Shown: piece after piece, positions 1 to 64,000 of the stretch
How positions within the stretch are numbered: the stretch's first letter is position 1
Layout: every line of letters begins with the position of its first letter
Assembly: GCA_002286715.1 (NCBI GenBank)
Contig: NSJX01000015.1
Coordinates: forward strand, 63,313 to 127,312
DNA: 64,000 nt
Reading direction: 5' to 3'
Origin: Dentipellis sp. KUC8613
Lineage: Eukaryota > Basidiomycota > Agaricomycetes > Russulales > Hericiaceae
The notes under the pieces: generated by a model
Database searches by the model: none
What the model was told of the DNA's origin: nothing
The model's input: the letters and a program-made list of their open reading frames with translations, nothing else
Made by a program: the position numbers and the translations under genes

Positions 1-1050
1 CGGGCGCGTATCGATGGTTGCTTCGCGATTACCCACGCCTCGTATCCGCCTACGTCTACGTCTGCGTGCGTGTCCGTGTGACCCAAGGATAAATCGGAAG
101 CGCTGCCCGCTGCTTTCGCGCTGGCCAAAGCTCGATGAACGAGGGTCTACTCGGTCAATAATAGATTACCGCAAATTGCGCGTACTTACCATGTCCCCAT
201 GTTTACAGTTCAGCAACGCTGACGGATGCAATTCACAACGGCAGCAAATGTTGAACCCCAGGTCTGCGAATAATGCAGGTTCGTTCTATCTAAGCGCCCG
301 GTGTCCGGGGGGCTGGCCTGGCTGGCCGGCCAAACACGACGCTGCTCCCAGGCTCTGAGCCCGTTCTGTACGAACACTTACACGAGGCTGGCGGTGTACG
401 CGTTTCAGCCTCCCCGCAATTCGTGCCTCAGGCATCAGGCTGTTTTATCTCGGGTGGTTCTATCATTATGCCTCCTTTGCTCGTTCTGCCGAGCAGTGTC
501 GTGTCCTCGTTGGCAATGACGTGCCCTGGATATGTCCCGTGAGTCTCCAGAGCCATATTCCATCGCGGACCTAACAGTTGACGTACAATGGTGCTATCTG
601 CACAGCGACGCAACAGGGAAGGTTGATTAGACCGTTCACCTGCTCGAACGTCATTGCTGTGAATAAGAAGACTTTGCAATATCGCGACTCGGGAGATGAC
701 GCACGTCAGTTTACCGTTTACAATTGAATCGGTATGTTTCATCGCAACTCCTTATTTCCGAGGCCCAGAGTCTCCTAACGGAATCTCTAAACCTTCTTTG
801 AGTGTGTTCTCTAGCGATCAATAGGAAGTATCTTCACTGCAATTCTCTCTGCACTTTGAGGGAGAAGCGCATGTTTGTCCTATTCGAAGCTTCGTAACCC
901 TTCCAGATCCCCAGGCAATTTCCGTCTGCTCCTGCCGATCTTCCCATACGGAAGGGACCATACGAGGCTGATAGGGATTGCACAAATATGGATATCTTGG
1001 ATAACAACGATTTGTGAATGTGCGGATAATCGCCCGTGTGCACGTCGGCC
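1..1050. repeat. Segmental repeat block R, copy 1
   Basis: Collinear with 2247-3480: both begin with the same stretch (gggcgcgtatcgatggttgc) and share landmarks in the same order, such as the G-rich run near 305 (near 2550 in copy 2) and the segment near 985-1000 (near 3398). A third, shorter copy lies at 10290-11290. Short reading frames exist on both strands but none is conserved between copies, so I see no gene here. Confidence 0.8.
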
Positions 1051-1312
1051 GAAGATGGAGATGGGCAGTCTGCGCGCTCATGGAAAGGACTGTTCTGTAT
1101 TTGGCAAGCTACCAGGTCCGTCGTCAGAAGATCTAGATCCGTTGATGCTCACTGGCACCTCGTCCCTCTCGGCTTCGAAGCCCGAGTATCTCCTGCCAGT
1201 GCTGATATTCGTGGGCGGTGCTGCTGAAGGTTCGATTCGAACTCAAATAATGATGAGGTGCCCATGTAAGTAGTTATCTAGCTGTAAACAGCTACTGCCC
1301 TTCGTGTCCGGG

Positions 1313-1319
1313 TATAAAA
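1313..1319 (+). promoter_or_regulatory. TATA box of S1
   Basis: TATAAAA lies about 65 bases before the S1 ATG and is followed by a pyrimidine-rich leader, a normal layout for a fungal core promoter. Confidence 0.55.
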
Positions 1320-1379
1320 TCCCCTGCGCATGCGATCGCTCTCGCCTATCCCTACTGCAACACCCTCCATATCCTCCGT

Positions 1380-1826
1380 ATGCGCTACACATTCTTCTCC
1401 CTCTTTCAAGCCCTTCTGTGGGCATACCTTCCCCGAGCTCTTGCCTCTCCGCTCGATAACGGCAGCACCGTTCTCGAGGGAACGAGACCATCGAAATCTG
1501 CAGTGTTCCTGATGATCTTTGGCATCATAGGTTCGTACATCTCTGTTTCCTTCTGCATGCGACCTCATCCCCAACCCTCTCTTTCAGTGCTAATGCTCAG
1601 TGTCATGGCCAGTATGATGAATGGGAATGAGTGCATGGCATCTTCTCAGCGCGATGAGGCTGTACAAGCCGCACCTCCCGAGACGACGGAGAGTGCCCTT
1701 CGCGATGTGCTGAACAACACCAGGCGGCCCGCCTCCGCGGCGGTACCGCTCCGTGTCATATTGCCTGGCCCATATTCTGCAGCCCAGCACGGGCGTACGG
1801 GAGTCCACAAGGAGGTCAAGGCATGA
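1380..1826 (+). CDS. S1: small signal-peptide/one-TM protein, S family
   Basis: Two exons, 1380-1530 and 1588-1826, give 129 residues; the 57-base intron has a GTTCGT donor and a TTTCAG acceptor. Residues 1-23 look like a signal peptide ending at ALA-SP. A hydrophobic stretch (AVFLMIFGIIVLMLSVMASM) follows and is split by the intron in phase 1. The tail is Ala/Pro/Arg-rich without a recognisable domain. Exon 1 (151 nt) has the same length and phase as exon 1 of S5. This start was chosen because it is the first ATG after the TATA box and opens the signal peptide. After signal cleavage the product would be a single-pass membrane peptide. It is the most diverged family member. Function unknown. 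Confidence 0.55.
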   Translation: MRYTFFSLFQALLWAYLPRALASPLDNGSTVLEGTRPSKSAVFLMIFGIIGSYISVSFCMRPHPQPSLSVLMLSVMASMMNGNECMASSQRDEAVQAAPPETTESALRDVLNNTRRPASAAVPLRVILPGPYSAAQHGRTGVHKEVKA

Positions 1827-2246
1827 GGCGCCTCTGGGCGTCAGGGATGGGCGAGCGAGAAGTTTTGTGGACCGAAGGCACCCTGCTTCGGATTCAAGGA
1901 AGTGTCTGGGTCATGATCATGATACAATCCGACGTGTCCGAGACACTTACTTCTCAAGTACAGTCTATCCTCGCGTTCATTACCGTTCCCGTGTTCTCTA
2001 TTCCTTCACGTCACGTCTTCTCACCCCTGTCACGTTTCGCGAGTTCGTGATATCGTGCTCCATTCCGTTCTCTTTGCTGGACAATTTGCTTCAGATCTTC
2101 GTACTTTGCAGTCTCTCAATATACCTTGTAGAGGCCTTCTATATTCCTGCACCCGCACCGAACGTCAAAGTGTTCAAAGCGATCATGATCTGGACAAACT
2201 GCCCATTACAGAACATTGCCGTCCTTTTCATGCACATGCACCACTC
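1827..2246. other. Intergenic, no supportable gene
   Basis: Frames are open by chance (one crosses from 1753 to 2382) but are not conserved in the sister repeat units. Nothing else seen. Confidence 0.5.
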
Positions 2247-3480
2247 GGGCGCGTATCGATGGTTGCTTCGCGATTACCCACGCTCTGTATACACCTACGT
2301 CGACGTGCATGTCCGTGTGACCCATGACTACAGAAGCGCTGCTCACTGTTTTCGCGAACATCGGCTGGCCAAAGCTCGATGAACGAAGGTCTACTTAGTC
2401 AAGTATTAATCTCCACAGACCACGTACTTACCTTGTCCCAACATCTACAGTCCAGCAACACTGACGGATCCAAATCGCAACGGCAGTAAATGTCGAAACA
2501 CGGATCCACAGATGGTAATATAGGTGCTGTATCTAAGCGCCCAGTGTCCGGGGGGCTGGCCTAGTACGTCCGGCAAACCAACACGAGGCTTCTCCCAGTC
2601 TGTCCCTGCACAAACACTTACCACGCAGGACTGGCGGTGTACGCGTTTCAGCCTCTTCGCAATTGGTGCCTCGGGCCTCAGCTGTCTCATTTCCGATGAT
2701 CCTGTTATCTGCTCATTCGGCCACACAGTATCGCATCCGCCTCGGGCCTCGGCCACGATGCGCCACTGGCAGGCGCTGCATATGCCCGATGAATCACTGG
2801 CAAACTCTCCAGAGCCATTTCCATTGCAGACCTGGCAGCTGATACGGCGGCGCCAGCTGCACAGCGACGCAAGAGTGAAGCTTGATCAGATTGTTCACCT
2901 GCACGAGCAGCATTACGCTATCGCTCTGAGTAAGTAGACTTCGTGTCATCACGACTCGGAAGATCCACCTACCGTTTACAATCGTATTAGTGCGTTTCGT
3001 TCTAACTCCTTATTCCCGAGGCCCAGAATCTCCTACCGGAATCCCTAAACCTTGTCTGAGTGTGTCCTCTAGCGATCAATAGGAAGCATTTCAACTGCAA
3101 CTCTCACTCTACCCCACCGAGAGAGCTTTGCACTTGCAAGGAGAGACATACATGTGTTCTATGAGCATTGACATAGTTTTTCTTCTGTGCTCGACATCCG
3201 CTTGTCAGTAAGTTTCGTTTATCTCCAGCACTCGACAGCTGACGCCGCGTCGTACGCACAGCTCCGCGCCATATACACAGCCTCGCGTCCGAAGCTCAAT
3301 GGACCATAACCGTCCTGGATCTGCAGGCGATCTCCGTCCGCTCTCGTCGATCTTCTCGTGCGGCGGGTATCATACATGGCTGACAGGCCCCACAGAAATA
3401 TGGATATCTTGGATGACGACGATCTGTGTATGTGTGGATAAACACACTTTGCGTGCACATCCGTAGCTCTTTGCGCCCAA
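2247..3480. repeat. Segmental repeat block R, copy 2
   Basis: Second copy of the block at 1-1050. Together with the following S2 gene it repeats the order R then S-gene seen at 1-1826, so the unit R plus S was duplicated as a whole. The last part (about 3235-3310) also matches 5640-5735 and 11195-11265. Confidence 0.8.
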
Positions 3481-4167
3481 GCATGTACCACCTTTGCACT
3501 TCAGACTCCATCGGTGCGTGTCCAAACGGCCTGTTGAACTGCTCAAAAAGAGGTTGCATATGGAAATGCAGATGGATCGAATATCTAAGACCATCCCGAG
3601 GGGCACCAATCGGACCAAGGCTATATGTGTCGCCTACCAGTCGGTGCGTTGCGCTGTATCCCCTTATATCGAGCATGGGCGGCGCGCCGTGCGCTGAATG
3701 TTCCAGCCGGCTGCTGCAGCGCCATGACCACTATCGAATGGGAATGGCATCTCACCATACCAACAAGGCTAACGTCCGCCTTCGTATGCTCTTCGCACTG
3801 CTTGAGAGGCGTAAGTCGAGCGTGCATCTTGCTCAGGCCATGGTTCATTATGTGGTATACATGCTGACAAAATTGCAGCACATGCACGGTTTGCATCATG
3901 TAAGGGGCCCAGAGCCGACAGCCGAGCCCTCCTGCCAGATAGGCTCGTGCGGAGGCGCCATTCGCGAACGCGCGCTTGGCGCATTGTTGCGAACTTGCTA
4001 TTGTGCGGGATCCCATTTTGGAAATGACGCCCTTCCTGGCTATGTCTGTCTCTCGGATTAAAAGCAAACCAGGGTGAAGCAGGAGAGGCGTGTGCCATTG
4101 CCCTCCTTCCCCCAACTGCGCTCCTCCCCTCTGTTAGAGATACCTCTCACTCATCCCCAATAACATA
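3481..4167. other. Upstream region of S2
   Basis: No supportable gene. The last 70 bases are pyrimidine-rich and contain tagagatac, which also precedes S5 (near 12016), so the leader of the S genes is conserved. A weak ATTAAAAG lies about 110 bases before the ATG. Confidence 0.4.
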
Positions 4168-4700
4168 ATGGTGTCCGCCCTTTCCCTCTTTGCACTCGCC
4201 GTCTCCATCCTTTCCGTCGCGCGGCCTGTGGCTGCTGCAGCCCTCATACCCCTGAAGCCTGGCGAGGACAGGCTCGTGATCCGTCGCCCACCACCAACCG
4301 CGATTGGTTTTGGGATCCTCGGATTTGGGCGTCAGTATACTTCCTCTTCATCTCCTGCTCTGCCTCCTCTCGTGTGCTGAGGGGTGCGAGTGCGACGAGA
4401 GCTGACAACTTCTGGCCCCCTACAGTATTCGTTATGATCATCCTGGCATGCATCATAGACCCAGGGCGGCTCCCAAGCATCGCTTGCTCTGCCCCACCTG
4501 TCCAAGCGTGCTGCGGCCTGAGGCCGCGCCACCGCACGCACCACCCTCACCCAAGCTCTGGAAGCAGGCGTCCACGGAGCGCAGCAGTGCTGCTGCCCTC
4601 CCTGTCTCTCGCTGCACCTAGGCCAGCCTATGCAGCAGCAGCGCATCGCGGGTTCGAGCTGCCTGGTGTCGCACATGATGGGGACGAGGTGGAGATATGA
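4168..4700 (+). CDS. S2: small signal-peptide/one-TM protein, S family
   Basis: Exons 4168-4330 and 4426-4700 give 145 residues. Intron 1 (95 bases, GTCAGT...CTACAG) is in phase 1, as in all S genes. Residues 1-25 form a signal peptide (VSALSLFALAVSILSVA, cleavage near VAAA). The transmembrane helix is built across the splice (IGFGILGFGLFVMIILACII) and is followed by the family motif DPGRLPS, which matches DPYKLPK in S3 and S5. The tail is rich in Arg, Pro, His and Ser; near its end PAYAAAAH matches an out-of-frame segment of S4 (near 7984). The stop is followed by the conserved 3' flank F. Function unknown. Confidence 0.6.
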
Positions 4701-4899
4701 GGAATTTGCCGTCTGAATCTCCTGGCGAGACCAGCCGGTGCCGGACGCTGCCCTCTTGCACGCCACTGCAGAGGGCACCGCGGCCTGCCGCGGCTTCGCA
4801 GTCCCTGAAGACATCTACCAAGTACACTGTTCCGTTGCCTATTTATACCCGGAGCATAGAAGGCAGGCACACTTACCTCATCACTTATCGCCCATCACT

Positions 4900-5560
4900 T
4901 CGCCTCTTGTCCGTGCCGCTTCCGCTGATTGGCTGTGTCAATAGCTTTCGTATTGCTCTCGTGGTCTTCGAATGCATTTGGACTACGTATCCCTAGGATA
5001 GCTATACTTTACCTGGATCTAGACATATTACCCTCTCTCTCGCTGTGGCCGCCCACGACAATGCCAATAAACGAATGCACGGAAACGGACATACCTCGCT
5101 GATTTGGCTGGGCAGGAGCCGACCGCCTCTATTTCACCGCAATCGGCGGCACGGGAGTGGAGCGCGAGCGAGCGCAGCGTAATTCCGCCCAATACTGATA
5201 TTAAGTTGAATGAAGATACAACACACATAGAATTGTGACTCGACGAACTGTGTTTCGGGTGAAAGGCAGAGTCAATCGTTGTCAACACGTATCAACGGAG
5301 ATTGCGCACCGGTCTACCCCAACCCCAACCAGCATCCCTGCCCCTCCGTCAGCATTCCATTCGCACCGTACGTCCATATATAAATTTCAGGAAAGCTAGG
5401 ATGGTAGGTAGCTCGCTCGTGGTGATTGAAGAGAAGGACGTTATGACAGGACGGCAGATACTACACAATCACCCGTAGAGGACCCGGGACACCCCCTGAA
5501 ACACGTGGTGTGTGGTGCATCCTCCGGAATCTACTCCGACTCGATCGCCCCGGAGGAGAC
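4900..5560. repeat. 3' flank block F, copy 1
   Basis: Shares collinear segments with 8230-10010 and 12955-14770: a cttt-rich stretch, an AATAAA-bearing 3'UTR segment (AATAAA at 5066-5071), a segment near 5290-5350, and a segment near 5480-5530 (cccgggacac...cacgtggtg). The first part is probably the 3'UTR of S2. No coding sequence seen. Confidence 0.7.
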
Positions 5561-6239
5561 ATACGTTCCACTTTCGTCTAGAATCAAAGAGCATTAGCGA
5601 AGTTATTCTGCATTGACACCAGTATAGTCTCTGTATTCTGCGGTAGTCGACAGCCGAATATGCCGCACCATACGCACAACTCCGTGTCATACAACCAGCG
5701 TGTCCAAAACTCCGTAAATCTACCCCAGAGGCAACCAATCGAAGCAATACCCATAGTCACATATGATCAGGCGTGAGCCGCCTGCCACCTACGAGTCAAC
5801 GCATTGCAGTTTGCACACTCTCTCGTCAGGTCATGCGCAAGACGCGTGCTGTACGCCGCACGTCGCCTCATGATCACTCCCGTGAACCTGGAAAGGCAGT
5901 CTCGTCGCGATTGTATTGATGCCTATATCGATTGCCTCACGCTTTTTGCAGCACTCCGAGACCGAGTATGAGAAACCTGCGCCGTGCGTGCACTTCACTC
6001 GGCCCAGGGTTGAGTTTGCAGGACGTGAGCTGACATATCCATGTGCAGTACAAAACAGCACGTTTATTTCGTGACATGTCAAGCAAGAGGCGCAAAACGA
6101 GCCTACGCCTACCCGGCTGAGCGCCGCTCTACCAGATTGGGACGGAGGCGCCGCCTATGTCATTATTCAGACGACGCTTTGTTATGAACGTTACCGCCTG
6201 GCATCCTATTTGGGAACAAGCTCACCACTGGCCATGGTG
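5561..6239. other. Intergenic with fragment of block R
   Basis: Positions 5640-5735 match the end of block R (3235-3310) and 11195-11265. The rest, including several short frames on the minus strand, has no support as a gene. Confidence 0.5.
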
Positions 6240-6247
6240 TATAAAAG
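6240..6247 (+). promoter_or_regulatory. TATA box upstream of S3
   Basis: TATAAAAG followed by a long pyrimidine-rich, AAC-rich leader. It sits 260 bases before the S3 frame, further than in S1, which fits a lost 5' part of S3 or a missing first exon. Confidence 0.45.
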
Positions 6248-6503
6248 CCCTGCAGGATGAACAGGAAAACCAGTGCGCCAGTCGCCCTCACTCCTACTCC
6301 ACCGCTCTTCCTATCCCTTCAAGACCCTGTTCAACACAGAGAACACAACAACGACGTCTATTTTCACCCAGGGCTCCGACTCTGGTCGATCGCCCCGGCA
6401 GTTGCATCCCCCAAGAAGAGTCCGTCAAACGCTCGGCACAGCCCGTAGTGACTACCCTCGATATCCTCGCGGTGGTTTTTCTGCTTCGCCGTGAGATGTA
6501 GGG

Positions 6504-7027
6504 ATGCAAGGCTGGCGCGAGCAACCCCGGCCCGTGTCTCATGCAGACGGCGCGCCCGCGGTGGCCCTCACGGTCGCAACCTCATCCGACGAGGTCAGAC
6601 CCTCGGAGGTCGCGGCGCTGATACTCGCGGCGTCTGGTCAGTACTATCTCTCTACGTGATGTCTTTCCTTGGGCGCTGACAACCCCGTCTCACAGTCTTC
6701 CTGGTAATCATGCTGGCATTCTTCGTGGACCCATACAAACTCCCGAAGATCGTGTGGTCAGCGCCTCACATATGCAAATGCTACACCCTCCGGCGGCGGG
6801 AGCAGCAGCCCCGCCGACCTCTGCCGACCTCTGCAGGCCGCACCCCGCGGAGCGCGGCAGCGCCGCTGCCGCCTGCATCCACCAGCACCCCGCGCGCGCT
6901 GTCCGCTTCCCTGCCAGGGCCTGTGAACGCTGCATCCGCCCGCAGGTTGGATCCACTCAGCCCTTCCTCCGCCAGCACCAGCACCAGCACCGGCACTAGC
7001 GGGAAATCCGAGTCCTCTGCGGCGTAA
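6504..7027 (+). CDS. S3: S-family protein, 5' end probably lost
   Basis: Exons 6504-6636 and 6696-7027 give 154 residues from the first usable ATG. From about 6545 onward it is very close to S5 (12096-12600), including the 59-base intron, so the two are a recent duplicate pair. The membrane segment (FLVIMLAFFVDPYKLPK) is intact. The S5 signal peptide has no counterpart: the replacing sequence (MQGWREQPRPVSHADG) is hydrophilic. The gene is therefore either truncated, spliced from an unseen upstream exon, or dead. The tail ends in Ser/Thr repeats. A GTAAGT just at the stop, and a CTGCAG at about 7076, may mark a second intron, since both S3 and S5 stay similar to about 7215. Confidence 0.4.
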
Positions 7028-7230
7028 GTCTCCCGGGGAGACTGAGACTACCAGACTGCCTCCCTCTCGCATGTCGCTGCAGAGGACGAGATCGTCGCCG
7101 CGCCTGGCGCAGCGTCGGTCGCTGGAGATACCTATAGTGCGGATTATCAGCGAGGTGTCGGGGGCGACAGTAGTGGCCTCGTACTCACCTCGACCATCAA
7201 CTCTCATCATCCCGCTCGACCAACGGAGTA

Positions 7231-8133
7231 ATGCCGCGCCTTTCCTCCGTCTTCATCCTCACTGTCCTCCTGGCCTACATCCATCAGACGGTCGCCGCGC
7301 TCGCTGTCCACGTCGGCGAGTACGTTGAGGACAAAATTATTTACCACGTCCCCTCCCCGGGCGTGATCATTGCGGTGGCCATCGCGGTCTTCGGTCAGTA
7401 TCGTTTCGCAACCTTTCAATCGACGCGAGGGGCGTTCACAAGCCCTTCCTCCGTCGCCCTAGTTTTTGCCATCTTCATGCTGGCGTACTTCTTCGATCCG
7501 CCGGAGGCCGGGCCCCTTCGCTTCCCACTCCAATTCTACCATTTTGTGCGCCGCGGGCAGACTTCGCAGCCGCAACCGCGTCCCCACCGTGCGCATCCCG
7601 TCTCTGCAGGTAGTCGTTGGCACCCGCGGCCTGCGTTCATTCCCGCTGTGCCTGCGCTCGTCCTTGCGGCGCGGGCGCAAGCACATACTATGCAGCGCGA
7701 GTCCGTGTTGCTAGCGCTGCTGTGCCGGCAGACGTTGCAGCCACACTTCGGCATCTCAATGCTGGTGTTCTTCAACCTACCGCAGCCCAACGGTCTTCCC
7801 TTCCAGCTCTCCTTGTCGCACGTCACTGCAGGGGAACCACCAACGCCACGCTTCACAATATCTACCGGATATCGTGCGGTTTCAGCTACCAGCGAAGAGC
7901 GTCAATCACGTATAAGTAGAGTCACGGCCTCGATGAATTTACCTTCCAACCTCAACACCCTCCTATCTCTTTTCAGAGGGCGGCCTATGCAGCAGCAAAT
8001 CACAGCGAGTGTGACTCTCAGCTGCCTGTTGTTGTCACGATGCAGAAGAGGAGACGTGACAGTCCCCACAGTCCGAGTCCGCCGGAGAGTGTCGCCTGAC
8101 ACAGACGAGGCCGAGGCGGGAGCACCACCGTAG
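7231..8133 (+). CDS. S4: S-family protein with internally duplicated exon 2
   Basis: Exon 1 (7231-7393, 163 nt) has the same length and phase as S2 exon 1 and encodes a signal peptide (MPRLSSVFILTVLLAYI, cleavage near VAAL). A 69-base intron (GTCAGT...CCTAG) precedes 7463-8133, giving about 277 residues. The membrane segment across the splice is followed by MLAYFFDPPEAGPLRF. About 270 bases on, a second version (MLVFFNLPQPNGLPFQ) appears in the same frame, so the membrane-motif exon seems duplicated. The 3' part is uncertain: sequence from 7984 matches the S2 tail in a different frame, which suggests another splice event. No separate promoter is evident; the gene starts about 200 bases after the S3 stop. 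Confidence 0.4.
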   Translation: MPRLSSVFILTVLLAYIHQTVAALAVHVGEYVEDKIIYHVPSPGVIIAVAIAVFGQYRFATFQSTRGAFTSPSSVALVFAIFMLAYFFDPPEAGPLRFPLQFYHFVRRGQTSQPQPRPHRAHPVSAGSRWHPRPAFIPAVPALVLAARAQAHTMQRESVLLALLCRQTLQPHFGISMLVFFNLPQPNGLPFQLSLSHVTAGEPPTPRFTISTGYRAVSATSEERQSRISRVTASMNLPSNLNTLLSLFRGRPMQQQITASVTLSCLLLSRCRRGDVTVPTVRVRRRVSPDTDEAEAGAPP

Positions 8134-8229
8134 ATGGCGCCGCAGCCTGCCACAGACTTACTTACCTCTTCACCCTGACCTGTTTTCTACCATCGCGCCT
8201 CGTTCAAGCTCCTCCGCTACTGCTGGCCC

Positions 8230-10010
8230 GAAATAGCTGTATTAATGGCTTTCGGATTTGCTTTTGCGCTCTGCTACATGCTTTCGATATCGCAGGAACA
8301 AGTATTCCTATAGAATAGCTATACTTAACCTGTATATACTGTACACACCATCTTCCCTTCGCGGCTGCTTTCAACAATATCAATAAACACTAGTACTGTT
8401 CTCAAAAAGGACATGCCTCGATGACCTCAGTGGCCACGCGGGCGAGCAGAACGCCTATTTTCGTCTATGATCTGCGGCGCCGAATTAGGCAGGCGTGGAG
8501 GTCCACCAGGAAGACGCTTCCTGTACCTGCGCAGCTGCAGCCCGGCGCGCCCCGCCCGCCGAGCGCGTGAAATTCGGAGCTTCAGCTTCAGGCACCTGTC
8601 GCAGGCGGTAGGCGTTCACGAGCTGTGCTTCTCTGCGCCTAGACGTGTGTGCGTGTAAAGGACAATGGGCTACCGACAGGCAGGAATTCGGCACGGAGAC
8701 GAAGATGACGGATCTCTGGGCAGTGGGGCGCAGCCGGTTTCCTTTGCCAGAAGTACGTTCTGCCAGATCCGGGTGCTCGAGACATTCTCGGCGGAAGACT
8801 GCGGAGCTTCTTGTCTGATATCACTATGATGCACGCTCTTCGAGAAGGAGGCAAATGAAGCGCGCTCACTGGAAACACGGCCCTAGCCAAGATCTGACAG
8901 ACGTTTCCGATGAGACGTCAAGCACATGGAGGAAGGAGGCGTTCGGCAACAGTGGAGGGCTGCCCAGTGCATGGGGCAGCAATGTGTAGTCGCAGATATG
9001 CCGATAATGGTCAAATGAAGAGGCCCATTGACGTCTGCTTCGAATCAGGGACACTGGCGAAAACCTATGAGTTCGCCATACCGCAAGATCCAGAAGAGAG
9101 CTCACGGGCCTCCTCGGAGAGAAACGTCTAGATTGCTGTACGCTCTCCCAAATTCAGACAGTGCGGCGGAATACGAGCTCCACTCCCAGTGGTTCGGTCG
9201 CTCCGTTGAACAAAAAACTTTTTGGTGCTCTGCGCACGGGTTGACTGAGGAATCTGGAGTCTTGACCTGGTCAGTCGGCAGAAACGGCGGGAAAAGGGCA
9301 GATCACGTACTGATACCGGAACTTGGGGGAGACGTATTGAATTCCAAAGAAGCTTAGGTTGTCAGTTAGTGATGCACAAAGTAATCTACTTGAAGTAACG
9401 AAAAATGCCATCCGCGACGTACGTACGGTCGTGTTATTCCTCAAGCTTGCACTCACATCAAGAGTGAGAAACTTGAACATAGACTGCGGTAGAAATCCGA
9501 TAAAATTCGAATACGACTAATCTCACAGTCTATGATCTGAAGTATGATATACGCAATCGAAAGTCGTCAAGCACGATGAGTCGAGTACCCAGGGACTTTC
9601 GACTCGACACTGATCTAACGGCCAGCGGAGCCGCAATACCATAGATGCCATGAGTCAATAAGCTGCGGTTCAAGTGAAAGGTTAGCAAGTTGTCATCAAT
9701 ACGAACCGGCCAATACTGCGCACCTATCTAACCCAATGTCAACCAGTGTTCCTGCACCTCCCTCATCAATCCGCTCGTACCATATGCCTCTCAGGGACAG
9801 AGCTCTACCTGGATAAGGCTAGCACGCTCGTGTGGCAGTCGAGAGGATAGATTTCAAGGACGACGACGAGGACCGTCCGACGTAAGACCCGGAACACCTC
9901 GCTCTGCACGTGGTGTGTGGCGTGCCACCTTCCGGGGTCGCCGGGCCGCGCTACCTCGCCCACCAACCTCAGGCTCAAGCGACATTCTACAACTGGCCTT
10001 GGTGACCCTG
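8230..10010. repeat. 3' flank block F, copy 2
   Basis: Second and longest copy. Landmarks shared with copies 1 and 3: AATAAA at 8382-8387, the segment at about 8520-8650, a stretch near 9100 (gggcctcctcggagag), a run near 9200-9250, the segment at 9690-9785, and 9880-9960 (cacgtggtgtgtgg). Many short open frames lie here but none is conserved among copies. Confidence 0.7.
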
Positions 10011-10289
10011 GCACAATTGCACGGTCCAAGAAAAACGACGTACAATGGGCGCTCATTTTTGAATACTATAGCAGCACAAGATCCCTGCCTTTAGCGAGCT
10101 TCCCCGCCGAGATTCTCAAGGAATCTACAGTCCTAAATTTTGGTAAGCGTCGCATTCTGTCGAACATCACCCAGATGTGGTGTGCGGAGCAGTGTACTGT
10201 CCTTGATTCCGTTCAGTCGCTCTATATCACACATTGCAACGCCAGTAGACAATGTCCTTTCCATTTCACTCTGGTTCTCGCTGTTTGAC

Positions 10290-11290
10290 GGCCCCCAATG
10301 GTGCAATCGCTCTACGTCCGACGTCAACAAATTCTTAGACTTTTTCCACACTTCATCGCGCCCCGGCTCGCGCTTGAGGCCAACGCAAACGTCAAAGTCT
10401 GGCAATGTCGACGCCTGGACTTGCGAATGGTTATACAGGTTCGTTTCACCCAAGCGCCCGGTGTCCGGGGGGCTGGCCCGGCCCGTCTGGCCGTCTGGCC
10501 GGCCATGAGCTGAACACGAGGCTGCGCAGCGGATTCTCCCACCAGTCACCCAGTACTGCCAGGAACGAACCACAGGCCTCACCTGAACGCTACCACGAGG
10601 CGGGAGACAAGTGTTTCAGCCTCTTTCATAGTTGTTTCATCAACTTCCTTTCGGCCGAGCCCCGTCGTGTCCCCGCTGAGCGCTGAGCAGCTGTTCATTA
10701 CGATCGAGCTTTACGACGGCCGAATGCCAGAACGCCAGCTTCGATGGTCGCGTCATTCGGATTAGATGAACGGTGCGTCTGTACATCCCAGTCTTGCAAT
10801 GCAAACCTGACGGACGACTGGATTGCGCTGGCTATCGCTCAGCGCAGGGGACACTAGACAAGTAGCCCCGTCTGCCCTAAAGGGACTGTCGTTGCCATGC
10901 ACTTACACCTCTATATCGCGATTGCTGAGATCTAGCTGCGTCAATCTCTCCGCCTGGATCCGCAGGAATTGTAATTTCTTAATTCCGAAGTCTAGAGACT
11001 TCTAATGTGGGGTTTGAACCTAATCTAAGCCCACTTTTCTCCAGCGGCAGACAATGTATTATTGAATTCAACACCCCTATTTGACGACTAAAGATTGTCT
11101 GCACCTCCACTAGAAGCCCATGGTTATCCTTGCGGCCGTTGTCGAGGACATTTTTCGTCCTGAACGTCGCGCTCTACACTTGCGTCTCATCCCCCCCATG
11201 ACGTCGCGCCATGCGCACAGCCCCGCGCCAAACGCACAGCCCTGTCCGAAGCCCCATTGTAATATTTACAGTAAGTCGAGATGCTTCATA
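10290..11290. repeat. Segmental repeat block R, copy 3 (partial)
   Basis: 10430-10500 carries the G-rich landmark of block R (aagcgcccggtgtccggggg) and 11195-11265 carries its terminal landmark. The part between is rearranged. It again precedes an S gene (S5), as copies 1 and 2 precede S1 and S2. No gene seen. Confidence 0.6.
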
Positions 11291-12049
11291 CCGTATGTGG
11301 CCCGAAGGCAAACTCCGCGTGATTCCGACGATCTTAAGCTTATTGCATGCCGGCGACTATGTACAATATCCGCGCGTGCCGTCATACCGCAATGTGCTCT
11401 CTAGTAACATTCGACGGCCCCGCACGGCTGAGCTATCTGAGCCCCCGACACAGTAAATGCCACCTCTGCGTCACACGCCTGTTTGCGCACGCATCCATCG
11501 AATAGTCTACGCAGACTGGGAGCCTAGACATATCGCACGTCCCCAGGCGGTAGGCGTGGCGCGCGATTGGACGGTCAACGCCTCGGCGCATGCGCATAAG
11601 ACCCGCATTGTGATATACCATACTCGGCACCCCGACCCACCGCACTGCGTACATCAACGCCTCCGCCCTCATGCACCTCGCCAAAAACAGAAAGCCGCTC
11701 CCACCGACGCACCAGCCGGCCCAGGCTTCTCTCCATCGTGCACCGCGCGTGTCCCCGCTCTGCAGCAGGCGGACCCCTAATGGGGATTCCGCCTGCGCTT
11801 TCGCCAGGAACGGCAGCACATCGAAGCGTTGCGTACGGCCGCTAGGCCATATTGGCCGGGAGGCGTCGGCATTGCAGGGCTGGAGCAGAGCGCCTCTTAG
11901 GCGCCGGGAGGCAATCGTTGGCGAAACCGGGCGTCGGCGGGAGACCTACGATAAAGCGTTGCATCCTGCGCAGAGCTCAAGCCGCACAAAGCGACATCCC
12001 TCCTTCCTCCTCCTGTAGAGATACACCAACCACTCTAAACAGACTTGAC
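11291..12049. other. Upstream region of S5
   Basis: No supportable gene. The last 60 bases (cctcctgtagagataca...) match the leader of S2. A weak ATAAAG-type box occurs about 100 bases before the ATG. Confidence 0.35.
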
Positions 12050-12600
12050 ATGATGTTCTTCATCTACATTATCATCTTCTTCTTCGCCCTTTTCTCCACT
12101 GCGCGGCCCGCCGACGCCCTCGCCATCGCAACCTCGTCTGACAAGGTCAGATGGTCGCCGACGCCCTCAGAGATCGCGTTGATAGTACTGGCGGGGTTAA
12201 GTCAGAACGATCTCTCTACGTGATATCTTTCCTTGGGCGCTGACAACCCCGTCTCACAGTCTTCCTGGTAGTCATGATAGCATTCTTCGTGGACCCATAC
12301 AAACTCCCGAAGATCGTGTGGTCAGCGCCTCCCATATGCAGGCGCTGCACCCTCCGGCGGCGGCAGCAGCAGCCCCGCCGACCTCTGCCGACCTCTGCAG
12401 GCCGCACCCCGCGGAGCGCGGCAGCGCCGCTGCCGCCTGCATTCACCGGCACCCCACACGCGCTGTCCGCTTCCCTGCCAGGACCTGTAAACGCTGCACC
12501 CGCCCACCGCAAGTTGGACCTCCCCAGCCCCTCCTCCGCCGGCACCAGCACCAGCACCAGCACTAGCACCAGCGGAGAATCCGAGTCCTCTGCGGTGTAA
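12050..12600 (+). CDS. S5: small signal-peptide/one-TM protein, S family
   Basis: Exons 12050-12200 and 12260-12600 give 163 residues; the 59-base intron is nearly identical to that of S3. Two in-frame ATGs open the protein (MMFFIYIIIFFFALF). A signal peptide probably ends at ADA-LA. The membrane helix forms across the phase-1 splice (IALIVLAGLIFLVVMIAFFV) and runs into DPYKLPKIVWSAPP, then a Cys/Arg-rich stretch (CRRCTLRRRQQQPRR) that would lie on the cytosolic side of a single-pass protein. A long Pro/Ala/Ser/Thr tail ends in repeated STST. It is the cleanest full-length family member. An alternative 3' end using a GTGTAAGT donor at 12595 and an acceptor near 12655 is possible. Function unknown. 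Confidence 0.6.
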
Positions 12601-12769
12601 GTCTCCCGGGGAGACTGAGACTGCCAAACTGCCTCCCTCTCGCATGTCGCTGCAGAGGGCGAGATCGTCGCCGCGCCTGGCGCAGCGTCGGTCGCTGAAG
12701 ATGCCTATGGTGTGGATTATCAGCTACGTGTCGGGGGCGACAGTAGTGGTAGCGCACTCACCTCGACCC

Positions 12770-13140
12770 TCGACCCTCATCCTCCTCATCGCCCCCACCC
12801 TCCGCCTCCTCATTCCACCCTCACTCTCTTCCACATCCCTCTCCACCCTCACCCTCATCCGCATCCCTTCCCACCCTCCTCTCGCCTCACCCTCACCCTC
12901 GTCATGTCCCCATCCGTCCTGGCCACCGCCCCGCCCCCGCTGAACCAGTCCGACCAAGTGTCATCGCTTTCGAGTTGCTTTCGTCATCGCTTTCGTCATC
13001 GCTTTCGAATTGCTCTCGTCCCTGCTCTCCTAGATGCTGTCGATACCGCATGAGTACGGACGCTCTCGATAGATAGGATACCAGTACATACCACCCATAC
13101 CACATATACCATACTATACCACATATACCATACTGCATCA
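12770..13140. repeat. Low-complexity CCT/CAC tract and short tandem repeats
   Basis: 12770-12905 is almost pure pyrimidine plus A (ccctcaccctcatcc type). 12960-13010 repeats tcatcgctttcg about three times. 13100-13140 holds two copies of accacatataccatact. These lie where copies 1 and 2 of block F have unique 3'UTR sequence, so they expanded after duplication. Confidence 0.7.
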
Positions 13141-14770
13141 ATACCCATTTATTATTCTCCCTCCGTCATCGTACGCGGAGGGGACAGCCTCGACGAATCA
13201 GCCTGAGCCTGACGGGACGTTGAGATCGGATTGCCTACCACCTACCGCCTACTGCTCCCGCACCGCCGCGACGCGACACGCAGGGCAGAGGGCGGCGGCG
13301 GACCCGCTGCGCAGCCCAGCGCGGGAATTAGAAGCACGCCAGGGCGGCAGGGGCCACGAGCGGTGTCGACCCGTGTGCGCGTGAGCTGAGGAACGACGGG
13401 CGGTATCTCGGCACGGAAGCGTGGACATGGGGTTGGGTTGCCGGCGTCCCCGTCTTATCGGCTGCGGCGATGGCTGATCAAGATCGACGGGATTCAAGTC
13501 TTTGACGTGCCCCAATGCAATATGGTAGTTTCTGCGAGTGTGGGTGTTCAGCGCTCAGTATCGATCTCATCATCGCATCATCACGCGGAAGGCCATACCT
13601 TCGCGCCGGGATGCGTATGTCGCACCCACGAAAGCCGCATCTGCGCTGCCCCTGCTTCCATTCCTGATAACAACGTCGCGCACATGAAAGGCGGGGCCGC
13701 GCAATGACGAGGCAGAGCTGTCCGATGCACAGAACGGCGGTCAGCGGGCGCAAACATGCCAATAACGGTGAAATGCACGTACACCGCACATGCTACCTGC
13801 TGACGGCCGTTCGAATCGAATGCACCGCCGAGGAGCTGTGCGGCGCTCCCATACCAGACGGAGGAAGCGCGCGGGCCTCCTCGGAGAGGCGGGTCCTGTG
13901 CACTTTCTTTCCAGAAATTCAGAGAGGGCGGTGGGAGTACGGATCCTACGGCTAGCGCCGCCTGGTTGGTCGGTTCGGTTCATCGAGGGAGAAAGAAAAA
14001 ACTTTTTTGTGCTGTTGACTGGGGGAAGGAAAATCTAAGCCTTGGCTAAGTTAGTTGGTAGGTGCTGTAGAAAAAGATGAAAATGCGTACTTAAACTGAG
14101 CTTTCGGAGATTTATAGGATTCTAAAAAGAAAAGCTCAAGGTCTCAGTTTGGGTGGCGCATATTCGTCATTTATGTTGGGAGAGAATAGAAATATACCCT
14201 CCGCGCACACGTGCCGCAATAATTTTCGCGAGGTCACGCCTGCTTGAACGCGTCCCGAAGGTGAGAAAATGAATCTATAATGCGGTCGAAAATACAACAA
14301 AATTTGGTACGGGTGATCTTACAGTCTACGGTCGTAGATTCGGCTTACCAAGTCGACAGCCGACGAGCACGACGCGCTGAGCGCGAGCGTGCTCGGCGAC
14401 TGTCGACTCGCCACTTCGCCACTAATTCTAAGTTGAACGAAGTTACGACGCTTTTGTGCATGAAGACACGAAGAGCTGCGTTCCTGGTGAGCGGCCAGTC
14501 AGTCATAGCCAACACGTAGCAACGAAGCCTGCGCACCTGTCTACCCCGCTCTCAACGAGAATACCTGCGCCTCCATCAGCACTCCGTTCGCCACATATGA
14601 CCGTAAAGGAAAGGGAGGAGGGTACGTACCCTGCTCGTGGTGGTGAAGAAGAAAGATGGTTCGTTATCGATGTGGCGTGGTTACCGTATACAACCACCCA
14701 TATAAGGACCCGGGACACCTTCTTATACACGTGGCATGAGGCGTGCCGGCGTCCCGGATAGCCGACCTCG
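12955..14770. repeat. 3' flank block F, copy 3
   Basis: Third copy, after S5. Shared landmarks include 13180-13230, 13310-13390, 13735-13900, the A/T-rich run near 13990, 14510-14600 and 14700-14770 (gacccgggacacc...cacgtggcatg). No conserved coding frame. Confidence 0.7.
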
Positions 14771-15124
14771 GTCGCGCCACCGGCCAGCCACCTTTGAACT
14801 TATACTACAACCTTCAAGTCGGTCAGCTTCTGGTCCATACACTGCGTGGTCTACACCCAACGATGTTTTTGTAACTCAGAAACGGAACATCACTGCTACT
14901 GCGTGGGGGGTCATGGTCCCAGCAAATTTTGCCTCCGATTTTCCGCCACGTCCACACGCCCAATTCCGGTAAGCATTGTATTCTCCCTGACACCAGAGTC
15001 CACAGGTCCGCAGAACAATATGGTATCCCTTGTATTCTCGCATCATATAAACCCACACGGTAGGACGTCTTCCATCTACGCACTAATCAAATCCACCCAT
15101 ACCTTCATACCTCAACAACAAACA

Positions 15125-15829
15125 ATGTCCTCCCGCAACTCTACCCCGCTCCCCGCCATCTTTGACGCGCTCCACGTCGACACTGGTGCCCCCAAAGCCC
15201 TAGCCGTGCGCATCGTTGTTGATTCCATGCTCAAGCCCGACGCATACGCTGGTGCAAACTCGGACACGGACACGGACTCGGACTCGGTGCCAGAACCAAA
15301 CCCCAGCGAACCCAGCTCCTCCTCCTCCTCCTCCTCCTCCTCCTCCTCCTCAACCATCGACTTCTGGTCCCTCTTCCCCCCCGCCCTCCGCCCAACCTCG
15401 CGCTCCGAAGCCGACGCCCTCATTCACGTCTGTAAGCCCCCTCCCCCTCGCCTCCCCATAACATCAACGCCCACCAGCAACTCACCCCCCGGCACAGGGA
15501 CCTCCGCCACGCAGACCTGGTACGAGTCCGCCAAGCACACGGAACACATCACGCCCGACGGCGCGCTCTCGCACTTCGCGTTCCTCGTGTCCGACTTCCT
15601 CGACTTCTTCGCGCGCGTCGACGCCCTGCGCGCAGACGCAGACGGCGACGTCCCCGAGGCGGCCGTGCGCGCGCTCGGCGCGGGGCTGGGCGCGCCGATG
15701 CAGGCGCGCCTGCGCGAGACGGTCGCCGCGTACGTCGCGCGCGTCAGGAGCACTAGCACTCCGAGTCAAACCCAGACAGTCACCGTGACGTACAGTAGCT
15801 CTGCTCAACGGACGTTCGCAAACCTATGA
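15125..15829 (+). CDS. Hypothetical protein with poly-serine tract
   Basis: ATG with good context (acaacaaacaATG), about 80 bases after a catataaac promoter-like box, followed by a 234-residue frame. A possible 66-base intron (15432-15497, GTAAGC...CACAG) keeps the frame; removing it joins HVW and TSATQTWYES and gives 212 residues. The N-terminus is followed by acidic SDTDTD repeats and about 13 serines encoded by a TCC repeat. The C-terminal part (SHFAFLVSDFLDFFARVDAL) is predicted helical. No signal peptide or membrane segment. GC-rich third positions match neighbouring real genes. Family not recognised. Confidence 0.5.
   Translation: MSSRNSTPLPAIFDALHVDTGAPKALAVRIVVDSMLKPDAYAGANSDTDTDSDSVPEPNPSEPSSSSSSSSSSSSSTIDFWSLFPPALRPTSRSEADALIHVCKPPPPRLPITSTPTSNSPPGTGTSATQTWYESAKHTEHITPDGALSHFAFLVSDFLDFFARVDALRADADGDVPEAAVRALGAGLGAPMQARLRETVAAYVARVRSTSTPSQTQTVTVTYSSSAQRTFANL
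15316..15351. repeat. (TCC)n microsatellite inside a coding region
   Basis: About 12 tandem TCC units encoding a serine run in the hypothetical protein at 15125-15829. Its length is likely to vary between strains. Confidence 0.85.
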
Positions 15830-16347
15830 CCTATAATCTATGACCTATATAATCTGTATTCGACTTGTATTTTTATCACTGGTGTACGAAGTTCACGCCA
15901 GCCAAGAGCCAGAGGGAGAGTCAGAGAGTCGGAAAATCAGCCAGTCATATATTCAAATGCAAAAGTCCAGTCCGGGTCCAAATTCAGGTTCGCGTTACGG
16001 TTCAGGTCCATGGCATCCGCCCCAACCGAATCAAACACAGAGTCAAAGTGTAAGGTGAACAAGCATACGTAGGCGGGTAGGTAGCAGCGACAAACAAAAG
16101 AGACAAAAGACACGGAGCGGAATGGATGGAGACCGGGAACTAAATGAGTGTAAGGATAAGCTAGGGCGGGGCAGGGCGGACGCGGTTCGTGAGGGGCCGT
16201 CGAAGGATATGGATATTGAGATACGGATAGCGAGGTATGGGTAGTCGCGGGGGTAACTACGCACATGCATATGGTGGGAGGTGGGTACTCGATGTATGAG
16301 AGGGAGGGCGAGAGGGGGGAGGGCACGAGAGTGAACAGAACACCCGC
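15830..16347. other. Convergent intergenic region
   Basis: Lies between the stop codons of a plus-strand and a minus-strand gene and should hold both 3'UTRs. No gene or repeat seen. Confidence 0.5.
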
Positions 16348-17805
16348 TCAAACGGAGTTGAGCGGCAGCTGGATGGGGCACGGCGCATCCGTGACGGACG
16401 TCGTCGTGTGATGCGTGCCGGGCAAACCCGCGATGCCCATGTCTACGTTCAGCTGGAAGCGGAGGCCTGCGGACGACAACGACCCGGCGATCAGAGCTCT
16501 GCCGCGGTCGACGAGAAATCAAGTAGACGTACCAGGTCGGTTGTCTGTCGAAATCGCCTTGTTCTTGCACGCGTTGTACCAATTCGTCCCTGTGCCCACC
16601 GTCCACCGTTAGCCATCGGCGCACCTGCAAAGGAAAAGAAGAGCGCTACATACAGGTCGCGTCCGAATCGTTCGTTGCCACATACGTAAAGTTCAGCGGC
16701 ATCTTGATCTCCGTGAACTGCTTCGCAGGGACAGTCTGGCCACCCATACTGCCCGTGCCAACCAGATGCCGCGAGTCAAGATCATACACCTCCGCGGAGA
16801 GGTGCGTGAAATGCAGCGGGAGGAAATTGCTGCCCGTGTCGACCTTCATATCGACCAGCGCGGGGAACGAGAAGTTCGCGGGCGCGCGGCTGAAGAGCGT
16901 CGGGATGGAGCTGTTGAAGTCGCCGGTGGCGCCGATGAGCGGGTTGTTCGAGTTGAACGAGAACGAGGGCACGCGCGGGATGGTGAACGCGAGCGCGAGC
17001 GCTATGACGCCGCAGAGCGCGAAGATGATGAACACGAACACGCGCCGCGTGAGCCAGCGCTGGCCGCACATCCCTGCCTGCCCGCGCCCCCAGGCGCGCC
17101 ACCACCGCTTGCGCTCGTGGTTCTTGTCGGCGTTGCGCCCCCGCCGCGTCATGTGGGCCATCTCCTCGGCTTTCCATTCGGGCCCGAGGGCGGGGACGGT
17201 GACGAGCTCGACAGGGCCGGAGGCGGATTCTTCGTCCTCATGTTTGAGTGAGGCGGGTGAGGATTGGATGGGTTGGTAGCTGCAAGGTGCCGACGGGTAC
17301 GGCGAAGAGACCGGGCACCGACGAATGACCGCGGAGTCGGTGTGTGCGAATTTGCGTGAGGAGAGCAGGACGAAAGCGACAGCCGTCGAGAAAAAAAATG
17401 CAGGGATCAAGAGAGAGGGTGTACAGCTAAGTCAGCCTCTCAGAGTATCAGCTACCGCCGCTGCACGCACCTAGCGGGGTTCTGCGCAATCCCAAACGCA
17501 GTGCTGTACCGCGGGCCCGCATTGTTGAAATCCGCAAAAACATCCCACCCCGCCTCCTCCTGGCCATCCTTCACCGGCTCCTCCCTGCCTGCATCGAAGT
17601 ACGACTGGCGATTGTAGCCTGCGCCTGGGGGCAGGCCTGCGTTAGCGCCGCCGCGGTGCTGGCCGGTGAAGAACGAAGACGACGAGTCGCGGCGAGTGTC
17701 GGGGATAGGCATCGTCGGCGAGGGGAAGTCGCGGTTGAGGGCGTCGACGGAGGAGCGGCGGCCCCCGTAGAAGGAGGAGACGGCGGATTTGCGGTCGGAA
17801 TCCAT
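16348..17805 (-). CDS. Type II membrane protein with LEA2-like extracytosolic domain
   Basis: Four exons (17805-17471, 17279-16654, 16589-16533, 16466-16348) give 378 residues with all frames consistent; the last two introns are 64 and 66 bases. The N-terminal 190 residues are Ser/Arg-rich and basic (start MDSDRKSAVSSFYGGRRSS). One transmembrane helix at about 192-211 (VFVFIIFALCGVIALALAF) follows a basic stretch, so the N-terminus should be cytosolic. The remaining 165 residues show the pattern of fungal LEA2-type beta-sandwich domains (VDMKVDTGSNFLPLHFTHL, VPAKQFTEIKMPLNFTYV, WTNWYNAC) with several N-glycosylation sites. Similar proteins are common and uncharacterised in Agaricomycetes. The 191-base first intron is long for this genome and could hide a small exon. 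Confidence 0.8.
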
Positions 17806-18548
17806 GGTATGTAGCGTCGGTGTCGGTATTGCCGCCTAGTGCGGGTAAGACGACGAGTTTGAAAGCTTAAAATCGCAGGCCGCTTGACTAGGCCTTGAGA
17901 TCTAAGCAATTCTGGGGGGAGAAGGGGGAAAACGGGGAGAAGGAGAGAAGGGAGGACGAGGAGAAGGTGCGGGTGGGAGAGCGTTGTGGCAGAGGCTGGC
18001 CGCGAGGGTCCAGCCAATTCGACTTATCGCATTGACTTATCACTTAGCATATGTTGGACCAAATTACTATCAAAGTAATTGCTCTCAGTGCAGATCTCTT
18101 CTAGACAATACTCTCGTGCTGTGGATCTTTCTGAGATTGCATATTGGTGCTTGTACGCTACATGTTCTGAGCGTTGAAGACTCTGGCCGCATTGTAGCCC
18201 ACACTCAATACCAATGATTTACCGACCTAATTAGCCAAAGCATTTGAATAAGCCTCCGCGGCGCAGCCTTCCGCTCACACGCGAACGGCATCGCCGTTTC
18301 GCTCGTTGTCCCACCAACATCTCGACGACGACGATCCTCGGAGGCCCCGACAGCAGTGCAGAAGATGATACAACGCTTTGTTGGCAACTCTCCACGCTCG
18401 AGCGTACATGCAAGTAAATAACGATAATCCCCAACCCAAAAATACAGAAAAACAAATGTTGCAGCAGCCCCTAGATCGCCCTGATAACAGTCCATGAATG
18501 AAATGACGTAGCAGTTCTTCCCTCCGACGACCTCGATCCCTCTGAGTC
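17806..18548. other. Intergenic region upstream of the LEA2-like gene
   Basis: Holds the promoter of the minus-strand membrane-protein gene (pyrimidine-rich on the minus strand at 17910-17990) and the 3' side of the next minus-strand gene. Small frames at 18205-18550 are not convincing. Confidence 0.4.
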
Positions 18549-18965
18549 TCAGGCTCTTGCTCTTCTCCCCGCATCTATGCTAACCCCGCCCCAGCTCCAG
18601 CCCCACGTCTTCCAGCCGCCCTTGCGGCACCGCGGGCCCTTCTGCGACACATCGTCGCTGTCGACCTCGCTCTGGCACGACGGCTGGCTCCACTGCGAGC
18701 TGCTCGAACTCTTGCTCGAGATGCTGCTCGTGCTGGCTGAGCGCCCCCGACGCCAGAGCGAGCGCCGCTTCTGCTCCGCCTCGGCGGGGGCCTCCTTCCA
18801 CCAGCTCTCCATCTGGCTCCAGTGCCGCTCGAGCGGGCAGTGCTGCTCGCGCTCAGGGATGGGTTCGAGTGCGCGCGGGGCTTGGAGGGGCGAGCGGTAG
18901 GGCGTGGGGGGTGAGGGAGGAGTTTTGATCGACTGCGTGCACGGGAGGGGGGTGTAGAGAGACAT
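18549..18965 (-). CDS. Hypothetical Ser/Arg/Trp-rich protein
   Basis: A 138-residue single-exon frame from MSLYTPLPCTQSIKTPPSPP. The frame stays open 90 codons further upstream, but this ATG is preferred because a TATAAGAG box lies about 120 bases before it and the upstream part has no start with good context. Proline-rich N-terminus, then HWSQMESWWKEAP, a Ser-rich low-complexity stretch, and a Trp/Gly-rich end (GGWKTWGWSWGGVS). No signal peptide or membrane segment. High GC in third positions supports coding. Function unknown. Confidence 0.45.
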   Translation of the reverse strand: MSLYTPLPCTQSIKTPPSPPTPYRSPLQAPRALEPIPEREQHCPLERHWSQMESWWKEAPAEAEQKRRSLWRRGRSASTSSISSKSSSSSQWSQPSCQSEVDSDDVSQKGPRCRKGGWKTWGWSWGGVSIDAGRRARA

Positions 18966-20921
18966 GTGGGCGTGCGGGCAGTCGATGCGAGGGTGAGTGG
19001 TTTGGTATGCGAGAAACACAGCGCGAGCGAGGGTGGGGCGAGTGTGGTGTGGTGACGATGGGCAAACCAGAGGGACCAGAGGACTCTTATACGTCGAGAT
19101 GGAGAGGAGATGCGGTCCCGACACTCGATCCGCACTCCATACTCCATACAAGCCACAGGCATCTAGACACCCGCACTCTATTTTCGCGGGCGTCTCCCGT
19201 GCGGTGCTGCTCCCGCACGTCTCAAAACGGAACACACGCGCGGGTCGCAGCCAGCCCCTGCGCCGCTCAATGCCAGATCGCGATCGTCGCAGTGCTTCCG
19301 CGCGTCAGTTCCCTCTTTTGTCTTTCTAGAACAACCTAAATATGTGCTGTCTGTGTTCTGAGATAGCTGGAGATCCGGCGAGCAGTCACGGAGCCAATGA
19401 GACAACCGTCGTTGTGTCTGCGCATTTTGAATTGCGCGTCATGGTGTTTCTGCTGTGCATTGCCATATTTCACTCATCGCTACCCGCACTCCCTGGAAGC
19501 GATTTTTGTAGGGAGATACTATCCTTTCCCTATGCCTATCTTCGCGCGAAGTATACATATTTTTAGAGGGAGAGCTGGAGGGGATAAAGAGACTAGGGAG
19601 GAGAGCAGCGAGTGTCTCAGCCCAACGGCGCCAAAGCGCCGGCCAGTGATCAGTCTCGATCGCAAGATCTAATCACGTGATGAACATGCACCAGGCCCCT
19701 GGCCGAGTCCGCCTTGTCCTCCAGCCCCTCGCGCAAACACCACTGCGAGTCTGCATCTGGCTCTGCCCTAGAACATAGGCTTTGGCTGCCTTAATCTCTA
19801 TTCCATGTCCTGAAGCTATGACTTCATGCACATACGGGATACAGGAAAACTCTAATTGCCGAAGGATGACATGTGAAAGCAGGAGCATAATGACGACTGA
19901 GTCAAAGTTAATTGTCCGTGCTCAGATCGATTTCTTGATGCACGACCTACACCCAGGAAACTCGACAAGATCGGGCTGTAGAGTGTGCAAGAAAGCCGTG
20001 CTAGCTCGGAGATTCAGCATGCCAAGTACTATGAGAGGACGAACCAACCCTGAGATAAAGAAAGGGAGGAAGCGCCGGGTATTGAAGTGGACGAAAGGTC
20101 ATCGAGTCGGGGCAGACACGAAGTTCGTCGACAAGAGACTCGCCTGAGACGTGGAGTTCGCCGAAGGACGTGGTTGTTGAACGATGTGTCCCCAGAGGTG
20201 GAAGCCGGGGCGCGTCGGGTGCAACTCGGGCGACTGATAGACCGCATCAGCTCATGACGGTTCATGGAGAGCACGAGGACGCGCAGAGTCACGGAGACTG
20301 CTGCTTCGCGGAGATGAACATGGTCTCACGAGATTGCAGAAAGCGGCGTTGAAAGACTCACAAACAGTTGAATCAGCCACGACACTCGGCTTTGACAGAA
20401 TGAAGTCTTCGTTGCAAGTAAAGACCCAACCAATGGCGTCAGGGCATTGAGTGGCCGCGGACATCGTATCGCGACAAACATCCGCAGACAAGCCTGTCAA
20501 GTAAGCAGAGAAGGTATAGAAAATGAGCATGGGAACTCAACATGGCAGCTCCGACTTCGCTCGGAACAAGGCACCTTCCTTTTCTCGGCGCGGAGTAACC
20601 CCACGTCGGTTCCACGCTCTTTCGCTGTAGCAGCCCATAGTGTTACATCTCCACATGACCGAATATGCTGCAGGGCCGTTGCCAATCGAGCCGACATCTA
20701 TCGAATGACCATGCAGAGCTGACAACCGCGCGTGATTGCGTCGCGTCGTCTGACTATAGCACCAAGGAGCAAGAATCGCGCTGCAGCACGCTCCCAGCCT
20801 TTATAACGACCTTCTATATCCGCCCTCTCCGTCCCCACGAGATTTCGTTAAGTGCTTCGGAACGACGAGCAACACTCACCAGTCCTCCCACCCGTCCTCC
20901 ACCTGCACCTGCACCTCTACC
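18966..20921. other. Intergenic; possible small Cys-containing minus-strand gene fragment
   Basis: Mostly nothing. On the minus strand about 20330-20490 an acceptor-like TTGACAG precedes a frame with regularly spaced cysteines (DVCRDTMSAATQC, CNEDF, VCESFNAAFCN) that ends at a GTGAGA donor. It could be an exon of a small secreted protein, but no start or terminal exon was found. Confidence 0.3.
19084..19091 (-). promoter_or_regulatory. TATA-like box of the Ser/Arg/Trp-rich gene
   Basis: Reads TATAAGAG on the minus strand, about 120 bases before the chosen start. Confidence 0.35.
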
Positions 20922-22949
20922 ATGGCCGACTCCACCCCCTTCGTCCCGCTCCTCATCAACAACGCGGCCAAACCCTCCAGTACCGGCGCGACCTTCCCCA
21001 TCCTGAACCCGCGCACGCAGCAGCCCGCCAGCACCGCCGCCTCCGCCTCGCCCGCAGACATCGCAGATGCCATTGCAGGCGCCGCCGCCGCGCAGCCCGC
21101 GTGGGAGGCGCAGCCGCCGTACGACCGGCGCGACGTGCTCCTGCGCGTCGCGGACCTCCTGAGCACCGCAGAGTGGCGGCGCACCGCGGCCGCCGCGATG
21201 CAGGCCGAGACGGACGCGCCCGCCGCGTGGGCGACGTACAGCGCGGGCGTCGCCGCGTCCGCCGTGCGCGGCGCCGCGACGATGGCCGGCGCGCTGCGCG
21301 GCGAGTCGTCCGACAGCCAGATCCCCGGCGGCACGGTGCTCGTGCTGCGCCGCGCGAAGGGCGTCGTGTGCGTATCCCCGTCCCTGCGCCCGCTGCTGCG
21401 CCTCTGCATTTGGGGCGCGCGCGCCAGCGCAATTTTTCTTGACGGAGAACGGATGGGCTAACGCGCGCCACGCTCCTCCCGCAGGTACTCGATCGCGCCA
21501 TGGAACGCACCCGTGCAGCTCACCATCCGCGCGATCGCCATCCCGCTCGTGTGCGGCAACACCGTCGTCCTCCGGCCCTCGGAGTTCAGCGCGCACGCAC
21601 AGCGCGTCGTCGTGCAGGCCTTCCTCGACGTGCGTCCTCGCTCCTCCGCTCTCCCCACGCAAGGCCCGTCAGCTGATGTGCTCCTCCTCCGCAGGCCGGT
21701 CTCCCGTCGGGGGTGCTCCAGTTCCTGCCCATGTCCCGCGAGGACACGCCCGCGCTCACCCCGCTCATCATCGGCCATCCCGCCGTGCGCATGATCAACG
21801 TGCGTCCCTCCCTTCCCTCCCATCTCCGAGATCGGCACTGACCCCAGGCGGCGCAGTTCACGGGCAGCGACCGCGTCGGCGCGCTCCTCGCCGCAGAAGC
21901 CGCCAAGCACCTCAAGCCCTGCGTGCTCGAGCTCGGCGGCAAAGCCCCCGCCATCGTACGCACCCTTCCCGCCCACTAACTCATCCCAACTCAACTCAAT
22001 CTGACTCCGGCCACCACAGGTCCTCGACGACGCGCCGCTCCCCAACGCCGCGCGCGCGCTCCTCTCCGCGGCCACCCTCAACGCGGGCCAGATCTGCATG
22101 TCGACCGAGCGCATCATCGCCACGCGCGGTGTGCACGCCGCGCTCACCACCGCGCTCTGCAGCCTGCTCGACGCCGCCTTCTCCGCAGACGCGCCCGAGA
22201 AGCCCGCGGACGCGACGGAGTGGCTCGGCGCGCTCGTGGGCCCGCGCGGCGCGGCGGGCCCCGTCGCGCGCGTGCAGCGCATGGTGCGCGATGCGGTCGC
22301 GGCGGGTGCGCAGGTCGTGTGGCCGCGCGGCGGGTATGAGGTGTGGGCGAGCGCGGAGGCGGTGGAGGGCGGCGTTGTGGGCATTTGTGTCGTGAGTGGG
22401 ATTAAGCCCGGGATGGAGATGTGGGACCGGGAGACGTTCGGGCCAGGTGCGTCTGTTTTGTTTGCCTTGGAGAGTGGGATGCGTGCTGATGCGTGTGCGG
22501 CGTGGAGTGGTCGGGATGGCGGTGGCGGAGGATGTGCAGGATGCGATACGCCTTGCGAATGAGACGCAGTATTCGTTGAGCGGGAGCGTGTGGACGCGGG
22601 ATGTGTATCATGCGATAGAGGTGGTGAAGGTATTGCGAGTCGGTGCGTCCATAGTCGTCTTATACCTCCTACTGCTCTCGGTTGACCTCGGCTTTGAAGG
22701 AACGGCCAACATCAATGGCCCGACGATACAATCGGAGCCGATGCATGGGAATCACGGAATCAGGTGCGCCGTCTCTTCCATTGCTGTCAGTCTGAGGAAG
22801 ATGCCTGACTGGACTTGGATCCCAGCGGCGCGAGTGGGTACGGCAGATTCGACGTCGACGCCTTTACAGATAAGCGCAATGTTGTGTTGAACTCGCTGGA
22901 GCGCAGTTATCCCCTCCCTGCGAAAGCTGCGTCGTGGACGGGAGCATAG
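20922..22949 (+). CDS. NAD(P)-dependent aldehyde dehydrogenase (salicylaldehyde/vanillin dehydrogenase-like)
   Basis: Eight exons (20922-21367, 21485-21629, 21695-21799, 21848-21955, 22020-22446, 22508-22642, 22700-22763, 22826-22949) give 517 residues, the usual length of ALDH-superfamily enzymes, which oxidise aldehydes to acids with NAD(P). The landmarks are all present: APWNAP with the catalytic Asn, FTGSDRVG of the cofactor fold, Glu260 in LELGGKAP, the nucleophile Cys294 in NAGQICMS (34 residues after the Glu, the normal spacing), ETFGPV, and the C-terminal GASGYGRFD. There is no targeting signal, so it is probably cytosolic. GC-rich codon use is typical of well-expressed genes here. 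The 61-base intron at 22447-22507 has a non-canonical look (CTGAT branch, GGAG end) but is required for frame. Subfamily is inferred from overall pattern only. Confidence 0.93.
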
Positions 22950-23480
22950 TTATAAGCGGGCCTGCGGTCAGCGTGGAGAGGGCATCTGAGTTTCATTAGT
23001 CGGGATGAAAATCATAAGGAATATAAATACCATGCACCCATATTTCAGACAATCCAACGAGCGATGACTTCGTGTATATTGTCTGCTAGATCGACACCAC
23101 TTCGAACTTGAATTTGGAGGTGACGTGTCAGCGAATCATGATATCACGAAGGCTCGGACGGCATCCCCAACGTACAACTCGCAGGTCATGATCCGTGCTT
23201 TCTTCCTGCCTCTGAGATCGTGAACCTGTTCATTCATTTTGAAGGAGAAAAAAGTTTCAAGGAGTCGTTCTCGGAGCGTTTGGAAGAGCTTAGAGGCATG
23301 TCCACATATTCAAGTTAGCGCCGGCTGCGGCATTGAGCGGGCCGCTCTACCGCTAGTGCTGTGCCGTCTACTAGTAAGTACTTCAATACCCCGGTCTCGG
23401 AGCGACCTGAACACGAACAAGAACATGCACGGTCGTCGCGAAAGGTAACCACAGCGTATGTCTTCATACTCTAATGAAGA
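22840..23480. repeat. ALDH-tail/downstream duplication, copy 1
   Basis: The last ALDH exon and the following 600 bases match 35175-35835 at high identity (for example cagcgtggagagggcatctg). This ties the start of the cassette array to the ALDH gene. No gene in the non-ALDH part. It carries a GC-rich motif (gagcgggccgctctaccgc) near 23335 that recurs in other spacers. Confidence 0.85.
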
Positions 23481-23500
23481 TGGTATCTAGGTCATTGTAG

Positions 23501-23560
23501 AAGGAACAAGAGCTACCGCACTGGGCACGGATGCATTTCCGAAAAGAGCACAAAGGCTTT
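23501..23560 (+). promoter_or_regulatory. Conserved upstream block, cassette 1
   Basis: One of a set of similar about 60-base blocks found 320-470 bases before every A gene (others at 26900-26966, 27365-27412, 31786-31846, 35861-35925, 40767-40830, 44138-44193). Consensus is gaacaagga.taccg followed by tttccgaatagggtacaaag. It is preceded by an acceptor-like tatctag and, 47 bases earlier, a donor-like GTAACC. It may be a regulatory element or an exon remnant. Confidence 0.5.
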
Positions 23561-23805
23561 TAGGGACTTTTCCTTCCCTCCCTTCTTGCGGTGGATAGGG
23601 CGAGTCGACTACCTCGGGCTTTTCTCTTTCAAAGTAGCTTGACTCATTTTCAATCAGCATGGAGACTCGTGCTCGATGACATGTCGAGCTGAAATCTTTG
23701 CGACTCGGAGATCCCAAAGGGCACCGCCGTCCAGGTCGGTCTGTCGGACATGGGCTTGGCCTTGCAGCTTTGTACCTAATAAGGGCAACAACATAGCACT
23801 GAAGG

Positions 23806-23925
23806 TATAAAGGTGCAGGCCTCGCTCTATACATGTATCTTGCCCCTCATCCCTAGTTCAAATCCATGTGAGTATATCTCCTTTGTATGAGTTTCTGCTT
23901 CATAAGATTGATCACCATATTCTAG
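23806..23925 (+). promoter_or_regulatory. Core promoter and 5'UTR intron of A1
   Basis: TATAAAGG at 23806-23813, then a GTGAGT donor at 23868 and a TCTAG acceptor at 23925 (58 bases), both before the A1 ATG. The same order (TATA box, about 55-70 bases, GTGAGT intron, ATG) occurs in all six cassettes. Confidence 0.65.
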
Positions 23926-23977
23926 CTCCCATAAGTCTATACCAAGAGATTAACTCGTCCCACTCTCCTTCCTCATC

Positions 23978-24702
23978 ATGTCGAAACATTCTCCAAACTC
24001 ACCGAACGCTGGCGTTCTTAACTCTGCACACGACTCCAGCCCAGCCGTCTCTGCCTCGCATCAGCCTGCTAAGAAACGGAGAGCGGCCCGTACCGCGAGC
24101 CAGGAACGAAGGGACATCGCGCGTGTCCTAGAAGAAGTCGCTGCTTTTGCAGAGGCGAACGCTCCCGCCGAACGAGAGTGGCGTACGTTGCAAAGGGAGT
24201 GGGGATGCTACCCTTGGCAAGCGCGACCCAGAACGCGTCGCGAAGAGCTGCAGAGGTTTCCCGCCTGTGAGTTTATTTATCTGTTGGATCGACAGTCACT
24301 GACGGAAGACTAGTGTGTAATGACTTTGAGTCGTTCGAGAAACAAATGGCGCGAGTGGATAGACGGGCGAAGGAACCAGATGAGCTGCTTTATCAAATTT
24401 GGGACTTCATGAATGAACGCAAGCGAGCTTTAATGGATCAAGAATTTGAGGCCAGAATGAAAGAAAACGATGAAAGTCACTCTCGTTTTCGACAAGGCAT
24501 CAGAGAACTTTACCAGATGGGAGAACGAATGCAACAATTAACTCGTGCCAATGATGAATATAGCCAACGTGTTCTCACGGAAGTCCAGATGGCCCAAGAT
24601 TTGGCGGATCGCACGGATGAAGTCCGTCAATATGGCTTGAATCCCGCACCACCGAGGCAGAGGAATTATCACCTTGGACGAGCAGGCGGGAATACTCATT
24701 GA
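23978..24702 (+). CDS. A1: A-type cassette protein, basic N-terminus and coiled coil
   Basis: Exons 23978-24266 and 24314-24702 (47-base intron, phase 1) give 225 residues. The N-terminal 60 residues are Ser/Pro-rich with a basic patch (KKRRAARTASQERR), a possible nuclear localisation signal. The family core follows: REW and WGCYPWQARP, RRELQ-type RREELQRFP, and, right after the splice, LCNDFESFEKQM. The C-terminal half is charged and predicted coiled coil, ending near DEVRQYG. No known domain recognised. It converges on B1 with 90 bases between stop codons. AATAAA at 24787-24792 abuts the B1 stop, so the A1 transcript should run into B1. A4 is almost identical in the first 95 residues. Confidence 0.78.
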
Positions 24703-24792
24703 TCTTCGCACATGGGTAGATAGGCACTGTTATAAGCGCACGTACAGGAGATAGGATAACATGTATTCAGAGACAATAACGACGACAATAAA

Positions 24793-26007
24793 TCAAGTAT
24801 ATGAAAGATCTAATGGCCCGTACTTATCCTTGTAGCAGCGTAATTCTGCTTCAGTACGTTGTAGCGCTGCATACGTATGATTCCGCTGCAGCGTGATATT
24901 GTGCAGCTCCATCTCCCGGGTAATCAAATTAGCATTGGAGTTCGTCAATTCATTCTCTCGGACCGCAATTGTGGCTTTCGCACGATCTAGTTTGGCCTGT
25001 ATATCTGCGCATTGCATCCTCAGCTGGTCTCTTTCGGCTATCAGGTGCCCCTGTGAATCTGTTTGAGCATAGACTTCACTTTGATGAAAGCAGTTTTGAC
25101 GTACTTCTTTCCTTTTCCCATTCATGAGCTGCGCCTCTACGTTATTCAAGCGATATTGGGTGGCACTGCACTTTTCCTCTAATGTCTTGATCACATTTTC
25201 GTCCCTTTCGAAGCGTGCGATTGCTAAACCAGCCGTGAATCTCCGTGGTCACCACAAACCGGATAATGCGACGCACCTCCTGCGAGTGCCGTCCTATTAT
25301 TGTATTCTTGACCATACTCCAATTGAGGAAGTTTTCCCTTGATGATAGCGAGATGATTCTTATCGTTCGCGCGGCGATTAGCAGCGCTTTTCGCCATCCT
25401 TTCCTTCTGCTCAGCAGTCCTAGGCTTCATCTTACCGCGGGCCGATGCAGTGTTACCGTCAGCAGCCTGAATCGGATCTTCTGCGGGTTCGGCCCTCGCT
25501 TCGCGCAGAGCCACAGCATCCTGCGAAAGATGTAAAGCTTGACGCTGTCTAGAACCTCGAGTATTGCGGTCGTCTTCGGGATTATAGATCCATGGGCCCG
25601 TGTCTCGCAGACTGTCGTGCACGGAGTTCACCGAGAACTGGGATTCGTAGTGAAAGACCGGCACCTCGTGCTGGTATGCGGAAACCTGAAACTCAGATGC
25701 TGAGGCTTCCCAGGGCTCGGGCGTGACAGATCGTGCCGGAGCACGGCTCTGCAAAACCGCAGCAGATTTGTATAGTGTCGGAGCGGGAGCGTAGGTCGAT
25801 GACCCAGTAAGAACAGAGCCGAAGTTATTAACCCTGAACGGGCTTTGTTGGTAAGGGTTACTATGTTGCGTGCGAGACGGTGATCGCGACGTACTATAAA
25901 GACGTCAGTCTCAGATTTTGACTGAGAAGCGATCATACTTACGGCTGGTTACGGTAGAAGTCTACATCCGGGAACGCACTTGTTCCGAGGTATTGATGTG
26001 GTAGCAT
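24793..26007 (-). CDS. B1: B-type cassette protein, bHLH-like plus coiled coil
   Basis: Exons 26007-25943, 25893-25277, 25223-25105 and 25050-24793 give 352 residues. The start MLPHQYLGTSAFPDVDFYRN is shared by all B proteins. Residues about 110-150 hold the invariant FHYESQFSVNSVHDSLRDTG. Residues 180-240 resemble a basic helix-loop-helix: NRRANDKNHLAIIKGKLP could be the basic region and helix 1, and RTALAGAIARFERDE helix 2, with the domain split by an intron. The Glu that contacts E-boxes in classical bHLH proteins is Ala here. A coiled coil (about 240-345) follows. The 54-base third intron keeps the frame and is inferred from B3 and B6. A TTTAAGACC box lies about 145 bases upstream. Probably a nuclear dimerising protein; inference only. 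Confidence 0.72.
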
Positions 26008-27657
26008 TATAGGAAATATTTATTAGAGGGATGGGGTATGAACTCGTTACCGTTGTTTCGTATGGCGTGCCGGCGCCGAATTAGCTAGAGGAGTGAGACG
26101 TGATAGAGGTGAGGACGACTGCGATAAGCCTTGGGCTTGGATCATGGTCTTAAATGGACCGGCGGTCGTTCCGCCCTTCTCTGCGTTATTGTCATACAGG
26201 AAAGTGTCGTGGCGACGAACGAGCCCGTACCATCTTCCTTCAACAACAAGGTCGTGAGGGGAGATATGCCCGGTCATTGACGATTGAATAGGGCTTGACT
26301 AGACAAAAAAGTACTCGATAGCCACTGAAAAATCGGATACACAGGTGCTGTGCAGTGTGCGACTTCCCGTAGCGTCGACATCGGTGCCTACGAAGCAGGA
26401 TGCATCAGTGTTTCCAGGGACGGGATGGAGAGATGGATAGTTACAACACAAAAAACATCCTGCGCGCACTCAGGAGCTCTTATCACGTTTGCGACAAATC
26501 GTTGGGCGATGCTATTCGAGTGAAGCTGTGATCGAACTGTGAAACAATAAGCACAACTGGAGCACAATTCAAAGTTCGCACCTGGAAATGCAGGTTCTCT
26601 TCGCTGAACTTCACGAATACGCAGAGATTACTCTGAAAGGCTATATCCCTGGCATGCGATGAAGTGTTGTGGCCACCGTAGTCACAGTCAAGCCAGTTCG
26701 GCGCTCAAGCGCTCATCCAAAGCGCGGTATTCAGCGGGCCGCGTTAGCGCCGGTTCTGATGACCGGCGCCGGCCCACGGCACGCCTCAACCACGAATCAC
26801 TTATTTCTGCAATCAACATTTCTATACACACCATGTACTGGATTGAGTGCAAAAAGCTCGGAAGGTGAGTACCCACATGCTCTATAATCACGGTCGTCTC
26901 CAGATTCCTCTCGAAAAGACAAGGACTGCCGTACTGGATGCCGCTTCCGAATAGGTAACAAAGACTCGGAGATCGCCCTCTCCCTTGAGTTCTGCATCGA
27001 GCGTATGTATTTGGCGAATGTCTGGAGTAGGTACTGGGATGTGATCAATCATAGCTTGAGATAGAAGGTGATCATGATTTGCCTGAGTACCCCCAACAGC
27101 AACATTTTCAGGACAGCCTCGAAATTTGAAGGGCCCCTACCACACCGGGACACGGACTCGGATGCATTTCCGGACAGTGCACAAACACTTACAGACTTTG
27201 ACTTTCCTCTAGCTTTCAACGACAAACAAAACAACCCCATGGACGGGGGGTGCGTCCCGTATCCCACCGTAATATCCGTGTCCGATCTTGCAGTCCATTT
27301 CTATCAGGTACACTATGTAGTTCGAGTGAGTCAATACTCTCACACTGTTGGCACATAGATCTGGCGGAACAAGAGCTGCCGCAATGGGTGCGTTTCCGGA
27401 TAGGGCACAAAGGCCCCCGCGTTCGGCGTTGACATGCTCTCCTCCTTGATTCCAATTGCAGGTAGGACAATTCCGTAGCCTCAGGCTGATCTCAAGGATT
27501 CTGGTTGTAAACGAAATGGTGGACCGCGGCAAAGCTCGATGACCTGTCGAGCTTGTGCAGTTGGGAGCTTTGCGACTCGGAGGCGCCATGGACATGAACA
27601 GGCTTGGAGCGGCCTCCATAGACATGCTTTGTGCCCAATGAGGGAACTATATCAAGA
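26008..27657. other. Spacer between cassettes 1 and 2
   Basis: Contains the B1 promoter (TTTAAGACC on the minus strand near 26150; motif ccggcgccgaattagctaga near 26075), a spacer segment repeated in other cassettes (26350-26430), a GC-rich motif (26700-26775), and two versions of the conserved upstream block (26900-26966 and 27365-27412). This spacer therefore looks internally duplicated. No gene supported. Confidence 0.55.
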
Positions 27658-27773
27658 TATATAAATGGTGAGTGTCGCTTCGTTGACGCATTTCATGACG
27701 TCTCGCTGATTACTGAAGTGAGTATGCCTGTCATACGAATATCCGCTTCATAAGGCTGATCTCTGCATCCTAG
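27658..27773 (+). promoter_or_regulatory. Core promoter and 5'UTR intron of A2
   Basis: TATATAAAT at 27658-27666, GTGAGT donor at 27718, CCTAG acceptor at 27773 (56 bases). Confidence 0.6.
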
Positions 27774-27825
27774 CTACCACTGGATTATACGGAAATATAT
27801 ACGCTTCCCACCTTCCTTCCTTATC

Positions 27826-28570
27826 ATGTCGAACTGTCCTCTGGATCCACAGAATGCCGGCGTTTTCTGCACGGTGCCCGACTCCGGCCCAATTACCCCT
27901 TCTTCGCCTGTGCCTATCAACCGACGGGGAGGCGTCCTTCACAGCCGCACTACCTCACCTCCGAAACCAAAACGAAGGCAGAGCGGGCGTCTCCCAATAG
28001 ACCTGGCTGCCTTTGCAGCGGAGAACGCTCACGCCGAACGAGAGTGGCGTAAGGTGCAAAGGGAATGGGGATGTTACCCTCAGCAAGCGCGACCGAGATC
28101 GCGTCGCGAAGAGCTGCAGAAGCTGCCCGCGTGTGAGTCCGTCTCATTCTCGTGCCAATAGCCATAACCACTCATCGAGCAGCTACATAGTGTGCAATGA
28201 TTTCGAATCATTTGATAAACAAATGGTGGAAGTAGCGAACAACACGAAAGACATTGGCCTGGTTTCTGAAATCCGAGCCTTCATGGATGAACGCACGCGA
28301 TCTTTGAAACGACAGGAAGATGAAGCTGAGAGGAAAAGAAGTGAGGAGAAATTCTCCCATATGATGCAGGACCTGGAGGAATTTCGACAGGAAAGCATCG
28401 CGGAGATCAAGCAATTCAGAGAAGATATACACAAGCGAAGCGAAATGCTCCAGCAAACAACAGATCGAGTGCAAAACCTGGCTCACGATGTCCGTCAGTT
28501 TGGTGTGAGCTGTGCTCTATCGAGACGGAGGGTTCGTAGCGCAGCGACGAGAGGAAGAAGTGGTCACTAG
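27826..28570 (+). CDS. A2: A-type cassette protein
   Basis: Exons 27826-28132 and 28191-28570 (58-base intron, phase 1, same site as in A1) give 228 residues. N-terminus MSNCPLDPQNAGVFC resembles A1 and A4, followed by a basic stretch (KPKRRQSGR). The core is conserved (REW, GCYPQQARPRSRREELQKLP, LCNDFESFDKQM). The tail is a strongly charged coiled coil (ERQEDEAERKRSEEK-like) ending HDVRQFGVS and an Arg-rich end (RRRVRSAATRGRSGH) not seen in A1. It converges on B2 with 94 bases between stops. Frame intact; function unknown. Confidence 0.76.
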
Positions 28571-28664
28571 TCCACTGATTACAGACACTCTAGCATTGTC
28601 GTTATGTAGCCGTAAATACAGTGTTCGATCTCATGGACACAGAAAATCACAGACGACGATATGA

Positions 28665-29848
28665 TTATAGAAAAGTATGAAACGATTGGATACTTGGCCC
28701 GTACGTATCCTTATAATAGCGCAATTCTGCTTCGGTGCGTTGCAGCGCTGCGTGCGTGTAGCTATATTGTGCTTCACTATTTTGTAATTGTATCACTGCA
28801 TTCGCCGATTCTGTTTTGCGTTCAGCTTTCAGTCTTTCTATCTCCGCTTCTGATCTTGCACATCGAACTTGTAGGTTGTTCCTTTCAACCAACAGGGACT
28901 CCTTTGCATCTGTGTGAACGGTTGATCTTCGTGAAAGCAAAACGTCACGTACTCGCTGTACTTTCTCATCTGCGAGCTGCTTTTCTACGTTCTTCAAACG
29001 GGTTTGGATAGCACTGCACTCCTTGCGTAGCGCGTCAAGCTCTTGTTCGTCTTGGTCGAAACGCACGATTGCTAAACCAGCCGGCATCAGCGTCCGTCCT
29101 CACAATATGATTACTGTTAGAACATACCTCCTGCGAGTGCCGTCCTGTTATTGTACTCTTGACCGTACGCCAAGGGCGGAAGCCTTCGTTTGATGATACT
29201 CAGATGATTCTTATCGTTCGCGCGGCGCGTCGCAGCACTCTCTGCCATCCGCAGTTTCTGCTCAGCGGTCCTTGGCTTCATCTTACCGCTGACCTTTGCA
29301 GAGCTGCTGCCACCAGTACTGTTCTCCTCGCCTCCAGTTCCCACTCCGTGTAGCGCGACAGCAGCCCGCGACGTACGCGGAGCTTGACGCTTTCCCGGGC
29401 CTCGTGCATCGCAGTCACCATCGGGATCATAGACCCATGGACCCGTGTCTCGCAGACTATCGTGCACGGAGTTCACAGAGAACTGGGACTCGTAGTGAAA
29501 GACTGGCATCTCGTGCCGGTATGCGGGGACCTGGAACTCAGACGTCGCAGCCTCCCATGGTTCGGGCGAGACCGATCGTGCCGGAGTATGGCCCACCGAA
29601 AACGTAGCAGAGCCGTGCGGCGTTGGGGCGGGAGCATAGTTAGAAGCAATCAAACCGGAGACAGGATTAAAAACCCTGGATGGGCTTTGTTGATATGCAT
29701 TAGTATTTTGTGTAAGAGACGGTGATCTCGACGATCTACAGGAATGTCAGCATCGGGAACAGATCAGAGATTGGCGTACTCACGGTTGATTATGATAGAA
29801 GTCTACGTCAGGGAACGAGTTCGTCCCAAGGTATTGATGCGAATACAT
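28665..29848 (-). CDS. B2: B-type cassette protein, bHLH-like plus coiled coil
   Basis: Exons 29848-29784 (65 nt as in all B genes), 29735-29128, 29071-28953 and 28901-28665 give 342 residues. Start MYSHQYLGTNSFPDVDFYH. It carries FHYESQFSVNSVHDSLRDTG and the bHLH-like segment (TRRANDKNHLSIIKRRLP, then RTALAGAIVRFDQDE). The 51-base third intron (GTACGT...GCAAAG) preserves frame, so it could also be read through. C-terminal coiled coil with LKAERKTESANAVIQLQNSE. The box TTTAAGGCC lies about 147 bases upstream on the minus strand. Closest to B3 in the N-terminal half. Confidence 0.72.
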
Positions 29849-30619
29849 TATTAGAGAATGTTGCAGAGTAGAATACGGTCGTGGACGTCGTGATCTGTCG
29901 TCGGGTATGGCGTTCCAGCGCCGGATTAGCTAGATTAGTGAGATGTGAGGGAAGTGGAGGCCGCTGTGATCAGGATGGGGCTTGGATCATGGCCTTAAAT
30001 GGACCGCCAGTCGTTCGCCCCTTGTTATTGTTATATCGGAAAGTGGTGGTGATGAACGAGCGCTCGCGCGCACCGTCTACGTTCTGCAACACAATCGTGA
30101 GGGTGCGCGTAGCCAATGAGTTGACAATTGACCGGTTGGTGAGTACACAAAAGTAGATCTGACAACTATACTTGACCGCTCGAGCAAGACAATTGCAGGT
30201 GCTGTGCACTGGCTCGTGGTCTCGGTACCTACGAAGTGGGATACATCAGCGTTTCCAGGAGCGTGGTAGAAGAATAGATGGTTACCACACATATTGTAGT
30301 CTGTACAGACTCGGAAAGCCTGGTCGTTTGCCACTGACACTTGAGTTGCCGGCGGTTGACTGTTGAAGCCGCGAGGAAACAAACAACATGCACGGTCGAG
30401 ACAGTCCTTTCGCACCTCAGAATTTACAGAATACAAAGGCCACGCGTCTGCGAAGTCTGAAAAGAAGAACAGTTTGTATGTGTAAATTGAGAAATCTTGC
30501 GGGGGATCGGAGCGGAGGAAGACATTGGGCACCCACGAATCATGGCTGACTGCAGCGCTAGTACTAATACCTCGGACGCGCGCACCCTCGCCGCCCGCTC
30601 CGGTATAGCCTGCCTTCAC
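29849..30619. other. Spacer after B2
   Basis: Holds the B2 promoter (29905-30000) and a spacer segment (30180-30290) shared with those after B1, B3, B4 and B5. No gene supported. Confidence 0.5.
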
Positions 30620-31420
30620 CAATGCAGCACGTGCCATCCTCCCGCCGCCGCCCTCAACGCTGTCCAGATCTGCATGACCGCCGAGCGCATCATCGCCGTA
30701 CAACATGTGTATGCCGCGCTCTGCAGCCTGCCTGATGCAGAATTCCTCACAGAACAGCCCGCAGGCGCGAGGGAATGGCTCGGGATGCTCATGGATCCGT
30801 CCGTGCAGTATTCACGGCTGGCGTGCTCCCTGCATAGGCGCGCAGTGGGTACGAGGCGTGGGGGCGATGGAGGGGCGTCATGAACATCTGGGTTGTGGGA
30901 TCAAACCGTGAATGAAGATACAAACCGAGAAACTTTCGGTCCAGGTGCATTCGCTGTTGGTTTCGAGACGAAATGATGGAATAGTAACTGACGCGAGTGC
31001 GGCGTGGGGAGCGGGTAGAATGGCGGTGGCGGTGGACGTATGCAATGCAATTGGAGAATCAGACGCAGGATTTGTTGAACAGGAGTGTGTGGACGTGGGA
31101 TGTGTGCCATGTACGCGACGGAATTTACGAAGGCGTTGCGAGCCGGTACGTCCATAGTGAATCCAGCTTTCTTGGTCTTCTCTTTTGACCTCGGCCTGAA
31201 AGGGACAGCCGAAATCAAACACCCAATCATGGGACCGAAAACAATGCACGGAAACCGCGGGATCAGAGGTGCGTCCGAGTCGTGTCTTCTGCAGCTGTCA
31301 GTCCGAGGAAGATGCCTGAACAGACTCGGGTCCCAGCGGCGCGAGCAGGTATAGAGTTTTCGATGTCAATGCGTCCACAGATAAGCGCGACGTCGTGTTG
31401 AACTCACTGGTGAGAGTTTT
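30620..31420 (+). pseudogene. Aldehyde dehydrogenase pseudogene, 3' half
   Basis: Matches ALDH exons 5-8 and their introns (22040-22905). Recognisable pieces in order: the region around the catalytic Cys (gtccagatctgcatgaccgc near 30665), cttcggtccaggtgc near 30942, the exon that ends in the LRVG-type splice near 31145, and the last exon with cagcggcgcgagcagg near 31335. Deletions, stops and frame changes break the coding sequence (for example a shortened segment near 30800 and a stop at about 30975). The first half of the gene is absent. It lies between cassettes 2 and 3. Confidence 0.88.
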
Positions 31421-31571
31421 TCCTCCCTACAAAGGCTGCGTCGTAGACGAGAGCTTGGGTAGCACAGTGCTGGCCGCAGTGTCAAGCCAGTGTTGCCGCT
31501 GGCGGTGTATCTCAGCGCTAAATCAAGTCGGCACTGAGCGGGCCGGTTTGGTGCCCGTGTCGCTCAATGAG

Positions 31572-31660
31572 TCCTTCCTTCAGTTCCTTCCTTCAGTTCC
31601 TTCCTTCAGTTCCTTCCTTCAGTTCCTTCCTTCAGTTCCTTCCTTCAGTTCCTTCCTTCC
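31572..31660. repeat. 13-base tandem repeat (ttccttccttcag)
   Basis: About seven copies of a 13-base unit, starting shortly after the GC-rich spacer motif (gagcgggccgg near 31530). Confidence 0.9.
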
Positions 31661-32093
31661 GACTACCAATGGATTTTCTAGCAATGGAATCGAAGTCTCT
31701 TGCAGCAAAACTTCAGACCATCTTCACTGCGAAAGGCTCGTCAGGTGAGTGTCAGTGTACCCACGAAACCATCGTCTCTAGATTTCCATCGAACAAGGAT
31801 TACCGCTCTGGGTGTCGTGTCCGAATAGGGTACAAGGAAAGTCGGAGATCGCCCTCACCCTCTGCCCAGAGCGTAGATCTTGGAAAATAAATCACTCTTG
31901 AAATCGGTACTGATTCGCCCCAGGCTTTGAATCTCTGGAGGCACAATCCTCGGCGACTCTGGAACCCATGTGAGTCAAAACGCGGATTCAGATTGTACAA
32001 CAAGTCTCTCGAAGAACTCCATGAGAAATGTACGGCTGTCGGCTGTAGACAACGATGATACATTGTACCCGAAATGGTTAACGTCTCGCTGTA
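31661..32093. other. Spacer upstream of A3
   Basis: Contains the conserved upstream block (31786-31846), preceded by a GTGAGT...CTCTAG pair (31745-31781) that looks like a small intron or its remnant. No gene supported. Confidence 0.45.
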
Positions 32094-32212
32094 TATAAAG
32101 GTGCGTTTCTTGCTGCATGTCTTGTATTTTGTATCGCCTCGCAGGTCTCTGAGGTGAGCATTCATGACATCGTACAAAACCCGTTCGCTAAATGACCGCC
32201 GTTATCATACAG
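32094..32212 (+). promoter_or_regulatory. Core promoter and 5'UTR intron of A3
   Basis: TATAAAG at 32094-32100, GTGAGC donor at 32154, ATACAG acceptor at 32212 (59 bases). Confidence 0.65.
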
Positions 32213-32249
32213 AATAATACTTGCACACTCATCCTTGTCTCTCCTTACT

Positions 32250-33140
32250 ATGCCGATCCAGTCTCAAGGCTTCGACACATCCAGTCTTTACTCTGCAGCA
32301 CCCGAGTCTAGACCGGTCATCTCTTTACCGTCCTCGCCGATACAGCGATCTGCCGGCAGCTTCGATAGCCGCACTACATCACCCTCGAAACAGAAACGGA
32401 ACAAGCGCGCATCTCTGCACGAGGATCCGACCCTCGTAGCGGCCCGCGATGCTCGCAGGAAGAAAGAGTTCTACATGCTGCAGAGAGTTTGGGGGTTATA
32501 CCCTTCAAGCGCGAGGCCTAAGACGCGGCGGGAAGAGCTGCAGATGCTTCCTTCTTGTCAGTATATTTTTACCGCGAGTCAGCAGTATCTAATGATCTCT
32601 ATAGTGTGCAACGACTTCGAGTCCTTCGAGAAGCAGATGGAGCATCTCGACAGGACGGTAGAAGATCCCGGACTCTTACCTCAAATCCGTGCTGTGGTGC
32701 GCCAACGCAAGGAGGCTCTGAGACGGCAAGAAGAAGAAGCTCAAATGCACAAACATTGGGAAAACATTTCTCGAACGGCTCAAGGTATCGAAGAGTTCAA
32801 GCGCACTGTCAGTCAATGGGGCGACGAAGTTGCTGAAACTGCTCGATTGGTCCACGAATATGACCAGAGAGCTGAACAGCAGATCAAGAGGGGCTACAGA
32901 ACCTGCCAGCTGATTGGCGAATGCATTTCGGAAACCAATGAGTACATTGGAGCATTACAGGAGTATTCTCAACAGAGTGCTGTCTATATTCAAGATGCAC
33001 GCCAATACATCGACGGAGTCAATTCATATGCACAAGAATGCAATCAATTGGCGCAGAGAGCCCACCAGGTGGAAGCAGGAGCTATCCTGACCAGATATAC
33101 ATCACAGAAGCATCGATACGAAGGAAGGGGCAGCTTCTAG
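32250..33140 (+). CDS. A3: longest A-type cassette protein, extended coiled coil
   Basis: Exons 32250-32556 and 32605-33140 (48-base intron, phase 1) give 280 residues, 50-60 more than its paralogues. N-terminus MPIQSQGFDTSSLYS, then a basic stretch (KQKRNKRASLHEDP) and the core (VWGLYPSSARPKTRREELQ, LCNDFESFEKQM). The extra length is all in the tail, which is a long heptad-like coiled coil with repeated Tyr/Gln residues (for example EYSQQSAVYIQDARQYIDG). Closest to A5 around EHLDRTVEDPGLL. It converges on B3 with 143 bases between stops. Function unknown. Confidence 0.76.
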   Translation: MPIQSQGFDTSSLYSAAPESRPVISLPSSPIQRSAGSFDSRTTSPSKQKRNKRASLHEDPTLVAARDARRKKEFYMLQRVWGLYPSSARPKTRREELQMLPSCQYIFTASQQYLMISIVCNDFESFEKQMEHLDRTVEDPGLLPQIRAVVRQRKEALRRQEEEAQMHKHWENISRTAQGIEEFKRTVSQWGDEVAETARLVHEYDQRAEQQIKRGYRTCQLIGECISETNEYIGALQEYSQQSAVYIQDARQYIDGVNSYAQECNQLAQRAHQVEAGAILTRYTSQKHRYEGRGSF

Positions 33141-33283
33141 TCCGCCGGAATGGTGATCAATGCATGATGGGCAGAGCGACAACAAAGATCAAAGGGGTAT
33201 ATCAGACAGCGAGTTTGCGAGGAATGATTAGCATTGTGGACATAAAATAATATAAACAAGTGGACTATGTTCTATCGGAATGA

Positions 33284-34617
33284 CTACCAAGTCGTCCCGC
33301 ATCTCTGCCTGAGAGCGCGCAGCTCTTCTTCGGTACGCTGCAACGTCGCATGCGTAGTCCTCGAGTCCGCACGGTGGCAGGATAATTCTGCTTCTGCATT
33401 TGTCAGTTCTGCTTGCGTGTTCGCTAGTGCTGCCTTAGTGTTTTGATGTTCTGCTTTTTCATGCGCAAGTCTCGCCTTCGTGTGGGAGTATCCTGTTTCG
33501 TGATTCGAAACTGCCATCTCCAAGCTTCGATACGCCGCCTCTCTATTCACCAATGCAGCCTTCGTTTTTTCGTGTTCCGCGATGTGATATGCTACTGCAG
33601 CTTTCGCATTTTCTAGACTCGCTTCTGCATTTGCACATTGGATCAGCGACCCGTCTCTCTGGGTTATCAAGTGTCCCTTGAGATTCATATAAGCACTTTT
33701 CTATCACTGAAACGAGGCTGAATCCACTCTCACTTTTTGATCCTTTTCGCTGACGAGCTCCTGCTCTATCTCGCCCATGCGGTGCCTGAGCCCAGAACAT
33801 TCTTGTTCAAGTGCGCGAATGGTCTCCTCATCCTCATTGAAGCGAGCAATCGCTGAACTCAATATCAGCTTCCGCTATCGTCACAGATTGATTGCTACAA
33901 CGTACCTCCTGCGAGTGCCGTCCTATTGTTGTATTCTTGACCGTACGCCAATGGTGGAAGCATACCCTTGATAATGCTAAGATGATTCTTATCGTTCGCG
34001 CGGCGCGTCGCAGCGCTCTCTGCCATCCGGAGTTTCTGCTCAGCCGTCCTTGGCTTCATCTTGCGTGTAGTGCTGCTATCACCGGCTGCATCTTCCATAC
34101 CTTCAGCCCCCGCTCCATGCAGCGCGACAGCAGCCCGCGAAGAACGCGAAGCTTGGCGCTTTCCCGGACCTCGAGCATCACGTTCGTCCTCGGGATTGTA
34201 GACCCACGGACCCGTGTCGCGCTGACTATCATGCACGGAGTTCACAGAGAATTGGGACTCGTAGTGAAAGACTGGCATCTCGTGCCGGTATGCGGGGACC
34301 TGGAACTCGGAAGTTGCAGCCTCCCATGGCTCTGGCGAGACCGATCGTGCCGGAGTATGGCCCGCCGAAAACGTAGTAGAGCTGTGCAGGATCGGGGCGG
34401 GAGCATAGCTAGAATTAGCGAGCCCATGGCCGGTATTACGAACCCTGGATGGGCTTTGTTGATATGCGTTAGTATTATGTGCACGAGACGGTGATCTCGA
34501 CGGTCTACAGGAATGTCAGCATCGGGAATAGATCAGAGATTGGCGAACTCACGATTGATTATGATAGAAGTCTACGTCAGGGAACGAGTTTGTCCCGAGG
34601 CATTGATGTGAATACAT
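33284..34617 (-). CDS. B3: longest B-type cassette protein, bHLH-like plus repeated coiled coil
   Basis: Exons 34617-34553, 34504-33906, 33852-33734 and 33676-33284 give 391 residues. Without the third intron (57 bases, GTGAGA...CTCAAG) the frame stops at once; with it, K is joined to GHLITQRDG, which matches GHLIAERDQ in B1. This is the key evidence for the third intron in all B genes. bHLH-like segment TRRANDKNHLSIIKGMLP. The C-terminal coil is longer than in the others and made of repeats of about 14 residues (EHEKTKAALVNREA, EHQNTKAALANTQAEL). Its TATA-like box has decayed (ttgatg for ttaaat near 34765). As A3 is also longest, the A and B coils may have lengthened together. Confidence 0.7.
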
Positions 34618-35174
34618 TATCAAAGAATGCTGTAGAGTAGAGTCCGGTCGTGGACGTCGTGATCTGTCGTCGAGTATGGCATTCCAGCGCCGAAGTAGCT
34701 AGATTAGTGAGATGAGAGGGAGACGAGGGCAGCTGTGATCAAGGTGAGGCTTGGATTATGGTCTTGATGGACTGTCAGTTGCTCAACCCTTGTTATTGTA
34801 ACATTGGAGAGGGGTGGTGACGAACGAGAGCTTGCGCGCGTCGTCTACGTTCCGCAACACAATCGTGAGGGTACGCGTAGCCAATAAGTTGACAATTGAC
34901 CGGTTCGTGAGTATACAAAAGCAGATCTGACATCTATACTTGACCGCTCGAGCAAGACAATTGCAGGTGCTGTGCACCGACTCGTCGTCTCAGTGCCTGC
35001 GCAGTGGGATGCATCAGTGTTTCCAGGAGCGCGGCAGAAGAATGGATAGTTCCCACGTATATTGTAGTCTGCACAGACTCGGAAAGCCTGGTCATTTGCC
35101 ACTGATACTTGAGAGAGTTGCCGGCGGTTGACTGTTGAAGCCGCGAGGAGACAATAACATGCATGGTCGAGGGA
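34618..35174. other. Spacer after B3
   Basis: Holds the B3 promoter region and a spacer segment (34940-35050) nearly identical to 30170-30290 of the cassette 2 spacer. No gene supported. Confidence 0.5.
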
Positions 35175-35840
35175 TTCGGCAGATCCGATGTCGACGCATT
35201 TACAGATAAGCGCAATGTTGTGTTGAACTCGCTGGAGCGCAGTTATCCCCTCCTGCGAAAGCTGCGTCGTGGACGGGAGCATAGGTATAATTGAACTTAT
35301 ACCTGCTGTCAGCGTGGAGAGGGCATCTGAGTTTCATTAGTCGGGATGATAATTATGAGGAATATACATACCATGTACCCATAATTCATACAGTCCAACG
35401 AAACAATGACTTCGTATATATTGTCTGCTAGATCAACACCACTTCGAACTTGAATTTGGAGGTGAACGTGTCAGTATATCATAATATCACGAAGGCTCGG
35501 ACGGCATTCCCAACGTACAACGCTCGCAGGTCATGATCCATGCTTCCTTCCTGCCTCCGAGATCGTAAACTTATAGATTCAATTTGAAGGAGAGCCAACT
35601 TTCAAGGAGGAGTTCTCGGCGGAGCGTTTGGAAGAAGAGCTTGGAGGCCACATTCAACTTGTTAGCGCTGGCTGCGGCATTTAGCGGGCCGCTCTACCGC
35701 TGTGCTTAGGCTTATGCCGCCGCCTACTGTGGTAAGTACTACTGGTAGCACCCCGGAACGGCCTGAAGACGACCCCGCGCACACGAACACGGATGGTCGT
35801 CGCTGGAAGGTAACTATAGCTTGTGTTGGAACGCCCTCAC
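35175..35840. repeat. ALDH-tail/downstream duplication, copy 2
   Basis: 35180-35283 is a copy of the last ALDH exon (ggcagatccgatgtcgacgc; the terminal tag is kept) with one base missing in cccctcctgcg. It is followed by the same downstream DNA as at 22950-23480. It begins abruptly at the exon, so the rest of that ALDH copy is gone. Confidence 0.9.
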
Positions 35841-36181
35841 GAAGATGGTGTCTAGGTCCATCCTTGAAGGAACAAGAGTTACTGCACTGGGCAAGGATGC
35901 GTTTCCGCATAGGGTACAAAGGCTTAGAGTCACGGCTTTTCCTTCTCATGTTCTTGCGGCGGATAGGGCAGGTCGACTGCCTCGAACTTATCTCAAGGGA
36001 ACTGGCTTTACTCATCTTCAATTAACTCGGAGAATCATGCTCGACGACATGTCGAGCTAGTGCAGTTGGAATTTTTGCGACTCAGAGATCCCACAGGGCA
36101 CCGCCATGCGGGCAAGTCTATCGAACATAGATTTGACCTTGTTGCTTTGTACCCAATAAGGAAGCGCTATAGCATTGAAGA

Positions 36182-36299
36182 TATAAAGGTGCACCGTGGG
36201 TCTCACTCCGTTGATCTATCTCGCGAATCGTCTCCAGTTCAAATCCAGGTGAGTGTCTACATTGTACGAATCTCTGCTTCATAACATTCATCACCACAG
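36182..36299 (+). promoter_or_regulatory. Core promoter and 5'UTR intron of A4
   Basis: TATAAAGG at 36182-36189, GTGAGT donor at 36249, CACAG acceptor at 36299 (51 bases). The conserved upstream block is at 35861-35925. Confidence 0.65.
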
Positions 36300-36355
36300 T
36301 CTGGCTCCCATAAGTCACACCACCAAGTTAACTCGTCCCACTCTCTTTCCTCATC

Positions 36356-37092
36356 ATGTCGAAACATTCTCCAAACTCACCGGACGCTGGCGTTCTTAAC
36401 TCGGCACACGACTCCAGCCCAGCCGTCTCTGCCTCGCATCAGCCTGCTAAGAAACGGAGAGCGGCCCGTACCGCGAGCCAGGAACGAAGGGACATCGCGC
36501 GTGTCCTAGAAGAAGTCGCTGCTTTTGCAGAGGCGAACGCTCCCGCCGAAGAAGAACGGCGTACATTGCAAAGGGAGTGGGGATGCTACCCTTGGCAAGC
36601 GCGACCCAGAACGCGTCGCGAAGAGCTGCAGAAGTTTCCCGCCCGTGAGTTCATTTATCTGTTGGATCGACAGTCACTGACGGAAGACTAGTGTGTAATG
36701 ACTTTGAGTCGTTCGAGAAACAAATGGCGCGAGTGGATAGACGGGCGAAGGAACCAGATGGGCTACTTTATCAAATTTGGGACTTCATGAATGAACGCAA
36801 GCGAGCTTTAGAACGTCAAGAAGAAGAGGCCGAAAGACAACAAAACGACGAAAGTATCTCTCATTTTCGACAAGGCATCAAAGAACTTTACCAGATGGGT
36901 GAGGAAATACAACAAAGAACCCGTGCCAACAATGAATATTGCCAACGTGTTCTCACGGAAGTCCAGAGGACCCAAGAATTCGTGGATCGCACGGATAACC
37001 TGGCTTCTGAAGTCCGTGAATATGGTATGAGTCGCGCATCACCGAGGCAGAGGATTTATCACCCTGGGGGAGCAGGCAGGAACACGCATTGA
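36356..37092 (+). CDS. A4: A-type cassette protein, near-copy of A1
   Basis: Exons 36356-36644 and 36692-37092 (47-base intron) give 229 residues. The first 95 residues differ from A1 at only a handful of positions. The coiled-coil tail differs more (ERQEEEAERQQNDESISH instead of the A1 version) and carries a four-residue insertion before SEVREYG. Change is thus concentrated in the coil. AATAAA at 37169-37174 directly abuts the B4 stop, as in cassette 1. 82 bases separate the A4 and B4 stops, the tightest pair in the array. Confidence 0.78.
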
Positions 37093-37174
37093 TCTTTTCA
37101 CATGAATAGATAGACAATATTATAAGCTCAGGTACAGGAGATAGGATAACGTGTATCCGGAGACGTGCAATAAA

Positions 37175-38399
37175 TCAGGTATATGAGAGATCTAATGGTC
37201 CATACTTATCCTTGTAGCAGCGCAGTTCCGCTTCAGTATGTTGTAGCACTGCATATGCATGATGCCGCTGCAGCGTGCTATTGTGCAGCTCCATCTCCTG
37301 GGCAATCACCTTAGCATTGGAGTTCGCCAATTCATTTATTTGGGCTGCAATTGTGGCTTTTGCACGATCCAGTTCGGCTTGTAATCCTGCGCGTTGCATC
37401 TTCAGCTGGTCTCTTTTGGCTATCAGGTGCCGCTGTGGATATGTTTGAGCATGGATAGCACCTTCCTGAAAATAGACTCGACATACTTGTTTCTTTCTCT
37501 CATCTATGAGCTGCAATTCTACGCTATTCAAGCGATCTTGGATGGCACTGCACTTTTCCTCTAATGCGTTGATCGCATTTTCGTCCCTTTCGAAGCGCGC
37601 GATTGCTAAACCAGCCGTGAATCTCCGTGGTCACCACAAACTGTATAATGCGACGCACCTCCTGCGAGTGCCGTCCTATTATTGTATTCTTGGCCATACT
37701 CCAATTGAGGAAGTTTTCCCTTGATGATAGCGAGATGATTCTTATCGTTCGCGCGGCGATTAGCAGCACTTTTCGCCATCCTTTCCTTCTGCTCAGCAGT
37801 CCTAGGCTTCATCTTACCGCGGGCCGACGCAGTGTTACCGTCAGCAACCTCAATCGGATCTTCTGCGGTTTCGGCCCTCGCTTCGCGCAGAGCCACAGCA
37901 TCCTGCGAAAGACGTAAAGCTTGATGCCTTCTAGGACCTCGAGTGCCGCGGTCGTCATCGGGATTATAAATCCATGGGCCCGTGTCTCGCAGACTGTCGT
38001 GCACGGAGTTCACCGAGAACTGGGATTCGTAGTGAAAGACCGGCATCTCGTGCTGGTATGCGGAAACCTGAAACTGAGACGTTGCGGCCTCCCATGGCTC
38101 TGGCGTGACCGACACCGTCTGACCGCGATCCGGCGAACGTGCCGCAGAGCTGTAAGACTTTGGAACGGGAGCGAGAATTGCGGAGGTGGGAAGACCAGAG
38201 CTGATACTATGAACCCTGGACGGGCTTTGTTGGTATGCATTAGTATTCTGCGTACGAGATGGTGATCTCGACGATCTACAAGAGCAAAGCAAGAGCGTCA
38301 GCTCCGAGAATATGGAAACGATTGGCGTGCTCACGGCTGATTGTAATAGAAATCAACATCAGGGAAGGAGTTCGTCCCGAGGTATCTATGTGGTTGCAT
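37175..38399 (-). CDS. B4: B-type cassette protein, near-copy of B1
   Basis: Exons 38399-38335, 38275-37659, 37605-37487 and 37432-37175 give 352 residues, the same length as B1. Start MQPHRYLGTNSFPDVDFYYN. The bHLH-like segment is identical to B1 (NRRANDKNHLAIIKGKLP). Differences from B1 gather in two places: residues 30-80 before PEPWEAATSQFQV, where B4 resembles B6 (RGQTVSVTPEPWE), and the coil. This mosaic suggests exchange between cassettes. TTTAAGGCC box about 155 bases upstream. Confidence 0.73.
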
Positions 38400-39225
38400 T
38401 ATAGAAAAAGATGTTATTCCGGGGCTAGGGTACGAGCGTGAGCGTCGTTATTTGTCGTTGAATATGGCGAGCCGGCGCCGAATTAAGCTAGAGTTGCGAG
38501 GTATGAGAGAGGGGAGGACGGTTGTGATCAACCTTCGGCTTGGATCATGGCCTTAAATAGGCTTGCAGATGTGCACTTGACTCCATACTATTGTTACACA
38601 AAAGGGTCAGCCGTAAAGAGCGGTGACAACGAACGGGATTCTGCATCATCTATGTTCAACAAGAAGGTTGTCAGGGCGTGGAGAGCTGGAGTATCGACAA
38701 TAGACCTGCTCGTGGGTATACAACAAACAGACCTGATAGTCAATACTGCCGCTCGTGCGAGACAAATGCAGGCGCTGTGCAACTTCGAATTCTTGTCGCC
38801 GAGATACCTGCGAAGCTTCCAGAGACACGATAGAAGAATATGTGGCTACCAAGCCTATAGCAACCCAATCGGAATGCATTCGGATCTGCTTGTCCTTTAT
38901 GATTCGCTCCTAGGGGTGGTGTGGCCTAGTACTACGAACAATAAGCACTTGGAGTGTGACTTGTATTCGCATCTCGGAGACTACAGGCTCTGCAGGTATC
39001 TTGTTTGGGTTCCGACGTTGCGAAGGAATGGTGTTGATATGTTATATAGTCCACAATTGGTCTTAAAGCAGAAGAAAATTCTCAGAGGATAGCACCTAGT
39101 AGTGGGTGCTCGCCGTGGCCATGGCGGCAGTCAAGCTATGTTCGGCGCCTCCTGCTTGAAGTCGGCGCTCGCCGGGCCGGTTTAGCGCCGGCGCTGGGAG
39201 GGCTGTAAGACCGTTGGCACTCCTT
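38400..39225. other. Spacer after B4
   Basis: Holds the B4 promoter (38465-38560) and the shared spacer segment (38740-38850). At 39150-39200 lies the GC-rich motif (ctcgccgggccggtttagcg). A 181-codon frame here is judged spurious (see rejected). Confidence 0.45.
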
Positions 39226-40740
39226 GGAAGGAAGGAAGGAAGGAAGGTTTATTCCGGCGCGGTCCCATTGAGGAACAACCGGTTTCCGTACTACATAGTG
39301 ACGCTACGACTATGCTACGGACACCTAAAACCTAACCACTTCCGATACTTGACCAACTACGGGATGTGTGCAACGGGAAACAAGACAGAAGCAGTACCGT
39401 GGGACAATAGGAGGCCACCACGGGAGTCTGAGCACTGTATCTGCAAGACACCAGTAAAACCCCTGTGGGGAAAGGATTGTCTGCAGAGGTGGCATACACA
39501 GCAAGTGGTCAACTAACTCATGGCAAGGAGATAGATGCAGAACACGGAGATCAAGGCTCACTCCACAAGCCAGAACTGTGAGGCAACATATACAGGTGCC
39601 TGCTCACATCTTGTAAAGACCACGCAGGCATGGTGCACGAGCAGCAGTGAGTGAGGATAGTTCCCGTGAACAGGAAGACCCGCGAGCAATGCACGTTGAC
39701 TGCAAGGAGACCGCAAATATACATGCACTGGAATAGTGTGAGGTCAACAATTGCAAGTGACACCGCATCGAGATCGAGGAGAACACGACGATGCCACAGG
39801 TGTAGATCGAGTAGAGATCCACGTGTGGGAACAACACCAGGCATCAAGCCGATGGTGAAGGAGTATTGGTGCAGTCGCGGGCATGTATGGCTGTCAACCC
39901 ATTGTGAGGCTGAAAGATATAGCGTACGAAGGCGGAGAGAGGGACACCAGTATAGGTGTACTACAACGTTCAAATGATGACCCTGCACGAGGGCAGAGGT
40001 GCGGAGCACGGGAGCAGCAGCACAGCGCTCGTCGGAAGGAAGGAAGGAGGTGGGAAGACCTCATTGCAGAGCATGCGCCTGAGACGGTCGATGTTATCCG
40101 CAGGTAGACAGACGGTCAATGAGGGGCGAAGAGGAAAGCACAGGGGGGTCACAGGGACACCGTGAAAACGTGCAAGTGGAAGACACACGGGTCGGAAAGA
40201 CGTCCCACAGGCCGCCAATTGGGACGACAGCCGCACCGCGACCGCAACACCTCGCAAATTCCCGGCACCAACAACCGTGCGGGGCCCATATCGTCGCCCA
40301 AGAGTGCCGTAGGGGACGTCCAAGACGTATACGGCTCCTCCTGGGATGTTGGGTGCTGTGTGGGTAGAAGGGCGGGGGACGTCATCCGACGGTCGGTCGC
40401 AGCATCCATCGATTTCTGCGCGACAACCACGATCTTCTGCCTAGATTTACGCAGTAGAGTGCCGTAGGGGACGTCTAGGACGTATACGGCTCCTCTGAGT
40501 GCGTCAGAAGCGTGGGGCATTGGACGTAGATGATGGCGTCTGTCGTACAAACCCAAAAGTGTCCTCCAATTGAATGCCAAGCTCTCCTGCAATTACTCTC
40601 ACCTGGAGGATGTTCAGCCTAATGTTACATCGCTCAGCCACGTACAACGACGTTCCATAGCCCTGAAATCTATTTCCCCTTGCAAATTTTGATTTGGTAT
40701 CTCTACGCTGGAAATTGAACAAGATGAGTCTACACATTTT
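39226..40740. mobile_element. Unique insertion of about 1.5 kb in the cassette 4/5 spacer, unclassified
   Basis: This stretch has no counterpart in the other spacers, which run from the GC-rich motif to the upstream block in about 250-500 bases. It begins with a GGAA repeat (39226-39247). It contains a roughly 36-base direct repeat (about 40300-40345 and 40455-40495, gccgtaggggacgtc) and another GGAAGGAAGG at about 40035-40047. No terminal inverted repeats, long terminal repeats or transposase/reverse-transcriptase motifs were seen, so calling it mobile is inference from its presence in one spacer only. Confidence 0.35.
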
Positions 40741-41054
40741 CGATGCCGAAAGTCGTTTCTAGGCTTCACCCGAGGGAACAAGGACCACCACTCTGGGAGT
40801 CGTTTCCGAAGAGGATACAAAGAAGTTTAGAGGCCACTGTAAGTTTTTAGAGAAGGCTTCACTCTGAAGCTGTTACTGAATCTCTCTGCAAGCTTCAAAT
40901 ATATACAGGAACAGTGCTCGAAGGCTCGAATTCACGTGAGTCAAAATGCATGCGATGCGAATGGAATAGCTCGGGAGGGCGCTGCGACAGGTGCGCAGGC
41001 GTCGACCACAGGCACGGATCCTGCATTGTACCCAATATGGATTACGCCTCGATG

Positions 41055-41179
41055 TATAAAGGTACGTTTATCGTCGTATGTCTCGTACTTTGAACGGCCT
41101 CATAAGCCATCAAGGTGAGTGTTCATCGCGACGTTATACGAGCCCCGTCCGCTAAATGACCACTGTTACCACACGATAG
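41055..41179 (+). promoter_or_regulatory. Core promoter and 5'UTR intron of A5
   Basis: TATAAAGG at 41055-41062, GTGAGT donor at 41115, GATAG acceptor at 41179 (65 bases). The conserved upstream block is at 40767-40830. Confidence 0.65.
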
Positions 41180-41214
41180 CATTTGCGACACATTCACCGT
41201 CGACTCTTCCCACT

Positions 41215-41955
41215 ATGTCGAGCTGGGCTCAAGATTGCAATGACTCGATAACTATTCACTCAGCGTCGCCTGAACCTCCTCAAACAGTTTCATTGCCTAC
41301 ATCCACAGACCGGCGAAGAGGCCCTTCGAGCCGCACCGCTTCGTCTACAAAGCAGAGACGAAGAAAGGACGCCCATTTTGGATACGACCCGGCCACCACT
41401 GCGGCACATGATGCGCGCCTTGCGGACGAGTCCTCCAAGGTGCAAGGGGAATGGATCGCCTACCCCTGGCGCGCGAGGCCCAAGTCGCGTCGCGAAGAGC
41501 TGCAGAGGCTGCCCGTATGTGAGTTGGATTCCTTGCTCGGTCAACGGATACTGACGGAGTGGCTAGTGTGTAATGATTTCGAGTCGTTTGATAAACAAAT
41601 GGAGCATCTGGACGGTACAGTAGAAGATCCTGGACTGCTTTCTGAAATCCGTGCCGTGATGAAGGAGCGCAGGGAAGCCTCGAGGCGGGAAGAAGATCAG
41701 GCCCGGATGCAGGAACACAATGAGATCCATGCTCAAATGACCCAGTGTGCGCAGGAATTGCGACAGGGAATCGATGAATTGGCGCGCAATGTTGAGCAGT
41801 GTCTACAAGGAGTCAATACATATGGCCAAAACCTTGACCGGCTCGCCCAAAAAGGCGAAGAAATTGCCCGAGACACGGACGAGTATGTCATGCACAAAGT
41901 TCAACGTCGCCGAAGGGTTCACCAATCTGGGCACGAGGAGAGGCATAACATTTGA
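41215..41955 (+). CDS. A5: A-type cassette protein
   Basis: Exons 41215-41518 and 41567-41955 (48-base intron, phase 1) give 230 residues. N-terminus MSSWAQDCNDSITIHSASPE is closest to A6. Basic patch KQRRRKDAHFGYDP. Core: WIAYPWRARPKSRREELQRLP, LCNDFESFDKQM; the usual G of WGCYP is replaced. The tail contains EHLDGTVEDPGLLSEIRAVM, shared with A3, and ends Arg/His-rich (VQRRRRVHQSGHEER) without the VREYG motif. It converges on B5 with 118 bases between stops. Function unknown. Confidence 0.76.
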   Translation: MSSWAQDCNDSITIHSASPEPPQTVSLPTSTDRRRGPSSRTASSTKQRRRKDAHFGYDPATTAAHDARLADESSKVQGEWIAYPWRARPKSRREELQRLPVCELDSLLGQRILTEWLVCNDFESFDKQMEHLDGTVEDPGLLSEIRAVMKERREASRREEDQARMQEHNEIHAQMTQCAQELRQGIDELARNVEQCLQGVNTYGQNLDRLAQKGEEIARDTDEYVMHKVQRRRRVHQSGHEERHNI

Positions 41956-42073
41956 CCATTGTGAACAGTAATACTGCCATCTGAATCTTGTTTACTAGTA
42001 GAGTACGAGTTCGTCCCCGACGGAGATGAATCCTTTGAGATGATCTATGGTGTTAGCTACGAGCAATATACGG

Positions 42074-43262
42074 TCAATTAGCACCTTCTTTCTCCCGATA
42101 ATAGCGCAATTGTGCTTCATGGTGTTGAAATGCGGCATATATATCACTGTATTGTGCTGTCTTGCGGTCCAATTCCGACCGTGTGTAGACTTGTCGCGCA
42201 TTTGTAACCGTCAGAGCTGCTCGTAAGTCTGCTTGGATTGCTTTTATACTTTCCCGCTGCACCAGCAATACGTCTCTTTCAGCCATCACGGTTGCCTGAG
42301 CGTTGGTGTCAGCTACTCTATCTTCGTGACAACTTGAGGCTAGTTTCATACACACTTTTTGGGTTCTCTCCGTTGCAAGCTGCTCTTCTATTTCTTTCAG
42401 ACGACGTTCGTTCGTGAAACATCTATGTTTCAGGCTGCGAATGGTCTCTTCGTCCTTATCAAAGCGAGCAAGTGCTAATCAAACATGAGCCTCTGTCGTC
42501 TTGCGACTCTTGTTAAGTAGATAGAACAACATACCTCCCGCTAGGGCCGTCCTATTGTTGTACTCCTGCCCATACGCTAGCGAAGGGAGCCTCTCTTTGA
42601 TCATACTCAGATGATCCTTGTCGTTTGCACGGCGGTTCGCAGCGCTCCTTGCCATGCTCGCCTTCTGCTCAGCAGTCCTTGTTTTATGAATGCCAGTCTT
42701 TGAGGTATTGCTGTCGTCTGCGGGAATCGAGTTGACAGACACTGCTGCGCCTGTACCCTCGTGATTAGTAGAGGCAGCTTGCGTAGAGCGCGAAATCTGG
42801 CGTTTCACGGGAACGCGACTTTCACGGTCGTCATCGGGGTTATAGGCCCATGGTCCCGTATCTCGCAGGCTGTCATGCACGGAATTCACTGAGAATTGAG
42901 ATTCGTAGTGAGATGTTGGCATCTCATGCCGGTAAGTGGGGACCTGGAATTCAGACGTTGCGGCTTCCCATGGCTCGGACGTGACCGATCTCGCTGGAGA
43001 ATAGTCCGGTGAGTACGCGACAGTGTTGTTCAGTGCTGGGACAGGAACGTAGGTTGAAGAAGTCAAACCGGTGCCAGTACTATGAACCCTAGACGGGACC
43101 TGATGATATGCATTAGTATGTTGCGCTCGGGGTGGTGATCTCGACGTCCTACAAGAACATTAGTCGCAGTGTTTGAATGAAATGCGAATACACTCACAAC
43201 TGGCTATGATCCAGGTCTACATCCGGGAACGCATTCGTTCCAAGGTATTGATGTGGTTGCAT
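42074..43262 (-). CDS. B5: B-type cassette protein, bHLH-like plus coiled coil
   Basis: Exons 43262-43198, 43148-42535, 42474-42356 and 42295-42074 give 339 residues. Start MQPHQYLGTNAFPDVDLDHS. The motif before the linker reads SHYESQFSVNSVHDSLRDTG (Phe to Ser at the first position). bHLH-like segment NRRANDKDHLSMIKERLP and RTALAGALARFDKDE. The third intron (60 bases, GTGTGT...GCTCAG) keeps the frame if retained. The coil is shorter (LKEIEEQLATERTQK; RREKEGAN-like end). CTAAATAA box about 153 bases upstream. Frame intact. Confidence 0.72.
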
Positions 43263-44431
43263 TATCGAGACGTGTTCTCGGAAGGGAAGGGTATGTTAGT
43301 GAACGTCGTGACTTGTCGATGAGTACGGTGTACCGGCGCCGGATTAGCTGGAGTAAAGAGGGAGGAGAGAGGCGAGCTCGAATGTGATCAGCCGGGGGCT
43401 TAGATCATGGTCCTAAATAAACCGACAGTCGTTCAGTCCCACTCTTCGTAGTTGTTACACTAGACCGAGTTATGGCAACGGACGAGAGCCCGTATCATCT
43501 GGCTTCAATAAGAAAGTCGTGAGAGCGTGCGTAGCCGATCTATTGACAATTGAACAACTCGTGAGTATACAAAAGCTGCGTATCCGATAGCGGTGCTGTA
43601 CACCTTCTCGTCGCCTCAGTACCTACGAAGAAATGCGTCAGTGTTTCCAGGGACACGGCAGGATCATGAATTGTTGGGAAACACACATCAACCAGTACGC
43701 AAATGAGTAGCATCCCTCCCTTCCTCGTCATTTCCGGCTTCTTTCTGGAGAGAGATGAAGCTGGAAAACAATAAGCACACCTGGGGCATGAGCTGTTTTA
43801 GCACTGCCCCACTCAGCTCCGGACTAGAAAGAAGATGATAATTTAAATACTTGCATACGGAATCCTCAAAAGGCGTTGAGAGGGCCTCGGGCAGGAATAC
43901 TTCGCTGGCGTCGTGGTATACGCCGGCAGCAGTGCCGGCGTATTTTCGGGCGCCGCCGGCAAGGACCGAGTCCACATCTCATGAGTCCTCTTGCGTACTC
44001 AGGCTTTACTTTCAATTTGACTCTACTCGCCTCGTTCCTGTAGTGGCTCTACATTGGCCGTTCTGAATGTGAAATATTCACGAGGTGAGCATGAACAGCC
44101 TGACGTTATTGCGACGACGACCGTTCACTCTAGGTTCCATCGAAAGAACAAGGACTACCGTCCTAAGCCCTATTTCCGAATAGAGTACAAGGATTCAAAA
44201 GTAATGTACCTTTTGTAACTGCTTCATGAATGTCTTGAGTTTAGAAGACAGACTGGAGTAACATGTCAGCTGTGAACTGCTACGAAGCAATGTTTGTTGG
44301 CTCTCGAGTTCACATCAGTCGAAATGCAAACCATGCAGGAGGATTTTCTCGGGAGAGCGCCGTAACAAACGCACAGGCGTTGGCCGCAGCCCCCGGGCTA
44401 CATTGTGCTCAATATGGACAATGTCTTGATA
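43263..44431. other. Spacer between cassettes 5 and 6
   Basis: Holds the B5 promoter (43330-43425), the shared spacer segment (43590-43665), a perfect hairpin (43918-43943), and the conserved upstream block (44138-44193) preceded by a GTGAGC...CTCTAG pair (44083-44134). No gene supported. Confidence 0.5.
43918..43943. other. Perfect 11-bp stem, 4-base loop hairpin
   Basis: atacgccggca, loop gcag, tgccggcgtat. Both arms match completely. It lies in the cassette 5/6 spacer, roughly where other spacers carry the GC-rich motif. Confidence 0.85.
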
Positions 44432-44557
44432 TATAAAAGTGCGTATCTCGCTGTGATGCCCATACTTTGAGTCACTGCCCAGGCCACTGAGGTGAGTGGC
44501 CCCCGTGACGCTCCCCGAGCCCCGTTCGCTAAATCACAATGTCCGTCGTTGTTACAG
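44432..44557 (+). promoter_or_regulatory. Core promoter and 5'UTR intron of A6
   Basis: TATAAAAG at 44432-44439, GTGAGT donor at 44492, TTACAG acceptor at 44557 (66 bases). Confidence 0.65.
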
Positions 44558-44596
44558 TATTACACGCGCATACGCTATCTCTCGTCTCTCCTTGCC

Positions 44597-45314
44597 ATGT
44601 CGAGCTGGTCTGCAGGCTGCGACTCCATCACCACTCTTTCCTCAGCGTCGCCCGAACCCAATCCAACCATCTCATCACCTGCGCCTCCGAGGAGAGACCC
44701 TCACAGCCGCAGTGCATCGCTTTCGGAAAAGAAACGAAAGAATAAAGCACGCCTTCCAGAAGACCCGGCCGTCGTTGCAGCATGCAATGCTCGCGCGGCA
44801 GACGAGTTTTACAAAGTGCAGAGGGAATGGGGCTGCTACCATTGGCGTGCACGGCCCAAGTCGCGTCGCGAAGAGCTGCAGAGGCTGCCCGCGTGTCAGT
44901 TCATTTACATATTGCACCAATAATCGCTAATTGGGTAGCCATATAGTATGCAATGACTTCGAGTCTTTCGATAAACAAATGGCGTATAATTCGCCGGAAG
45001 ACCACGGATTGCACGCTGAAATCCGCGCTGAGATGCACGAGCGCAGGAAATTGGAGATGCAGAAAGAACGAGAAGCCCGAATGCAGCCAGGCAGAGAGAT
45101 TCACGCACGCATGATGCAGCGTGCGGAAGCGCTGCAGCGCGACGTCGAGAAGCACCTTGAAAATATCAGTGTGTATGAGCAAAATGTGGACAGATTGGAG
45201 CAAAGGATGGGAGAATTTGCACACGAAGTACGCGAGTACGGTGTGCAGAAGATAATTCGTGGACGGATGGCCCATCAGATCGACTTCGGGCGCCAAGGGA
45301 GGCACAGTCTTTAA
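44597..45314 (+). CDS. A6: A-type cassette protein
   Basis: Exons 44597-44894 and 44947-45314 (52-base intron, phase 1) give 221 residues, the shortest A protein. N-terminus MSSWSAGCDSITTLSSASPE pairs it with A5. Basic patch KKRKNKARLPEDPAVV. Core: REWGCYHWRARPKSRREELQ and LCNDFESFDKQM. The coil is rich in Met, Arg and Glu (ERRKLEMQKEREARMQPG) and ends HEVREYGVQ. It converges on B6 with 148 bases between stops, the widest pair. Function unknown. Confidence 0.76.
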
Positions 45315-45462
45315 TATGTTTTCTAGTTTCCTATGTATTTACGGAAAGCTACTACAATTTGATCATTACTGGAGGTATTATCATTACTACGCAAAGCGTC
45401 AATCCTACGATGCGCTGTAACACAGTGATGCAATAATCAGGTCGCTTCGTACGGTAGCAGTT

Positions 45463-46612
45463 CTACTGCGAAAGCATGCCCTTGTAATAACGCAGCTCTG
45501 TTTCAGAGCGTTGCCAAGCAGCACATACATTGTTGTATTGCGCTGTCTTAAGTTGCAGTCTTGCTTCGCTCACGGCTAGTTGTGATTGTAGAGATGTCTC
45601 AGAGGCTTCAAAGGCTGTTCGCATGCTTGCCTGTTGCGCAAGCAGGTCATTTCTTTCAATCGTCGCAGATTCCTGGACTTTCGCGTGAGTAATCTCATCC
45701 TCACACTGACGGGGCCATCGTACATACCTTTTGAGCCTCAAGCTGACGTTCGACGTCTTCTAGACGACGTTCATTAGAGCGACATCTGTGGTCTAGGTTG
45801 CAAATAGTCTCTTCATCCCTGTCAAAGCGAGCGATCGCTGAACCAAAGATGAGTCTCTGCCTCCACCTTCGAGATGATAGAATAGTATACGTACCTCCCG
45901 CTAGGGCCGTCCTATTGTTGTACTCCTGCCCATATGCCAGTTGAGGGAGCCTTTCTTTGATGATGCTCAAATGCTCCTTGTCGGTTGCACGGCGATTTGC
46001 AGCACTCTTCGCCATCTTCTTCTTCTGCTCTGCGGTCCTCGGGTGAGTAGTGCGATTCTTTGAGGTAATGCAGCCATCTGCGTGAATGAAGTTAGCAGAC
46101 ACTCCGCCAATACCCTCGTCATTCCCAGAAGCAGCCTGCGAAGAACGCCGTTTCGCTGGAACGCGAGTGTCACGTTCGTCATCGGGATTATAGACCCATG
46201 GTCCTGCATCTCGCAGGCTGTCGTGGACCGAATTGACCGAGAACTGAGACTCGTAGTGGAAGACCGGCTTCTCGTGTTGATAGGCGGGGACTTGGAATTC
46301 GGACGTTGCAGCCTCCCATGGTTCGGGTGTGACCGATGCCGTCTGACCACGACTACGCGAAATCGCAGTAGAGTTATACAGCGTTGGTACAGGAGCATAG
46401 ATAGCAGAGCCAGCGATTCCAGAGTCGATATTATTAACTCTATACGGGTTTTGCTGATACGCATTAGTATTTTGCACGCGAGACGGTGATCTCGACGACC
46501 TACGAGAACGTCAGTACCGGGATGAAGGGCAAGATCGACGGACTCACGATTGGCCACGGTAGAAGTCTACGTCAGGGAACGCGTTCGTCCCAACGTATCG
46601 GTGTGGTTGCAT
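45463..46612 (-). CDS. B6: B-type cassette protein, bHLH-like plus coiled coil
   Basis: Exons 46612-46548, 46499-45895, 45837-45728 and 45672-45463 give 329 residues. The third intron is 55 bases (GTATGT...GTCCAG), not a multiple of three, so it must be spliced to join QK to ESATIERND. This is independent support for the third intron besides B3. Start MQPHRYVGTNAFPDVDFYRG. bHLH-like segment NRRATDKEHLSIIKERLP and RTALAGAIARFDRDE. Exon 3 is nine bases shorter than in the other B genes. Upstream TTAAG box near 46772. It is the last cassette; beyond it the repeat pattern ends. Confidence 0.73.
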
Positions 46613-47700
46613 TATACGGGATTAGCGTTGAAAAGATAGAGTACAATCGTGAATGTCGTGACCTGTCTTTCAGTGTGGGATCCCGGAGCAGGATCGAGCT
46701 AAGAGGGTGTGTATGAGAACGTAGAGAAGGTGTCGAGTTGTGGTGAGCCTGAGGCTTGGATCGTGGTCTTAAGTAGAGGTGCCGACTCGTAGGACATCTC
46801 TGAGTTACTGCGACACAAAAGGCAGCGTTGCTTGAAGCTGAACTATACAAACTCGCACCATAGGGTTGCAACTGGATCCAACAACAAGGTCGTGAAGATC
46901 TGTGCGACCTAGCAGATCAGTCGTTGCGACGAGTATACAATAGCAGACCTATTTGCTATCATTCTGATCAGAGGAAGCGCTGTGCGCTCTTTCATTGTCT
47001 CACTATCCGTGAATGCGAGGTTTTCAGTGCTACCAGATAGAAAGACAAAAAAGAGTAGCGGTGTTACCTATACAACTGAGCGAAAGCTTGAATAATCAAT
47101 CCTTCGTGGATTGGCTTTCGGAGGAGTCAGAAATGTTGACGGGCTGCGAAACAATAGTAAGCATGTCCAGAGAGCAAATATTCACACCTTCAAGGTCGCG
47201 CGGGGTGAGATTTGATCAACCCGAAACATAGCGAGATGCTCTATCTTATAGTGACTCCTAGCATCATGGTAGAACTTGAAGGAGGAATGCGTTGCGGGGA
47301 AATTGAAGATGTCAATATTTCACTGTCACATGATACTGCATCACGTGCCATGGGGGATATGCTGCTATCTCTTCGTCTTTTGGGCACTGTCCTCCTTGGA
47401 CTCATATCCTCGCCCCACTCATCCTGAAGGTACGTGTTAGCATCTATCATTCAGCGTAACTTAACTTATTTGCTTTCGTAGCTTTTCGCAGTCTGGCGGA
47501 CCGGCTAACGACGTCTGAGTACAAGGGCTTGGTTGACGTGGCGTTGCTAAATCAGTCTTCGTCTTTCTGATACTCTATCGGCCAAACACTTATAACTGCT
47601 GGCTCAGGTACCAGAGAGTGTCTTCGTTGGCGACCCCCGCGACAAACGACTGAAGACTTTATGCGCGTAGCCTGACCCGGCGTCTGTCTATCCTTGCCTC
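46613..47700. other. Right end of the array and promoter region of the SUN gene
   Basis: 46680-46790 is the B6 promoter. From about 46900 no cassette sequence is recognised. Short frames at 47013-47450 are unsupported. No TATA box is obvious before the next gene; a pyrimidine-rich leader (gtctgtctatccttgcctc) precedes its ATG. Confidence 0.45.
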
Positions 47701-50473
47701 ATGCAACTGCCTTCAGCGCTCCTCGCCTTGCTTTTCGCACATGCCACGTTAGCGACCCCGTCAACGCCCAATGACCTCTTCCATGCCCTTTCAGCGCTTG
47801 CTCCTCGCCCACCGGAGCCCCCTATCTGCTGTCTCAAGCCGCTGACTCCACTTGAACCTGTCGACGAAGACATCTTCCTTTCTTTTGAGGAATGGAAGGC
47901 ACGTCGCATTGCAGAGGGAACGTCACACAAGGATCCACAAACTAGCGCGGGGACGAATGGCGGACATGACCCTGCGACAGACGCAGCCGCGTCACCGCAG
48001 CAGAATGCTAGTGCGAACTCTTCTCCAGCACCTCCGCATGCGGAGGTCCTCGATAATGCAAGTTCGCCGCCACACGAGTCGCTCTCCCCACACTTCCGTG
48101 TGCCCCTTACGGACCGTTTTAACTATGCTTCACTTGACTGTTCCGCGCGCGTACATACTGCGCATCGCGGTGCAAAGAGCGTTGCGAACATTCTCTCCGG
48201 AAAGAAGGATCGGTACATGCTCAGTCCTTGCGCTGCGCCACGCCAGTTCGTCGTGGTCGAGCTATGCGAAGACATCTGGATCGATACTGTTCAGCTTGCA
48301 AACTTCGAGTTCTTCAGTGGTGTCTTCAAAGAGTTCACGGTCAGCGTATCTGGGACTTACACGACGGAACCGGAAGGATGGACGGTAGTAGGAACTTACA
48401 TGGCGAAGAATGTCAGGGGTGTCCAGGTTCGTCATACCTTTTTTGACCGATGCGGCATATGCTAAGCATCATATGGTAGTCATTCCATCCCCCGACGTCT
48501 GTGCGCGATTTTTATCGCTTCATTCGCATCGACTTCCATTCACACTACGGGAACGAGTATTACTGTCCGATCTCTCTCCTTCGGGTATATGGTCTCACGC
48601 ATTTGGAGCAGTACAAGTGGGACATATGGGAAGCGGAGAGCCGAGCGAAGCAGGAGCAGGTCGCACCCGTTGCCGTTCCAGCAGAAGTCATTGAAGAGCC
48701 ACCTCGACCGGAACAAACACCTGCGCTGGCAGACGGATCACTCCAAGTGGGAGAAACGCCTCCTGGCACCGCTGAGGCGACGCAAGTTGCCGCCAGCTTG
48801 CATTCTGTTTCCGAATCCCTGGACCCTGAAGGGTACATGCGACATAGTACAGACATTGCAAGGTCTCGCAACCCTACGGGGGAGACACCCACGTCGACTG
48901 ATGGTCCTTCTTCACCTAGTCTTCATGACTCCAACGAACCTGCTCATGCCACCATGCACTCTTCCGATGCTTCTCAAAAGCCTCCTGGTTCGGAATATAG
49001 CTCAGGACAATACACTACATCATCAACTAATAGATCCACGATCTCTATCACCCCATCTGTATCATTATCGGCTCGCTCGGAACAAACATTATCTATTTCT
49101 TCCTCTCCTTCCGGATCGCACTCGCACACTCACAGCATACCCCCTGATCCCTCACACCAACATACCGACTCGCCTCATCAACCGCACGCATCTGAATCCC
49201 CTGCTCTATCGCATCCTCCATCTAGCTTTGCTTCACACAATGCCTCCGCATCCGCGTCTACCATCTCTCTTTCTTCATCTACCCTTATCCCCCTCGTGCC
49301 GCCACTCCCTCCATCGGTCCCCTCTACCGGCGAATCCATCTACCGGACGATTATGAACCGCCTCACTGCACTCGAGGCCAACAACACTCTGTATGCCCGA
49401 TACGTTGAGGAGCAGACTGCAGGCATCCGTGAGGTGCTGCGGCGCCTCGGTGAGGACGTCGGTCGCCTTGAGGGCATAGGCAAGGCGCAGGCACAGGTGT
49501 ACAAGCGTGCCGCACAGGATTTCGAGAGGCAGCGTAGACGCATGGAGGTCGAGCAACGTGAGCTCATCACCAAGGTTAATTATCTTGCCGATGAGGTGCG
49601 TGCCTTCTAGCATTGCTTCGATGCAGGCGATTGACAGTCTTCCCTGCAGATCGTGTTGGAGAAGCGCCTTGGTATCCTGCAGCTCTGTCTCTTATTGGCT
49701 GTCCTCGTCTTTTTGGGCCTCACGCGTGGCTCACGAAGTGAGCTTCTGGAAGCCCGCCGTGGCGGTGCGACGATGATGCGCGAATGGGGACGTCGCAACC
49801 TCAGCCTCAGCGGTGACTGGGTGAACCGCTTCCGCGGGCGCAGCCGCAGCCTCACACCATCTCCAGGCGACTCGACACCTGTTGCCACCGAGGGAAACGG
49901 TGCGTCCGATAAAGCTACGATCCTGCAGACGCGGATGCTGATGAGCTCGGTGCGATTGCAGACGACAAGGTCCGCTTCCCGTCCCGGAGTGCCCAGCCCA
50001 CTGCCCTCGGCACATCGGAGAAGCCTCGGCAATTTCGAGGCGTGGGCATCGGGAGCGGTCCCGTCACGCCCACGAGCTCGCGGCGTTCCGCGATGGGGTC
50101 GGGTGTTCCGCGCACACCTACGCTGCGCACACCGCGGTATCACGGGTTATACCAGACGCCCGGTGGGCGTCCTGGTCTGCAGCGCTCTAACTCCCATGGG
50201 TCAGCTGGCGGTGGACATGCGCCGGGCAACGTCGTCGTCTTGAATCCAGTACCGCGTTCTGCGAGGCGGTGGGCGCGGAGTGCACATCTGCACGAAGTGA
50301 GGAGGGCAGAGGGTGTAGTGTCGCCTGCTGGGAAGGACGATGGCGGGAGACATTTGTCACCGCTGAGGGTTGTGACGAACCAGACGATGGTGGGAGAGAA
50401 GGTCAAGGAGAAGGTGGAGGATGCTGAGGGCTGGGTAGATACGGACGCAGAGGATGGCGGCACTAGTTGGTAG
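47701..50473 (+). CDS. SLP1: SUN-domain ER/nuclear-envelope protein, Slp1/SUCO type
   Basis: Exons 47701-48426, 48480-49595, 49650-49899 and 49962-50473 give 867 residues. A signal peptide (MQLPSALLALLFAHATLA) is followed by a lumenal acidic motif (FLSFEEWKARRIAEG) typical of this family. The SUN domain spans about 139-292 (RFNYASLDCSARV, KDRYMLSPCAAP, FEFFSGVFKEFTVSVSG, YRFIRIDFHSHYGNEYYCP, LRVYG). A long Ser/Thr/Pro linker, a coiled coil (about 527-614) and one transmembrane helix (about 620-640, LQLCLLLAVLVFLGL) precede a 225-residue Arg/Ser-rich cytosolic tail. Yeast Slp1 works with Emp65 in the ER to guard folding of membrane proteins; the same role is inferred here. The last intron is set by frame: the 62-base choice joins EGN to DDKVRFP. 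Confidence 0.92.
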
Positions 50474-53404
50474 GTCCTGGCTTGTGTCGTCTCCACGCGT
50501 GTGCCGGAGGGTGCATGGTTTACTTGTTTGGTGCGCCTATCTCAGCCGTGTTGGCGTTTCTAGTTCCAACTATATCTTCTGGCGCTACATTGAAATGATC
50601 CAGGCGCGGCGACCTCGACAATGAAGTGCTCCAAGTTTGCTGCCCATTTGTATCCGCTGCTCCGTTTGGAATCCCTGGCAGAATGGGGCTCCAGGCATTT
50701 CTAGCTTCTCCGAGCGCCGAGGAAAGACCTCGTCATGCGATACTATTATAGGAGGAGGAACTCCTGAGTACCGTTCATTGTATCGACGAGCTGAAAATTT
50801 TCAGTCGGGGGTTTCGTTCCAAGGTTCGGCCACTGCTTAGAGCCTTTCATGCTATTTGGTCGTTCGAGTCTTTGCAGTGAGATAATGGAGTCGCATTTTA
50901 CAGAGGCTTCTCGTCCTGGCATCCCGAACGTGTGGACTTATACCGCTGTTCGGGTCGGTTTCGGTTGGCAGCCTTGGAGTGTGTCAAGAACACATGGATG
51001 CGCTACGGATGCACCCCACTCATTGAATGTATCTCCGGTACGGGTTTACGCAACTTCCTGAGCTGGTGTCCCATTTACTCAATTGTTCAGCACGCGCAGC
51101 GCGGGTTTCAATGCCTCGTAAGGGTCTTGTCCCCGGAGCAGTGAGTCGGCAATATTCTCCACAATGACGATGCGTCTCTCCGTCTCTCTTACGTGGTGGC
51201 TGGGACCCTACGCCTCGCCTATGTCTAGAAGACTCCAATTTGATTCGCGGAGTCCCGTACATGCGCGAATGTCCCTAGGCCTTTGAGCTTGTTTGGCCGA
51301 TGTCTAAATTTGGACTCAGTAAGCTGTTTTACTTCAGCAGTTCACATAGTTTAACCATTGACGTCGTGCTATAAGTGCCCGTGAGCGAGTACGTGGAACC
51401 GGAACGAGGCGGACTCACCCCGCTATAAGTGTCGGAAGCGTGTGGTTCACTTCACAGTTTCAACTCCAGCTCGGGTTGCACGGCGTCCTCATATACCAGA
51501 ATATCAAGGCCCCGTCCATCGTTGGCATCCGTCATTGTGATTTGTGAATCGGGAAGCTGTCTCAACGTAGTCCGGAGCTCTGTTATTTCCGCCTATGCTC
51601 ACGCCCAGTCAAAGATAAGAACAAGGCATATACTCGTCTCCAAAGCCATGAGTTGAACTCTGGCTCAGTATCCCATACGTGTCAAAGCCCTTTCTTTTCT
51701 TTTCAACGTACAACCATGTTGTCACCCACATGTATTACTGGTCTGGCCTTTATCAAGGGCCAAGTCTATCATCTTTTGAGGTGTGTCTCGCCACATCTTA
51801 TGATAGCCTTCAATACTGACTATGGGCCAAACTGCATGGCCAACTATGCACGCAATCTCCCCATCGCGGTGACGATGCCCACTGGAAGGCATACACTGTA
51901 GCAAGTTCCGGGCCGTTTGACGTGGTGTTTCGTGTGAAATCGAAACTTCTGACAGCCGGGGCTCTCAGAAGCGACCTCGCTGCCCTCCGCCGTCCTTGAG
52001 CGGTCCGCAAAGCAAAATCTCCCCGTCCATTTCCGCGATAACCCAAAGAAGATGCCTTCCATCGATCCGATCAATCCGACGGGAAATGGCATTGACAGTA
52101 GAGTACACCAACAGCATAGTACTCCCCCGTGCAGGTAATGAGGACCATCTGGGAAAGGAATCTCCCACCGAGTTAGGGTTTCCACGGAGGACGCGCGGGC
52201 GCTGCGACCTTCGGAGTAAATACGCTGCCACCAGCCTTGCGCTTCGTTGCGTGTCGACATATTGCGCCCGCGCTGCTGGTCATTCACACCATAATGACAG
52301 GCTCTTATCTCGTCTAGCGATCTTATAGCCATCCGGCATCCGTACAGCAGACCGTTTACCCTTACCAAATGCCATACACACCTTGAGAAACCTACCTGGA
52401 CACATGTACAACACGTGGTCAGAATGTTTCGTGGATTGCGCGGTGAGGTTTGTCATTAATCAATCAAGTAGGCCACGACCTAACGGACGTACATCGAAGT
52501 CAATGTAGTTGGAAGAATGCCGTCCTCTCACAGCACCGGAGTCTGCGATAACGACCGTATCCTTAAATGTGAAGCCGACGTCTCAATGTCCTCGGAGAAA
52601 AGGACGGCGTAAAATCGCATGCCCAGTTTACGAAACTCCGATACGCCTCATGACACCACGCGGAGTAGGAAAAATGACGCTGACAAAAACATCTGTAGTT
52701 CGTCGTTCCCCGTACCTTGGCTTATTCTCCCCGCTATGTATGGCATGCAGGTCTCGCATCGATGCGGCTCGTGATGCTTTTTTCGCTCCGGACGCGAGGA
52801 TGTTGTATTCATGCGCTGTTCAACTTTCGGGAGTGGCAATCACCCCAGAATATACGCATCACGATCGCCACGCCTGGGTCCATTCATCCAGATGCCAAAA
52901 GACAAGAATGGTCCATAGTTGCGGAAGGGTTGTTCCCCTTTGAAGCGCACTCGTTCTGTCTTCAGTTCATGGTCGAGACAAGTATACTGTTCCTGAGACT
53001 AACTCGGAACGGCCATAATGCTTTTTGTCCACCCCGGAGACTTGGCCATTGCGTTGGCTCTGCAGTCGATGCACCGCGGCTCGTGTTCATCAACTCGTGC
53101 ACTCAGCGGCACTGATTTTCCGATTATCGCTCAATCGACCCACTTGCGCTTAGTTTACGTGGCGGGACCAGGTCCCAAGAAGTACACACACACCGAGAAT
53201 TTCGGCATTATGGTGATCTAATCGTCTTGTGACATTGAATCGGATCATCTGGAGTGTATGTACAACACGATGCATGGGCTCACATGAGTAGTCCGTTGGC
53301 GCTGATCGAGGGTCTGCACGCACAATCGTTATAGAGAGAACTTTCACTCAACCATACTGGGATTCTTCACGTTATACTTCCCCCATATAATCGCGAGAGT
53401 CGGC
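50474..53404. other. Long intergenic region, no supportable gene
   Basis: Nearly 3 kb with only short frames. The best is a pair of overlapping minus-strand frames at 51844-52368 (RIDRIDGRHLLWVIAEMDGE), which could be a decayed gene but has no start, splice or homologue I can name. No repeats or RNA genes seen. Confidence 0.4.
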
Positions 53405-53578
53405 CTATATAAGGCCCCCCCAACCGCTCTCTGAAAGGCAGGGTCTCCCCTCCCGTCCACCTACCTCTGGCCAAGCGGCTCCTCTCGCAAGGTCGATGTG
53501 GCCGCCGTTATCTTTTCTTTAGCCGTATGTCAATATTGTCTTCGTTCTCATTTTGATCTAACTTTCTTTTACCTGCAG
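53405..53578 (+). promoter_or_regulatory. TATA box and spliced leader of a putative small transcript
   Basis: TATATAAGG at about 53405, a C-rich leader, then GTATGT (53526) and ACCTGCAG (53578) bounding a probable 5'UTR intron of about 53 bases. Confidence 0.5.
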
Positions 53579-53630
53579 GGTCTACTGTGCTGCGGCTGGT
53601 TGACGAATTCTTGCAGCTTGGGACGATACG

Positions 53631-53948
53631 ATGCCGGCTGAGCGTCTACGCATTCTCCTGCATTGCATACGCGAAAGCGGTGAGTCCATATTCAACGCCT
53701 TTACTAGCCAAACAATGACGAGGAAGCGACGTCCTGCTTCCGGTGAAGTCGGGTTCAGCGGTTCCTAGTTTCTGACTTACTCGTTTTACCCAGTCGTCTT
53801 TCAATGGCCCCTTGCACATTGCCTGAGCTCGAGACGAGCTGCGAGACATGGCGATGCCGACTCCCGGAGCACACCTAGAGTGTTCCCGTTGCGGCACCGG
53901 TGCTCCAGTTCGCTCTCGAGTTCAATCAATCTTCAACGGATAAATTGA
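53631..53948 (+). CDS. Putative small Ser/Arg-rich protein (or noncoding transcript)
   Basis: Exons 53631-53679 and 53794-53948 would give 67 residues (start MPAERLRILLHCIRES; Ser-rich end SSSLSSSINLQRIN). Support is the TATA box and spliced leader upstream and the good donor GTGAGT at 53680. Against it: tiny size and no recognised family. The second exon is repeated downstream at 54045-54190, where the frame continues longer (DADSRSTSTVLPLRHRL). It could equally be a noncoding RNA. Confidence 0.25.
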
Positions 53949-54230
53949 ACGATGTGGACCTACATGCTGGCTCTCATCCGCGTAAGTTCTCGCGCCGCCT
54001 CAATCGTTTCTTAACACATGCTGATTTCGCCGTTTAGGCAATTTCGCCGGTCCCTTGGGGATTACTTGCGCTCGAGACGGTCTGTGACATGACGATGCCG
54101 ACTCCCGGAGCACATCCACGGTGCTCCCGTTGCGGCACCGGTTGTCCAGGTCCCTCTCGAGCTCAATCAATCCACAACAGACGGACGAAATACGTGGACC
54201 TGGGAGGAGGATTGTTTGCAGCAAATCTCG
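53800..54230. repeat. Tandem duplication, about 260-base period
   Basis: 53810-53945 and 54057-54200 are similar copies sharing gatgccgactcccggagcac and cgttgcggcaccggt. Each copy is preceded by a splice-acceptor-like site (ACCCAG; GTTTAG). Confidence 0.85.
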
Positions 54231-55604
54231 TAAGCTCTATTGCATTCCTTCGTCACCTGCGAGTGCCTGAATCCGTGATAGAGTCCTTTTCTGGCGGAGC
54301 GAGCGATGCTCGATAAATATAGCAGGCGGATACATGTTCTCGTTGACGCGCCGGGGCAACATCGCATCTATGATACACTTGGCCATCGAGCGAAGATGGG
54401 TACTATCAGTGGACACCACTTCGTTAATTTTCGAGTAAAAAAATCATAGCGAGACAAATAATCAGTTCTGTCTTTTCAAACTAAGACACGTAGATAGTAT
54501 ACCTTCCCAGCTAGCACTTCCAGGTGCTTTGACGCTGAAATGTGAATTTGACGCTTCGCAATAGAGGATTCAAGAGAGGGTACCAGTGTTCGTCAGTTTC
54601 TCCGCGGGATTGTCACGAAATGTCACGCTGCCGAAGCATGCCGAACTGAACTCCGCAACGATGAGCGCTCAAGATGGGGCTCAGGATTTACGTTTGCCGG
54701 AATGCCACCCTTATCGTTTACACTCCGATGTGGCTGAACACCCCTCAGTGTCACGCTTTTTGCTCCGTACTTGACTGACATACGAGTGCAGGGACGGTTT
54801 GCCTCGGAGAAATATGTTACCTACGTCTAACATCTGAAGGATCATTTGAGTGAAGTTTGAGTGTGATCGGTTTGCAACTGCGAGCAAGCGAGGCCAAAAT
54901 GTCAGAATACAACAAACATTCGAGCACTTATATTTAAATATCTCTACATCCACTGAAGCTTTTGCACCGCCGATTTCACGAGCCTGTAGATACTGAATTA
55001 TCACTATTTATGATGTAGTTATAGAAGCAATTGCACAGGGGGCGAAAGTGCTACAGGCGATTAACGAACACCGGGTCCCTAACGAAGTGGTGTCCACTGA
55101 TAGTAATATATAAAATTGCGGGGCAACGATGTTGTCAGATTCGCAAATTCCAAGATCAATTTCGGCAAGAAGTAACAAGTGCACATACCGCTTTTAAGAA
55201 AATGCAGTTTCGTGGCCAGCACAGATATAAGAATCCGTTTGCGACATGGATACGTGGTGAACGATATCTGAGAGGATTCGATTTGTTCGAAGGAAGAGAT
55301 TCGACTCGTAACGGGCTTAGCAGTATACTATATAACCTATTTATTTATATAAGCGCCGGCCCGGTCGGGTGCCCAAAGTCCACGTAGCCTTAGGCGCTCG
55401 TGGATATTACAATTAGTATCCCCACTTGAAGTCCCAAACACCTCCTCCCGGACTTTCATTGACCTCGTTTGCGCCATTAGTCGTAACACAATCATTCGAC
55501 CTATGATTGCCTTCTGCTACTAAAGGTCTTACTGGGTTTGGGCCATTCCACTCAAGCTACTCGACAATTCTTCGCCTCGCACCTTGCTACGCCCTTGGGT
55601 CATC
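53949..55604. other. Intergenic, AT-rich, upstream of ALG11
   Basis: Apart from the second copy of the tandem duplication I see nothing. The 118-codon frame at 55031 has AT-driven composition and no support. The ALG11 promoter should lie within the last 150 bases (pyrimidine-rich 55480-55600). Confidence 0.4.
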
Positions 55605-57666
55605 ATGATTTATTCGCTTTCGTTCCTCCTCATTGTACTCCTTGCATATGTACGCAATCTGCGAGATGCACATGAGGACCAGCGTGCCAAGCTCTTGAAA
55701 ACGCTTGGGATAGAGGAGTCTCGAAAGAAGAAGATAGTGGGATTCTTTCATCCGTACTGGTGAGTGTCCCTTGGCATCTGTCGCGATTATTCTCTGTGAG
55801 ACTTCGCTTGTACTCGATATCTGATTCCACTGAAAAGAAACACGTTTCTTTGCTGTAGTAATGCAGGTGGAGGCGGCGAACGCGTGCTGTGGGCTGCAGT
55901 ATCATTCATCCAGCGAACAGAGCCGGAGGTTGTCAGTGTGGTGTATAGTGGGGATAAAGATGCGACAAAGGAACAGATTATAGCGAAAGTTAAAGTGCGC
56001 GTCCTCAGTGGCTTTAACAGTTTGTATCCTGACATTGAAGCCTCTTCCAGTCGCGATTTGACATCACCCTGTCGCCTGATACCCTACACTTCATCTTCCT
56101 CGACTCGCGTGAATATGTCGAAGATGCAAGGTGGCCGCGCTTTACTTTACTAGGGCAGAGTCTTGGATCTATGTATCTCGCCTGGGAAGCCATGTCGCAG
56201 CTCGTCCCGGACCTTTACATTGGTACGGTTCACGTAACACATCGCGCTCGGGAGATGCTGATTCAACATAGATACCATGGGCTATGCTTTCACCTTCTAC
56301 GCCGTCGCATGGCTGACCGGTGTTCCTATTGGCGCCTACGTACATTATCCCACCATAAGCACGGACATGCTGGCCCGGGTGCAATCGCGCAAGACCACTC
56401 ACACCAATTCAGACGCGATAGCATCGTCACCCATCCTGAGTCGTGGAAAGCTTCTGTTCGTGGGCCATCAAATTCGCCGCACTAATGATCTACTGACTTC
56501 TTTTTTCTAGATACTATCGCATCTTCATGTACCACTATGCTCAGGCTCTGCGGCACGCGTCGTTCATCATGGTGAACTCATCGTGGACCAAGAACCACGT
56601 TGACTCGATCCTCGCCTACTCAGACCCGCTGCTCGACGCGTTGCATTTGCCCTTGGAGATTATCATTTTGCCGTTACGGTTGATCTTCAAGTATATACTG
56701 CCCACCGTGTCTACCAACAAGATACCCAGGGCCACCCCGAAGGAGGCTCTCATTGTGTATCCTTCATGCGATACTCGCGAAATGTCAAAGTTGCCTTTGG
56801 AAGGCCGTGAACGAATGATTATCAGCATCTGCCAATTCCGGTATGCTTTCGTTGCTATTGCCCCATGCGATGAGACTAAGTGTCCCTTCAGCCCCGAGAA
56901 AGATCATCCCGCACAACTTCGTGCATTGAGCGAACTACTGCGCAACCACTCACAGTACAAGACACCATTCGCAGGTGCAGATGGGGGCGTGAGGCTCGTG
57001 CTTATTGGTGGAAGCCGTAACGATGGCGACGCTGCCCGAATTGAAGGACTCCGACGGCTCGCTAAGGAACTCGACATCGAGGTACGTCTCATGTTTATTG
57101 TTCGTCAACTGACTCTCAATATCCCCTCATGTCCCTTCCCACGCTCAGGATCACCTAGAATTTGCCGTCAACGCACCCTTCCCTGAGATGCTGACCTACC
57201 TCGCACGAGCCAGCATCGGCCTGAACACCATGGTCGATGAACATTTCGGCATCAACGTTGTCGAGTACATGGTTCGTGACCCTTCAACATCAGACATTCT
57301 GATCCGGCGGCGTATTGATACGTCCACCCCTGCAGGCAGCGGGTCTCATCCCGATTTCCCATGCATCAGGAGGCCCGCTGCACGACATCATCGTTCCGTA
57401 CGACGGGCAGCCGACAGGTACGTCTTCGTACGCGTGCATTCCTGCTGGCACTTCGATCTGATGAGTACATTTACTACTATGATCATGCAGGTTTCCATGC
57501 CCGCGACCCGGCGTCCTTTGCAGAGGCGATATACAAAGTGCTGTCTCTCCCAAAGGAAGAGGATTTGGCGCTGCGGCAGCGCGCGCGCGCCCGGGCCGTT
57601 GAAGCGTTCTCAGAACAGGCATTTGAGGAAGGATGGCAGGCGTCTGGATGGCGCCAATGGCTCTGA
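55605..57666 (+). CDS. ALG11: GDP-Man:Man3GlcNAc2-PP-dolichol alpha-1,2-mannosyltransferase
   Basis: Nine exons (55605-55759, 55859-55994, 56051-56222, 56272-56455, 56511-56840, 56892-57081, 57149-57271, 57336-57417, 57491-57666) give 515 residues with every junction in frame. ALG11 adds the fourth and fifth mannoses to the lipid-linked oligosaccharide on the cytosolic face of the ER. An N-terminal membrane anchor ([16 protein letters not shown]) is followed by [17 protein letters not shown], the UDP-GT-B-like N-domain motif [35 protein letters not shown], and the C-domain [12 protein letters not shown] with the EX7E pattern, then [18 protein letters not shown]. All family landmarks are intact and the length is normal. 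Confidence 0.96.
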
Positions 57667-58543
57667 ACACTTCTGCAATTGTCCCTCTATCTATCATATT
57701 GCATTCAACGCGCAGATGATTCCTGTCACGAAGGAGTGGCGGTGGGGCTCACCTGGCGCCTCGCTTGTGAGGTTGTTCCGAAAACACCCCACGAAGAATG
57801 TATCTTCGGTCTCATTTTCCTCAGGTCAGCTGGACACAATGTGTTCTACGGCATACAGCCTTTTCGCGAGCATAATCCGCGGAGGAGCAGTCGGCGCTCG
57901 GCGCCACCACGGCTGTAGGGCTTTCTTCTCACTTTCTCACGACAATCAGCAGCTTGTTCAGCGCGATTTCCTAGCGCTATTGTTGTTCTGCAAACATCTA
58001 TCAGACAGAGATCGCCACCGGACGACCCGGCTAGGGGACTCCGTACAAAGTCGCATGGTCGATGCTTCCCGCTTCACTGTCGTCACGGCACGCACACATC
58101 AGAACTGCGTGCGTTCCACGTTCCCTCGCTACAGCGCTCACACACACTGGTTGAGTTGGGGGTGGTTGCAGGAATCTGGACTGCTGCAATTCTTCTGCAA
58201 TTGAGCGGCTCCTGGATTAGCATTACCCGAGGCCTCGAAGGCCGGACAAGTGTTCTCGGTCCCCATATGGCGTTTTCGAATTCTGCGTTGACGAGTTTTC
58301 TGTCCCATCAGATGGAGCATTGCCCGTAACGGGCACCTCCAGGAAGCACTTCGCGTTCGCACTGCAATCATACAATTCGGCAAGTGCCCGTGTGCGACTG
58401 CAAACTCCGTAGGTACGGTCCCGCCTCGACACATGTGCGAACGCTATATATAAGGCTCGTTCACGGCATGCGGGCATCACCCACGCCCTCCAAATCTACG
58501 CACTTTCTCTTCCACCACAGCGACACTGACTTGACTGGCTGCC
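57667..58543. other. Intergenic; promoter of the FMN-oxidase gene
   Basis: No gene supported. TATATATAAGG at 58444-58454 lies about 90 bases before the next ATG and is a clear TATA box, followed by a pyrimidine-rich leader. Confidence 0.6.
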
Positions 58544-60204
58544 ATGACTGTGGAAAATGACTCCAAAACCAATGGGCAGGCGTCGAAAACGACCCAAACA
58601 CAGAAACAAAATGGCACCAACGGTACCAGCGCGGACCAGCCCTCCGAGGCGAAGCCATGGTCCGCCTACATGACGCAGATATACCTCACGAAGCAGCCCC
58701 CGAGCATCGGCAACTTTGACGCTCAGGCGCTCGAGGATTGCGCGCGCGAGGCTACGAAGAACAATCCTCGTAAGTTGCATACTCCTCTGGGCTTTCTCCA
58801 TTTGCTGACTTCGGCGTTCCGAATATTGTGGACGGCAGAGGCATTCACATTCGTACATGGGGGCGCTGGTGCGGGACGAACGGTGCGCGCGAACCGCGAT
58901 GCGCTCGACCGATGGCAGATTATCCCACAGATGCTCCGGGATGCGACTGTGCGAAACCTTGAGGTGTGTATATTGTCACCAGCGTCGTGCTATAACTTTC
59001 TCATTCCTCTACACAGACGACTATATTTGGTGTCAAACGCCGCTCGCCCATATGCGTAGGTCCTGTCGGTGTACAGGGCATCTTGCATGCGGAAGCAGAG
59101 CTCGCCACGGCGCGTGCGGCCGCGCGCGTGGGTGTGCCGTTCGTGATGAGCACTCCGAGCTCGCGCTCACCAGAACAGGTCGCTGAGGCCTGCGCGGATG
59201 GCGATCGGTGGTTCCAGATGTACTGGTGCGCTCATCTACCTCAGCCTGCCTCTATACATCGACCATAACCTCTCCTCCAGGCCGCGCTCAGAAGAGATTA
59301 CAATATCCTTGCTCTCACGCATCAAGGCCTCCGGCTTCAGCGTGCTCGTCCTCACACTCGACTCGCCCGTTCTCGGCTTCCGCCCACACGACCTCGCCAC
59401 GGCCTACATGCCCTTCAGCCACGGGCTCGGCACGCAGGTCGGGCTCTCCGACCCGGTCTTCATGGCGCGCTTCGGGATGGCGCCCCGCCATGAGCGCCCG
59501 CCGTTCCCGTATGACGAGGCCGCGTGCCAGGCGGCGCTCGATGCGGGCGACCCCGTGCAGACGGAGCGGACGCGGCTGGGCTTCGCGTGGCTCGGCGAGA
59601 CGAATCCGGGCACGTTCCGCGGGTGGGAGGCGATGGGGTGGTTGCGGACACGGTGGGAAGGCCCGCTGGTGCTGAAGGGCGTGCAGAGCGTGGGCGATGC
59701 GGAACGTGCGGTCGAGATGGGTGCGGATGGGATTGTGGTATCGAACCATGGTGCGTTGTGTTCTTTTTACTTGCAAATCTGGGGACCTGACGTTTCGCAG
59801 GCGGGAGGCAGATCGACGGCGCAATTGGCTCCTTCCTCGCGCTGGAGTTGATTATGCGCTCGCAGCGCGTACGGGATGCGCAGGCTGCAGGAAAGTTCAC
59901 CGTGTTCTTTGACTCGGGTGTGCGCAATGGGAGTGATGTCCTCAAGGCGATCGCGATGGGAGCGCAAGGCGTATTTGGTGCGTTTGTTCGTCTGTGCTTT
60001 CGGCAATGCAGAGCTCATGAGACGTCATATTGGTGCTCAGTCGCGCGACCAATAATGTATGGATTGTCGATCAACGGCGAGCAAGGGGTGGAGGAGGTCT
60101 TAAGGGGTCTTCTCGCAGATACGGAGATCACCCTCGGGTTGAGCGGGTACAAGAATCTGGACGAGATATGGGGGAAGAGGGAGGAGTTTATGATCAAGGT
60201 TTAA
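58544..60204 (+). CDS. FMN-dependent alpha-hydroxy-acid oxidoreductase, lactate 2-monooxygenase-like
   Basis: Six exons (58544-58769, 58839-58963, 59017-59225, 59281-59750, 59801-59977, 60041-60204) give 456 residues. The fold is the FMN-dependent (beta/alpha)8 barrel of the glycolate oxidase/L-lactate dehydrogenase family. Visible signatures: YMTQIYL near the N-terminus, CVGPVGVQGILH, GDRWFQMYWP, LTLDSPVLGFRPHDL, the catalytic His343 in SNHGGRQIDGA, and FFDSGVRNGSDV for FMN phosphate binding. GFRPHDL...YMPFSHGLGTQVG matches the lactate 2-monooxygenase branch better than cytochrome b2. There is no cytochrome b5 domain and no mitochondrial presequence; the Ser/Thr/Asn-rich first 35 residues suggest a cytosolic enzyme. 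A possible poly(A) signal AATAAA lies at 60497-60502. Confidence 0.92.
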
Positions 60205-60901
60205 TATTATGGTTCGACCTGACGAGCGTCCTCAGCGTTCGAGACGTATGGCAGGATCAAGACATCGCATACTAGGTGAGCCCTATGTCTTCTGCTGCAC
60301 GAGGATCTGCGATCGGTATATATTGCGACATCGACCTTGTGGACTGCTGTGCATTCAGCTTTGCTCTTGACTGTCCACAAGTCACGAACATCGGTCCACC
60401 TTTGTCATGCTGGCTGGCTGGCGGCACTATCCTTATCAAGATACCTCTAGATACAGGAAGGCCGTGCCTGTGACCGCACGGCTTTTACCTGAGAACAATA
60501 AAACGTGTAAGTGCTTTCCCCGCATCTGATATCGCGTTCTCGCTTTATGATGCTTCGCACGGGGCGATCTTCTATGTCAACAAACGATAGCTCTGTTTTG
60601 GCAACGCACACGTGGTCAACAATAAAGAAAGTAGTCAGGGCGAGTTGCTTTTTGTTCTCGGATCGCGGGCTTTGACTGACGCGCCACAGTGCTATTGTGT
60701 TGTACTAGGCAACTGGCCTCGTGACCTCCACGCCTTTGTGGCCCATAAATTCCGCGCAACGGCGTTTGCCTCCCCCTCCCATTCTCTCATCCGCCCACCT
60801 TCGACGGGCACTTCATCAAGCTCCCTGACTTTCCTTCACCACATCGCGCTTTACAGTCTTTCTCTTTCTCTCTTCACCTTCGCAGCTTCACAGACATACA
60901 G
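60205..60901. other. 3'UTR and intergenic region
   Basis: First half is probably the 3'UTR of the FMN-oxidase gene. The second half is a pyrimidine-rich promoter (60840-60890) for the next gene; no clear TATA box. Confidence 0.45.
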
Positions 60902-61384
60902 ATGTCGAGTTCAACTATCACCGGTGGCACCCGTCCACTTTACTTCCTGATGAACCCTGCGCCTCAGCGAACCCGCAAACGGGTGGCGAAGAGCCCGAAG
61001 ATCGCCCATGCAGATAAACCCGGTAGGGTGCGATCAGACCGACGAAAGAAAGAAGTGCTCGCCCCTATAACACAATGCAACCTCGAGGCCGAAACAAAGG
61101 AACCCAGAAATCCAGATTCACAGGTTTGTCGAATACCCGGAAGCTCTCTCGATGGTAACAATGACGCTGTATACAAGGAATGCAATGGATACGTTCCCCA
61201 TGTTAGCGAACGCACTTTGCAGTGGGTCCGCTCGCAACGCCACACGAACGTCAATATAGAATACGAGGAGTATCTTGCGGCGTTCCGAAAACGTCGAGCG
61301 ATGCGACGCGCAGCTATGGGCCAGAATGCTGTTCCAGGCAACGCGGGACTCGAGCCGGTGCCCGAACACAGTTGGGTCGCCTGA
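60902..61384 (+). CDS. Hypothetical basic protein
   Basis: Single-exon frame of 160 residues; the ATG has good context (acagATGtcg) after a long pyrimidine tract. N-terminal half strongly basic (PQRTRKRVAKSPK, RVRSDRRKKEVLAP) with possible nuclear localisation signals. C-terminal half contains VSERTLQWVRSQRHTNVNIE and YEEYLAAFRKRRAMRRAAMG, predicted helical. No signal peptide or membrane segment. Family not recognised. Next gene starts 350 bases downstream on the same strand. Confidence 0.5.
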   Translation: MSSSTITGGTRPLYFLMNPAPQRTRKRVAKSPKIAHADKPGRVRSDRRKKEVLAPITQCNLEAETKEPRNPDSQVCRIPGSSLDGNNDAVYKECNGYVPHVSERTLQWVRSQRHTNVNIEYEEYLAAFRKRRAMRRAAMGQNAVPGNAGLEPVPEHSWVA

Positions 61385-61732
61385 GCCTGCGGGAGAAGCA
61401 CCTCAGCAATAATTCGTTCAAGTCTGAAGAGGGTCATCGTAAGTTAGGATTGCTGGTACTATTGGAGAGTCGTCGGTCGTATGGAATATAATACTGTTAA
61501 TGAAGGACGTCCAGGAAAGGTATCTCTTGTTCTCGAGATGCGGTACGTCCAGAACCTGTGCACGTCTGCTACAATAATGCCTTGTCCCGTGATGAACAAT
61601 TGACTGATGGAGCTCAGGGGTCTCTTCTGGCTTAAAAGCGGTCTCCTGAATCGCCTTTGTCTCACTCATTTCGCCCACTTCACTGATCAATCCGTCTAAG
61701 ACAGTTCTATATAGGTTGTACCAAGTATCGCC
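61385..61732. other. Intergenic; promoter of the next gene
   Basis: A TCTATATAGG box at 61708-61717, about 20 bases before the next ATG, is close for a TATA element. Nothing else seen. Confidence 0.4.
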
Positions 61733-62360
61733 ATGTCCAGTACTCATTCTTCAGAGTGGCAGGTTTCGAGCGATTCCATCCCAAGCTCTCTGTCGTTACC
61801 CTCCGGACGACCCTCCAAGCGACAAAGGGTGGCCGGTGATCCAGCTTCAGCTCAATGCATAGACGGCATGGCCAATACAGAGTTCGACATGCTAGTCGTA
61901 AGTCGACGATCGAAAAGAAAGCTCATACGAGAACGTGAATTGAAGATATCCACAGGATAGCGCTGACTTCTTGCCAATGCCGTCGGTATCCCAGAACGCT
62001 GGCATGTCATCGTTCGGGACCAGCACATTGAACGGGGCTACCCAATCCAACGTCGCATTCGCACCACAGCCTAACGCTTATCCATTCCATGCTTGCGCGG
62101 GCTTTGGAAAGGAAATCCTTACCACAGCAGCTTTGGCATACAAGACAAGCCAAGCCACCATGCGGAAGGCCTCAGGAGGCAAGGCTGCTGCGTTCGGTGC
62201 TCAGAACAGTGCACCAGGATCACAGACATCGCCATCGCATGTATTTGACCAGAAAATCGCCTCTATGCATGGATCGCAGGGTGATGCATACGACGACGAG
62301 TCTGAGTTCAACGAGTATGGGTCGCAGGGTGGCCCATCCTGCTGGCGCAGCTACCACTAG
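61733..62360 (+). CDS. Hypothetical Ser/Gln/Gly-rich protein
   Basis: Exons 61733-61897 and 61956-62360 (58-base intron, GTAAGT...CCACAG, phase 0) give 189 residues. N-terminal Ser-rich part with PSGRPSKRQRVAGD, a likely nuclear localisation signal. The second exon is low complexity (QNAGMSSFGTSTLNGATQ) with a central FHACAGFGKEILTTAALAY and an acidic end (GDAYDDESEFNEYGSQGG). No known domain. Good splice signals support a real gene; function unknown. Confidence 0.6.
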
Positions 62361-64000
62361 TCATCTGCTCAGCGTTACTTGGATTCTGGCTGTGATCACC
62401 AGCGGCCGCACGTACGAGGGTAGCAGAGACGAAGAGAATACAGCACAGTCCTAAATTCCGGCAAATAATAAGGAGTTATTTTGATTGTAGTAGGATACAA
62501 ATTGTACACTCACTAGTTTTCCATTTCCTGCACTCAGGTCTCGTCGAGGGAGTCCGAGGCCAGCACGATCTCCGCATCGGAGTGTAAGGCACGCAGCACC
62601 GGTACCTCTTCGACGCTTCCTGCCCCCACATCCATACGCGTACGACCGATCAGGAAATGGACACATCCTGCGCATGCGCGCCAAGCACCTCCAGCATGTC
62701 GAGATGTCCGAGTCGCATGCGGCCGTCGAGCTGCGCCTGCTGAGCCCGAAAGTCGTCGGCAATCATCGTGAGCAGCGCGGTGGACAAACAACTTGTTACC
62801 GGCGGTCGCATATCCACGCACGTCTAGATCGCCGGAACCATTCCGATCGAGCAGCTTGGGCCTGAGATCGTTGGGTGCGCCCGCAGGCGATCTGGCGGCC
62901 AAGAGTAAGACGGTCGTAGTCATGGAGGTTGTACGACCATGTTTGGGAGAGGGGTTGGCAGGGCATGGCTTCCGCGCAGCTTATGCGGATACTGGTGGGT
63001 CAGTTGGCCTACGATCGGCTGGGTATTGGCCTGCGCACGGTCTGCGCCGGTCAATGTAGTTCGCCGTATGTTCTTTCTGGATCCTGGAGGATGTCGTGGT
63101 CTCGAGGACTAAGGATGAAGATCTGGAGGGTGGAATTTCACGGATGTATCATTTAAGGTTGTAATGGAGTGGGTGGTTATTTACCTTGGATTTGCAAGTC
63201 GGGAACTGACGAAGGTGAGACATGGAGGACTCGTCCGACTCGGACGCTGTGGTTCTCGAGCTCGGACCAAACGGACACTAAATTTCCCTGGAGACAAATA
63301 ATTGGTGGTTAGATTATTTGACCATATTATCAAAGAGTATCCTCCGGAGAAATAGAAAAGATCACAGCCGTAGAAAGTAAGCAGTATATCGGAGAAGGAT
63401 ATGAAGAACGATTTCAAGGTCGAAGTCACGGCAGTTGTTAGCTTACGTGGACATGATGTGTCAATGTCTTACGGCGACGGCCGGAGAATGCCGAGCCCGG
63501 GCTCCCGCCCCGGGCCGGTCGAGTCTCGGAGCTCCGAGTCGCTCTCCGTTCATTAGGAGAGGCAGGCCAGTCAAAGACGATATCCTGGAAGAGCCCGCAG
63601 ACGGGAATGTAAGCCTCAACTTGCTGAAGAAAATATAGTGCTGAGGGTCTGTAAGGCACTCCCTTGGTCATGTGTACGTCTCGACTGCGTGACAACCCTA
63701 CAGGCCCAAGACCATGTGCTCATTCAGGCCCACCAGCACACGCCGACGGTTCTAATCAGTACGCTCAATATTGGATAGGACTAGGCTAAATCTAATCTAC
63801 ACACTATGTAAGCTAGCGCTAATTATAAACACCTACTACAATAACGATACACTATACAACGGAATCTAATGTACAAAACGGTCTACAATGCTTTCGAAAG
63901 CAGTCCCACAAAGCACAGAACACGTCCGAGTAGCCAATACAAGATACAACGATACATAACATAACTGACATGCGTTTCATGATTTCTGTTTCACTTAAGG
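62361..64000. other. Right end: degenerate coding-like sequence and AT-rich terminus
   Basis: On the minus strand 62520-62930 two frames read like parts of one protein (QAQLDGRMRLGHLDMLEVLG; CVHFLIGRTRMDVGAGSVEE) but need a frame change to join, so this may be a broken gene or an unseen splice. 63495-63538 contains two GC-rich palindromes. 63760-64000 is AT-rich with many cta/tac steps and could be a 3' end of a gene outside the window. Nothing firm. Confidence 0.35.

Follow-up and report, generated by a model that had tools for sequence, protein, structure and literature searches.

Matched coil lengths in tandem convergent gene pairs of Dentipellis suggest an undescribed group of paired regulatory or recognition proteins

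Six intact convergent cassettes, each consisting of an A gene on the plus strand and a B gene on the minus strand, occupy the window, a 64,000-nt stretch of contig NSJX01000015.1 (C45 below) of the wood-rotting mushroom Dentipellis sp. KUC8613, analysed on its forward strand. Between units, the long coils encoded by the two genes lengthen and shorten in concert, so that the two proteins appear to be matched partners; this suggests a group of paired regulatory or recognition proteins that has not been described before. Our preferred reading, to which we assign a probability of roughly 60%, is that each cassette encodes a dedicated nuclear A:B pair that forms a cognate coiled-coil heterodimer, and that the array is a collection of parallel, insulated pairs.

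Architecture of the array

An earlier note on this DNA had proposed six tandem convergent cassettes, and all six A starts and six B ends were confirmed where it had placed them (Table 1). Its copy number holds for the window and is an underestimate for the contig, which carries nine A/B pairs and two extra A genes, with open frames in 11/11 A and 9/9 B genes. The additional genes lie on the same contig approximately 11-26 kb to the left of the window and comprise three mirror-imaged B(+)/A(-) pairs (L1, L2 and L3) and two A genes, all of them open. The order of the mirrored pairs is still convergent, as is transcription in all nine pairs on the contig, and two A genes have no adjoining B. Within the window cassettes the A and B 3’ ends, which encode the coils, are separated by 82-148 bp. 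Repeat searches and self-BLAST detect the cassette copies at between 60% (the floor of the tool) and 97% DNA identity, and the cassettes have mosaic histories. In D. fragilis, A and B carry adjacent gene numbers.

The shared gene structures described in the earlier note were likewise recovered. Every window A gene contains a single phase-1 intron (47, 58, 48, 47, 48 and 52 nt in A1-A6, with GTGAGT or GTCAGT donors), and in every window B gene the first exon is 65 nt long, one intron follows NNRTALAG and the third intron is in phase 0 (6/6). Once the introns are placed, all six A and six B models are open, in agreement with the reported lack of disabling mutations. The models of A1, A2 and A3 come solely from the present analysis, and intron 3 is kept in two deposited B models (B1 and BL3). 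The A proteins share a common plan, with an N-terminal basic cluster (present in 11/11), a conserved middle block of ~46 residues and a long heptad coil.

Table 1. Gene models of the six window cassettes (positions within the window)
Gene	Span	Strand	Exons	Protein	Remarks
A1	23978..24702	+	23978-24266, 24314-24702	225 aa	no database entry among matches
A2	27826..28570	+	27826-28132, 28191-28570	228 aa	no database entry among matches
A3	32250..33140	+	32250-32556, 32605-33140	280 aa	long coil of 165 residues; shorter database entry P0025 spans only the C-terminal part
A4	36356..37092	+	36356-36644, 36692-37092	229 aa	deposited P0018, equal length
A5	41215..41955	+	41215-41518, 41567-41955	230 aa	deposited P0017 begins earlier
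A6	44597..45314	+	44597-44894, 44947-45314	221 aa	deposited P0019, equal length
B1	24793..26007	-	26007-25943, 25893-25277, 25223-25105, 25050-24793	352 aa	deposited P0002 retains intron 3
B2	28665..29848	-	29848-29784, 29735-29128, 29071-28953, 28901-28665	342 aa	deposited P0003, equal length
B3	33284..34617	-	34617-34553, 34504-33906, 33852-33734, 33676-33284	391 aa	long coil of 168 residues; deposited P0004, equal length
B4	37175..38399	-	38399-38335, 38275-37659, 37605-37487, 37432-37175	352 aa	deposited P0001, equal length; AlphaFold protein
B5	42074..43262	-	43262-43198, 43148-42535, 42474-42356, 42295-42074	339 aa	deposited P0005, equal length
B6	45463..46612	-	46612-46548, 46499-45895, 45837-45728, 45672-45463	329 aa	deposited P0007 retains intron 2

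Selection and family relationships

The conserved blocks of A and B show pN/pS values of 0.14-0.27, compared with 0.61 and 0.67 for the coils. Together with the uninterrupted frames across the contig, these values support the proposal that selection acts on the pair. The A1/A4 comparison gives a dN/dS of 0.83 over the full length and 0.98 for the coil. This comparison, and short stretches of some gene pairs with dN/dS of 1.0-1.9, may reflect relaxed constraint.

Neither family was recognised in the earlier note, and neither matched a known or transposon-encoded Pfam family here. In a Pfam scan of 18 deposited B and 9 database A proteins, run one protein at a time, no cut-off was reached and no homeodomain, transposase, integrase or other element domain was found. 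Sub-threshold matches were mostly to coil families, the strongest being that of P0023 to Fib_alpha, at E 1.4e-4 and 22.5 bits, below the family cut-off of 29.9. A PDB sequence search returned no significant match, with nothing below E 0.26 for B or 0.099 for A. Protein searches gave 16 matches for B among 7999 scored candidates, 9 for A among 7997 and 9 for the B core among 77. All named relatives are from Dentipellis (8/9 A matches are so named), although distant relatives may be missed because these searches need shared 5-residue words. A and B have no detectable similarity to one another in a BLASTP comparison of A4 with B4 (best E 1.3), and among the titles and abstract openings listed for the Dentipellis and topic literature none concerned these genes.

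B as a remote bHLH-zipper-like protein

Judged by its predicted structure, B is a remote bHLH-zipper-like protein, with a basic helix, a loop and a second helix extending into a long heptad coil. The single-chain AlphaFold model of B4 comprises a basic helix at residues 182-209 (28 residues), a loop at 210-220 and a helix at 221-344 (124 residues), so that the second helix of the HLH runs on into the zipper. Confidence by block (pLDDT) is 77-89 for helix 1 and 78-98 for helix 2, apart from 71 in the last block of the latter, and falls to 57 in the loop. Fold searches with the single-chain model (Foldseek, VIA-align) gave no useful match and listed no bHLH, which speaks neither for nor against the assignment.

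At the sequence level, B can be connected to HLH profiles through C88, a divergent relative. The B core HMM scores 36.9 bits against C88 in a one-target search, and C88 in turn scores 24.4 against a profile of HLHs from its own genome and 29.7 when six more sequences are added to that profile; none of 300 shuffles reached either score. The direct comparison of the B core with the two HLH profiles is weak (7/300 and 3/300 column shuffles score as high), and combining B with C88 gives 6/300 and 1/300. With E allowed up to 1, none of the 18 deposited B proteins matched Pfam HLH (PF00010), and a limit of 10 likewise gave no match for two B models, C88 or a composite of the B core. When the genome was searched for HLHs, 13 candidates were scored and eight places matched, none of them on C45 or C116. 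The C88 peptide matches Max at an E of 0.88, which is suggestive at most. An apparent relationship of this peptide to TAL effectors (best E 2e-8) was rejected, as the score sums many sub-threshold repeats.

In common with bHLH-leucine-zipper factors of the Max/Myc/USF type, B has a basic helix ending in P, a loop and a helix 2 that passes straight into the coil, in a register located by hhalign. An Arg-Arg pair in the basic helix is invariant in 17/17 aligned B proteins. The glutamate of the bHLH basic region reads E-boxes; this column is Glu in 8/8 HLH loci of the same genome, whereas it is Ala in 17/17 B proteins. B further differs from these factors in escaping Pfam detection, in its coil of 104-168 residues, in its restriction to Dentipellis, and in being multi-copy and linked to a partner gene. 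The HLH-like domain of B and the basic cluster of A support the nuclear role suggested in the earlier note; the proteins are probably nuclear, and B would be expected to bind DNA.

Coil lengths and sequences co-vary within cassettes

Coil length was counted from one constant motif up to the stop codon and thus takes in the tails. The A/B values were 116/123, 113/116, 165/168, 120/123, 116/111 and 109/104 for cassettes 1-6, and 127/130, 113/111 and 116/126 for L1-L3. Within cassettes the two lengths are closely correlated (Pearson 0.96, slope 1.06, permutation p about 0.0003, n=9), and the standard deviation of their difference, 4.8, was equalled in 4/20000 permutations. With two D. fragilis pairs added, r was 0.95 (8/20000 permutations); one of these pairs counts as 114/110 after a 17-residue stretch was removed by hand as a retained intron, and has 127 otherwise. 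The D. fragilis B gene g7970 encodes a coil of 154 residues; its A partner, absent from the A matches, is predicted by the fit to have a coil of about 150. Contrasts between sisters (A/B) were +52/+52 from cassette 2 to 3, -7/-7 from 5 to 6, -14/-19 from L1 to L2, +4/0 from 1 to 4, 0/+3 from 1 to L3 and +9/+8 in D. fragilis, the first following the B tree only, since the A tree gives no support for A2 and A3 as sisters. When the deposited models are used, with intron 3 kept in B1 and BL3, the correlation is 0.80 (p 0.013), or 0.48 (p 0.13) without cassette 3. Control comparisons gave r=-0.14 (n=5) for B against the divergent neighbour A and rho=-0.56 for the lengths of the outer parts of A and B.

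The coils also diverge in step, with a Mantel correlation between A-coil and B-coil distances of 0.93-0.94 (n=9). All six Mantel comparisons over the nine cassettes, which share ancestry, are positive (0.56-0.94). When A4 and AL3 are dropped, the coil-coil value is 0.70 or 0.66 (p 0.002, 0.005), in contrast to -0.05 to 0.06 when a coil is compared with the outer part of the same protein. Dropping A1 as well gives 0.68 (p 0.014), or 0.47 (p 0.043) on ungapped columns. With four of the nine cassettes kept, the coil-coil correlation is 0.53 (p 0.12) and that of A-coil with B-outer 0.76 (p 0.04). It could be argued from these data that A and B merely co-duplicate, the covariation of their coils stemming from linked 3’ ends and shared history. 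The proximity of those ends, the mosaics, the small number of independent lineages and the loss of significance with four cassettes all fit such an account. However, linkage alone does not add equal numbers of residues to two different genes, and the coil-coil correlation persists with recent duplicates dropped; we consider co-duplication by itself distinctly unlikely. The matched lengths and parallel divergence instead support A-B pairing, as the earlier note had proposed, and from them we infer physical dimerisation.

Both coils carry a heptad signal. Self-similarity at shifts of 7 shows a mean excess of 0.25 in A and 0.50 in B, compared with at most 0.03 at moduli 3-6 and 8-11, and ranks at 3/200 shuffles or better in 7/11 A and 9/9 B coils. 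Hydropathy periodicity is strong in 9/11 A coils (≤5/500 shuffles) and significant in none of the nine B coils, so the assignment of heptads to B is based on self-shift similarity.

A model for cognate pairing

We are now able to propose how such pairs might work. A would be a small partner contributing its basic cluster, its conserved block and its own heptad coil, and cognate A and B coils would fit in length and sequence to form an A:B coiled coil. Coils of other cassettes would fit less well, keeping the pairs insulated and presumably orthogonal. Convergent order sets the coil-coding 3’ ends side by side, so both specificity parts share one short inner block, which could be inherited or exchanged as a unit as the outer halves are homogenised. 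This would be a simple genomic means of keeping specificities linked. The most likely role of the complex would be that of a regulator, with A steering or restraining B.

A related but more elaborate possibility, somewhat doubtful in our estimation, is that the array is a tandem library of orthogonal modules, each joining a noncanonical bHLH-zipper-like protein to a private coil partner. Coils that match in both length and sequence would determine specificity, convergent order would keep the specificity parts linked, and heptad gain or loss and inner-block exchange would diversify the system, in the service of recognition or conflict within the genus.

The fast-evolving, length-matched coils would also suit a selfish system, in which B (or A) does harm unless its cognate partner assembles with it and so neutralises it, much like poison-antidote drivers. 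Matched coil length would then ensure that neutralisation works, and drive would account for the tandem growth, the fast coils and the gene conversion. The wtf drivers of Schizosaccharomyces are, like A/B, a lineage-restricted multi-copy family; they undergo gene conversion, and poison and antidote are both made from one gene. According to one report, matched repeat number affects the compatibility of the two wtf proteins, and mismatch in the exon 6 repeats disrupts it (PMC11892871). The occurrence of A/B only in Dentipellis, in many mosaic copies, agrees with this explanation. Nevertheless, A and B are two separate genes without detectable similarity and not a single gene giving both products, a B is missing beside two of the A genes, and the HLH-like core of B suits a regulator. 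We regard a conflict system as unlikely.

Basidiomycete HD1/HD2 mating-type pairs offer a second precedent. In them, too, two genes form a unit that exists in several copies, and a conserved core is combined with rapidly evolving, probably dimerising parts that adjoin in the unit; by analogy A and B would dimerise across alleles or cassettes and never within a cognate pair. In two sources, HD pairs are described as divergent in order, with an N-terminal dimerisation domain and non-self dimerisation (PMC8305134, PMC4915694). A/B pairs, by contrast, lack a homeodomain, are convergent and have variable C-terminal coils. The covariation and equal lengths of cognate coils predict self pairing, and non-self recognition of this kind is very unlikely. 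Linkage of the array to mating-type genes was rejected, given that the 10 homeodomain matches in the genome all lie off C45 and the 18 STE3 matches all fall on another contig, C1. Of the overall interpretation in the earlier note, selection, pairing, a nuclear role and unrecognised families are supported, and self/non-self recognition is less probable, the matched coils suggesting that self pairs fit, the reverse of homeodomain mating-type pairs.

If the cognate pairs bind as predicted, they provide a natural series of co-evolved coiled coils, with nine candidate pairs in one genome, and the origin of new orthogonal protein pairs after duplication becomes directly testable. They may also reveal a mushroom recognition or conflict system outside the mating-type loci.

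Upstream and neighbouring DNA

In the 500 bp upstream of each gene, no 8-10-mer was common to at least 5/9 B and at least 5/11 A stretches. One 7-mer, AACAAGG, is common to A and B stretches (null mean 0), and E-boxes number 0-6 per stretch. Among the neighbouring genes, a single frame tried in an ALDH repeat (31320-31745) gave no Pfam match. ALDH exons at 20760-22890 match PF00171 (3/10 frames tried), and the 3’ part of this gene is repeated at 30988-31454 with 71% identity.

Array layout and gene models

The window corresponds to C45:63313-127312 in a genome assembly of 34.1 Mb and 171 contigs, which protein matches assign to Dentipellis sp. KUC8613 (Russulales, Hericiaceae). Models with conserved introns and open frames were obtained for all six copies of both A, the forward-strand gene of each convergent cassette, and B, its reverse-strand partner. 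All six window copies of B have four exons. Intron 3 must be genuine in B3 and B6, since it contains stops in the former and has a length not divisible by three in the latter; in the other B genes its position was set by homology. A genome-wide search with A1 and B1 revealed three further pairs and two lone A genes on the left flank of the same contig, C45, which therefore carries nine convergent pairs and 11 A genes. Positions 46022-49962 of C45 are an inverted copy of 86419-90334 (87% identity), and the 3' ends within pairs lie 82-148 bp apart in the window and 90-129 bp apart in the left arm.

Features of the array, its flanks and other loci
Feature	Location	Strand or orientation	Remarks
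Left arm of array (L059/L060): three B(+)/A(-) pairs, two A without adjacent B	C45:37645-52375	mirror orientation	all open
ALDH exons	window 20760-22890	+	PF00171 in 3/10 frames tried
SUN-domain gene (Sad1_UNC)	window 47671-49610	+	right flank, ordinary gene
ALG11_N gene	window 56497-57186	+	right flank, ordinary gene
FMN-dependent dehydrogenase gene	window 59150-59851	+	right flank, ordinary gene
Distant convergent A/B pair	C116:158207-160053 (L062 6207-8053)		B deposited as P0026; A frame-shifted
Lone open A gene	C94, L064 3899-4722		
Divergent B-like gene	C88, around 356490-356729 (L065)		HLH helix 2 more canonical

A and B carry matched coils

Both proteins end in a long heptad part, here called the coil, whose similarity to itself peaks at offsets of 7 (mean excess of 0.25 in A and 0.50 in B), with no rise at other moduli from 3 to 11. 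Across the nine cassettes, A and B coil lengths are closely correlated (Pearson 0.96, slope 1.06), and the spread of their difference was equalled by 4 of 20000 permutations. Two usable pairs from D. fragilis fit the same relation, one of them after removal of a presumed retained intron. Between related cassettes the A and B coil lengths differ by +52/+52 from 2 to 3, -7/-7 from 5 to 6 and -14/-19 from L1 to L2 in the left arm, with further changes of +4/0 and 0/+3; internal repeats at multiples of seven occur in A3 and B3 alike. The lengths of the outer parts, the remainder of each protein, do not covary, and B coil length shows no correlation with that of the A gene on the far side of the divergent gap (r -0.14, n=5). 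With the deposited models, which keep intron 3 in B1 and in BL3 of the left arm, the coil-length correlation is 0.80 (p 0.013), falling to 0.48 (p 0.13) when cassette 3 is left out.

Sequence distances between A coils follow those between B coils (r=0.93). Without two recent duplicates the value is 0.70, or 0.66 on ungapped columns, while the A-coil/A-outer and B-coil/B-outer correlations drop to about 0. When four of the nine cassettes are kept, the coil-coil correlation (0.53, p 0.12) is lower than that between A coil and B outer part (0.76). Linkage and shared history could account for part of the distance correlation; they can hardly account for the equal changes in coil length.

Mean pN/pS in B (36 pairs) is 0.14 at residues 77-130, 0.26 in the helix-loop-helix (HLH) and 0.61 in the coil; in A it is 0.27 in the middle and 0.67 in the coil (55 pairs), and 0.73 at the N-terminus (54 pairs). 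Synonymous differences shift abruptly along the gene (p<=0.001) in 5/36 B pairs, with breakpoints at residues 36-209, and in 3/55 A pairs, at residues 96-102. The inner, coil half shows the higher synonymous difference in 29/36 B and 36/55 A pairs, which are not independent of one another. It follows that individual parts of the A and B genes have separate histories.

Identity of B and A

No Pfam family reached the cut-off in a scan of 18 deposited B proteins. On inspection by eye, residues 180-245 look like a basic helix followed by a loop and another helix. AlphaFold, run on 17 sequences, predicts a helix at 182-209, a loop and a single helix at 221-344, with block pLDDT of 92-98 for 231-340, a mean of 64 and values mostly below 50 for residues 1-174. 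In profile comparison with HLH proteins, RR and the end of helix 1 align in register; the score is weak alone, being equalled by 7/300 and 3/300 column shuffles. The B core HMM hits the C88 gene across the entire domain with 36.9 bits (E 1.5e-13, for one target only), and the gene scores 24.4 and 29.7 against HLH profiles, which 0/300 residue shuffles reach. When B and this gene are combined, 6/300 and 1/300 shuffles score as high. By these matches the C88 gene is a bridge between B and bHLH proteins. The E-box glutamate column holds Glu in all eight HLH loci of the KUC8613 genome and alanine in 17/17 B proteins, and formal PF00010 membership of B failed. We take B to be a remote, noncanonical bHLH-zipper-like protein.

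A likewise reached the cut-off of no Pfam family, and comparison of the A4 and B4 proteins found no similarity (best E 1.3). An N-terminal basic cluster is present in 11/11 copies. A conserved block spans roughly residues 67-112, and a single long helix is predicted at 121-210, with block pLDDT of 82-97 as far as residue 200 and 68 in the final block.

Proposed mechanism and role

We propose that A and B would pair in register through a cassette-specific coiled coil, which in the nucleus would join the HLH-like domain of B with the conserved A block. With the two genes convergent, their specificity-coding ends are separated by about 100 bp. According to PMC8305134 and PMC4915694, HD1/HD2 mating-type pairs are divergent, with N-terminal dimerisation regions and non-self dimerisation, whereas A and B are convergent and cognate-matched. 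Cognate matching of the coils argues against a copy of HD1/HD2 logic. Two main candidate roles are left, a set of insulated regulator pairs and a conflict resembling that of poison and antidote. In wtf drivers, PMC11892871 reports, mismatched repeat numbers upset compatibility. The putative regulator role is the more likely of the two, because the B core is HLH-like.

Copies elsewhere, relatives and neighbourhood

In the C116 pair, exon 1 of A has a frame break and its second exon is short; a second B gene on this contig is deposited as P0027. The genome search found no B match on C94. Protein-database matches to B all come from KUC8613 or D. fragilis (16/16, and 9/9 in a core-only search of 77 candidates), as do eight of nine matches to A, the ninth being an unnamed entry. 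Consecutive gene numbers in D. fragilis, g4996 (A)/g4997 (B), g8738 (A)/g8739 (B) and g11479 (A)/g11478 (B), suggest adjacency on the basis of gene names rather than DNA. In the B tree, four D. fragilis proteins form one supported clade, a fifth joins B5/B6 with lower support (93/90) and two more cluster with the C116 genes; duplication has therefore probably continued in both Dentipellis species.

The 3' part of the ALDH gene is repeated at window 30988-31454, with a weaker piece at about 35106-35248. Left of the array lie more duplications, at window 1-850/1056-3108 and 6547-7212/12098-12785 (73% and 87% identity). Elsewhere in the genome, a STE3 receptor cluster occupies C1:2327903-2347652, and C95 has homeodomain matches in three regions, around 27-28, 323 and 509-511 kb, with about 480 kb between the first and the last.
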